Shown here: one piece after another, positions 1-39,608 of the stretch
How the letters are laid out: each line of letters begins with the position of its first letter
How positions within the stretch are numbered: position 1 is the stretch's first letter
Assembly: GCA_017445755.1 (NCBI GenBank)
Contig: JAFSSE010000016.1
Span: forward strand, 1-39,608
Origin: Bacteroidales bacterium
Lineage (GTDB): Bacteria; Bacteroidota; Bacteroidia; Bacteroidales; UBA932
Direction of reading: 5' to 3'
Length of the DNA stretch: 39,608 bases
Position numbers and translations under genes: made by a program
Notes under the pieces: generated by a model
What the model was told of the DNA's origin: nothing
The model's input: only the letters and a program-made list of their open reading frames with translations
The model's database searches: none

Positions 1-66
1 ACCCATAAGCTGCAACTGCTGCGTCAAAGCCCTAGGCATCATCTTTCCAAATGTGTCCTTACTCAT
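1..66 (-). CDS. N-terminal fragment of an unrecognised protein
   Basis: A leftward reading frame starts with ATG at 66 and is open to the window edge, giving 22 residues that begin MSKDTFGKMMPRAL. I do not recognise the family from so short a piece. The start is supported by a good Bacteroidota-type promoter 20 bases upstream (86-117) and by the short leader. It has no signal peptide in the visible part. The gene points away from the rest of the window, and a 108-bp palindromic repeat lies behind its promoter. Confidence 0.45.
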   Translation of the reverse strand, partial: MSKDTFGKMMPRALTQQLQLMG

Positions 67-85
67 ATTTGTAATTTATCGTATG

Positions 86-117
86 CAAAAATAGTAATTT
101 TTGTTTAGTATAACAAA
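86..117 (-). promoter_or_regulatory. Bacteroidota-type promoter for the leftward partial gene
   Basis: On the minus strand a TTTG box (114-117) is followed after exactly 20 bases by TATTTTTG (86-93), which matches the -33 TTTG / -7 TAnnTTTG consensus used by Bacteroidota housekeeping sigma. The ATG at 66 lies about 20 bases downstream. Confidence 0.7.
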
Positions 118-144
118 CAATTCAGGATAATTTCCGAAAAAAGG

Positions 145-252
145 CGTGGCGCGCAAGTGCGTTATATCCAGAGCTTTGCGCAAAACAACGTGACTGAAAA
201 TGGGCACGTCGTTACGCGCAAATAGTTAAGTGTCTATAAGTTACGCGCCACG
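145..252 (-). repeat. 108-bp palindromic interspersed repeat, copy 1
   Basis: The element starts with CGTGGCGCG and ends with CGCGCCACG, so its ends are inverted repeats. A second long hairpin lies inside: on the minus strand TTTGCGC...GACGTG pairs with CACGTT...GCGCAAA. Its reverse complement aligns without gaps over all 108 bases to 35548-35655 with 17 mismatches by my count (about 84% identity), and the first 35 bases are identical. It is intergenic. Read in the orientation matched to copy 2, it lies upstream of the leftward promoter at 86-117. I see no open reading frame in it. It could be a miniature mobile element, a REP/BIME-like sequence or a structured RNA. Confidence 0.8.
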
Positions 253-322
253 GGTGTGATTGTACTTCAAATTTACGAATAAAAACTTGAGTTCTCAAAT
301 TTCGCGGGAAATATAGAAATAT

Positions 323-353
323 TTTGTTTTTCGGCTCCGGATGTGTACTTTTG
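323..353 (+). promoter_or_regulatory. Bacteroidota-type promoter for the DUF6377 gene
   Basis: TTTG (323-326), 19 bases, then TACTTTTG (346-353) match the -33/-7 consensus. An upstream ATG at 343 lies inside this promoter, so translation must begin later, at the ATG at 376. Confidence 0.75.
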
Positions 354-375
354 TAGGGAGTCATCTTCCAAAACG

Positions 376-1545
376 ATGAAAAAGCTTGTACTCCTTATCT
401 TTGCAGCAGGACTGCTGCTCTCCGGATGCCGGAACGCCGATGAAAAAGCGCTCCGCCGTCTCGACGCGGCCATCCTTCTGAAAGACCGGTACGAGAGGAA
501 CCTCGAACAGCATGCTTCCCTCTTCAGGGACAACCTGAAAAGGGCCAGGACGGATTCCCTCGCCTTCGCTTCCGCCGAGATGCTGTTCAACACCTACCGC
601 CACTTCAGCTTGGACTCCTCGGCGCGCTACCTTTCCGTCATGGAGCAGCACGCCGTGACAAAGGACCTAAAGGCAAGGGCCGCAAGTGCGCGGGAAGACC
701 TCTTCAGCGAGCCCTCATCCGCCCCTGGCGGGAAAAGGACCATAGCCGAGCTCGCAGACTCGGCCGAAGTGGAGCTGAAAGCCGCCAGAAAAGACTGCAT
801 CACCCTTTATGAACTCGCCCTGCTGCTCTACGAGGAGAAGGACTATGCGAGGGCGGACCGCTATATCGAAAGAAACTTCCTCGACGCGATGGAAGGACGG
901 TTCAATATCAGCTTCTTCAATTCCGGAAAGGCCTACCAGAAGATTTCCAAGGCAAGGAGGAATCTGGAACGAAGGCGCACCATTCTGCTCCTCGGGAGCG
1001 GATTGATTCTGATCATACTGGCGATTATGACCTTTAACCTGCTGCGGCAGTCGCGACGCCAGAAAAAGGAAATCATGACCCTCCAGGGGTCTCATTTCAA
1101 GACGGTGAGCCGGCTCAGGGAAGACCTTGCCGATGCCGACGCGAAAATCCATGACGACGGAAAGGCCCTCTCAGAAGCGAACCGGATCAAGGAACAGCTG
1201 CTCTTCCGGGTAATGGAACTTTCCGCGGAATCGCTCTCAAGCGGCTCCAGGAAAAAAGCGGAACCCTTCTACCGCGCCTTTGACGAGGCCTTCCTGAACG
1301 CCTTCCCGGACTTTATCGACGGGGTAAACGGACTCCTGAAGGAAGAGGCCCGCTTCGAAAAGACCCTCCCCTTCAGGACCGAACTGAGAATCCTCGCAGT
1401 AATCCGCCTGGGGATGACAGAAAGCGGCAAGATTGCAGAGTTCCTCGGCATGGCCCCTCCTACCGTTTACAGTTACCGGACGCGTATGAGAAACGCATCT
1501 TCCGGACCCAAGGACCTTTTTGAGGAGCGGATCCGGAAGATCTAA
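376..1545 (+). CDS. DUF6377-type membrane-anchored transcriptional regulator
   Basis: The 389-residue protein begins with a signal peptide and lipobox (LLLSGC, Cys18). A helical, TPR-like region follows, then one transmembrane segment at about 202-223, a coiled stretch (240-285) and a C-terminal helix-turn-helix domain. The last 60 residues (FRTELRILAVIRLGM... TVYSYRTRMRN) are the recognisable signature of Bacteroidota DUF6377 proteins, which are thought to regulate neighbouring genes from the membrane. At 389 residues it is shorter than the roughly 540 I expect for the family, and the loss is in the N-terminal TPR part. ATG 376 is preferred because ATG 343 lies within the promoter and precedes the signal peptide. 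It has its own promoter and converges on the EEP gene. The target genes are unknown. Confidence 0.75.
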   Translation: MKKLVLLIFAAGLLLSGCRNADEKALRRLDAAILLKDRYERNLEQHASLFRDNLKRARTDSLAFASAEMLFNTYRHFSLDSSARYLSVMEQHAVTKDLKARAASAREDLFSEPSSAPGGKRTIAELADSAEVELKAARKDCITLYELALLLYEEKDYARADRYIERNFLDAMEGRFNISFFNSGKAYQKISKARRNLERRRTILLLGSGLILIILAIMTFNLLRQSRRQKKEIMTLQGSHFKTVSRLREDLADADAKIHDDGKALSEANRIKEQLLFRVMELSAESLSSGSRKKAEPFYRAFDEAFLNAFPDFIDGVNGLLKEEARFEKTLPFRTELRILAVIRLGMTESGKIAEFLGMAPPTVYSYRTRMRNASSGPKDLFEERIRKI

Positions 1546-1563
1546 AGTACTGTTTCCCTTTTT

Positions 1564-2445
1564 TTACTTGGTGAATTTCACCTCGGCCGTTACGAAATAA
1601 TGGTCCGAGGGATAAATCCCGTTGGGACGGTCTGTAACAACTTCTGAATTAAGGCATTCCACGGGGCCCTTGGCGAAGATGAAGTCTATTCTACGACCGG
1701 GCTTTTTCTTTGTGTCGGCCTTGAAACCATGGGCCGTGAAACCGTATTCAACCTCGCCGTGAATCGCTTCCCACATCTCCTTCCAACCGGCTTCCTTCAG
1801 AAGGTTTACCGGGACATTCTTTATTCCGGAATTGAAGTCGCCGCAGAGAATCTGGGGGAAATCATCCTGGTACTGGGCGGCCTCCCTGACAAACAACTCA
1901 GTCTGTTTGCCACGGGCCTCGTCGGAGATATGGTCGAGGTGGATGGAAATAACCCGGAACTGTTCTCCGGTCTTCCTGTCTTTCAGACGGAGCCAGTTGC
2001 AGTGGCGCGCCCTCGCGGTCTCCCAGGAGGCGCTGCCGGCGATTATCGGGTCTTCGGAAAGCCAGAAACAGCCGGCGGAGACGAGTTCGTAGCGTGATTT
2101 CTTGAAGAAAATACCGTTCTTCCCGATGAAGTGGTAACCTTCCGTAAAAGGATCCATTTCCGGCCCTTCGAAGCCATAACCCTCATATCCCTTGAACTCC
2201 TTCTTGAAATAGTCCCAGGAGTCGTAAATCAGTTCCTGGAGGCAGATAATGTCGGGTTTACTTGCGAGAATGACCTTCTTGCAGGTCTCCCGGCGGTCTT
2301 CCCAGCGGATTCCGTCAACGTCATCGGCCGGCAGGCCCGTGATACGGACATTGGCGGTGATGATTTTGTGGGTCACCTCTTTTTTCGCCGAGGCGGGGGC
2401 GATGGCGGCGATAAGGAGGGCCGCAGCAAACAATATCTTTTTCAT
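1564..2445 (-). CDS. secreted endonuclease/exonuclease/phosphatase (EEP) family protein
   Basis: The 293-residue protein starts with a Sec signal peptide (MKKILFAAALLIAAIAPASA) that has no lipobox cysteine, so a periplasmic or secreted enzyme is likely. It carries the metal-dependent EEP fold signatures in order: an Asn in the first strand (TANVRI), a catalytic Glu (CLQEL), GDFNSG, and a C-terminal SDHYFV with the catalytic His. Members cleave phosphodiester or phosphomonoester bonds in nucleic acids, sphingomyelin or inositol phosphates, and the substrate here cannot be read from sequence. It is translationally coupled to the MFS transporter upstream (ATGA overlap at 2442-2445). It is the third EEP protein in the window, with the other two at 27460-30254, so a phosphodiester substrate shared with the main locus is possible. 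Confidence 0.85.
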   Translation of the reverse strand: MKKILFAAALLIAAIAPASAKKEVTHKIITANVRITGLPADDVDGIRWEDRRETCKKVILASKPDIICLQELIYDSWDYFKKEFKGYEGYGFEGPEMDPFTEGYHFIGKNGIFFKKSRYELVSAGCFWLSEDPIIAGSASWETARARHCNWLRLKDRKTGEQFRVISIHLDHISDEARGKQTELFVREAAQYQDDFPQILCGDFNSGIKNVPVNLLKEAGWKEMWEAIHGEVEYGFTAHGFKADTKKKPGRRIDFIFAKGPVECLNSEVVTDRPNGIYPSDHYFVTAEVKFTK

Positions 2446-3743
2446 AACTGTTCGGAAGGAGTTTCAACGCGTACCATTTTCCGGAGAATCAGGGCCGCAA
2501 ACAGGTGGAGGGTACCCATGATGATGAAAAGGATGGTCCAGCCGCTTTCCGGAATGGATCCGACAAACTGGTTGAACACCATCGAGCCGAGGGCGCCGGC
2601 CCCGCACGAGAGCCCCATCACCGAGGCGATGTTCTTTACCGGGAAGGTTTCGGCAAAGACGACCGGTATCGTATAAAGCCAGCTGAGGCAGAGGACTGCA
2701 ACCAGGGAGAAAATCGCAATTATAAGGGCGATTTTAAGGGTAAAGGAGAGCCCTGTCGCCGCATTGATGAATGGAACCAGCATGCAGAGCGGAGCAATGA
2801 CTACAACCGCCGTCAGCATCTTTTTGCGGGCCGCAAGGGCGCTCATGCCCTTTTTGATCATATTGTCCGACCAGGCGGAGGTAAGGATTCCTCCGATAGC
2901 GCCGATAAGGAAGGGGATGCCGCCGATCCACTGGATCATGTTCAGGGTCTGCTCGTTGGTCAGTCCCTGGTGGGTGCCCATCGAGCGCAGGAAGCCGGGA
3001 AGCCAGAAGCAGCAGAAGTACCACACGGGGTCGCTGACAAGGCGGATGAGGATACCTCCCCAGAGTGTCTTTGTCTTGAAGAGCCCCTTCATGGTAAAGG
3101 ATTTCTGCTCTCCGGTCGGGGTCGCCTTGTCGAGGTTGACAGTCCTGTCGAGAACCTCCTGGGGCGGGGTCTGGTAAATGAATATCCAGAAGAAGGCGAT
3201 TATGAGCCCGAAGGCGCCGGAAATCACAAAAATATGCTGCCAGTAGCCGAGAAGGCCCATCAGCCACGCAATTACAATCGGCGCTACAACAGCACCCAGC
3301 GAGCCGCCGATGGTACAGAGGGAGTTGGCCGTCGCGCGCTGCTTTTTCTCAAACCACAGGGTCACGGCCACGATCTGTCCTGCGAAGATGGTCGGTTCAG
3401 CCAGCCCAAGGACTCCGCGGCAGGCGGCGAAAATCCACGCATTGGGCGCGTATGCCGCTCCTATGCACGCCAGGGACCAGATTGTGATTCCCCCCAGCAT
3501 AACCCTCTTCGGCCCGAAGCGGTCCACGAGTACTCCGGAAATCGGGTACATGATTGCATAGCAGAGGAGGAATACGTTCACGATCCATGCATACTCAAAG
3601 TCGCCGATTGAGAAATGCTCGAGGATTTCCGGCTTCAGGATCGACAGCAGCTGCCTGTCAAGGTAGTTGCATATTATGGCGAGGAACATCATCGCCACGA
3701 TTACCCATTTTCTGGTGGACGGTTTTAAAAAGGTTTTAGTCAT
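2442..3743 (-). CDS. MFS transporter, anion:cation symporter (ACS/ExuT-like) type
   Basis: The 433-residue protein has about 12 hydrophobic segments. It has an ExuT/GudP-like first helix ending in NYLDRQ and a central loop typical of the ACS family. Family members move hexuronates, glucarate, other organic anions or nucleotide-related anions by proton symport across the inner membrane. The exact substrate is not evident. It is the first gene of a two-gene operon with the EEP enzyme, whose start codon overlaps its stop by four bases. This suggests that it imports a product released by that enzyme (inference). A TATCTTTG box lies about 28 bases upstream of its start. Confidence 0.85.
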   Translation of the reverse strand: MTKTFLKPSTRKWVIVAMMFLAIICNYLDRQLLSILKPEILEHFSIGDFEYAWIVNVFLLCYAIMYPISGVLVDRFGPKRVMLGGITIWSLACIGAAYAPNAWIFAACRGVLGLAEPTIFAGQIVAVTLWFEKKQRATANSLCTIGGSLGAVVAPIVIAWLMGLLGYWQHIFVISGAFGLIIAFFWIFIYQTPPQEVLDRTVNLDKATPTGEQKSFTMKGLFKTKTLWGGILIRLVSDPVWYFCCFWLPGFLRSMGTHQGLTNEQTLNMIQWIGGIPFLIGAIGGILTSAWSDNMIKKGMSALAARKKMLTAVVVIAPLCMLVPFINAATGLSFTLKIALIIAIFSLVAVLCLSWLYTIPVVFAETFPVKNIASVMGLSCGAGALGSMVFNQFVGSIPESGWTILFIIMGTLHLFAALILRKMVRVETPSEQL

Positions 3744-3770
3744 ACTTTCTGCTTAGTGTCTTGGCGTCCA

Positions 3771-3778
3771 CAAAGATA
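3771..3778 (-). promoter_or_regulatory. possible -7 box for the MFS/EEP operon
   Basis: On the minus strand TATCTTTG fits TAnnTTTG and lies 27 bases upstream of the transporter ATG. I find no good TTTG at the -33 spacing, so the promoter may need an activator. Confidence 0.4.
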
Positions 3779-3818
3779 ACTTATTTCTTTGTATTGTGGA
3801 TGCTGGCGGAGGCGTTTT

Positions 3819-3848
3819 TTTGCTTCACGCGGGCACACTTTATGCTTG
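3819..3848 (+). promoter_or_regulatory. possible promoter for the small secreted protein gene
   Basis: TTTG (3819-3822) is followed after 18 bases by TATGCTTG (3841-3848), one mismatch from TAnnTTTG. The ATG at 3883 is 35 bases downstream, which supports that start over the earlier in-frame ATG at 3796. Confidence 0.5.
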
Positions 3849-3882
3849 CAAATACACCACAAACAATAAATACGCGCAAACA

Positions 3883-4383
3883 ATGAAAAAGATAGTATTG
3901 ATTTTGGCGTTCCTTGCGCTCGGATTGGGTGCCGGTGCGCAGAATACGAACAACGGATGGCCGCAAAGACAGAGCCGTGAACAGATAAATGTGGATCCTG
4001 ACGGTCAGAATATCACCATTGACCGCAACATGTACGTATGGAGGCCTTTTGACGATGTCGTCGGATATTCAATCTATGGCAGCCGTTATCGCAAGGCAAA
4101 GGCAAACAAGGGCTGGGGAATGTTCCTCTCGGTTATCGTCGCTCCTCTAAGTGGGATTTTGTTGGCATATGGGATTGACGAGGGTGGCGCCGGGTCGGCC
4201 ATTATTGGAGGCGCAGCACTTGCCGGAAGTCTGGGAGCAGGTATCCCTTTGTGGGTAAAAGGCAGACGGCAACTCGACTGGATGCTGGACGACTATGCCG
4301 AGCGTTACGGCCCGAAACCCCATGCCACGGCCGTAACTGTCGGTCCCACCGCAAATGGCGTTGGACTTGCACTGAATTTCTGA
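3883..4383 (+). CDS. small secreted or membrane protein of unknown function
   Basis: The 166-residue product begins with a signal peptide (MKKIVLILAFLALGLGAGAQ). A polar region follows (about 20-65, with INVDPDGQNITID), then two hydrophobic Gly/Ala-rich segments at about 75-95 and 100-120 that could be a membrane hairpin, and a polar tail. I do not recognise the family. An in-frame ATG at 3796 would add 29 residues before the signal peptide and would lie upstream of the apparent promoter, so 3883 was chosen. It is monocistronic and converges with the ribulokinase gene. The short convergent gap (4384-4441) contains only a weak imperfect hairpin. Confidence 0.6.
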   Translation: MKKIVLILAFLALGLGAGAQNTNNGWPQRQSREQINVDPDGQNITIDRNMYVWRPFDDVVGYSIYGSRYRKAKANKGWGMFLSVIVAPLSGILLAYGIDEGGAGSAIIGGAALAGSLGAGIPLWVKGRRQLDWMLDDYAERYGPKPHATAVTVGPTANGVGLALNF

Positions 4384-4441
4384 AATCCAGACTCCCCCAC
4401 GGCTGAACTTCCGAAGGACAATTCTGTAGGAGTTCAATATT

Positions 4442-6040
4442 TTACAGCCCGGCAAGGGTCAGATAGCGGGCGTAGCGTTTGCTAAGGACGGAGCTTTCCC
4501 CGGGAGTATACTTCCGTGAGGTCGGAGGGCAGAGGGCATCCTCGGCCGCCTCCACGCTCGGATAGAGTCCGGCGATGACGGCCGCATGGACCGCGGCCCC
4601 GAGGGCGCATGAATCCTTGGCCGAGGAAACCTCTATTTCCTTGCCGAGGACATCCGAAAGCATCTGCATGACAAAAGGCGATTTCTGCGCCACTCCGCCG
4701 ACTGCCACATATCGTCCGATTTCAACCCCACCCTTCTCGAGGTGGTCCATGACCGCTTTCGTTGCAAAGCAGGTTGCCTCGACAAAGGCGCGGAAGACTT
4801 CAGGTGCGGATGTGGAAAGCCGGAGTCCTTCGAGGGTTCCGGTCAGGGAGTTGTCCCCGAATGGCGAACGGCGGCCGTTGAGATAGTCTGTCGCGAGGGG
4901 GGCGTCTTCCCGCTCCGGAAGTGCCGCAGCGGCTTCCGAAAGGTCTGCAATCATGGTTCCTTCGATCTCCGCCGCCCTCTCCGGATCGAGTTTCCTGAGC
5001 GGCCAGCTCAGGAAGTTCTTGACCCAGGCATAGACATCCCCGAAGGCGGACAGGCCGACCTCAAAGCCGACCTGACCAGGAAGAATGGACCCATCGACCT
5101 GGGCAAAAACGCCCGGCAGGACCTTTGAGCCATAGATCTCCTTCGGCATTACAGCCATGTAGCAGGACGAGGTCCCGAGGTTCAGGATTATGGTCTTGTA
5201 GCGTACGCCACCGCCGACCGCGCCGGAATAGCTGTCGATATTGCCGACTCCGATTCGGACCGTTTCCGGAAGGCCCAGCTTGGCCGCCCACTCGGCACAG
5301 AGCGTCCCGGCGGGCTTGTCACAGCCGAAGTTTTCCTTAGGGAGGGCGAGACGATTAAGGCGCGGGTCGAGTTCATCGAAGAAACTCTCCGGAGGGAAGC
5401 CGCCCCACTCCTCGGCCCACATCCACTTCGCCCCGAGGCAGCAGTGGCCGGGCCGGAAGGATTCCATGTCGTTGCAGCCCGAAAGGACCGCGGAAATCCA
5501 GTCGCAGCACTCGATGGCGCAATAGGCGTTTTCCGCAACCTGCGGTGCAGTACGGACGATATGGAGCACCTTGGACCAATAGTTTTCGGCCGAGTATACC
5601 CCGCCGCTATGGCAGGTATAGGGATAGCCCTTAGTGTCGCAAAGGGTATTTATTTCCACGCTTTCGGCCATCGCAGTATGGTCCTTCCAGAGGATGAACA
5701 TCGCCGAAGGATCCTCCTCGAAGCCCGGTTTAAGGGCGAGAGGGGTCAGAGTCCGGTCCGCAAAACACGGGGTCGATGCAGTCGTATCAATAGAAATGGA
5801 AACGATATTTTCAGGTTCCGGGCAGGCGCCGATTACACCTTTAAGTATGGTTTCAAGAACTTCGAGATAGTCTTTCGGATGCTGCCGGAACTGAGCTTTG
5901 GCCGCATCGCAGAACTTCCCTTCCGCCCAGCGGGGATAAGCGGCCGTCTTTCCGGCGAGAATCTCCCCGGAAAAGGCATCCACGAGGATTGCCCTCGCGG
6001 AATCCGTGCCATAATCGACACCTATGACAAACTTGCCCAT
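4442..6040 (-). CDS. araB: ribulokinase (AraB-type FGGY kinase)
   Basis: At 532 residues this matches the usual length of AraB and resembles the E. coli enzyme throughout. It has VDYGTDSARA at the N-terminal phosphate-binding strand, the AraB-specific CDAAKAQFRQHPKDY stretch, FILWKDHTA, WGGFPPESFFDELDP, LGTSSCYM, NGRRSP, and a C-terminal GGVAQKSPFV / CALGAAVHAAV ATP-binding region. AraB phosphorylates L-ribulose with ATP. The E. coli enzyme also accepts D-ribulose, ribitol and L-arabitol. No arabinose isomerase or ribulose-phosphate epimerase is next to it. It is the last gene of the G1P dehydrogenase/PTS operon, one base after the preceding stop. A role on ribitol or another pentitol is therefore possible (inference). 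Confidence 0.9.
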   Translation of the reverse strand: MGKFVIGVDYGTDSARAILVDAFSGEILAGKTAAYPRWAEGKFCDAAKAQFRQHPKDYLEVLETILKGVIGACPEPENIVSISIDTTASTPCFADRTLTPLALKPGFEEDPSAMFILWKDHTAMAESVEINTLCDTKGYPYTCHSGGVYSAENYWSKVLHIVRTAPQVAENAYCAIECCDWISAVLSGCNDMESFRPGHCCLGAKWMWAEEWGGFPPESFFDELDPRLNRLALPKENFGCDKPAGTLCAEWAAKLGLPETVRIGVGNIDSYSGAVGGGVRYKTIILNLGTSSCYMAVMPKEIYGSKVLPGVFAQVDGSILPGQVGFEVGLSAFGDVYAWVKNFLSWPLRKLDPERAAEIEGTMIADLSEAAAALPEREDAPLATDYLNGRRSPFGDNSLTGTLEGLRLSTSAPEVFRAFVEATCFATKAVMDHLEKGGVEIGRYVAVGGVAQKSPFVMQMLSDVLGKEIEVSSAKDSCALGAAVHAAVIAGLYPSVEAAEDALCPPTSRKYTPGESSVLSKRYARYLTLAGL

Positions 6041-6041
6041 C

Positions 6042-6965
6042 TTATTTTTTCTTTCCCTTGTAAATCATTTCGAAGAGCCCGTCCTGGCCCTGGATAAGGT
6101 AGCGGTCTTTCTTGAAGTGGGCGCAGTCCTCGAGCTCTCCAGTCGTTCCAAGACCCATGTCCAGCACCTCTACGGGGCGTTTTTTATTGAGGTCCCAGAC
6201 GAAGAGGTAGCTCGGGTACTCGGGGGTTCCGAGACCGGTAGGCATAAGGAGCTTGCCCTTATAGATGCAGAGCCCCTGGCCGATGGTAGCATAGGAAAGA
6301 CCGTTGTCTTCGACCACGTAGTTTTCAAGGATGTCGGCGCCTGTGAGGGTGACCTGAGGACCTTCGGACAGCTTCGGCAGACGGAATTTCACGATGCGGT
6401 GCTTATTGTTTTCGAGGTCCTTGTCCTTCGTAGTGTTCCCGAAGCCGTAAAGGGCCTTGTTCTCGCGGTCCACAACCCACTGGAGGGCATATCCGAAGAG
6501 GTTATAGGTATCTTCGAAATAGATTGTCTGAACGAGCTCCGAGCTCTGGAAATCCTTTGCAATCCTCTCTACGAAAAGGACGTCCTTACGGCCCTGGTAG
6601 GGCTTTTTATGGCACTGGCTGATATAGAGAACCGGCAGGCGGTCCCGCTTTGAGAACTTCTCGACTCCGAAGCTGGCGACGTTGGAATGGTTTACCGGGT
6701 CATGGGTCGCAAGGTCGAAGCCGCCAAGCCGCTCAAGACCGTCCTTGCCGTCATATTTCCACACGGTCGCAATTCCGGTATGCTGCAGCGAGACGATATA
6801 CTTCTTGTAGCAGTCCATACCCTGGTAGTTGTGTTTCTCGAACTCGGTGATGTGGCGGTTCTTGAAAGTGTCGGTCGAAAGCGGGAGGGACACAAAGCCC
6901 ATGTTCTGGCCGAAAAGGGTCGCTGCTGCAAGAATTGCTGCGAGGGAAAGGAGGATTTTTTTCAT
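6042..6965 (-). CDS. secreted beta-propeller-like protein, paralogue of the EEP-fusion C-terminus
   Basis: The 307-residue protein has a signal peptide (MKKILLSLAAILAAATLFGQ) and then about 285 residues of short beta-rich repeats without a catalytic motif I can name. It clearly resembles the C-terminal half of the 569-residue protein at 28545-30254. Shared features in the same order are an HxNxAxFG segment, LPVLYISQC versus YPLFYTSEC, the block VKFRLPKLS, a T(G/D)AD(I/V)L segment and a late Gly-rich strand. It lies 22 bases after ptsI and one base before araB, so it is co-transcribed with the PTS operon. Its position suggests a periplasmic or surface binding, sensor or lyase-like role linked to the imported substrate, but the function is unknown. 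Confidence 0.7.
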   Translation of the reverse strand: MKKILLSLAAILAAATLFGQNMGFVSLPLSTDTFKNRHITEFEKHNYQGMDCYKKYIVSLQHTGIATVWKYDGKDGLERLGGFDLATHDPVNHSNVASFGVEKFSKRDRLPVLYISQCHKKPYQGRKDVLFVERIAKDFQSSELVQTIYFEDTYNLFGYALQWVVDRENKALYGFGNTTKDKDLENNKHRIVKFRLPKLSEGPQVTLTGADILENYVVEDNGLSYATIGQGLCIYKGKLLMPTGLGTPEYPSYLFVWDLNKKRPVEVLDMGLGTTGELEDCAHFKKDRYLIQGQDGLFEMIYKGKKK

Positions 6966-6987
6966 GATATCATTGATTTTTAGTTTG

Positions 6988-8553
6988 TTATATCTTTATG
7001 GTCATAAGATTACGCCGCGTTTGGGAGACCATGGAGCACGGAACGCTTAGAGAGGTGAATCCCATACGGAGAAGGTCCGGCTGAAGAGCCGCATCGGAAG
7101 CCGCCTCGCCGCAGATTCCAACGGGGATATGTTCCTTTGCGGCTGCATTGGCGATTATCGACAGAGCCCTCATGACAGCGGGATCAGTTACATCATAATA
7201 GCTTGCAACAGAGGAATTTCCACGGTCTGCAACCATTACATACTGGGTCAGGTCATTGGTCCCGACGCTGAAAAAGTCCACCTCTTTCGCGAGCTCTTCC
7301 GCGATAAGAACAGAGGCGGGAGTTTCGACCATGACCCCTATTTCCACTTCGGGGTCATACGGAAGGTGCTCCCCATCAAGCTCCTTCATGCAGAGGGATA
7401 TGATTTCCTTCGCCTTAAGGACCTCCTCTACGCGGGTAATCATGGGAAGAAGGATCCTTATCCTGCCATGGGCCGAAGAGCGCAGGATTGCACGGATCTG
7501 GGGGCGGAACAGCTCCGGCCGGGCCAGGGAAATCCGGATCGCCCGGAAACCGAGGAAAGGATTGTCCTCCCGCGGGAGTTCCAAATACGGCAGGGCTTTA
7601 TCCCCTCCGATATCCAACGTTCTGATTGTCAGCGGTTTCTCTCCACAGAGGCGGGCCGCTTCCGCGTAAGTTTCATATTGTACGTCTTCCGTCGGAAGGG
7701 CGTTCCCTTTCATGTAAAGGAACTCGCTCCGGAACAGCCCGACGCCGTCCGCGCCGTTTTCCATGGCCTTCCTCACCTCGGCGATGCTGCCGGCGTTCGC
7801 ATAGACCTTTACGGGACATTCTCCCTCCTCTCCCGCCTCGGGAAAAGGCGAAAAGGATGTCAACTTTTCTGAAAAATGGCTTTCCGTCCCGGCATCCGGG
7901 TTAATTATGAGCTCTCCGCTGTTTCCGTCCACGAGCAAGCGGTCTCCGTCATGGATATTCCCGACAGGAATACCGAAAAGGGCCGGGATTCCATAGCCCC
8001 GGGCGAGAATTGCGACATGGCTCGTCACGCTCCCTTTTTCAAGGACAAAACCCCTGACCCTCGAAAAATCCATACGGACGGTGTCAGACGGGAAGAGTTC
8101 GGCGGCAACCACAATTACATCCTGCTCCGGATCGGAAGATGAAGCCGCGGCCGGGGAAGCCATATTCCTTATAATCCTCCGGCAGACGTCCCGCACATCG
8201 TCCTTCCTGGAGCGGAGATATTCGTCATCAATCGCATCGAACATCGAGGAAATCTCCTCTGAAGCAGCTTCCACGGCCTCTCTTGCTCCCATCCCCTTAC
8301 GGATATCCGCCTCAACCGTCTCTGTAAGCAGAGGGTCTGACAACATCTCGAGGTGGGCCGAAAGGATTTCAGAAAGGGTTCCCTCCGCCACTGTCCCTTC
8401 AATCTCCCTGCTGGACGCGGAAAGGGCGCTGCGAAAGGTTTCAAGCGGGGATTCCGAAGATTCCGAAAAGGACTCCGCGGGAGCGTCCGGGTAAAGGAGG
8501 GCGGTTCCGCGGGCGAGGCCACCGGTGGAGATATGGGTCGAGAGGCGTTCCAT
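6988..8553 (-). CDS. ptsI: PTS enzyme I (phosphoenolpyruvate-protein phosphotransferase)
   Basis: The 521-residue protein moves phosphate from PEP to HPr. It has the N-terminal HPr-binding helical region (about 40-130), the phosphohistidine domain with TSHVAILAR (active His179), and the PEP-binding TIM barrel with TLDIGGDK, FLGFRAIR, the VGTNDLTQY block and the active-site Cys481 in VGICGE. It is about 50 residues shorter than the usual 570-575, mostly at the N-terminus and linker regions, but all key residues remain. Its ATG follows the HPr stop codon directly (no gap). PTS genes are uncommon in Bacteroidota, so a complete EI-HPr-EIICBA set inside one operon is notable. Confidence 0.93.
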   Translation of the reverse strand: MERLSTHISTGGLARGTALLYPDAPAESFSESSESPLETFRSALSASSREIEGTVAEGTLSEILSAHLEMLSDPLLTETVEADIRKGMGAREAVEAASEEISSMFDAIDDEYLRSRKDDVRDVCRRIIRNMASPAAASSSDPEQDVIVVAAELFPSDTVRMDFSRVRGFVLEKGSVTSHVAILARGYGIPALFGIPVGNIHDGDRLLVDGNSGELIINPDAGTESHFSEKLTSFSPFPEAGEEGECPVKVYANAGSIAEVRKAMENGADGVGLFRSEFLYMKGNALPTEDVQYETYAEAARLCGEKPLTIRTLDIGGDKALPYLELPREDNPFLGFRAIRISLARPELFRPQIRAILRSSAHGRIRILLPMITRVEEVLKAKEIISLCMKELDGEHLPYDPEVEIGVMVETPASVLIAEELAKEVDFFSVGTNDLTQYVMVADRGNSSVASYYDVTDPAVMRALSIIANAAAKEHIPVGICGEAASDAALQPDLLRMGFTSLSVPCSMVSQTRRNLMTIKI

Positions 8554-8817
8554 CTAATCTTTTACGCTCCGGATAAGGGATACAATTGCTTCTACGGCCT
8601 CGGCCTCGGCGGGGCCGTCTGCGGCAACTTCTACCGCTGTTCCCTGTTTTAGTCCGAGGGAAAGAATTGAAAGCATGCTGTTTGCCCGGACTGTACGGTC
8701 TCCGGCGGAAAGGGTGATTTCCGTTCCGGAAAAAGATTTCACAAGCTGGACCAGCTCAGTTACCGGACGGGCGTGAAGGCCGTTAGGCGCTTCGACTGTA
8801 ACTTTTTCTCTTATCAT
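8554..8817 (-). CDS. ptsH: PTS phosphocarrier protein HPr
   Basis: The 87-residue protein begins at ATG 8817 and has the HPr signature NGLHARPVTELV with phospho-accepting His15. Ser47, in NSMLSILSLGL, lies at the position of the regulatory serine (Ser46) of Firmicutes HPr. A longer in-frame extension to 8940 is rejected because it runs inside the EIICBA gene and lacks HPr similarity. HPr accepts phosphate from enzyme I and passes it to the EIIA domain encoded upstream. It lies 10 bases after the EIICBA stop and abuts ptsI. No HPr kinase is visible in the window. Confidence 0.93.
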   Translation of the reverse strand: MIREKVTVEAPNGLHARPVTELVQLVKSFSGTEITLSAGDRTVRANSMLSILSLGLKQGTAVEVAADGPAEAEAVEAIVSLIRSVKD

Positions 8818-8827
8818 AAGCAGGTTT

Positions 8828-10630
8828 CTATTCGAGTTCTCCGCGGATAAACTCCGGATCATCAGAGGTAAATAGTTTCTGAAGGGTTTCCTCGTTCTCG
8901 AGGGCCGTGGAAAGGTGGGCGAGGATATCGAGATGTTCATTCCCGACTCCTGCGATGCCTATTACAAGGTACGCCTTTTCATCTCCGAAAACCACTCCCT
9001 CAGGGTACTGCAGGACGGAAATTCCGCTCTTTAGGATCTTTTCTTTCGCCTCCGACGTGCCGTGGGGTATGGCAACTCCCATCCCCATATAGGTCGTCAG
9101 TGACCTTTCCCTGTCGAGCATCGCCTCGGCGTATCCCGGGGCGACGCAGCCGCTTTCTTCAAGAAGGCGTCCGGCACGGAGAATCGCCTCCTCCTTCGAC
9201 TCGGAAGGAAGGCCGGCAAGGACCTTTTTCACGAGCGACGACGGCTCCTCCAGAGGAGCACTAAGCCGCTCAAGCAGGGCGTCCAGGGCCGGGTCCGAAA
9301 GGAAATTTGTCAGAGTGACAATCTCCGGAAGACGGTCCTTCCGTCCCGGGGAATCCGGGTCTATGGCCATTCTTGAGGCGAGGGAATGCTGGCAGACTAC
9401 CAGGTCTGCATCTGCAGGTATCCGGTCAATGGGAGCGTTGCTGCAGCGGATGTCCGGCAGGTTCGCCTTCATGAGCCGGGCCTTGAAACGGGTGGCCCCG
9501 AGGGCGCTCGAACCCATGCCCGCATCGCAGGCAAAGACGATTTTCCGTATCCCGGAGAGTGTTTCCGGAAGGGATACCGGGCCTGAAGCCGCTTCGCCCC
9601 CCTCCTCTTCGCCCTGGAAATCAGGCCGGGCCTTGACCATGGGAATGGAAAGGAGGAACGACACCAACGTCCCTATGAGAACGCCGAGGATTCCTATCAG
9701 GGTCCTCCCCCGCGGGGACATGATTATAATCGAAATGAGACTTCCCGGAGAGGCCGGAGCGACGAGCCCAAAACTGGTCAGGGTATAGAACGTCAGGGCG
9801 CAGATATTTCCTCCCATGACCGCCAGAAGCAGAATCGGCCGGGCGAGGACATAGGGGAAATAGATTTCATGGATGCCGCCGAAGAGCTGGATGACAGCCG
9901 CGCCAGGGGCGGACTGCTTTGTCATGCCCTTTCCGAAAATCCAGCACGAAAGAAGGATTCCGAGTCCAGGACCGGGATTCGGATCCACGAGGAAGAGCAT
10001 GGACTGACCGATTTCGGCCGCCTGCTGGATGCCGAGCGGGGTCATGATTCCGTGATTCACGGCATTGTTGAGAAAGAGCACCTTCGCGGGATCAACGAGG
10101 ACGGCAAGCAGCGGATTGAGCCCCTTTCGGAGCATCCAGTTTACCCCGGAGCTGAGCCAACCGGTAAGGGTGGACACGACATTCCCGATTACGAGATAAC
10201 CCGCAATCGCGAGAATCATGGCGATAATTCCGAGGGAGAAGTTGTCCACCAGCATTTCGAAGCCGGCGCCGACCTTCCCTTTAACGAGGGAATCGAATTT
10301 CTTTATGCACCAGCCGGCGATCGGGCCCATGATCATGGCCCCGAGGAACATCGGGGTGTCCGTCCCGATGATGACTCCCATTGCAGCGACCGCTCCCGCA
10401 ACGCCGCCCCGGTATCCGCCGACATTCTTTCCGGCGGTAAAGGCGATAAGGGTCGGTAGCAGGTATTTCAGCATCGGCGAGACCATCTTCGCAAGGTTCT
10501 CGTTCGGGAACCATCCGCCGGAGATGAACATGGCCGTGATAAGACCCCATGCGATGAAGGCGCCGATATTCGGCATCACCATCGCACTGAGGGAGCGTCC
10601 GAAACGCTGAATAGCTGCCTTGGCGGGCAT
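8828..10630 (-). CDS. mtlA: mannitol-type PTS permease EIICBA (polyol-specific)
   Basis: The 600-residue protein has the domain order IIC-IIB-IIA of E. coli MtlA and similar length. The IIC domain (about 1-335) opens with FGR(S/F)LSxMVMPNIGAFIAWG and contains the GGIHEIYFPYVL motif of the substrate site. The IIB domain has CDAGMGSSALG with phosphorylatable Cys368, and the IIA domain has VAIPHGTSEAK with His523. It would import and phosphorylate a hexitol or related polyol across the inner membrane. No mannitol-1-phosphate dehydrogenase (MtlD) is present in the window, so mannitol need not be the substrate. It lies two bases after the GDPD gene in the same operon, with its own HPr and EI downstream. 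Confidence 0.88.
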   Translation of the reverse strand: MPAKAAIQRFGRSLSAMVMPNIGAFIAWGLITAMFISGGWFPNENLAKMVSPMLKYLLPTLIAFTAGKNVGGYRGGVAGAVAAMGVIIGTDTPMFLGAMIMGPIAGWCIKKFDSLVKGKVGAGFEMLVDNFSLGIIAMILAIAGYLVIGNVVSTLTGWLSSGVNWMLRKGLNPLLAVLVDPAKVLFLNNAVNHGIMTPLGIQQAAEIGQSMLFLVDPNPGPGLGILLSCWIFGKGMTKQSAPGAAVIQLFGGIHEIYFPYVLARPILLLAVMGGNICALTFYTLTSFGLVAPASPGSLISIIIMSPRGRTLIGILGVLIGTLVSFLLSIPMVKARPDFQGEEEGGEAASGPVSLPETLSGIRKIVFACDAGMGSSALGATRFKARLMKANLPDIRCSNAPIDRIPADADLVVCQHSLASRMAIDPDSPGRKDRLPEIVTLTNFLSDPALDALLERLSAPLEEPSSLVKKVLAGLPSESKEEAILRAGRLLEESGCVAPGYAEAMLDRERSLTTYMGMGVAIPHGTSEAKEKILKSGISVLQYPEGVVFGDEKAYLVIGIAGVGNEHLDILAHLSTALENEETLQKLFTSDDPEFIRGELE

Positions 10631-10632
10631 AA

Positions 10633-11460
10633 TTAATAAACTACGTTAATCCAGGGCATCTTTTCGCCCATGAACTTCATGGTCTCGCCGGGAATGTCCG
10701 TGCAGAGGAAATCGGCTCCGAGATAAACCCCGAGAATGAAGTCCTCGATACGGTGGGTCGGCCAGAGACTGACGATGAGCCCGGCATCATGGGCGGCCTT
10801 CACGGCCTCGCGGGAGGTCCCTTCGGTCTTCGCCCCGATGCGCGGGATACCCATGGTCTTGCAGAGGTAGATTGTCTCCGCGTTCACCGGCTTCGAAACA
10901 ATCAGGAGCAGGTCCACTCCGGGATGCTTCTGCTGGAGATAACGGAGCGGGCGGCCGTCGGAGGAGGTGAAGAGGTACTGGGCGTCCGCGGGTTTGTTCG
11001 CCATGACCTTTTCATAGACCATGTCGCAGTAACGGTAGAGGGTTCCGTCCTCCTCGGAGTAGTTCTCGACGGGTTTTGTCTTCATCTCGAACTCTACGTA
11101 GAGGTGCTTCTGGCCCTTCAGGAACTCGAGGAACTCGTCGAGGGTGATAATCCGGTTGCCACCCTTGGTCTTCAGGGCCTTGATTTCCGCCCAGGTCTTC
11201 TCCTCGACCTTTCCATGGCCGTTTGTCGTCCGGTCAAGGGTATTGTCATGGGTCAGGATTAGGACTCCGTCCTTTGTCATCCGGATATCGGTCTCATATC
11301 CGGAATAGCCCATGTCGCGGCTGGCGATAAAGGCCGGCATCGTATTCTCATCATACTCCATGCGGCCACCCCGGTGGGAGAAGGCGCGAACGGTCTGGCT
11401 CTGTGCCGATGCGCTCAGAACGGCACATGCTGCCAGAAGGAAACATATCGCTCTTTTCAT
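10633..11460 (-). CDS. periplasmic glycerophosphodiester phosphodiesterase (GDPD)
   Basis: The 275-residue protein has a cleavable signal peptide (MKRAICFLLAACAVLSASAQ) and a full GDPD domain. The canonical acid-base and metal residues are present: H29-R30-G31, E38-N39 in DENT, E56 and D58 in ETDI, and H71 in THD, with the downstream CTDIP motif near the C-terminus. Enzymes of this family hydrolyse glycerophosphodiesters to glycerol phosphate plus an alcohol. The start codon overlaps the stop of the GlpT-like transporter by one base. The transporter is placed to take up the released phosphate ester. It is the second GDPD in the window (see 17920-18867). The stereospecificity of the bond cleaved cannot be read from sequence. 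Confidence 0.92.
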   Translation of the reverse strand: MKRAICFLLAACAVLSASAQSQTVRAFSHRGGRMEYDENTMPAFIASRDMGYSGYETDIRMTKDGVLILTHDNTLDRTTNGHGKVEEKTWAEIKALKTKGGNRIITLDEFLEFLKGQKHLYVEFEMKTKPVENYSEEDGTLYRYCDMVYEKVMANKPADAQYLFTSSDGRPLRYLQQKHPGVDLLLIVSKPVNAETIYLCKTMGIPRIGAKTEGTSREAVKAAHDAGLIVSLWPTHRIEDFILGVYLGADFLCTDIPGETMKFMGEKMPWINVVY

Positions 11461-12824
11461 TATTCTTCGGTTACAGTGTTTCGTGCCTTGTCCTTAAGGT
11501 TCCAAAGCGAAACGATAAGGAGGAAGCCGATTACGGAAACTCCTGCCATCAGGATGAAAATCGGGTGCCAGCCGAACTTGTCGGCGAAAAGGCCGAGCGG
11601 GAGACCCGTGATAAGGGTCGAGAGGTAGCTCATGAAACCGATGATACCGACGGCGGAGGAAGCCGCCTTCTTCGACACTTCGTTCGAAGCAATCACACCG
11701 AGAAGGGCCTGGGGGCCATAGAGGAAGAAGCCGGCGAGGGCGAGAACGACGAGGAAGAGCACGGGAGAATGCATGTCCTGGATGAAATGGAGGGCGACGA
11801 GGCAGAGGGCCACGAGGACCATTTCAATGGCGCAGACCCTCTGGGAGCGGCTCTTGAACAGTTTGTCGGAGACATAGCCGGCGGCAATCATGCCGAGGCA
11901 GCCCGCAACTTCGAAGATACCGACTGTCCATCCGGAGAGTGCCTGGCTGAGACCCATGTCCTGAAGCATGGAGGGGCCCCAGTCGAGAATCGCGAAACGA
12001 ACGACATAGACAAAGAGGTCCGTAAGGGCGAGAATCCAGACGACCGGATTCAGGAAAACCTTCTTTACGAGGAACTTCCGCCACTCTTTCTTATCACGGC
12101 CCTTCTCTTCGTCAAGCTCTCCCTCGACCTTCGGAAGCTCCGGAAGACCGACGGATTTCGGGGTGTCGCGAAGGGTCACGAAGATGAAGAACACACCGAC
12201 AAGGGAAATCGTCGCAGGAACCCAGAAGCACATCTGCCAGCTCGTCAGGTAGCCGCAAATCACGGCCGCAACGAAGGCGCCGACCGAGTGGGAGGTATTC
12301 CAGATACTCATCTTTGTGGCTAGCTCATGCGGGGGTACCCAGTTGACCATCAAGTGGTTACACGGGGCAAAACCGCAGCCCTGGAAGATCTGGTTGACGA
12401 TATAGAGGACAGACATTATGGCCACGAGGCCGCCGATGAAATCCGGTCCCCCGCTGACTCCGGTAACAAGGGTCGTCAGCTTGGCGGACCAGCCGAAAAG
12501 GAAGTTGACGGCTACGCAGACCCCGAGCCCGAGAATCAGGTGCCAGCGGGCATTGGTCCGGTCTCCGATGACTCCGTTGATGAGCTTGGAGATACCATAG
12601 ATAATGCCGCCCGCCGAAAGAATGGCTCCGAAGTGGGCCTTGGTGAGCCCCGGATAAGCATTCTGAAGAAGCGGAATCGCGAAGGAGAAGTTCTTCCTTA
12701 CAAAGTAGAACATCGCATAGCCGATCATCGAACAGATGATGACCTGCCACTGCCAGGACTTGAACCAGTCCGTTTTCCCGTCCTTTCCCTTAAGACGGAA
12801 AATAGGTTTTACCTTCGGTTCCAT
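11460..12824 (-). CDS. glpT: organophosphate:phosphate antiporter (GlpT/UhpC-like MFS)
   Basis: The 454-residue, roughly 12-TM protein is of the OPA family. It shows MFYFVRKNFSFAIP in the first helix, GCGFAPCNHLMVNW in the region of the substrate site, and the SIWNTSHSVG motif matching SxWNxxHxxG of GlpT. Family members exchange glycerol-3-phosphate or sugar phosphates for inorganic phosphate across the inner membrane. Translation is tightly packed: it starts three bases after the G1P dehydrogenase stop and overlaps the GDPD start by one base. The neighbours make a glycerol phosphate the likely cargo. UhpT/UhpC-type hexose-phosphate specificity is the alternative. Confidence 0.85.
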   Translation of the reverse strand: MEPKVKPIFRLKGKDGKTDWFKSWQWQVIICSMIGYAMFYFVRKNFSFAIPLLQNAYPGLTKAHFGAILSAGGIIYGISKLINGVIGDRTNARWHLILGLGVCVAVNFLFGWSAKLTTLVTGVSGGPDFIGGLVAIMSVLYIVNQIFQGCGFAPCNHLMVNWVPPHELATKMSIWNTSHSVGAFVAAVICGYLTSWQMCFWVPATISLVGVFFIFVTLRDTPKSVGLPELPKVEGELDEEKGRDKKEWRKFLVKKVFLNPVVWILALTDLFVYVVRFAILDWGPSMLQDMGLSQALSGWTVGIFEVAGCLGMIAAGYVSDKLFKSRSQRVCAIEMVLVALCLVALHFIQDMHSPVLFLVVLALAGFFLYGPQALLGVIASNEVSKKAASSAVGIIGFMSYLSTLITGLPLGLFADKFGWHPIFILMAGVSVIGFLLIVSLWNLKDKARNTVTEE

Positions 12825-12827
12825 GGG

Positions 12828-14273
12828 CTATTTGAAGGGCTGCTCTTCGTTGATATCCCAGGCGTGGCCGGGGAGGAAGATGGAATTCACGAGTTCATCG
12901 TAATACATGCCCCTCTTTGCAAGGTCGAGGGCGTTGAAACGCCAGCGCATAAGCTGGACCTTCGGGAACATGTCGTGGAGCTGGTGACGGGTCACGCCGA
13001 TGTCGGAAGGATCGGTCGGGGCGCCGACAATCTCGAAGCACTTTTTCATCTTTTCGAATGACCAGACCTGGCCCTGGAGCTTCTTCTTGAACTCCGGCCA
13101 GCATTCCTTGACCTTGGTAAGCTGTTCGCGGACGGTCGCAGCATCGTTGTATTTCTTCGTGATTTCGGTATAACCGAGCTTCGGAGCTGGGAAGGAGCGG
13201 AAGATCTCGATAGCTCTCATCTGCTCCTCGTCAATTGTCGGCCAGCATTTTACGCAGGTCTCTACGTCAAGTTTCGTCAGGTCGAACTTGAACATCTCAT
13301 CGAAGATGGCGCACATTGTCAGGGTGCCGACCGCGACCTGGATACCATGGGACTGGAGTTTCCCGTGGAAGCGGTGGTGGGTCATGTCGAGGATATGGCT
13401 GAAGAGGTGCTCGCAGCAGGAGGCCGGACGGGAGGAACGGGCGGCCTGCATGGCGAAGCCGCTCATGGTCAGACCTTCGAAGATATCGGCGACGGCCTGG
13501 GGATCCAGGGCGGCGATTCCCTCGGGATTGCTGAGATACTGGTGAAGGTTCGGGTAGAGGACGTTCCAGGCGTCGGGGATGATGGGCTCAGTACCCATCA
13601 GGTCGGCGATCATCCACTCGGCTCCGGCGGGAATCTTGGCGGCGAGGTCGGCATAACCGGAAGCGACCATCCAGCGGGGGGCGTTTACCAGCACGTCCAC
13701 ATCGGCGACGATGGCTGTCGGGGCCGGGCACTCGAAGGTCTGCTTGGCGTTCTGGTAGGTAATCGAGGCGCCGAAAGAGGAGAAGCCGTCGACAGAGGCG
13801 GCTGTCGCTACGCAGATGTAGCCCTGGCCATGGTGATGGGAAGCGAGCTTGCAGCAGTCGTTGATGACTCCTGCGCCGACGGAAACGGCGATATAGTGGT
13901 CCTCAGAGGGCTGACGGAAGGTCTTGGAGGCCTCTGTCTCAGTATATTCCGGGTCATTCTCGATAAAGTTCGCCTTTTTGAGGTCTCCGTCCAGGATGGC
14001 GTCCGTCATCTCGATGTAGCGCCACTCGGCGTGGAATTCCTCCTTGTCGATGATGTACTTCTCCGTCGGAATGCCGGCCGCGGTCATGTAGCCGTAAACT
14101 TTCTCTCCGGCAGCGGGCCAGGTATTGATGTCCGCTACGACGACGGCCTTACGGCCAGGGAAAAGCTTTTTGAATACATCGGGCACAATCGGAAGAATTC
14201 CCTGTCCCATTTCGAACACCTTAGTGTCGGTTGCCACCTTCAGAGCGGCGGCGATTCTCTCTTTTGAATCCAT
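12828..14273 (-). CDS. araM: sn-glycerol-1-phosphate dehydrogenase family protein (AraM/EgsA-like)
   Basis: The 481-residue protein belongs to the AraM/EgsA branch of the iron-alcohol-dehydrogenase/dehydroquinate-synthase superfamily. It has the nucleotide-binding SVGAGVINDCCKLAS segment, the diagnostic ATAASVDGFSS(F)GAS loop, a CPAPTAIVADVDVL strand, and plausible metal ligands Asp209 (GYADLAAK), His293 (or His289, in EHLFSHILDM) and His309 (SHGIQVAVG). The family interconverts DHAP and sn-glycerol-1-phosphate with NAD(P)H. It is longer than B. subtilis AraM (about 394), with extra sequence at about 90-120 and in the C-terminal third, so another polyol phosphate is possible. It is the first gene of the operon with GlpT, GDPD and PTS genes, and a promoter and terminator lie just upstream. 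Confidence 0.85.
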   Translation of the reverse strand: MDSKERIAAALKVATDTKVFEMGQGILPIVPDVFKKLFPGRKAVVVADINTWPAAGEKVYGYMTAAGIPTEKYIIDKEEFHAEWRYIEMTDAILDGDLKKANFIENDPEYTETEASKTFRQPSEDHYIAVSVGAGVINDCCKLASHHHGQGYICVATAASVDGFSSFGASITYQNAKQTFECPAPTAIVADVDVLVNAPRWMVASGYADLAAKIPAGAEWMIADLMGTEPIIPDAWNVLYPNLHQYLSNPEGIAALDPQAVADIFEGLTMSGFAMQAARSSRPASCCEHLFSHILDMTHHRFHGKLQSHGIQVAVGTLTMCAIFDEMFKFDLTKLDVETCVKCWPTIDEEQMRAIEIFRSFPAPKLGYTEITKKYNDAATVREQLTKVKECWPEFKKKLQGQVWSFEKMKKCFEIVGAPTDPSDIGVTRHQLHDMFPKVQLMRWRFNALDLAKRGMYYDELVNSIFLPGHAWDINEEQPFK

Positions 14274-14312
14274 AATTATGTGTGTATTTTCAGGTTTTGC
14301 TCACGCAGTTCA

Positions 14313-14320
14313 CAAATATA
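14313..14320 (-). promoter_or_regulatory. -7 box of the araM-glpT-GDPD-PTS-araB operon
   Basis: On the minus strand TATATTTG matches TAnnTTTG exactly, 39 bases before the dehydrogenase ATG. The -33 position falls in the T-tract of the upstream terminator (TTTT instead of TTTG), so the promoter is probably activator-assisted or moderate. Confidence 0.55.
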
Positions 14321-14335
14321 GTTATTTCCAAGGAG

Positions 14336-14375
14336 AAAAAAAACCGGAGGCCGGCGGAAAAAAGCCGGCCCCCGG
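14336..14375 (-). terminator. Rho-independent terminator of the SusCD operon
   Basis: On the minus strand CCGGGGGCCGGC, a TTTTTTC-containing loop and GCCGGCCTCCGG form a strong GC-rich stem (plus-strand arms within 14344-14375), followed by eight T residues (14336-14343). It lies 28 bases after the stop codon of the BACON/beta-helix gene and separates that operon from araM. Confidence 0.85.
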
Positions 14376-14403
14376 AAAAAGGGTTAGGTTCGCGGAAAAA
14401 CCG

Positions 14404-17400
14404 CTATTCGTTGAAACCGTTGTTTTCGAGAGTTACCGCAACCGTAGTGGCAGAACCCTTGAACATCCAGTCGGCGATGTTATCCTTGGTCAGCGTCATA
14501 AGGGCGCCATATGTGATAATAGTCTTGCCTGCTGCGTCCACCTCAAAAGTAGCAGAGGTAATCTGCCCGGCGATCTTGCAGTTCTTCACCGTGAAGCCGG
14601 CCTGGTTCGGACGGGCGGCGATAACGCCGACTGACTTCGGAGCGGTACCGCCGTCGACAACGCTGGAGGCAGTGGCCTTGCAGCCGTCAATGACGATCGA
14701 GGCGGAACCGTTGTTTCCGTAGATGCCGCCAAAATAGATGTTTCCGCCATCCTTGGCAGCGATAATCTTGCCGCTGAAAGTACAGTTGGAAATCGTACCG
14801 ATAGCACCGACTTCGGAGTAACCCGGGCCGGTTCCGCCGAAGAGGCGGTCAACAGCTTCTTCGCTGTCCACGGTAATTGTTCCGGAGAACACGTTACCGG
14901 AAATCTCGTAGTCCGAAGCAGCGCCACAGGAGCCGAAGACACCGCCGCCGCGGATCTTCGGGGCCTTGGTGACCGTAATGTCCGCATCGTTGGAGCAGTT
15001 TTTGATGGTAAACTTCTTGAACGGATTGGACGAGGCGCCCATCTTGCCGACAACACCTCCGATATAGTTCCAGTTACCGCCGGAGTGGTTCAGGACGATA
15101 TCGCCATGGTTCTCGCAGTTTTCCATCGTCAAGGTAGGAGCACTGGAGTTGGTCTGGCCGTATGAGGCGATTCCGCCGACCACCGAGCAGGTATTGTTCT
15201 CGACCGTTATCTTACCGTTGTTGACGCAGCCGCGGATAACAGCTCCGTCGCCCTTGAAGAGCGCGGCGATGCCGGCGAGGTAATTGTACTTCGTATTCGG
15301 AGATCCAGCCCCCTTCGAGGTGATTGTGGCACTGTTGACGCAGTTCTCAACCGTACCGCCGATGAGTGTCGAAATCATCGCGGCCGTCGTATATTCCCCG
15401 CCGCCGGCATAGGTGGAAGTAACCGATCCGGCGGTCTTCAGGTTCTTCAGGGTTCCGTTGAACTCATTGAAGATGGATACATACTGACCGTCCGAGGTGA
15501 GGTTAAGGGTAATGGTATGGTTCTGACCGTCGATAACCAGATTGGCCGGGATGCTCTTGATCGGGAAGCAGGTAAGGGCGCTGGCGTCGATATCTGCGGT
15601 GATGTTCACTACGCCGGAAGCATCCTGCCAAGGCGAGAAGTCTGGCGTGGCGACAAGGGCCGCGGCAGCGAAGTCAGCAAGGTCCGCGGCAGAGGTGATT
15701 GCGTGCGGGGCATTGTCCATGCGCTTTGCCTGGATAAGGGTGACCGTTACTCCGGAAACGCCCTCTCCGCTGACCGTAAGGACGGCTGTACGCTCGGCCT
15801 CCGAGCTGGGGTTGGCCTCATAGGCGACAGTGACAGTACCGTCTTCCTTTCCTGAAGCAGGGGTCACGACGGCCCAGGAAGCATCGGAAACGACCTTCCA
15901 CTCGATATTGGAGGTAACCGTGAAAGTGCTCTCTCCGGCATCGGCGGAAGCCCGGATCTCGTTCGGGGAAACGGCGAGTTTCGGAACGGATGCAGAGGAT
16001 CCGGAAGGAGACTTGAGGTCATCGACCGTACCGATGTTGGTACCGACGGCGAGGGTTGCGAAGTTGGAGTCGCTGATCGCCGTGCCATTGACGGAACCTC
16101 CTGTGACACAGGACTTCAGGGCACCGCCGTTGAATCCGACAAGGGCGCCGGCGCCGGAAGCATTGGCGCAGGTGACGGCTCCTTCATTCTTGTCTCCGGT
16201 AGCACTTGCATTGGTAGCCAGATAGACAGATTCGCTGATTGCACCAGCCGCACCACCGGCATACGCCTTGGTGTTGTCGGAGGTGGCGCAGGAAACCGCA
16301 CCCTTGTTCACATTGTCCTTCATGAGGGAGGATGTGCCGCGGAGCCAGCCCGTAATACCGCCTGCAAAGGCATCACCTGCGGCCTTGTTGGTCACGGAAA
16401 CCTTTCCGTTATTGGTGTTCCCTTCAACCTCGAGGGCGAGGACACCCATTCCGAGGATACCGCCTGCGCCGATCCTGTTCGCATGGGTCGTATTGTTCTC
16501 CACCTTTATCGTGACGTCACCGTTGTTGACGTTGTTGCGGATGGTGTTAAGTATGCTTCCCTGCTTCTCTTCGAATCCGACGATACCGCCGGCTGCCTGC
16601 CAGTTGTCGTTCGGGGCGCTCTGGTCAGTCAGGATATTGCCGTCATTGGTGTTGCCTTCCACAACGCCGCCGGAATTCAGCGTACCGACAATGCCGCCGA
16701 TACGGCTGACCTGGAGACGGTTGGAGGTAATATCCGCCTTGTTGATGCTCCTGTAGACGCTGGCGCCGGTATACAGGGATCCGGCGATACCTGCGATCAT
16801 CAGGTAGGTACCGGCCGTCGCCGTTGAAGGATCGGCGATCGAAATCGGGGCATTGTTCTGGCACTCGATAATCTGGGCGCCGAGGTTGGCCCGTCCGACA
16901 ATACCGCCGAAGCAAGAGGCCTTGGTGTTGGCGAACGGAATTGTAATGGCTGCGTTGTTGGCGCACTTTTCGATTACGGCTTCCGCATTGTTGACATAGG
17001 CGACAATACCGCCGACATAGAATTCCCCTCCGGTGGTACTTGCGGTTCCCAACTCAATCGAGCCGTAGTTCTCGCATTCCTTAATTGTGGAGGCCATCTC
17101 GGTCATACCCGAGATACCGCCGATACCCGAGAGGGCGGCGCTTGCTACGGTAACCTCGATCTTGGAGAAGTTCTTGACACCTTCGACGACGCCGCCGAGC
17201 TGGGCGCAAAGCCCGCCGACATGGCCGGTCGACGTAACGCCTTCAGCATAGCGCACGACCGAAGTGCCGTCATACTTGCTGCCGTCCTTCGAGCCGAGGA
17301 CAAGGTCTTTCACGACACCGTTAAGCATGAGGATAAGACCGGCATTCGCCTGGCTGGATTCGACCACGTAGTTGTAAATCTTGTGGCCGCCGCCGTCGAG

Positions 17401-17901
17401 GACGCCGGCAAAGGATACGGCAGGAGTAAGGACTGCACCTCCCATGTCGATATCGGCTAGAACCTTGAACTCGTCGGTTTCAGTAGCGTTGATTGCATTC
17501 GCAAGGAAGTTCTGGAAGTTCTCGGCAGTACGGATTTCGCTGTCGTTATTCACTTCTCCGCTCTGGCTGATGGCGACTTCCGCCTTGGCGCTGCCGTCGG
17601 TGCTGACAATTGTCAGGACGGCCTCGCGGGAAGCGCCCGTTTCATTCGGTTCAATGAGAACGCGGACAGAAGGCGTTGAAGAAGTACCTGTAGAAGGGGA
17701 TACCTTCGCCCAGGAAGTGGAGGTTGATGCCGTCCAGTCACAGTTGGAAGTAACCGTAACCGTCTTCGTGTCTCCGGCGGCACCGACCGCAAGTGTAGTC
17801 TCACCTACGGATACCTTTGCGGCCTCGACCGGCTCGTCGTGGTTGCAGGAAGCAAAGACGAGAACAGCCGCTGCGGCAAGTAGAATGTTTCTTAGTTTCA
17901 T
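14404..17901 (-). CDS. large surface lipoprotein with two BACON/beta-helix modules
   Basis: The 1165-residue protein has a lipoprotein signal (LVFASC, Cys19). It then has a BACON domain (about 30-115) and a long run of short repeats of the form GGI(V/T)G...CxNxxxI (about 125-625) that looks like a GLUG-type right-handed beta-helix. A second BACON domain follows (about 635-720, with SNIEWKV and ASWAVVTP), then a second beta-helix region (about 750-1150) rich in NC(V/E/S)N and GGI/GGV. The whole is therefore an ancestral duplication. BACON domains are common in Bacteroidota surface glycan-binding proteins and enzymes. I see no clear catalytic motif. Its place after SusC, SusD, a BACON lipoprotein and a GDPD lipoprotein suggests a surface ligand-binding or adhesin role. 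It is the last gene before the terminator. Confidence 0.75.
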   Translation of the reverse strand: MKLRNILLAAAAVLVFASCNHDEPVEAAKVSVGETTLAVGAAGDTKTVTVTSNCDWTASTSTSWAKVSPSTGTSSTPSVRVLIEPNETGASREAVLTIVSTDGSAKAEVAISQSGEVNNDSEIRTAENFQNFLANAINATETDEFKVLADIDMGGAVLTPAVSFAGVLDGGGHKIYNYVVESSQANAGLILMLNGVVKDLVLGSKDGSKYDGTSVVRYAEGVTSTGHVGGLCAQLGGVVEGVKNFSKIEVTVASAALSGIGGISGMTEMASTIKECENYGSIELGTASTTGGEFYVGGIVAYVNNAEAVIEKCANNAAITIPFANTKASCFGGIVGRANLGAQIIECQNNAPISIADPSTATAGTYLMIAGIAGSLYTGASVYRSINKADITSNRLQVSRIGGIVGTLNSGGVVEGNTNDGNILTDQSAPNDNWQAAGGIVGFEEKQGSILNTIRNNVNNGDVTIKVENNTTHANRIGAGGILGMGVLALEVEGNTNNGKVSVTNKAAGDAFAGGITGWLRGTSSLMKDNVNKGAVSCATSDNTKAYAGGAAGAISESVYLATNASATGDKNEGAVTCANASGAGALVGFNGGALKSCVTGGSVNGTAISDSNFATLAVGTNIGTVDDLKSPSGSSASVPKLAVSPNEIRASADAGESTFTVTSNIEWKVVSDASWAVVTPASGKEDGTVTVAYEANPSSEAERTAVLTVSGEGVSGVTVTLIQAKRMDNAPHAITSAADLADFAAAALVATPDFSPWQDASGVVNITADIDASALTCFPIKSIPANLVIDGQNHTITLNLTSDGQYVSIFNEFNGTLKNLKTAGSVTSTYAGGGEYTTAAMISTLIGGTVENCVNSATITSKGAGSPNTKYNYLAGIAALFKGDGAVIRGCVNNGKITVENNTCSVVGGIASYGQTNSSAPTLTMENCENHGDIVLNHSGGNWNYIGGVVGKMGASSNPFKKFTIKNCSNDADITVTKAPKIRGGGVFGSCGAASDYEISGNVFSGTITVDSEEAVDRLFGGTGPGYSEVGAIGTISNCTFSGKIIAAKDGGNIYFGGIYGNNGSASIVIDGCKATASSVVDGGTAPKSVGVIAARPNQAGFTVKNCKIAGQITSATFEVDAAGKTIITYGALMTLTKDNIADWMFKGSATTVAVTLENNGFNE

Positions 17902-17919
17902 GGGTTTATGTGATTAAAA

Positions 17920-18867
17920 TTACTTGACCTTGTTTATAAGCCAGGAAGGATAGTTCGTGCAGATGAACTTCAATTTAGAGTACTGGGAGACATAGTAGGC
18001 CACGGCCTCGTCGCTGTAAACGGCATTGCCGTCACCGGCTTTCATGTCAACGTTGAAAACGCTGAGTTCAACTCCGGCAGCGACGAAGGAATCGATGGTC
18101 TTGTCGCCTTTTCCATACGGAGTCATATAGTTGGCCGTGTTCATGTTGGCCCAGGTGAAACCATATGACTTGTGGACTGCAGGGGTCTGGTTGCCCATCC
18201 AGCCGACCGGAATGCCGTAACTCGCCTGGCAGGCCGCGGCACTCCTTGCCACCGTCGTGTTTCCAGTGCAGATAAACTCGCACCAGGGCTCCGCTCCGTG
18301 TGCCTTGATAATCTCGCAGGCACGCTGGACGGCCTTGATCGGATAGTCCGTCAGGGTCGATGGCGAGGTGATGTTCTTGATGTCCAGTACCAGTTTCGTG
18401 CAGTTCCCTTCGACCATCACGATGTCCAGGAAATCCTCAAGGCATGGCACCGTCTCCCCGTTTTTCAGGACTCCGCCCTTCCGGATCTGCTCCAGGGTCG
18501 CTTCCCAGGGGTGGTAGCCGTTGATCTTGCATTCCCCGTCGGCATGGGCTATGACGACATTGTTGTCCTTTGTCCAGTAAATGTCGCATTCGGACCCGCA
18601 GCATTTGAGCTGCATGGCATAGCGGAGGGATGCCCTGCAATTGTCCGGGGCCCCGCACTCCGAAGAACCTCCCCTGTGGGCAACGATTTTATACGGTGCA
18701 TCTGCAATCGTAAAATCCGTTCCGCCGGGGGTTTCCGGACCTTCCGGATCTGTCTTTCCCGTGAATTTGCTGTTGTCGGGAAGGTCGCGGTCCTTCTCGC
18801 AGGCGGCGAAGCTCAAAAGCAGCACCGCCGCGAGAAAAAACTTTCCTATTAACTTGACACTTTTCAT
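17920..18867 (-). CDS. lipoprotein glycerophosphodiester phosphodiesterase (GDPD)
   Basis: The 315-residue protein has a lipobox (SFAAC, Cys23), a Pro/Gly-rich linker (about 28-52) and a GDPD domain. Conserved residues are H64-R65-G66-G67, N76, E93 and D95 in ECDI, and H108. The usual Glu of the P-E-N motif is replaced by Asp75 (PDN), a conservative change that may still bind metal. It likely sits on the outer membrane surface and cleaves glycerophosphodiester bonds before or during SusCD uptake. It starts one base after the small BACON gene and ends 18 bases before the large BACON protein gene. Both its Cys content and its domain differ from the periplasmic GDPD at 10633, so the two probably act at different cell locations or on different substrates. 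Confidence 0.88.
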   Translation of the reverse strand: MKSVKLIGKFFLAAVLLLSFAACEKDRDLPDNSKFTGKTDPEGPETPGGTDFTIADAPYKIVAHRGGSSECGAPDNCRASLRYAMQLKCCGSECDIYWTKDNNVVIAHADGECKINGYHPWEATLEQIRKGGVLKNGETVPCLEDFLDIVMVEGNCTKLVLDIKNITSPSTLTDYPIKAVQRACEIIKAHGAEPWCEFICTGNTTVARSAAACQASYGIPVGWMGNQTPAVHKSYGFTWANMNTANYMTPYGKGDKTIDSFVAAGVELSVFNVDMKAGDGNAVYSDEAVAYYVSQYSKLKFICTNYPSWLINKVK

Positions 18868-18868
18868 T

Positions 18869-19294
18869 TTATCTGTTTTGGTTCAGGACATAGGAAATCG
18901 AGCCGCCGTCCTTCGTCGTGAAGCGAAGGGTCGCCGTCCTCTTGATTCCGCTCGTATTGGGGCTTACCGTAACGCTGATTCCCTTCTGGGTAACGGTACG
19001 GTCGTCCCCGCCGTATGTGCCGACGAAATCGGAGGAAATTTCCTTTTCTGAAAGAGTTACCCAGTCCGGCTCGAAATCGACAGATGCAGTCCATTCGACG
19101 CTGGTATTCGGGCCCTGGGCGACTATGACAACTGCTTCAAACGTCTTTCCGGCGGCGGGAATCGTGCCGGGATCCGGAGTTAGGGCAACCCTGAGGGAAG
19201 TGAGGTCAGCACCCTCCGGATACTCATCCTTATTGCAGGCGGCAAGGGCCAGAAGCGCGGCCGCCATGAAAATAATATTGAAAATCTTTTTCAT
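18869..19294 (-). CDS. small BACON-domain lipoprotein
   Basis: The 141-residue protein starts MKKIFNIIFMAAALLALAAC (lipid Cys20) and carries one BACON-like beta-sandwich. It shows the WTASVDFEPDWVTLS core strand, a variable loop, and a final SGIKRTATLRF...ISYVLNQ stretch typical of BACON. An in-frame ATG at 19315 would add seven residues and overlap the susD stop. The later ATG is preferred because it begins a standard signal peptide. It fits the slot of an accessory surface-binding lipoprotein after SusD and abuts the GDPD lipoprotein gene. No catalytic motif is present. Confidence 0.75.
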   Translation of the reverse strand: MKKIFNIIFMAAALLALAACNKDEYPEGADLTSLRVALTPDPGTIPAAGKTFEAVVIVAQGPNTSVEWTASVDFEPDWVTLSEKEISSDFVGTYGGDDRTVTQKGISVTVSPNTSGIKRTATLRFTTKDGGSISYVLNQNR

Positions 19295-19305
19295 ATCCAT
19301 ACGGT

Positions 19306-20823
19306 TTATGACCATCCTTCAATCTGGTGGAGTTTCGGATTCCTGTTAAGGGAAGCGTTGGCAATGGGCCAGAGGAGGATGTTCGGGTTCTTCGCCTTCA
19401 TGTCATTGAAGGTGGTTCCGGGATCCTCGCTGTTCGGGACGGCCTCCCAGATTTTCCCGGTCCGGATAAGGGCCCACCAGATGACTCCTTCGGCCGCAAA
19501 CTCATACCAGTATTCGTTCACAATGGCATCGAGGACGGCTGCAGGGGTCGTATCGGTATAGTAATTATCCTTCCCGTAGGCACGCTTGGCAACAATGTTA
19601 AGCGAAGCAAGGGCACCCGAATAATCATTCTGGTAGTACTTCAGCTCGGCATCCATCATGACGGCAAGTGCATAACGGTAGTAGAGCAGGTCGTTGTCGA
19701 GGATGACCGGGGCGGAGGACATGTCACCGAGGAGCTTGTTGCACCAGGTGATTTCATGGGCGTCTCCGGCCCCATACGGGCCATAGCCGAGGTTTGTCGC
19801 GACGCGCGAGTCGCCGAGGGCCTGCTGTGCTTTGAAGACATCTACCATCGACTGGGGATAAGCCCACCACTGGGTCGAACTGATCGGAACCGGGCCGCCG
19901 TTGTTGCAGCGGGCGGAGGCGAGAATCAGGTTGGACGGCTGGCAGAAATAGATCTGGTATCCGCCGGTTTCCGAAGCGATATTGTTAAGGGCGAAAACCA
20001 CTTCGTTGTTCTTCTTGTTAGTGCGGTCGAAGACCTTGGAATAATTGGCAAGAAGCTTAGCCGAAGAGATGCCGATTGCGGAAAGGGCTGTCGAAGCCAT
20101 GGTATAATAGGTCGAAGCGTTCGCGGTATCCTGGGTGCGCGCCATCCAGAGGGCGTATTCCGCCTTCAGCATGTTGAGGGCGTCCTTCGTACCGAAGTAC
20201 TTTTCGCCGCCGAGAACGTCTCCGAGGGCTTCACACGCCTCGATATCACTCTTGACCTGGGCATAGACCTCGGCAATCGTCGCCTGGGAAGGATAGCACT
20301 CCGGCTGGGAAGTCGACTCGACCGGGTTCAGGTTAAGGGGAACCTCTCCCCAGATCCTGGCCGCATAGAAGTAGCAGAACGCCCTTGCAAAATAGGCCTG
20401 GGCGTTTGCCCACTTGACCCTTTCCTCTGAAGCCCCGCAGGTCGAGGAGTGCTTCAGGACGGCATTCGCCTGGTCGATGGCGGAATAGAGCGAAGACCAG
20501 CTGATGGTATTGCTCCGGTTCAGGGTGTTGTGACGGCAGGCAATCTTGAAGTTGTCCTGGACCTTCGATTCAAGGGAAGGGCCCCAGTACTTGTCTCCGG
20601 AACGGATTTCTCCAAGATAGAAGACGTTGCATTCCGCTGCACCGAAAAAGCCCCTCATGCGCCTGTAAATACCGGGCACGGACTGTTCGAGGTCGGAAGG
20701 ATCTTTCCACATGTTACTGGCGGAAAGGGCGTTGTCATAGACGATATCGAGATCGTCGTGGCAGCTGCTGAGAGTGAGCAGGGCGGCCGAGACAAGGACT
20801 ATAAAATTGAAATATCTTTTCAT
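19306..20823 (-). CDS. susD: SusD/RagB-family outer-membrane binding lipoprotein
   Basis: The 505-residue protein has a lipobox (LTLSSC, Cys21) and a SusD-like N-terminal region with DNALSASNMWKDPSDLEQ. It has the TPR-like helices (ISWSSLYSAIDQANAVL, AQAYFARAFCYFYAARIWGEVPL) and the C-terminal FAAEGVIWWALIRTGK element. SusD proteins cap the SusC channel and hold ligand. It lies 19 bases after susC. The sequence alone does not show the ligand. Its neighbours, two GDPDs and EEP enzymes, suggest phosphodiester-containing material instead of a plain polysaccharide (inference). Confidence 0.93.
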   Translation of the reverse strand: MKRYFNFIVLVSAALLTLSSCHDDLDIVYDNALSASNMWKDPSDLEQSVPGIYRRMRGFFGAAECNVFYLGEIRSGDKYWGPSLESKVQDNFKIACRHNTLNRSNTISWSSLYSAIDQANAVLKHSSTCGASEERVKWANAQAYFARAFCYFYAARIWGEVPLNLNPVESTSQPECYPSQATIAEVYAQVKSDIEACEALGDVLGGEKYFGTKDALNMLKAEYALWMARTQDTANASTYYTMASTALSAIGISSAKLLANYSKVFDRTNKKNNEVVFALNNIASETGGYQIYFCQPSNLILASARCNNGGPVPISSTQWWAYPQSMVDVFKAQQALGDSRVATNLGYGPYGAGDAHEITWCNKLLGDMSSAPVILDNDLLYYRYALAVMMDAELKYYQNDYSGALASLNIVAKRAYGKDNYYTDTTPAAVLDAIVNEYWYEFAAEGVIWWALIRTGKIWEAVPNSEDPGTTFNDMKAKNPNILLWPIANASLNRNPKLHQIEGWS

Positions 20824-20842
20824 TTCTCTTTCCTCCTATGCT

Positions 20843-23800
20843 TTAGAACGTAATCTTGAGGTTGGCGAGAAGCTTCGCTGCCGGAGGCATGATGTTGGAA
20901 TTCGACGATCCCATCTGGACCGAAGAATACAGTCCTGTACCGTCAGCATCAGCAGCAATACCGGTTTCCGGGCTGATGGCTCCGGAGACCCTTGTGAAGT
21001 AGTGGAGGGTGTTTCCGGTAAAGCCGACGGTGATTTTCTTCATGCCGGCCTTCGCCGCCCACTTGTCAGGAAGGTCATAGTAGACCGAGACGTCGCGGAG
21101 ACAGAGGTAACTCGCGTCTTCGACATTGAAGCTGGAGCAGCGGGAGAAGTTGCGGTTGCCGTAGTCGGCGTCGTTCGGGAAGAAACGGGCCACATCCGTC
21201 TTGTCTCCGGGATAACGCCAGCAGGATGCCGCGAGATCCACGTCGAAGTTCGAGTTGGAGTAGCCGAGCGTATTCTGGACCATACGGGTCTTCATATAGT
21301 TATAGATGGAGTGGCCGAGGGCAAAGTCCATATAGACATTGATAGTGAGGCGCTTCCATGTAAAGCTGTTGTTGATACCGCCGATGGAGTGGGGAACGAC
21401 ATTGCCGAGGAGGAACAGGTCCGTAGCATCAATCTGCTCGAGACCATCCGCGGTCTTGGCGGTTCCGTAACGGTTCAGCCACTCGAAGTCGCCCGCATCC
21501 TTGCGGCCGGTGATGGACATCCCGTCAGAGCGGCGGTAGCCGTGGGACTGGGTGTCATAGAGGGCGGCTGCGGCTTCCTCGTCGGTCTGGAGGATTCCCG
21601 CCACCTTGTAACCCCAGATACGTCCGAGCGGCTCCCCGACAGCGGTTCCGCCGTAGCGGTAGCCGTTGGCTGTGGATGTACCGCCGATCCGGTAACCGAT
21701 CTCGCCGGTGGGATTTCCGTCCATGTCGATGATCTCATAGGCATAGTCTTCCGGGAGGGAAAGGACCTTGTTCCGGTTGAAGGAATAGGTAATGTCGGTG
21801 GACCATTCGAAGTTGCGGTTCCTGATATTGACAGTATGGAGTTCCGCCTCGAAACCATAGAAACGGACGCTTCCGACATTCGAGGTTACGGAACCGAACT
21901 GGCCGGTATCCGGAAGGGTGATCGAGTAGATAAGGTCGCTGGTCACCTTGTCGTAGTAGTCAAGCACGACGCGGATACGGTCGTTCTTGAAACCGGCGTC
22001 GATACCGGCGTCAAGCTGGGTCGTAGTCTCCCAGCGGAGTCCGGCATTCTGCATGACAGAAGGGAGGAGCGTGTTGTAGCCGGCATAGGAGCCCGTCGCA
22101 TAGGCGCCGAGAGGGGCCGTACGGGCTATGTTGTTGTTACCTGTCTGACCGTATGAAACGCGGAGTTTGAGGTGGTTCATTTCATTCCGGAGCGGGGCGA
22201 AGAAGGGCTCTTCACTGATTACCCAGGCACCAGAAACAGAGGGGAAGTATCCCCAGCGGTTCTCCTCGAGGAAGAGCGAGGAACCGTCTGCCCGGATGGT
22301 ACCCGCAAGGATATAACGGTCGAGATAGTTGTAGGCGAGACGTCCGAAATAGGAGATCAGGGCCGTGGAATACTCGGCGTTGGACATCGACATCGTCGCG
22401 GAAGTGTTGTCACCGCCGGACTGCAGGTAAGGGATCTTGTCGTCAAGGGCCCCGGTATTGCTCGTCGACAGGGAATAGTATGTCCAGTAGGACCAGTCAT
22501 AGCCGGCCGTCCCGTCGAGTTTGCCCTTCCCGATCTGCTTGTTGAGGGTCAGGTAGGCCTGGAAGTTCTGGCGGTTGGTCTCCGTACGGGATTCCGAGGT
22601 CGAGCGGGTCGTGGAAACGAAGTTGATGGACCCGTTGCGCTCTCCGTAGGCATAGTAGCTGCCGCGGTAGTAGTTGTCGAACATTGCATACTGGGCAGTC
22701 GCTGACAGCCAGGGGGTGATGTCCCACTTGAGGTTCATGTTGCCCATGAACTTCTGGCGGGAATTCTCCCTGTCATAGAAGGTCGAATAGAACTCGGCGC
22801 TCTGCTGGTTCTTGTTCGTACCGCCCGTCGCAAAAGTTCCGTCCGCATACTTCCCGATATGGGTCGGGGACATCATAAGTCCGCGTCCGAGGGCCGCGAA
22901 ATAGTCACTGGTCATCGGGTTCTTAAGGTTCCTGGAGAAATCGAAGGTCGTCGACGCCGTCAGCTTGTTCGTAATCTTGAAGGAAGTGTTCCCGTGCATC
23001 GTGAAGTTCTCGTAGCGGCTCATCGCAACCATGCCTTCATCGGTAAGGTGGCTGATGGAAGCGGCGTACTTCATGGCCTTGTTTCCGCCGTTGATGCCGA
23101 CGTACTGCTTGTAATAGCCGGCCGTGTCGTACCAGTCGCTCTGCCAGTCATGGTTGGTATAGATGATTGTCTTGGTGGGGTTGATCGGATCCGGCATGGA
23201 GAGATATCCGTCTGGAACCGACTCTCCGTCAGCAAGATAACGGGTCGAATAGGTCGCCGTCGATGTGGTGTTTCCGACACCGGGGCCGTTCGCTCCGTCA
23301 AGGACCAGGGTAGAGTTCGGACCATAGTAGGCGGCAGGACGGATCATATTGAGGAACTGCGTCGAATTCGCCATGTTCCATTTCTTTGCAGGTGTGGTAA
23401 CGCCGACCTGGGCCTCGAACACTACCTGGGGGGCCTTGAAGGCATCGCCCTTCTTCGTCGTCACGAGGATGACGCCGTTGGAAGCCCGGCTTCCGTAGAC
23501 AGCCGTCGATGCGGCGTCCTTAAGCACGGAGATGCTCTCGATGTCGTTCGGGCTGAGATCCTCGAAGCCGCGCTCAACGCCGTCCACAAGGGTCAGAGGG
23601 GCATTGGAGCGGTTGATGGAGGAACCGCCTCGGATCATCATCGAAGGGGCTTCACCCGGGAGGTTGTTGTTGGAAACGATGTGGAGACCGGTGACCTTTC
23701 CCTTGAGGGCGTCCGCGACGGTGGATACCGGGGCGCTTTCGATGGACTTTCCGTCCACCTTGGCAACGGCCGTAGTCAGAGTCTTGCGGGACTGGGTACC

Positions 23801-24439
23801 GTAACCGATTACGACGACGTCATCGAGGATGTTCTGGTCAATCGAAAGGGCCACATTGATAACAGAGGAGCGGCCTACTACGACCTCCTCGTCCGTGAAA
23901 CCGATGAAGGAGAAAACGAGGGTTTCGCCTTCCCGGGTTTCCATGGACCAGTTGCCGTTCGTGTCGGTCATGGTACCGCGGTTGGTGCCCTTGACCATAA
24001 CTCCGGCAGCTGCAAGAGGTTCGCCTGCATTGTCCACAACCTGGCCCTTCACCGTCTTCCTGGCACGGTCCTGGGGCGCAGCGGCGGGAGTGGGCTGCTG
24101 GGGCTCGGCGGCCGTCAGGACGACGGTGCTGCCGACAACCTCATAGCTGATGCCTTTCCCCCGGAAGGCCTCGGAAAGAAGGTCTTCAAGGGATGCATCC
24201 TTCGCCTGGAGAGATACAGCTCCGAGACGCTTCCCGGCGAGAGATGACTCGTACGAGAAGACGACACCGGTCTGTTCCGTAAAAGCGTTGGTGAAAGAAC
24301 GGACTGTTGCCCCTCTTTCATTCATTTTCACCGTGTAAGTGCGTTGCAGCAAGGATATTTCCTCCGCACTGGAGATAGCTCCAGAGAGGAGGAGGGCCCC
24401 CGCCACAACGATCATACGGATCAAGTTTTTAGGATTCAT
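20843..24439 (-). CDS. susC: SusC/RagA TonB-dependent transporter with STN signalling domain
   Basis: The 1198-residue protein has a signal peptide, then an STN (secretin/TonB short N-terminal) domain at about 35-110. A carboxypeptidase-regulatory-like domain follows (about 128-205, GQVVDNAGEPL...GFTDEEV), then a TonB-box-like DDVVVIGYGT, a plug (about 225-330 with VDGVERG, ISVLKDAAS, VYGSRASNGVI) and a C-terminal beta-barrel ending in a terminal Phe (LKITF). The STN domain is the hallmark of transporters that signal to a FecR anti-sigma factor in the periplasm, and fecR lies directly upstream (45-base gap). It imports the locus substrate across the outer membrane with SusD. Confidence 0.95.
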   Translation of the reverse strand: MNPKNLIRMIVVAGALLLSGAISSAEEISLLQRTYTVKMNERGATVRSFTNAFTEQTGVVFSYESSLAGKRLGAVSLQAKDASLEDLLSEAFRGKGISYEVVGSTVVLTAAEPQQPTPAAAPQDRARKTVKGQVVDNAGEPLAAAGVMVKGTNRGTMTDTNGNWSMETREGETLVFSFIGFTDEEVVVGRSSVINVALSIDQNILDDVVVIGYGTQSRKTLTTAVAKVDGKSIESAPVSTVADALKGKVTGLHIVSNNNLPGEAPSMMIRGGSSINRSNAPLTLVDGVERGFEDLSPNDIESISVLKDAASTAVYGSRASNGVILVTTKKGDAFKAPQVVFEAQVGVTTPAKKWNMANSTQFLNMIRPAAYYGPNSTLVLDGANGPGVGNTTSTATYSTRYLADGESVPDGYLSMPDPINPTKTIIYTNHDWQSDWYDTAGYYKQYVGINGGNKAMKYAASISHLTDEGMVAMSRYENFTMHGNTSFKITNKLTASTTFDFSRNLKNPMTSDYFAALGRGLMMSPTHIGKYADGTFATGGTNKNQQSAEFYSTFYDRENSRQKFMGNMNLKWDITPWLSATAQYAMFDNYYRGSYYAYGERNGSINFVSTTRSTSESRTETNRQNFQAYLTLNKQIGKGKLDGTAGYDWSYWTYYSLSTSNTGALDDKIPYLQSGGDNTSATMSMSNAEYSTALISYFGRLAYNYLDRYILAGTIRADGSSLFLEENRWGYFPSVSGAWVISEEPFFAPLRNEMNHLKLRVSYGQTGNNNIARTAPLGAYATGSYAGYNTLLPSVMQNAGLRWETTTQLDAGIDAGFKNDRIRVVLDYYDKVTSDLIYSITLPDTGQFGSVTSNVGSVRFYGFEAELHTVNIRNRNFEWSTDITYSFNRNKVLSLPEDYAYEIIDMDGNPTGEIGYRIGGTSTANGYRYGGTAVGEPLGRIWGYKVAGILQTDEEAAAALYDTQSHGYRRSDGMSITGRKDAGDFEWLNRYGTAKTADGLEQIDATDLFLLGNVVPHSIGGINNSFTWKRLTINVYMDFALGHSIYNYMKTRMVQNTLGYSNSNFDVDLAASCWRYPGDKTDVARFFPNDADYGNRNFSRCSSFNVEDASYLCLRDVSVYYDLPDKWAAKAGMKKITVGFTGNTLHYFTRVSGAISPETGIAADADGTGLYSSVQMGSSNSNIMPPAAKLLANLKITF

Positions 24440-24484
24440 ACTGTGAGTAGTTAGTTTATTATATGGTTATGTCTGGGTCTGGCA

Positions 24485-25444
24485 TTATTTATTGCGGACG
24501 ACCGAGCACTGGTCTCCGGTCAGGAGTTCCAGGACGTGGACGACGTCGTCCGGACCGTCGCTCTTGAGGAAGTTGAAATCGTACCGGGTCTGGTCGGATT
24601 CTCCGGAAACGGAAACCCTCACCGGGAAGGTCTTTTCTATTTCAGACACAATCTCCGCCACGGTTGCATTGGAGAGCGAAACGATACTGTAGTTGGAGAC
24701 CACGAAGGGAGATGCGGCGACCGGCTCGACCGTGATGTCGGAGGTACGGCTGCTGAAAACCGCCCTCTGGTCGGGGGAAAGGCGCACGAGCGGGACCCCG
24801 GAAGGCGTCGAAAGGCGGACCGAACCTGTTTCCAGGACGATTTCCGTATTCTGGTATCCGTTCTTTGACGCTACGGTAAAGGTGGTTCCAAGGACCCTGA
24901 GATAGACGTCCTTGGTACGGATCGTCATCGGGCGGAGCGTATCCCTGGCTATATTGAAATAGGCATCCCCGTCGAGGGTAATCGTCCTCTCCTCCGGCTC
25001 TGAAAGGTTATAAAGGACCGATGATCCCGGCTTAAGGCAGATTTTCGATCCGTCCGGGAGGGTATATAGCCGGACTACTTCCGTATTATTGGAAAGAAGG
25101 GTTTCCTTCACGGGCTCTTCCAGGGGTTTCGGCCGGGAGAAGACGAGGCCGACTACGATGGCCGCGGCGGCGGCAATACCGCTTATCCACATAAATGGAC
25201 GACGGGAACGTTTCTTTCCCTCGGCAGCGTCAATTCGCGCATTCAGACGCGAAAGCATCCGGTCCTCCCTCTCCTCGGAGTCGGGAAGGCGGTCTGTCTG
25301 GTGGCGGGAAAGGGTCACGGAAAGCGATGCGAAAAGGCGCCGGTTTTCCTCCGACTCCTCCAAAAAAGACATCAGCTGCTGCTTTTCTTCCTCAGTGGCC
25401 GTTCCTTCGAGATAGCGGTTAATAAGTGTCAGTGTATTTTCCAT
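24485..25444 (-). CDS. fecR: FecR-family anti-sigma factor
   Basis: The 319-residue protein starts at ATG 25444 (MENTLTLINRYLEG). It has a cytoplasmic anti-sigma N-terminal domain (about 1-80), one transmembrane segment at about 85-105 (GIAAAAAIVVGLVF), a periplasmic FecR domain (about 120-220 with YTLPDGSKICLKPGS, GDAYFNIARD, VLGTTF) and the C-terminal domain that binds the STN domain of the transporter. The frame stays open for another 428 codons upstream, antisense to the GH109 gene, but that extension has no family similarity. FecR holds or activates the ECF sigma factor. Unusually, the probable partner sigma gene is not adjacent but lies beyond an opposite-strand GH109 gene. Confidence 0.93.
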   Translation of the reverse strand: MENTLTLINRYLEGTATEEEKQQLMSFLEESEENRRLFASLSVTLSRHQTDRLPDSEEREDRMLSRLNARIDAAEGKKRSRRPFMWISGIAAAAAIVVGLVFSRPKPLEEPVKETLLSNNTEVVRLYTLPDGSKICLKPGSSVLYNLSEPEERTITLDGDAYFNIARDTLRPMTIRTKDVYLRVLGTTFTVASKNGYQNTEIVLETGSVRLSTPSGVPLVRLSPDQRAVFSSRTSDITVEPVAASPFVVSNYSIVSLSNATVAEIVSEIEKTFPVRVSVSGESDQTRYDFNFLKSDGPDDVVHVLELLTGDQCSVVRNK

Positions 25445-25502
25445 GTATAATAAATACAAGCATGAAAGGAAAAACACCCAAAGGGAATTCGCTTTTTTTT
25501 CA

Positions 25503-25510
25503 TATTTTTG
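25503..25510 (+). promoter_or_regulatory. -7 box for the GH109 gene
   Basis: TATTTTTG matches TAnnTTTG and lies 24 bases upstream of ATG 25535. A run of eight T residues precedes it and no TTTG is found at the -33 spacing. The earlier in-frame ATG at 25508 overlaps this box and is rejected as a start. Confidence 0.5.
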
Positions 25511-25534
25511 TATCGCATCTCTCGAAAACCGGAT

Positions 25535-26914
25535 ATGAAAACTACAAAATACCTTCTCGCAGCACTTGCAGCCCTTGTTTTTGTTGGCTGCAGCTCCCGT
25601 ATCGACGCCTCCCTCCCCGCAACCGTAAAGGACGGAACCATAACCCTCAAAACCCCGGCGAGGGCTCCCGGACAGGTCCACGCCATCGGACTGGCGGCAG
25701 ACCCGATCGACACGGTCCGCATCGGATTCATAGGACTTGGCATGAGGGGGGACGATGCCGTGAGGCGGTACAGTTTCATCGAAGGGACAAAGACAGTTGC
25801 CCTCTGCGACCTCTACCCCGACAGGGTCTCGAAGGCGCAGGTATTCCTCTCCTCGAAAGGACTTCCGGAAGCCGCCGGCTATGACGGCGAAGACGGCTGG
25901 AAGGCTCTCTGCGAGAGGTCTGATGTTGACCTTGTATATATTTGCACGGACTGGAAACACCATACCCCCATGGCCGTGTATGCCATGGAACACGGTAAGC
26001 ATGTCGCCATTGAGGTGCCCGCAGCCATGAGCATCAAGGAGTGCTGGGCCCTTGTCGATGCCTGCGAAAGGACCCGGAAACACTGCATTATGCTGGAGAA
26101 CTGCGTCTATGACTTTTTCGAGGCGACAGTGCTGGAAATGGCAAAGGCCGGACTCTTCGGGGAGATTTACCATGTCGAAGGGGCCTATATCCACAATCTG
26201 GACCCCTTCTGGGATGAATACGCCGACAACTGGCGCCTCCTTTACAATGCACAGTTCAGGGGGGACAACTACCCCACCCACGGCATAGGCCCGGTCTGCC
26301 AGCTTCTCGACATCCACAGGAAGGACCTCATGGACTATGTAGTTTCTATGGACACCGACTCTTTCAACGGGAAAAAGCTTGCCGCAGAAAAACTTGGTAC
26401 AGAGGACTTTGCAAACGGAGACCATACCGTATCCCTGATCCGGACCCAGAGGGGGAAACAGATTGAAATCCAGCACAACGTTTACGCCGCAAGGCCCTAC
26501 AGCCGCATGTACCAGGCGACCGGGACGGAAGGATTCGCCAACAAATACCCCGTCAAAGGGCTCGCCATCAAGGGAAAGGCCATCACCCGGAAGCAGGAAG
26601 GGCTCGACTATGACCGTCTGGACGGGGAACGCTTTGTCCCGAAGGAAGTCTACGACGCCCTTATGGACGAGTATAAACCCTCTTATATCCGTGAGATTGA
26701 ACAGAAGGCGCGGGAGGTGGGCGGCCACGGAGGCATGGACTTTATCATGGACTCCCGCCTCATTTACTGCCTCCGGAACGGCCTGCCCCTCGACATGGAC
26801 GTCTATGACGCAGCTGAATGGAGCTGCCTTACGGAACTTAGCCGCATCTCAATTGAGAACGGCTCCGCACCGGTAAAGGTCCCGGATTTCACCCGGGGAG
26901 ATTGGAACAGGTAG
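25535..26914 (+). CDS. GH109-like NAD-dependent glycosidase lipoprotein (Gfo/Idh/MocA fold)
   Basis: The 459-residue protein has a lipobox (LVFVGC, Cys19). It then has an NAD-binding Rossmann domain with IGFIGLGMRG, CDLYPDRV and EVPAAMSIKECW, and the long C-terminal domain of GH109 with MLENCVYDFFE, GGHGGMDFIM and LPLDMDVYDAAEW. GH109 enzymes use bound NAD to hydrolyse alpha-N-acetylgalactosaminides, and family members are often surface lipoproteins in Bacteroidota. The true substrate here could be another alpha-linked sugar. The gene lies between fecR and the sigma gene in opposite orientation: it is divergent from fecR, and its stop is three bases from the sigma stop. It has its own promoter. 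A substrate decorated with alpha-GalNAc or a related sugar would link it to the locus (inference). Confidence 0.88.
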   Translation: MKTTKYLLAALAALVFVGCSSRIDASLPATVKDGTITLKTPARAPGQVHAIGLAADPIDTVRIGFIGLGMRGDDAVRRYSFIEGTKTVALCDLYPDRVSKAQVFLSSKGLPEAAGYDGEDGWKALCERSDVDLVYICTDWKHHTPMAVYAMEHGKHVAIEVPAAMSIKECWALVDACERTRKHCIMLENCVYDFFEATVLEMAKAGLFGEIYHVEGAYIHNLDPFWDEYADNWRLLYNAQFRGDNYPTHGIGPVCQLLDIHRKDLMDYVVSMDTDSFNGKKLAAEKLGTEDFANGDHTVSLIRTQRGKQIEIQHNVYAARPYSRMYQATGTEGFANKYPVKGLAIKGKAITRKQEGLDYDRLDGERFVPKEVYDALMDEYKPSYIREIEQKAREVGGHGGMDFIMDSRLIYCLRNGLPLDMDVYDAAEWSCLTELSRISIENGSAPVKVPDFTRGDWNR

Positions 26915-26917
26915 GGG

Positions 26918-27463
26918 CTATACCCCCGCGAGAATACTCCGGAGCTGCTTCAGGGCAGTGTACATGTGGTTTTCCACCGTCGAGGTGGAAAGCCCGAGCC
27001 GCTCGGCGATTTCCTTATTGGACATATCCTCGAGATAACTCATGCAGAAGACTTCCCGGACCCTCGGGGAGAGGGTCGAAATCGCGCTCTCAATAGTCTC
27101 CCGGAGGTCCTGGCGGAAGAGCCCGAGAAGGACCGGGTTCGATTCCGGAGCATAATATCCGGTCATGATTTCGAGAATCCGCTCATCGTAGTAACTCCGG
27201 GCCGTATGGCGGCGTTTAAGATAATTGACGCAGCGGTTATAGACCGAGCGGAGGAGATACCCGGAGAGAGTCCCGTCGTCCCTTAGACGGCTACGGCGCT
27301 CCCAGACGCCGAAAAGTACGTCCTGGACTACATCCTCGGCCCAATCGTCCTTCACGAAAAGCCGGGCATAGGAGATCAGGGACGCGTACCTTTCGCGGCA
27401 GAAAGCGTCGAAGGCCTTCCTGTCGCCGGAGCGTATTGCATATATGTATCCCTGCTCTGTCAC
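26918..27463 (-). CDS. ECF sigma-70 factor, Bacteroidota SusCD-linked type
   Basis: The 181-residue protein has region 2 (about 10-75, with AEDVVQDVLFGVWERR) and region 4 (about 120-175, with LSPRVREVFCMSYLEDMSNKEIAERLGLSTSTVENH). The start is GTG at 27463, overlapping the stop of the upstream EEP gene as GTGA, and no better ATG exists. These sigma factors are freed by FecR when the SusC STN domain signals substrate, and they activate the transporter operon. It is encoded at the end of an operon with two EEP enzymes, not next to fecR. The regulator is thus co-transcribed with probable degradative enzymes. Confidence 0.92.
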   Translation of the reverse strand: MTEQGYIYAIRSGDRKAFDAFCRERYASLISYARLFVKDDWAEDVVQDVLFGVWERRSRLRDDGTLSGYLLRSVYNRCVNYLKRRHTARSYYDERILEIMTGYYAPESNPVLLGLFRQDLRETIESAISTLSPRVREVFCMSYLEDMSNKEIAERLGLSTSTVENHMYTALKQLRSILAGV

Positions 27464-28548
27464 AGCTTAAAATCAACGAGGATCGGATAATGGTCCGATG
27501 GTGTATAGTAATTGGATATGCCCGTGTGCTTCACTTCGCACCAGAGGTCGTAAATGACTTCCGCCTTCACCACCCGAGCGTACATCGACGGCGAAGCGTA
27601 CATGAAATCATAGCGCGGGGGATCACCGTCCGCGACCCAGGTCCTGGTCATGAAAAACTTCCCTGGATGCTTCAGGGCTATGATATCCTGCCATGTCGTC
27701 TTGTTCAGGATATAGTCGTGGCTGCTCAAGCGTGGATCCTTTTCGTCAAAACCATAGTACCAGTTGTCGAGAGGGGACCTGGTGTTGAAGTCTCCCATCA
27801 TCAGCCAGTCTTTCTCGGAAGCATATTCGGGATTCTGGTAAGTCTTCTGGCAGATATAGGTAATCTCCTTTTCCCTCTGGATATTGCCCTCCCCCTTCGA
27901 GGAGCTCGACGAGGTCGCCTTGCTGACATACTTTGCATAGTAGCTGTAGGCATGGGGCCACAGGTGGAGGGTGACGAAATTGATGGACTTTCCCCCGACG
28001 CGGATTCTCTGGAGGGCCGCCCCGTGGGCGACAGGATAATAATTCGTGCCGGTCTTGGTGTGGTCGAAGCCCTCGGGAAGCGGAATGAGCGAAGGGTCCG
28101 TTTCGGTGATTTTCAGGACGGTCTCTATGGGATATTTCGAGGTAACGACCTGAGGATAATAATCGTCGGCATAGAGGCGGTACCCTCCGATGGCGGTATA
28201 GTCGTGGCCATAGGACTTTGAGAATTCGGGCCATCCGTCCGGGAAATAGCGGTCCCCCGCCGCCATCATCTTGGAAGTCCCGGATTTATAGATGCTCTGG
28301 GCTTCGCACCAGACGCAGACGTCCGGGGCGTACTTCTTCACAAACTCCCGGAAATTGCGGAATTCGTTGTCCTGGTCATACCACATGCCGTTCTGGATAT
28401 TCCAGTACAGCACCCTCAAGGTCCCTTCCTCCCGCTCGGCGGGATCCACGATTTCAACCTTTTTCGGCTCGGGGACGCTGCGCCCATCCTTCCCGCAGCC
28501 GGAAATGAGTGCGAGAAAAGCGAGCGTTATGACCCCTTTTGCCTTCAT
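27460..28548 (-). CDS. EEP-family lipoprotein phosphodiesterase/phosphatase
   Basis: The 362-residue protein has a lipobox (ALISGC, Cys18) and the EEP fold: VLYWNIQNG with the catalytic Asn, CVWCEAQ with the Glu, VTLHLWPH, MMGDFNTRSPL, a PPRYDFMYAS strand and the final PSDHYPI with catalytic His. It probably works on the cell surface or in the periplasm. The family covers nucleases, sphingomyelinases and inositol phosphatases, and the substrate here is unknown. A Ser-rich insertion (KATSSSSSKGEGN) follows the LHLWPH strand. ATGA overlap couples it to the EEP-propeller fusion upstream, and GTGA overlap couples it to the sigma gene downstream. Confidence 0.87.
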   Translation of the reverse strand: MKAKGVITLAFLALISGCGKDGRSVPEPKKVEIVDPAEREEGTLRVLYWNIQNGMWYDQDNEFRNFREFVKKYAPDVCVWCEAQSIYKSGTSKMMAAGDRYFPDGWPEFSKSYGHDYTAIGGYRLYADDYYPQVVTSKYPIETVLKITETDPSLIPLPEGFDHTKTGTNYYPVAHGAALQRIRVGGKSINFVTLHLWPHAYSYYAKYVSKATSSSSSKGEGNIQREKEITYICQKTYQNPEYASEKDWLMMGDFNTRSPLDNWYYGFDEKDPRLSSHDYILNKTTWQDIIALKHPGKFFMTRTWVADGDPPRYDFMYASPSMYARVVKAEVIYDLWCEVKHTGISNYYTPSDHYPILVDFKL

Positions 28549-30254
28549 CCCTTTATGTCAAATCTCCAGATTTCGGACATCCGGGGCTGCTTTGCCTTGT
28601 GGAAGACCACGTAGAGCCAGTCCCCTTCGAGATCCACGCCCTCCGGCTCCATCCCGATGTAGGAGATGTCGTGCTTTATTATGGTCTCATGGGTCTCGGT
28701 ATCGACGACCATGATATAGCACTTTCTCGGAGGGGCTCCGGCGGTGATATAGAGGTATTTCCCCCGGGCGATGCCGCCCTGGGCAATGCCGATGTCGTCG
28801 ATCGTGAATTCGTCCAGCACATCCGCGTCGGTCAGGCGGACATACCCTTCGGCATCCGAGTCGGAGAGCTTCGGAAGACGGAATTTCTTTACCCAGCGGC
28901 GCCCGAAGCGTTCTCCGCCGTAAGTATATACATATCCGTTCTCGACGTCGAGGTCCCAGTCGAAGCAATAGCGGTAAACCTCATTCTCATACTCGAACAT
29001 CTGGACAATCGGGGCGTCATCCAGCGCAAGGTCCTTTACGAAGCAGCGCTTGCGCCCGCGGCACTCCGAGGTATAGAAGAGCGGATAGCGGGAGTTCTCA
29101 CTGAAATACTCGTTTCCGAAATTGGCGTTGTTGTTGTGGGAGGTGTCGCCGGGCTGCATGAAATGCCCGATCATCTTCCCTTCCTTCATGTCGAAGATGT
29201 CACACTCGCCCTTGTCGCGGATGATGACGCACTCGTCGCCATGGATGGCGAAACCCTGGGTCGAACCCTTTATGACGGTGTCCGCCGGGGTCCAGTCGTT
29301 TACGCAGGCGATCTTTTCACCCTTTAAAGAGGGCTTATAGTAGTGCTGCTCCTTCCTGGGAACGAAATACTCGAAGTCGGCATAGACCGGGAAATGGTCC
29401 GAGATGAACTTGACGCCGTATTTCTCCATGTCGTTCGCGACCTTGAACTCGAGGGCCGCCATGTGGCAATAGTAGATATGGTCGATGCGGGTCCATGTCG
29501 AAGGGTCGTCGCGGAAGCCGTTGAAGGTCGGCGAAGGGTCCACCTTCGGGGAGGAGAAGCTCGTCCGGGTGATATACTTGTCAAGCGGCAGGAGGCGGGG
29601 ATCTTCGGCGTCGAGATTGAAATCTCCGCAGAAGAAGACGATTCCCTCGTCGCCGGCAATCTCGTAGATCTTGTCACGGGTCATGCGGACGCACTGCTTC
29701 CGGCCGGTCTCGCCGGCGGGGAAGAAATGGGTGCAGAAAACGAAGATTTCCTTTTTCGCCTTCCGGTCCATGAGCTTTGCCCAGAGGGTTACCTTCGGGG
29801 TGGGACCGTCCCAGCCGAGGGAGGACTTTTCTGGAGTCTTTGAGAACCAGTACCTTCCGCAGTCGAGAAGGTCGAAGCGGTCGCTGCGGTACATGATAAG
29901 GTTCCTCTGGCCCCCGTTCTTATAATTGTCCTCCGTAAGGGACTCTTCCATCCCCTCCTTCACGACGCCGTCCTTCGCGCAGCGGATCTGGGCGTACTCC
30001 GGGAAGGCCTCCTGAAGGTCGTCGCACTGTTTCCTCCGCGCTTCCTGGATGCAGGCGACGTCGGGAAGGACGTCCTTGAACATGGCCATGACTCCTTCCC
30101 TGCGGTTCTCCCACTCATGACCCTCCGGTTCGCCTTTCGACTGGAGGATATTGAAGGACATGACCCGGATGCCGACGGGCTCATACTTCTTCGCGCACGA
30201 GGCCGTAGCAAGGAGCAAAAGCGCTCCGAGAAGGAGGGAAACGTGTTTTTTCAT
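28545..30254 (-). CDS. two-domain lipoprotein: EEP enzyme fused to a propeller-like domain
   Basis: The 569-residue protein has a lipobox (LATASC, Cys20) and an EEP domain at about 30-295 with MSFNILQSKG, CIQEARR, FCTHFFPAG, FCGDFNLDAED, a TRIDHIYY strand and SDHFPVYADF. A second domain at about 325-569 is a beta-rich propeller-like region that resembles the separate secreted protein at 6042-6965 (shared KFRLPKLS, TDADVL and following blocks). The fusion links the hydrolase with that domain directly. The gene begins one base after the aspS stop and overlaps the next EEP gene by ATGA. The second domain may bind or further process the same substrate (inference). Confidence 0.85.
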   Translation of the reverse strand: MKKHVSLLLGALLLLATASCAKKYEPVGIRVMSFNILQSKGEPEGHEWENRREGVMAMFKDVLPDVACIQEARRKQCDDLQEAFPEYAQIRCAKDGVVKEGMEESLTEDNYKNGGQRNLIMYRSDRFDLLDCGRYWFSKTPEKSSLGWDGPTPKVTLWAKLMDRKAKKEIFVFCTHFFPAGETGRKQCVRMTRDKIYEIAGDEGIVFFCGDFNLDAEDPRLLPLDKYITRTSFSSPKVDPSPTFNGFRDDPSTWTRIDHIYYCHMAALEFKVANDMEKYGVKFISDHFPVYADFEYFVPRKEQHYYKPSLKGEKIACVNDWTPADTVIKGSTQGFAIHGDECVIIRDKGECDIFDMKEGKMIGHFMQPGDTSHNNNANFGNEYFSENSRYPLFYTSECRGRKRCFVKDLALDDAPIVQMFEYENEVYRYCFDWDLDVENGYVYTYGGERFGRRWVKKFRLPKLSDSDAEGYVRLTDADVLDEFTIDDIGIAQGGIARGKYLYITAGAPPRKCYIMVVDTETHETIIKHDISYIGMEPEGVDLEGDWLYVVFHKAKQPRMSEIWRFDIKG

Positions 30255-30255
30255 A

Positions 30256-32040
30256 CTACTGAGCGTTGTCGGAGGATTTCGGGGCGAGAGCTATCTCGAG
30301 TTCATCCAGCTGGATGGGGTCGATCATCGAAGGAGAATCGATCATGACGTCGCGGCCCTGGTTGTTCTTCGGGAAGGCAATGTAATCCCGGATCGAATCG
30401 CTACCGCCGAAGAGGGCGCAGACGCGGTCGAAACCGAAGGCGAGGCCGCCGTGGGGCGGGGCTCCGTACTTGAAAGCGTTGATAATGAAACCGAACTTGT
30501 ACTCGGCCTCCTCGGCGCTGATACCAAGGACCTCGAACATCCTCTTCTGGACGTCCGCATTATGGATTCGGATAGAACCACCACCGAGTTCGTTCCCGTT
30601 CAGGACGAAGTCATAGGCATTCGCACAAACCTTTTCCAGATCCTCTTTCCGGTCGCTGTAGAACAGTTTTTCATGCTCCGGCTTAGGGGCGGTGAAAGGA
30701 TGGTGCATGGCATAGAAACGGGCTGTTTCGTCGTCCCACTCGAGGAGGGGGAAATCGACTATCCAAAGAGGAGCAAACACCTTCGGATCGCGGAAACCGA
30801 GGCGGCCGCCGAGCTCGAGACGAAGGACGCCGAGCATGGTCTGGACCTTCCTGCGGTTGTCTCCACTCATGACAAAAACAATCTCTCCGGGCTTTGCTTC
30901 GGCCTTTTCGGCAATCTTCCGGAGGTCTTCCTCAGCGTAGAACTTGTCTATCGAAGATTTATATGTCCCGTCAGCGTTGACCTTTATGTAAATAAGCCCT
31001 TTTGCACCGACCTGGGGGCGCTTCACCCACTCGGTCAGGGCGTCGATTTCCTTCCTGGTATAGTCAGCTCCGCCAGGAACTGAGATAGCCCCGATATAGG
31101 AAGCCCCGTCGAGGACGCCGAAACCCTTTCCCTTCGCCTCGGAGGTAATCTCATGGATTGTCATTCCGAAGCGGATATCCGGCTTGTCGGAGCCGTAATT
31201 GTCCATCGCGTCAAACCAGCTCATTCTCGGGAGCGGGTTAGGGATATCGACCCCGAGGACATTCTTGAACAGGGCCCTCATCATGCCTTCGAAGGTGGTG
31301 AGGACATCTTCCTGGTCCACGAAACTCATCTCGCAGTCAATCTGGGTGAACTCCGGCTGGCGGTCCGCCCTGAGGTCCTCGTCGCGGAAGCAGCGGACAA
31401 TCTGGAAGTAACGGTCGTAGCCGGCCACCATGAGAAGCTGCTTGAAGGTCTGCGGGGACTGTGGAAGGGCATAGAACTGGCCCGGATTCATGCGGGACGG
31501 CACGACGAAGTCGCGGGCCCCTTCCGGGGTGGACTTTATGAGATAAGGGGTCTCTATTTCCATGAACTTCTCGGCGTCGAGATAGTTCCTCACCTCGTGG
31601 GCGATGCGGTGACGAAGTTCGAGGGCGCGCCTGAGCGGAGGACGGCGAAGGTCGAGATAACGGTACTTCGCGCGGATATCCTCGCCGCCGTCGGTATCCT
31701 CCTCGATTGTGAAGGGAGGAGTGACGGCCTTGTTCAGGATGTTTATTTCGGAAACCTTTATTTCAATGTCGCCGGTCGCCATTTTCGGGTTCTTGTTCTG
31801 GCGCTCAAGGACGGTCCCCTTCGCCTGGATGACGAATTCGCGGCCAAGGGAGGTCGCCGTTTCCACGAGGTCGGCCGGGGCATCCGCCTCAACCACCAGC
31901 TGGGTAATACCGTAACGGTCCCTGAGGTCGATAAATGTCATGCCACCCAGTTTCCGGGCCTTCTGGACCCAGCCGGCAAGGGTTACCTCCTGCCCGACGT
32001 TTTCTATGCGGAGTTCTCCGCAGGTTCTGTTTCTGTACAT
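30256..32040 (-). CDS. aspS: aspartyl-tRNA synthetase
   Basis: The 594-residue class II synthetase has an OB-fold anticodon-binding domain (about 1-110), the catalytic core with [33 protein letters not shown] (motif 2 near [17 protein letters not shown]), a GAD insertion (about 290-420), and motif 3 in GLAFGFDR. The start at ATG 32040 ([11 protein letters not shown]) is chosen because it fits the family N-terminus, and the 15-residue upstream extension overlaps the promoter leader. It charges tRNA-Asp. The EEP genes and sigma factor follow it with a single-base gap, so they may be partly read through from the aspS promoter. Confidence 0.96.
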
Positions 32041-32073
32041 ATATGAATAATGAATTGTCTTTTTCCCAATCCA

Positions 32074-32081
32074 CAAAAATA
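32074..32081 (-). promoter_or_regulatory. -7 box for aspS
   Basis: On the minus strand TATTTTTG fits TAnnTTTG, 33 bases before the aspS start and within the short gap after rsmA. A clear TTTG -33 box is not seen. Confidence 0.5.
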
Positions 32082-32101
32082 GCAATTATTCCTAAGAAAT
32101 G

Positions 32102-32893
32102 CTATTTCCGCTCCGACAGAAGAAGGGTAAGGGAGACAAAGTCCTCTACCGAAAGCCGTTCCGGACGGAGGTCGAAAACCGGATTTACGGCAAGGGAAGA
32201 ATCGCCGCACGCGAGAATAAAGGGCTTCAGGGAGTTCCGGAGCGTCTTTCGCCTCTGGCCGAAGGAGGTCTTTACAAGTGTCTTGAAAAGCTGCTCATCA
32301 CAGCCGAGCGATTCCCTGGAATTCCGCTTAAGCCGGATTACCGCCGACTGGACCTTGGGCGGAGGGGCGAAGCAGCCGGGGCCCACGGTAAAGAGGTATT
32401 CTATGTCGTACCACGCCTGGAGCAGCACCGAAAGGATGCCATAGGTCTTCGAGCCGGGCTTTTCGGCTATCCTCATTGCCACCTCCTTCTGGATCATGCA
32501 GACCACCTCCGGAATGCTCTCCCGGTAATCGAGAATCCTGAAAAAAATCTGGGATGAAATATTGTATGGGAAGTTCCCGATAACGGAAAAGCGCTCCGGG
32601 AAAATCTTTTCCATCTTCAGTTTCAGAAAATCCCCCTGCAGAAGCCGCCCCTGCATCCCCGGAAAATGGGTAAGGAGATACTCTACCGACTCGCCGTCGA
32701 TTTCTATAAGGCGGAGATCCACATCTTCCCGCTCCAGAAGATATCGCGTCAGGACCCCGGTTCCAGGGCCGACTTCGAGGACATGCTTAACGCTCCCGTC
32801 CGGCTCCACCGGAAGGGCCTCAACTATTGACCTCGCTATCCTCTGATCCGTAAGGAAATGCTGGCCGAGGGATTTTTTCGCTCTTACTTCCAT
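32102..32893 (-). CDS. rsmA: 16S rRNA dimethyladenosine transferase (RsmA/KsgA)
   Basis: The 263-residue methyltransferase dimethylates the two adjacent adenines near the 3' end of 16S rRNA using SAM. It has KKSLGQHFLTD at the N-terminus, the SAM-binding LEVGPGTGVLT motif, the catalytic NFPYNIS motif and the PPKVQSAVIRL and TSFGQRRKTLRNSL blocks. It starts directly after the sugar kinase stop, so it is the third gene of an operon with a polyol dehydrogenase and kinase. Confidence 0.96.
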   Translation of the reverse strand: MEVRAKKSLGQHFLTDQRIARSIVEALPVEPDGSVKHVLEVGPGTGVLTRYLLEREDVDLRLIEIDGESVEYLLTHFPGMQGRLLQGDFLKLKMEKIFPERFSVIGNFPYNISSQIFFRILDYRESIPEVVCMIQKEVAMRIAEKPGSKTYGILSVLLQAWYDIEYLFTVGPGCFAPPPKVQSAVIRLKRNSRESLGCDEQLFKTLVKTSFGQRRKTLRNSLKPFILACGDSSLAVNPVFDLRPERLSVEDFVSLTLLLSERK

Positions 32894-33739
32894 TTATTTC
32901 AAAGGGTGGATAGCCCCGTCGAAGGTACAGACCTCGGCGGAAACCTTTACCGCGGCCTCATGGCACTCCGGGATGGTTTTTCCATGCAGTAAAGACGTAA
33001 CGAAAACGGCCGTAAAAGAGTCTCCCGCCCCGACTGTATCGCGGACGGCGACCCTGGGGGTGTCGATATGGGAAATTACTCCCGAAGCATCATAAACCTC
33101 GCTGTAGGCGGCTCCAAGGGTATAAACCACGTATTTCAGGGAGTAGCGCCGGATAAGGGAGAGGATGTCTTTTTCGCCTGTCAGGGAAAGCACGACCGGA
33201 AGCTCGTCTTCGTTGAGTTTCAAGATATCGGCCTCCTTGAGGGAGGGCTCGACCACCTCCCTGGAATAGTAGTGCTGCCGTAGGTTTATGTCGAAAACTT
33301 TGAGGCAGGACTTCGGGGCGGCCGAAAGGAGCGAAAGGATTGAAGACCTCGAAACAGGACTCCTCTGGGCAAGGGAGCCCCAGCAGACGGCGTTTGCCCC
33401 GCCTACCAACGAGAGTGCTTCCGGAGTGGACTCCAGAGCATCCCAGGCCACATTTTCCACAATCTCGTACTGTGGAATTCCGTCCCCGGAAAGCTTTACG
33501 TTAACCCGGGAGGTCGGAAGGGAATTGACCTGAAGCGCCGAAAAATCAACCCCGGTTTTTCCGAGGGCTTCGACCGTTTCCTTCCCGAGGGGATCGTCCC
33601 CTATGGCGCTGACGGCATATGCCCTTGCGCCGGTCTCCTTTGCATAGAAGGCAAAGTTCAGCGGTGCGCCTCCGAGGCGCTTCCCTTCGGGGAGCATGTC
33701 CCAGACAATCTCCCCGATACCGACAACCACCGGTTCCAT
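32894..33739 (-). CDS. PfkB-family sugar kinase, fructokinase-like
   Basis: The 281-residue protein has the ribokinase/PfkB fold with GGAPLNFAFYAK near the N-terminus, NLRQHYYS and LKLNEDEL in the middle, and the C-terminal ATP and catalytic motif DTVGAGDSFTA with the catalytic Asp. Similarity and length fit bacterial fructokinases that make fructose-6-phosphate, but PfkB specificity is hard to read from sequence. Its start overlaps the stop of the dehydrogenase gene by one base. The pair could convert a hexitol to fructose and then to fructose-6-phosphate. It is followed without gap by rsmA. Confidence 0.87.
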   Translation of the reverse strand: MEPVVVGIGEIVWDMLPEGKRLGGAPLNFAFYAKETGARAYAVSAIGDDPLGKETVEALGKTGVDFSALQVNSLPTSRVNVKLSGDGIPQYEIVENVAWDALESTPEALSLVGGANAVCWGSLAQRSPVSRSSILSLLSAAPKSCLKVFDINLRQHYYSREVVEPSLKEADILKLNEDELPVVLSLTGEKDILSLIRRYSLKYVVYTLGAAYSEVYDASGVISHIDTPRVAVRDTVGAGDSFTAVFVTSLLHGKTIPECHEAAVKVSAEVCTFDGAIHPLK

Positions 33740-34770
33740 TACCGCTCGAGGTCTATCATGACCTTCATGGAGGTCTCCCGGTTCGCATCTATGAAACGAT
33801 AGGCCTCAAGGTACTGTTCAAAGGGGAAACGATTGGAAATCAGCGGCTCCAGATTAATCTCTCCCTTTGACACCATATCCACCGCAGTGAGGTAGTCCTC
33901 GTGGCGGTACATCATGGTCCCGATAAGGCGGAGCTCATGCTCCCCGAGATAGAACATACTGAGGGCAGGGTCCTTGGAGAATACGGCTACGACTACGATG
34001 TCGCTCCCCTTCTCAATCGTCTCCATCAGCGAACGGATCGACGATTCGACCCCGGCAACTTCGAAGCCGACCTGGTATCCTTCGTCTCCGAAGACCTCCG
34101 GAACGGCTTCTTTCAGGGATTTTTTCGTGACATTGAGCGTATGCTCGATGCCGCAGGTCTTCGCTATGTCCAGCCGCTTGTCGGAAACGTCCGTAATTAG
34201 GACTTTCCGGGCGCCCCGGGCAATGGCGAACTGAGCGACGAGATTCCCGATGGTCCCGGCGCCGGAAACGACCACATTCTTTCCGCGGAGGTCGGTGCGC
34301 ATAGTGGCATGGGCCCCGACGGCGGATGGCTCGATCATGGCTCCGTACTCAAGGGACATCCCCTCCGGAAGCTTCACGACCCTGTCGTCGTCAACTACGA
34401 AATAATCCTCCGCGGCCCCGTCGGCCTGGAAGGCCTGGACCCTAAGATGCTCGCAGACATTGTATTGACCCCGGCGGCATGGGTTGCACTCCCCGCAGAC
34501 CAGCTGGGGACGTGCGGTGATGTTGTCCCCCTCCCGGCAAACGGTCACCTGAGCTCCCGTCGCAACCACTGTCCCTGAATACTCATGTCCCTGGACGACC
34601 GGATAGAAGGTCGCCGGGTGGACTCCATGGAAAGAATGGATTTCACTCCCGCATATTCCGATTTTTTTCACTCTCAGCATCACCTCGTGGGGGCCGAGGT
34701 CTTCTTTACGGGGAGCCGGGACCTCCCTGAATTCAATTTTCCCGGGTTCAATCAATACTGCCTGTCTCAT
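33739..34770 (-). CDS. zinc-dependent medium-chain dehydrogenase, polyol type
   Basis: The 343-residue MDR protein has the catalytic zinc site (GICGSEIHSFHG, GHEYSG), the structural zinc site with four cysteines (CGECNPCRRGQYNVC) and an NAD-binding Rossmann motif (VVSGAGTIGNLVAQ). The nearest groups I recognise are sorbitol, galactitol-1-phosphate or threonine dehydrogenases. Paired with a fructokinase-like kinase, oxidation of a hexitol or polyol to a ketose is the best guess. It is the first gene of the operon and has a good promoter at 34791-34822. It could also act on a PTS-derived polyol phosphate from the operon 20 kb away (speculative). Confidence 0.85.
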   Translation of the reverse strand: MRQAVLIEPGKIEFREVPAPRKEDLGPHEVMLRVKKIGICGSEIHSFHGVHPATFYPVVQGHEYSGTVVATGAQVTVCREGDNITARPQLVCGECNPCRRGQYNVCEHLRVQAFQADGAAEDYFVVDDDRVVKLPEGMSLEYGAMIEPSAVGAHATMRTDLRGKNVVVSGAGTIGNLVAQFAIARGARKVLITDVSDKRLDIAKTCGIEHTLNVTKKSLKEAVPEVFGDEGYQVGFEVAGVESSIRSLMETIEKGSDIVVVAVFSKDPALSMFYLGEHELRLIGTMMYRHEDYLTAVDMVSKGEINLEPLISNRFPFEQYLEAYRFIDANRETSMKVMIDLER

Positions 34771-34790
34771 ATAAAACGATATTACGCCAT

Positions 34791-34822
34791 CAAAGGTAAC
34801 AATAAATTTAGCCCTTCACAAA
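34791..34822 (-). promoter_or_regulatory. promoter of the dehydrogenase-kinase-rsmA operon
   Basis: On the minus strand TTTG (34819-34822), 20 bases, then TACCTTTG (34791-34798) match the Bacteroidota consensus, 20 bases before the dehydrogenase ATG. Confidence 0.75.
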
Positions 34823-34838
34823 ATGAAAGATGTTTTAA

Positions 34839-34869
34839 TTTGTGGTTTCCCCTATATTACTTATATTTG
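34839..34869 (+). promoter_or_regulatory. promoter of the orphan tip/immunity-like gene pair
   Basis: TTTG (34839-34842), 19 bases, then TATATTTG (34862-34869). The -7 box and the leader after it are nearly the same as those of the RHS gene promoter at 35659-35690. It is back-to-back with the leftward promoter at 34791-34822. Confidence 0.75.
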
Positions 34870-34888
34870 TAAGCAGTTCATAACCTAT
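34845..34888 (+). repeat. 44-bp promoter/leader direct repeat, copy 1
   Basis: From GTTTCCCCTA to AACCTAT this copy matches 35666-35709 with only two mismatches and no gap. It covers most of the spacer, the -7 box and the 5' leader. Similarity stops within the start codon of the orphan tip ORF, which marks a recombination junction. Confidence 0.85.
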
Positions 34889-35078
34889 GGGGGCTGCTAA
34901 TCTTGAAGCATCAGGAGTTGGTAGTCTTTGGCCTTGGGGGCATGATTATGCAAACAGAACCATAGAATTCGCAGGATCTATTTGCATAGGTATTCTCTCT
35001 GGAAGATGTACTATCAACATTGATCCTTACGCACCAATGATTCCTCGTGTTCCAACATATTATGCTCCCAAACCATAA
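34887..35078 (+). CDS. orphan toxin-tip-like ORF, function unrecognised
   Basis: The 63-residue product (starting MGAANLEASGVGSLWPW, ending YYAPKP) lacks a signal peptide and any motif I can name. Its ATG is made at the junction between the 44-bp leader repeat (supplying AT) and unrelated downstream sequence (supplying G). Base composition is more AT-rich than the main part of the window. Directly downstream (six bases) is a small membrane protein of the immunity type, and a leader-matched RHS gene follows. I infer a displaced C-terminal tip of an RHS-like protein joined to the RHS promoter by deletion of the core. It could instead be a decayed, untranslated remnant. Confidence 0.45.
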   Translation: MGAANLEASGVGSLWPWGHDYANRTIEFAGSICIGILSGRCTINIDPYAPMIPRVPTYYAPKP

Positions 35079-35084
35079 GTAAAG

Positions 35085-35516
35085 ATGACTTCTATGTTAC
35101 GTTCAAAATCCACTTTTTCATTTTATTTTCTATGCGCGATATTGGTTCTTCTAATAGTACTCATATCTTATGCAATTATATATTCAGTATGGGATGCCTA
35201 TTACAAATACCTGCTTAAAAATAATGGAGAGCAAGTAGTTGCAACAATAATTAGAAAAGACAACGGAAGGGCACAATATGACATTGAGTATGATGGTGTC
35301 TATTATCGGCGATGGATATCATTATCGAAAAAAGCGTATCGGCGAATACATATTGGAGAAAGCTTTTATGCTTTAGTTTTACCAGACAAGTTGCAATATG
35401 ACCATGAAGGCGGAATAACTCCCAGATGTTTTACAATTATTCTAGAACCTCTTCCTGAGTCCCAACAAAAGATTGATGAAGAAAAAAAACGAATTTTTAA
35501 TATGTATAATAGATGA
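35085..35516 (+). CDS. small one-TM protein, possible immunity protein
   Basis: The 143-residue protein has a short basic N-terminus, one long hydrophobic segment (about 11-36), and a soluble beta-rich domain (about 48-115) with VVATIIRKDN, AQYDIEYDGVYYRRW and GESFYALVLPDK. It recalls DUF3592-like membrane proteins but I am not sure. The charged tail is Lys/Glu-rich. GC content is near one third, far below the neighbouring genes, which points to transfer. The place directly after an orphan tip ORF and before an RHS gene is typical for immunity proteins of polymorphic toxins. Start at ATG 35085; ATG 35094 is an alternative. Confidence 0.6.
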   Translation: MTSMLRSKSTFSFYFLCAILVLLIVLISYAIIYSVWDAYYKYLLKNNGEQVVATIIRKDNGRAQYDIEYDGVYYRRWISLSKKAYRRIHIGESFYALVLPDKLQYDHEGGITPRCFTIILEPLPESQQKIDEEKKRIFNMYNR

Positions 35517-35547
35517 AAGCGCTAAGGAATGATCAGAATGCCTTTCC

Positions 35548-35655
35548 CGTGGCGCGTAACTTATAGACACTTAACTATTTGCACGTAACAATGTGCCCAT
35601 TTTTAGGCACGTCGTTTTGCATAATGCGCTGAGTATAATATACTTGCCTGCCACG
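35548..35655 (+). repeat. 108-bp palindromic interspersed repeat, copy 2
   Basis: It runs from CGTGGCGCG to TGCCACG, the same length as copy 1 at 145-252, in inverted orientation to it, with 17 mismatches and no gaps by my count. The central hairpin GTGCC...GGCAC is kept, while the outer right arm has diverged. It lies in the gap between the immunity-like gene and the RHS gene and ends three bases before the RHS -33 box. As for copy 1, a TTTG/TAnnTTTG promoter follows on the same strand. Confidence 0.8.
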
Positions 35656-35658
35656 GAG

Positions 35659-35690
35659 TTTGCTTGTTTCCCCTAAATTACTTATATTTG
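35659..35690 (+). promoter_or_regulatory. promoter of the SpvB/RHS-type gene
   Basis: TTTG (35659-35662), 20 bases, then TATATTTG (35683-35690), 24 bases before the ATG at 35715. Confidence 0.75.
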
Positions 35691-35709
35691 TAAGCAGTTC
35701 ACAACCTAT
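35666..35709 (+). repeat. 44-bp promoter/leader direct repeat, copy 2
   Basis: This is the partner of 34845-34888, with two mismatches. Here the leader continues as TTTGTATGAAA into the genuine signal peptide of the RHS-type protein, so this is probably the parental arrangement. Confidence 0.85.
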
Positions 35710-35714
35710 TTTGT

Positions 35715-38700
35715 ATGAAAAGACTCTTCCTCGCTTTTCTCTTCCTCGCTTCTTTCTTCCAAGCCCGGGCCGACGGATACGCTGTCGGGGAGATTCCTTA
35801 TGAGGTTGGGGTAAGCCCTTCGGGAGGAAGGACCATAAGTGTTCCTATCATGACGGCTCCGTGCCGCGGTACGGTGCCGGGGGTGTCAATCTGTTATAGC
35901 AGCCAGGGCGGGGACGGAGTCGCCGGCTTCGGGTGGGACATCGGGGGGCTCTCTTCGATCACGCTCGCCCCGAAGACCATGTACTACGACGGTACGGTCG
36001 GGGAGCCGGATCCTTCACTCCCTTCTTCCCAGGTCTTCGCCCTGGACGGGGTCAGACTGGTAGACAATCTTGAATCTTATGATTTCCCAGACTATGATTA
36101 CGTTACGGTCCAGGGAAGGATATTTATTCAAAAGGTGGTTTCTTCAAACGGGGAAATCGTCTGCTTCGATGCCCTTCTCCCGGATGGAAGTCGAAGACGA
36201 TATGGATTCAGCAACAATACGTCGACCAAACTGACATATCCCCTTACAGAGAGCATAGATCCCCTTGGATACTATATCAAGTATACATATGTCGAATCTG
36301 GAAACAGATATTACCCGACATCCATCCGCTATGGTTCCCAGAATTCCTCCTCTTTGCCATCGGAGATTCGTTTCTCCTACGATACAAGGCGCAGAAGCGA
36401 AGAGATGTTTATCTCCGGACATCAGGTTCTTCTTTCCAAACTTCTTGCCTCTATAACATCATATAACGATGGACAGGTACTTAGGAACTACTCTTTTTCG
36501 CACCGGCTTTCAGGCAGGGAGATGTGCCTGTCGCAGATTGATTGTTCGGCCCCTGACGGTTCTGCTCTGAATCCTTTATTCTTCTCTTACGGGCAAACAG
36601 GCGCAGATAGAGGACTGGTAACCGAGCGCCAGATGACCCTATGGTCCTACCCATCCGGAACAGGGAACCGTTTCCGGGGAAAATTTCTTCCTCAGAGTTA
36701 TTCAGACGGGCTAATTGCATATACGGATGGATACCCAACCTACGGCATAATCCAGGGTGATGAAAGTGCTGGGGACGACCTGCAGTTCGGAAGTTTATTT
36801 CCCGCTAACGGAATAATCTGTGTATACAAATCCCTAGATACCTCTGCTCTTCCGTACCAAATTACCGCCGGTACTGGTTTCCAGGTAGCGGGAGCCGCTG
36901 ATATTGACGGAGACGGGGTGGACGAAATGGTGAAGGTCAACTTCGGAGTTTTCGACGAGGAAGAATCGACGCTGGATATCACAGTATTCCATTTTAACGA
37001 GTCTCAGACTCCGTCGTCATACTTTGGAGATGTTTCTGTTTCTGGAACAGTTCAAGATGGCGATTACTATAGCCCGATGAGCCGGAGTTATTTCTTCGGA
37101 GATTTTCTGGGAAACGGGAAAACACAGCTACTCTCAGTTGCCCATTCTTTCAATGGTTATTTCGGAGGGACCGCATGTTTCGCCCTTATAGACCTGGAGA
37201 GTCTTTCGATCATTTCCGAGACCCCAATGCCCCTCGTCTATATCAGCCCCGACACTGAAGATCGTTTTGCCGCAGTAGACATGGATGGTGACGGCAGGAC
37301 CGAGCTTTATAACATGATGACTGCTGATGTCTACGGCATCTCGTCCACCGGGGCTTTCTCGCTTAAAGACAACTGGGGCTCAGCACAGGGAATCTTTCCA
37401 AGGAATCGTTGCTTTTTTGGGGATGTTAACGGTGATGGGTTGCCGGACATTGTGGCTGCTCCTGCTAATTCTTCGCCTACATATCAAAATGTTTTCCTTC
37501 CCGTCTGGGTTCCTCATGTCTGTCCTTACTGCATCCAGGACGAGCCGATAATATCTTCAGGTAGTCGGATTTGCCGTCACTGCGGTAGAGATCTCTTTGC
37601 ATACTTTCTTGAGGATCTTCCTACTAAGGGACGTTGTTACAAATGCTCAGCTATACTATCCGACATGCGGGAGGACGAGACTTACGATCAAGATGAAATA
37701 GATATTGACAACTGCCTTTTCTGTCATGACCATGGTTTTACATTCTCCCGGGCGATAGAGAATATCCCCACCTCTGCTAAAACATGGACTGTATATAAGA
37801 ACAACGGAAAACAGTTTGTATCCTCAACACAGCAGCTTATTCCGGTAATTTCTGGAGATTCTTTCCAGTTGATGGATCTTGACCGTGACGGGAAAATGGA
37901 CCTTCTTCGTTACAGAAACGGCCAGTTTGCCCTCTTCCTTAATCGGTCTGGACAATTTGCATCTGTTCCGGCTGGAACCCTTCCGGTCAACGGAATTCCA
38001 GCAGGATTAGGGTTTCAGACCATGAACGCCTTCGGCGCCTCCCATGTGATACTGTTAACAGGGAGTCAGGTAAGTACTCTTTCCTATGGAGATTTTGACA
38101 GCTGTCTTATGACGGGGGTGACCGACAGTTTCGGGAATCAGACCGTGAGCAAGTACTGTACAGCATATGATTCTTCCGGAAGTTACCACCCTACTTCCGC
38201 AACTGTGACTTTCCCGTTCTGCCAAACATTCCTCCCCTTGACTCTTGTATCAGAGAGCATGATGTACATGGATGGGAGATCATCTCCCATTGGAAATAAT
38301 CATTTTGACTACTATGGAGCGGTTATTTCCAGAGATGGTAGGGGCTTCCGCGGTTTCGAGCGGACCGTGGAACGGGACAGCATCAGGAACCGTTCCACCG
38401 ACATGTATTACAACCCGACCCTATGCGTTCTTACGGACTTATCAACCAATACAGGACATAACAGTTATATATACAGCCGGCAGGTATTTCCCAACAAGGA
38501 GGAACGTATCCTTCTCTTGTCTGAAGAAGATGAAGACTTATTGAAAGGTATAATTTCCAGAAAGACTTACACTTATGATATCCACGGGTACCCGCTCTCA
38601 ATAGAGGAGTCCCGGTGCTTTGACACCGAGGAGGATGAAACCTCGGAGGAATCAACACAGATGACCTATTGTCACTACTTTGACCAGGAAGAGTATGTCA

Positions 38701-39608
38701 TGGGACTGGTCACGAGCAGAAGCATAACCAGGAGCAAACATCAAAGCGACACGGTGTCATGGACGGAACGTGATGATTACAGCTACGACTATGATACAAA
38801 AAAGATAGACCAACGTATTCATTACGTATGCAACGGGTCAGATTCAGAAGTCAGCAGGACCCGATGGACCTACGACTCTTACGGGAATCCCCTTACCGAA
38901 AGGACCAGCGTTTACGGGGCCACCGGCTATGTCGGTAAGACCTTTACGTACGGGTCTGGCGGGAGGACCCTCGCGAGCGAAACGGATGCGCTCGGGCTCA
39001 CGACGACCTTCTCCGGGTATGACCGCTTCGGACATCCCGCATCCTCGACGGATCACCTTGGAAGGACTACCACCTATTCATATGATTCCTTCGGTCAGCT
39101 GTTAAAGACCGTCTTCCCGGATGGAACCGTTGACAGCACTGCTGTTGCCTGGGGCGGGAAAGGGAAATATACCGTAAGTCACTGTGTCTCGGGGGCGCCT
39201 ACACAGGTTACCCATTTCGATGCACTCTCCCGGGAAGTGAGGCGCGAGGAACAATGTTTCAACGGTGCATGGCGAAAAGTAGACAGGGAGTACGACTCCT
39301 TCGGACGTCCCTATCGGGAGTCCCTCCCCTTCAGGGAAACCTCTCCTCTGTACTGGGCCGTGCACACCTATGACGCCTATGACCGCCCGACGGGTGTCCT
39401 CGAGCCCTCCGGGAAGGAAACGACATGGACTTACGGATCTGCACAGTCGTACAGCGTCACACGCGTTGAGGACGGAATACAGACGCAGTCTTTCATAGAC
39501 GCCTCCGGAAGTGTTACGATGGTAGTAGACGGCGGAGGGACTATTTCCTATGACATCCGGCCTGACGGCCAGCCCTCTTCAGTAAGCGTTACAGGGGGCG
39601 GAGTGACG
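35715..39608 (+). CDS. secreted SpvB/RHS-repeat protein, C-terminus beyond window
   Basis: Reading from ATG 35715, the frame is open for 1298 codons to the window end. It starts with a signal peptide (MKRLFLAFLFLASFFQARA). An SpvB/TcaC-like N-terminal beta domain follows (about 20-120, with GFGWDIGGLSSIT). Next is an FG-GAP/VCBS region with four calcium-loop motifs: DIDGDG at 396, DMDGDG at 522, DVNGDG at 570 and DLDRDG at 721. A TcdB/SpvB-like middle region comes next, then RHS/YD repeats from about 1055 (YDSYGNP, YDRFGHP, YDSFGQL, YDSFGRP, YDAYDRP). Such proteins form a hollow shell that encloses a C-terminal toxin, which lies outside the window. A cysteine-rich insert at 603-670 is unusual. 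It has its own promoter, and an orphan tip and immunity-like gene lie upstream. Confidence 0.85.
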   Translation, partial: MKRLFLAFLFLASFFQARADGYAVGEIPYEVGVSPSGGRTISVPIMTAPCRGTVPGVSICYSSQGGDGVAGFGWDIGGLSSITLAPKTMYYDGTVGEPDPSLPSSQVFALDGVRLVDNLESYDFPDYDYVTVQGRIFIQKVVSSNGEIVCFDALLPDGSRRRYGFSNNTSTKLTYPLTESIDPLGYYIKYTYVESGNRYYPTSIRYGSQNSSSLPSEIRFSYDTRRRSEEMFISGHQVLLSKLLASITSYNDGQVLRNYSFSHRLSGREMCLSQIDCSAPDGSALNPLFFSYGQTGADRGLVTERQMTLWSYPSGTGNRFRGKFLPQSYSDGLIAYTDGYPTYGIIQGDESAGDDLQFGSLFPANGIICVYKSLDTSALPYQITAGTGFQVAGAADIDGDGVDEMVKVNFGVFDEEESTLDITVFHFNESQTPSSYFGDVSVSGTVQDGDYYSPMSRSYFFGDFLGNGKTQLLSVAHSFNGYFGGTACFALIDLESLSIISETPMPLVYISPDTEDRFAAVDMDGDGRTELYNMMTADVYGISSTGAFSLKDNWGSAQGIFPRNRCFFGDVNGDGLPDIVAAPANSSPTYQNVFLPVWVPHVCPYCIQDEPIISSGSRICRHCGRDLFAYFLEDLPTKGRCYKCSAILSDMREDETYDQDEIDIDNCLFCHDHGFTFSRAIENIPTSAKTWTVYKNNGKQFVSSTQQLIPVISGDSFQLMDLDRDGKMDLLRYRNGQFALFLNRSGQFASVPAGTLPVNGIPAGLGFQTMNAFGASHVILLTGSQVSTLSYGDFDSCLMTGVTDSFGNQTVSKYCTAYDSSGSYHPTSATVTFPFCQTFLPLTLVSESMMYMDGRSSPIGNNHFDYYGAVISRDGRGFRGFERTVERDSIRNRSTDMYYNPTLCVLTDLSTNTGHNSYIYSRQVFPNKEERILLLSEEDEDLLKGIISRKTYTYDIHGYPLSIEESRCFDTEEDETSEESTQMTYCHYFDQEEYVMGLVTSRSITRSKHQSDTVSWTERDDYSYDYDTKKIDQRIHYVCNGSDSEVSRTRWTYDSYGNPLTERTSVYGATGYVGKTFTYGSGGRTLASETDALGLTTTFSGYDRFGHPASSTDHLGRTTTYSYDSFGQLLKTVFPDGTVDSTAVAWGGKGKYTVSHCVSGAPTQVTHFDALSREVRREEQCFNGAWRKVDREYDSFGRPYRESLPFRETSPLYWAVHTYDAYDRPTGVLEPSGKETTWTYGSAQSYSVTRVEDGIQTQSFIDASGSVTMVVDGGGTISYDIRPDGQPSSVSVTGGGVT
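37521..37724 (+). other. four-CxxC zinc-ribbon-like insert inside the RHS-type protein
   Basis: Residues 603-670 of the SpvB/RHS-type protein contain C603PYC606, C620RHC623, C641YKC644 and C667LFC670. The spacing would allow two zinc ribbons. They interrupt the FG-GAP region between the DVNGDG loop at 570 and the WTVYKNNG strand at about 690. The reading frame is intact through the insert. Confidence 0.7.

Follow-up and report, generated by a model that had tools for sequence, protein, structure and literature searches.

What does a SusCD-type uptake system feed on when it is surrounded by phosphodiesterase and glycerol-phosphate genes and a single glycosidase? Such a system lies at 4442..30254 of a 39,608-nt stretch of Bacteroidales DNA (the window, analysed at its full length), and the initial annotation had read it as acting on a phosphodiester substrate, not a plain glycan. 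Upon matching the proteins against Pfam, NCBIfam and PDB and checking their lipoboxes, we recovered every gene that it had named, at unchanged coordinates (Table 1), with two amendments: the GH109 gene lies on the plus strand between the sigma and FecR genes, divergent from the rest, and the polyol PTS is of the mannitol type with its own enzyme I and HPr. On balance, we read the locus as probably serving glycerophosphodiester utilisation.

Table 1. Features of the locus, with the matches and motifs found for each.
Feature	Coordinates	Strand	Match or motif
AraB-type FGGY kinase	4442..6040	-	NF003154 557 bits (cut-off 428)
Exported protein, unnamed family	6042..6965	-	domain in common with EEP lipoprotein 2 C-terminus
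PTS enzyme I	6988..8553	-	PF02896, PF00391, PF05524; TIGR01417 over cut-off
HPr	8554..8817	-	PF00381; LHARP site; likely start checked
Mannitol-type PTS IICBA	8828..10630	-	NF011663 643 bits (cut-off 589)
GDPD1, exported glycerophosphodiester phosphodiesterase	10633..11460	-	PF03009 121 bits
OPA/GlpT-type MFS organophosphate antiporter	11460..12824	-	PF07690
AraM-type glycerol-1-phosphate dehydrogenase family enzyme	12828..14273	-	PF13685 97 bits
Putative terminator hairpin and promoter upstream of AraM	14274..14403	-	130-base gap
Lipoprotein, 1165 aa, two BACON domains	14404..17901	-	PF13004, PF19190
GDPD2, lipoprotein phosphodiesterase	17920..18867	-	PF03009 23.4 bits (cut-off 23.6); lipobox
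Small BACON lipoprotein, 148 aa	18869..19315	-	PF13004 26.1 bits; lipobox
SusD lipoprotein	19306..20823	-	PF14322, PF07980; lipobox
SusC, TonB-dependent transporter, weak STN	20843..24439	-	PF07715, PF00593, PF13715
FecR anti-sigma	24485..25444	-	PF04773 over cut-off
GH109-family lipoprotein, divergent	25535..26914	+	PF21252 102 bits; PDB 6t2b E 5e-77
ECF sigma factor	26918..27463	-	PF08281/PF04542, over cut-off
EEP lipoprotein 1	27460..28548	-	PF03372 33.7 bits; lipobox
EEP lipoprotein 2, extra C-terminal domain	28545..30254	-	PF03372 40.6 bits; lipobox

The adjacent SusC and SusD genes, the latter encoding a lipoprotein, make this a SusCD-type locus, and envelope signalling is linked to it through the ECF sigma factor, FecR and an STN domain on SusC, though the STN scored 25.3 bits, below its cut-off of 28.4; such signalling is common near SusCD pairs, not universal. 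FecR likely starts at the ATG at 25444, a 747-aa frame reaching 26728 being over-extended, and GH109 at the ATG at 25535. Both phosphodiesterases have the GDPD domain with its H-R, E-x-D and H: GDPD1 keeps the catalytic residues, and GDPD2 retains the catalytic H, R, E, D and H positions despite a Pfam score marginally below cut-off. AraM appears to belong to the glycerol-1-phosphate dehydrogenase family, as it combines the Fe-ADH_2 fold family with D-H-H at positions that we take to be metal ligands; its best-scoring solved chain in PDB is a glycerol-1-phosphate dehydrogenase, and NF002022 gave 145 bits, below the cut-off of 413. OPA antiporters exchange organophosphate for phosphate. Here the best model, TIGR00881, gave 310 bits (cut-off 408) and the glpT equivalog 266 bits (cut-off 632.55), so that the transporter is assigned to the OPA family only and its substrate is not fixed.

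From these parts a route can be proposed. SusCD and, beside it at the cell surface, the lipoproteins with BACON or GDPD domains would bind and import a phosphoglycerol-bearing molecule, from which periplasmic GDPD1, aided by GDPD2, would free glycerol phosphate; this would reach the cytoplasm via the OPA antiporter, where AraM, if it works in the catabolic direction and on this enantiomer, would turn sn-glycerol-1-phosphate into dihydroxyacetone phosphate for glycolysis. SusC would relay the presence of the ligand to the ECF sigma/FecR pair. Lipoteichoic acid (LTA), phosphatidylglycerol head groups and phosphoglycerol-decorated glycans would all fit as substrates. No biochemistry on the proteins of this locus was found in the open-licence literature. 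GlpQ-type GDPDs are described as strictly sn-3 specific, leaving phosphatidylglycerol and intact LTA uncut, in the available text of PMC7086022; hence, a GDPD releasing sn-glycerol-1-phosphate would need a different stereospecificity.

Comparison with related genomes showed which genes stay together. An orthologous locus (L040/L066), at the same chromosomal site beside AspS and with SusC 53-55% identical, keeps the sigma factor (58% identical in L066, where it adjoins FecR-SusC), FecR (38% match in L066), SusC, SusD, a BACON lipoprotein, GDPD2, AraM, GlpT and AraB (52% match in L040). All three loci outside the window with SusD 48-75% identical (L026 75%, L040 54%, G041 48%) have an OPA transporter and a GDPD2 relative adjoining SusD, with SusC matches of 53-77% across L040/L066, L026 and G041; AraM is present in two of the three, and the third has a glycerol-3-phosphate dehydrogenase homologue. 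This third locus, G041, from a genome of the same genus that has no AraM, is an orthologous SusCD-GDPD2-OPA locus where an S1/P1 nuclease and a further GDPD are also encoded, and one of its proteins contains GDPD2 followed by a region matching part of the 1165-aa BACON lipoprotein. The GDPD2 relatives have not all stayed intact: the reading frame in L026 is broken into two, and in G041 the arginine that follows the first catalytic histidine is gone. A strict class-wide profile search for GDPD2 (E 1e-30, at most five candidates scored per genome, G041 and G893 contributing profile rows) matched the window's genome only (1/395). Elsewhere the parts occur separately: the close relatives L027 and L028 (AraM 84-85%) have AraM-GlpT-mannitol PTS-AraB with neither SusCD nor GDPD in the stretches fetched, and in L042 AraM-GlpT stands with another SusCD and, within the stretch fetched, no GDPD. 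The more distant SusD relatives L055 and L056 (34-37%) also lack a GDPD in the stretches fetched; they adjoin genes that by eye resemble dihydrodipicolinate synthase. Whether GDPD, AraM and GlpT travel with this SusCD thus has a mixed, mostly favourable answer, with L026, L040 and G041 in favour and L027, L028 and L042 against. The proposed phosphodiester substrate gains from the L040/L066 core and from the neighbours of AraM; the EEPs, GH109 and PTS are outside the conserved core.

The neighbours of AraM were examined at 31 loci, many of them cut by contig ends. Within 10 kb, and counting the window, 11 of the 31 had a GDPD and 19 an OPA transporter. Outside the window, 12 GDPD genes lay in 443 kb around AraM, against 2.0 expected at this genome's GDPD density, and the AraM-GDPD/OPA pattern was found in both deep AraM clades (in a quick tree, with some long branches unsure). 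AraM also stood with GlpD and DeoR (L059, L060, L062), GlpD (L024), GlpA (L038, L044) or GlpK (L044), and without OPA, GDPD or SusCD in L022, L025, L029, L030, L032, L033, L037 and L041, several of which are short contigs. SusCD was near AraM at 8/31 loci, which is not clearly above the density of SusCD (from 23 first-look SusD candidates in 2.18 Mb), and we rejected such counts as proof by themselves. Archaeal-type lipid synthesis was likewise rejected as a use of glycerol-1-phosphate. AraM of B. subtilis (EgsA), from the same Fe-ADH_2/glycerol-1-phosphate dehydrogenase family, feeds PcrB; here, by contrast, a search of 23 AraM-bearing genomes brought PcrB to cut-off in 2 (G124 and G451, with G893 below cut-off; the genomes of L029-L033, L035, L037 and L041 were left out), and none was found in the window's genome.

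Several other readings have to be weighed against glycerophosphodiester utilisation. The gap upstream of AraM holds a 12-pair stem followed by U8 (z -3.5) and a TAnnTTTG box, presumably the Bacteroidota -7 type promoter motif, that starts 47 bases before the ATG; the whole window has 15 such boxes on both strands, and similar ones precede AraM in L026, L027, L028 and L042 and, farther out, in L040. Hence, the span probably comprises at least two transcription units, the predicted terminator and promoter separating SusCD-GDPD2 from AraM-GlpT-PTS-AraB, in which the mannitol PTS and AraB are probably a neighbouring polyol module sharing the AraM unit. This division would also be expected if a SusCD-GDPD2 operon lay by chance beside an unrelated AraM-GlpT-GDPD1-mannitol PTS-AraB operon for polyol phosphates, and L027 and L028 do have most of the second half without the first. 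Yet each half has a GDPD, the halves remain together in L026 and L040, and G041 has an OPA gene and another GDPD at its orthologous SusCD, so that we regard chance adjacency as unlikely. AraM might instead be anabolic, supplying glycerol phosphate in place of a missing GpsA: canonical GpsA (>=100 bits) was missing from 13/23 AraM-bearing versus 7/41 AraM-less genomes (Fisher p 0.002), an association that we do not count as independent evidence because it comes mostly from one AraM clade. As genomes with neither GpsA nor AraM exist, some genomes are incomplete, AraM neighbours are often catabolic, and the AraM product would be the wrong enantiomer for bacterial phospholipids, this role seems very improbable.

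The substrate could, alternatively, be a phosphoglycerol-decorated glycan, such as osmoregulated periplasmic glucans (those of E. coli carry sn-1-phosphoglycerol) or capsules, the locus then being a PUL with added phosphodiesterases. Among solved chains GDPD2 scores best against one annotated as beta-1,3(4)-glucanase (E 1e-9) and second best against a GDPD (3e-9); the enzyme may thus act on a decorated glycan. GH109, too, lies within the locus. In the available portions of the papers, GDPD genes are drawn among Flavobacterium PUL glycosidases (PMC12758843, PMC9131120) and GDPD-named Sphingobacterium proteins are classed as GH16 (PMC4666044). Against this, a Pfam scan of 28 window ORFs matched no glycosidase family other than GH109, which is on the opposite strand and was not seen in the orthologous L066/L040 (in L066, between FecR and sigma), and the scanned core proteins gave no glycosidase or lyase match. 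The locus therefore departs from an ordinary PUL with its CAZyme set, as the initial annotation had held, and we consider the decorated glycan a possible but doubtful substrate. That annotation had also known of no described SusCD locus of such content, which needs qualifying. In Flavobacterium, as far as the accessible text of PMC8115612 describes it, phosphodiesterases or a phosphatase take the place of CAZymes beside a SusCD-like complex in the PUSI and PUSII loci (PusCD), PUSI pairing the complex with two periplasmic phosphodiesterases; these loci are proposed to act on phosphodiesters, e.g., lipid head groups and nucleic acids. These shared part types would suit a locus that uses phosphodiesterases for phosphorus, not carbon. 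The Flavobacterium loci are induced by phosphate depletion according to the same text (PMC8115612), whereas the window's locus links ECF sigma/FecR, AraM, an OPA antiporter and a polyol PTS. The linked glycerol-phosphate dehydrogenases and OPA antiporter point to carbon use, and the 28 window ORFs scanned include no recognisable Pho regulator or Pi transporter; phosphate scavenging is thus very unlikely.

Glycerophosphodiester utilisation has a parallel in the glp systems of enterobacteria and Bacillus (GlpQ, GlpT, GlpD/GlpABC, GlpR), which likewise combine a phosphodiesterase, an organophosphate antiporter and a DHAP-yielding dehydrogenase, but are without SusCD and have a dehydrogenase acting on sn-glycerol-3-phosphate, whereas AraM is in the sn-glycerol-1-phosphate family. 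In B. thetaiotaomicron, BT4724-25 (SusCD) are listed near BT4727 (GDPD) in a table of PMC10434189, of which part was available. SusCD-phosphodiesterase loci are already described in Flavobacterium; the interesting part here is a possible set of enantiomer-sorted sister loci. A glycerol-3-phosphate dehydrogenase homologue accompanies a second SusCD-GDPD-GDPD locus of the window's genome (L065), and another such locus, plus an OPA gene, is found in G894 (L073). Among 12 loci with this divergent homologue (counted in the fetched stretch of each, two adjoining stretches for G041), GDPD and SusCD were each present in 5 and an OPA gene in 3; five had none of these, two of them on contigs <10 kb. We tentatively suggest, as a speculation more likely wrong than right, that some Bacteroidales have SusCD-GDPD loci in pairs, one for each enantiomer of the product, the AraM locus taking sn-glycerol-1-phosphate (from LTA or phosphatidylglycerol head groups) and the dehydrogenase-homologue locus sn-glycerol-3-phosphate (from wall teichoic acid, WTA, or other glycerophosphodiesters), thereby grazing on the phosphoglycerol polymers of Gram-positive neighbours; where canonical GpsA has been lost, in part of the lineage, these polymers may also supply lipid backbones. 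Since B. subtilis 168 makes its WTA and LTA in opposite enantiomeric forms (stated in the available text of PMC7086022), the two kinds of dehydrogenase lead to a clear-cut prediction. Glycerophosphodiester utilisation by the window's locus, if true, would extend the SusCD paradigm of Bacteroidales in gut and rumen beyond glycans, to phosphoglycerol compounds as carbon, suggest a catabolic role for bacterial AraM-type enzymes, and offer a testable case in which one gut phylum lives on teichoic acids or lipid head groups from others.

Some further genes deserve mention. An L-arabinose operon (AraBAD) was rejected for the AraB-type kinase, which scored 463 bits with TIGR01234 (cut-off 583): AraA (PF02610) was found in 0/6 genomes (the window's genome is 83% complete), which makes ordinary arabinose breakdown an unlikely role for AraB. 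The ORF at 6042-6965, inside the span and absent from the initial list, gave no Pfam or NCBIfam match and, as a profile against PDB, a single match at E 0.84. In the window its domain is fused to an EEP, and in L038 to PAP2; the domain also occurs near AraM in L033, L036 and L038. A third EEP gene lies at 1564-2445, beyond the span.

We regard the locus as a variant of the SusCD-phosphodiesterase type already described, with a putative substrate. The nearest described case is the Flavobacterium phosphate utilisation system PUSI, which combines SusCD-like proteins with two periplasmic phosphodiesterases and is induced by phosphate depletion (PMC8115612); Flavobacterium polysaccharide utilisation loci are also drawn with GDPD (glycerophosphodiester phosphodiesterase) genes (PMC12758843, PMC9131120). 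Among the matches listed from the open-licence literature, we found no SusCD locus tied to teichoic acid use. Profile scans of the window's open reading frames recovered every gene family named in the initial annotation. The lipoprotein GDPD2 gave a weak Pfam score while retaining its catalytic positions, and GH109, well supported in its identity, proved to lie on the opposite strand, flanked by the sigma factor and FecR.

This set stays together in some relatives and is only partly present in the fetched stretches of others. AraM, the glycerol-1-phosphate dehydrogenase family enzyme, found matches in 7/119 family genomes and 7/393 order genomes (the window's own genome included in each), and 19 AraM loci were taken from named genomes; the named relatives are Bacteroidales assemblies, most of whose titles point to rumen (which we take RUG to denote), omasum, rectum or faeces. 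In the near relative L026 (AraM 93%), we observed SusC, SusD, BACON, GDPD2 (in two frames), the long BACON protein, AraM, GlpT, GDPD1, MtlA, HPr and EI. Locus L040, extended by L066, occupies the same AspS-KsgA site as the window and retains sigma factor, FecR, SusC, SusD, a BACON lipoprotein, GDPD2, AraM, GlpT and AraB, with an additional mannitol-1-phosphate dehydrogenase, while its fetched stretches hold no GDPD1, PTS, EEP lipoproteins or GH109. By contrast, L027 and L028 (AraM 84-85%) carry AraM-GlpT opposite MtlD-MtlA-HPr-EI-AraB, near AspS, with neither SusCD nor GDPD found in the stretch, and in L042 another SusCD pair stands behind AraM-GlpT, its SusD sharing 50% identity with the SusD of the second locus in the window's genome.

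We counted neighbours within 10 kb of AraM across 31 loci, one of them the window; contig ends truncate many of these loci, and some are near duplicates. The neighbours were an OPA organophosphate antiporter (19 loci), GDPD and a HAD-IIA phosphatase (11 each), SusCD (8), a DeoR regulator (6), GlpD (4) and GlpA (2), the last with GlpB and GlpC adjoining as judged by eye. Both deep clades of the AraM tree include loci with GDPD and OPA neighbours. Outside the window, 12 GDPD genes occurred in 443 kb around AraM versus 2.0 expected; as this comparison covers related loci, uses a profile partly trained on them and takes its density from the window's genome only, a Poisson value derived from it should not be read as a real probability. 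The SusCD count was not clearly above expectation, and a SusCD-AraM association may be argued for from the orthologous loci only.

The SusCD-GDPD pairing recurs beyond AraM. Ten GDPD-type genes were found in the window's genome (2.18 Mb, 83% complete, the window being a single contig of it), and 6/10 of them share a stretch with SusC or SusD genes. At a threshold of E 1e-50, SusD relatives occurred in 3/393 order genomes, the window's counted. G041, a genome of the same genus that lacks AraM, has the orthologous SusCD pair (SusD 48%). In that locus GDPD2 is joined to a repeat region, and the further genes encode a second GDPD, an S1/P1 nuclease, a sulfatase-family protein, an OPA transporter and a divergent glycerol-3-phosphate dehydrogenase homologue, which scores at best 103 bits in NCBIfam, below the cut-off of 257. 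As methionine replaces arginine after its first catalytic histidine, the catalytic activity of this GDPD2 is doubtful. The GDPD2 paralogue on contig C14 of the window's genome matches the GDPD2 profile at 9e-45, with no Pfam match at E 0.001; genome G894 shares the SusCD-GDPD-dehydrogenase layout of the C14 locus and adds an OPA gene. Of 12 loci with the divergent dehydrogenase homologue, 7 offered GDPD, SusCD or OPA, one or more of them, within reach, whereas the other 5 offered none of the three.

Coordinates of further features in the window, its genome (G000) and related loci
Location	Coordinates	Feature
G000:C14 (L065)	9600-19999	Second SusCD-GDPD locus: SusCD, three BACON lipoproteins, two GDPD-type genes, divergent glycerol-3-phosphate dehydrogenase homologue
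G000:C31 (L069), G000:C28 (L067)		More GDPD genes adjoining SusC/SusD or SusD genes; one HAD hydrolase-fused, one calcineurin-like phosphoesterase-fused and adjoining a sulfatase-family gene
G000:C27 (L010)	47719-48009	Second, weaker Fe-ADH_2 match (40 bits)
Window	1564-3743	Third EEP-family exported protein, overlapping an MFS transporter gene; relatives of both adjoin AraB in L027, L028
Window	6042-6965, 28545-29351	Shared unnamed domain, stand-alone and EEP-fused here, PAP2 phosphatase-fused in L038, with neither a Pfam family nor a PDB match below E 0.8
Window	32894-34770	PfkB-family kinase and zinc alcohol dehydrogenase adjoining KsgA; possibly a further polyol pathway
Window	35715-39608	Large SpvB/FG-GAP/RHS-repeat protein, open at contig end
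L026	5241-6123	GDPD2 split over two frames in nearest relative; broken gene or assembly error
L029, L032, L041	2743-3132, 11351-11749, 960-1349	Small protein similar to part of enzyme I, following AraM where no GlpT adjoins; that of L029, when scanned, a lone PEP-utiliser mobile domain

Two sets of genes are tightly packed: one begins with SusC and ends with the 1165-aa BACON lipoprotein, and the other runs from AraM to AraB. Because the 130-base gap between the two sets holds a 12-pair hairpin with a trailing run of eight U (z -3.5) and a TAnnTTTG box beginning 47 bases upstream of AraM (one of 15 copies in the window, both strands counted), SusCD-GDPD2 and AraM-GlpT-GDPD1-PTS-AraB are predicted to be, probably, separate transcription units. 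Similar boxes stand upstream of AraM in L026, L027, L028 and L042, and farther upstream in L040.

Canonical GpsA, the glycerol-3-phosphate dehydrogenase for lipid backbones (counted at >=100 bits), was missing from 13/23 AraM-bearing genomes versus 7/41 AraM-less ones, a count that leaves out the genomes of eight AraM loci (L029-L033, L035, L037, L041; L034 was counted under G096, whose contig agrees with it in length and match), and its absence in AraM-bearing genomes falls mostly in one AraM clade. The 20/64 genomes where it was not found include the window's, 83% complete. If AraM uses sn-glycerol-1-phosphate, its natural sources would be lipoteichoic acid, phosphatidylglycerol head groups or phosphoglycerol-decorated glycans. 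In B. subtilis 168, wall teichoic acid is poly-sn-glycerol-3-phosphate and lipoteichoic acid poly-sn-glycerol-1-phosphate, and GlpQ cleaves sn-3 ends only, and only when these bear neither sugar nor alanine (PMC7086022). Speculatively, GH109 could remove an amino-sugar substituent.
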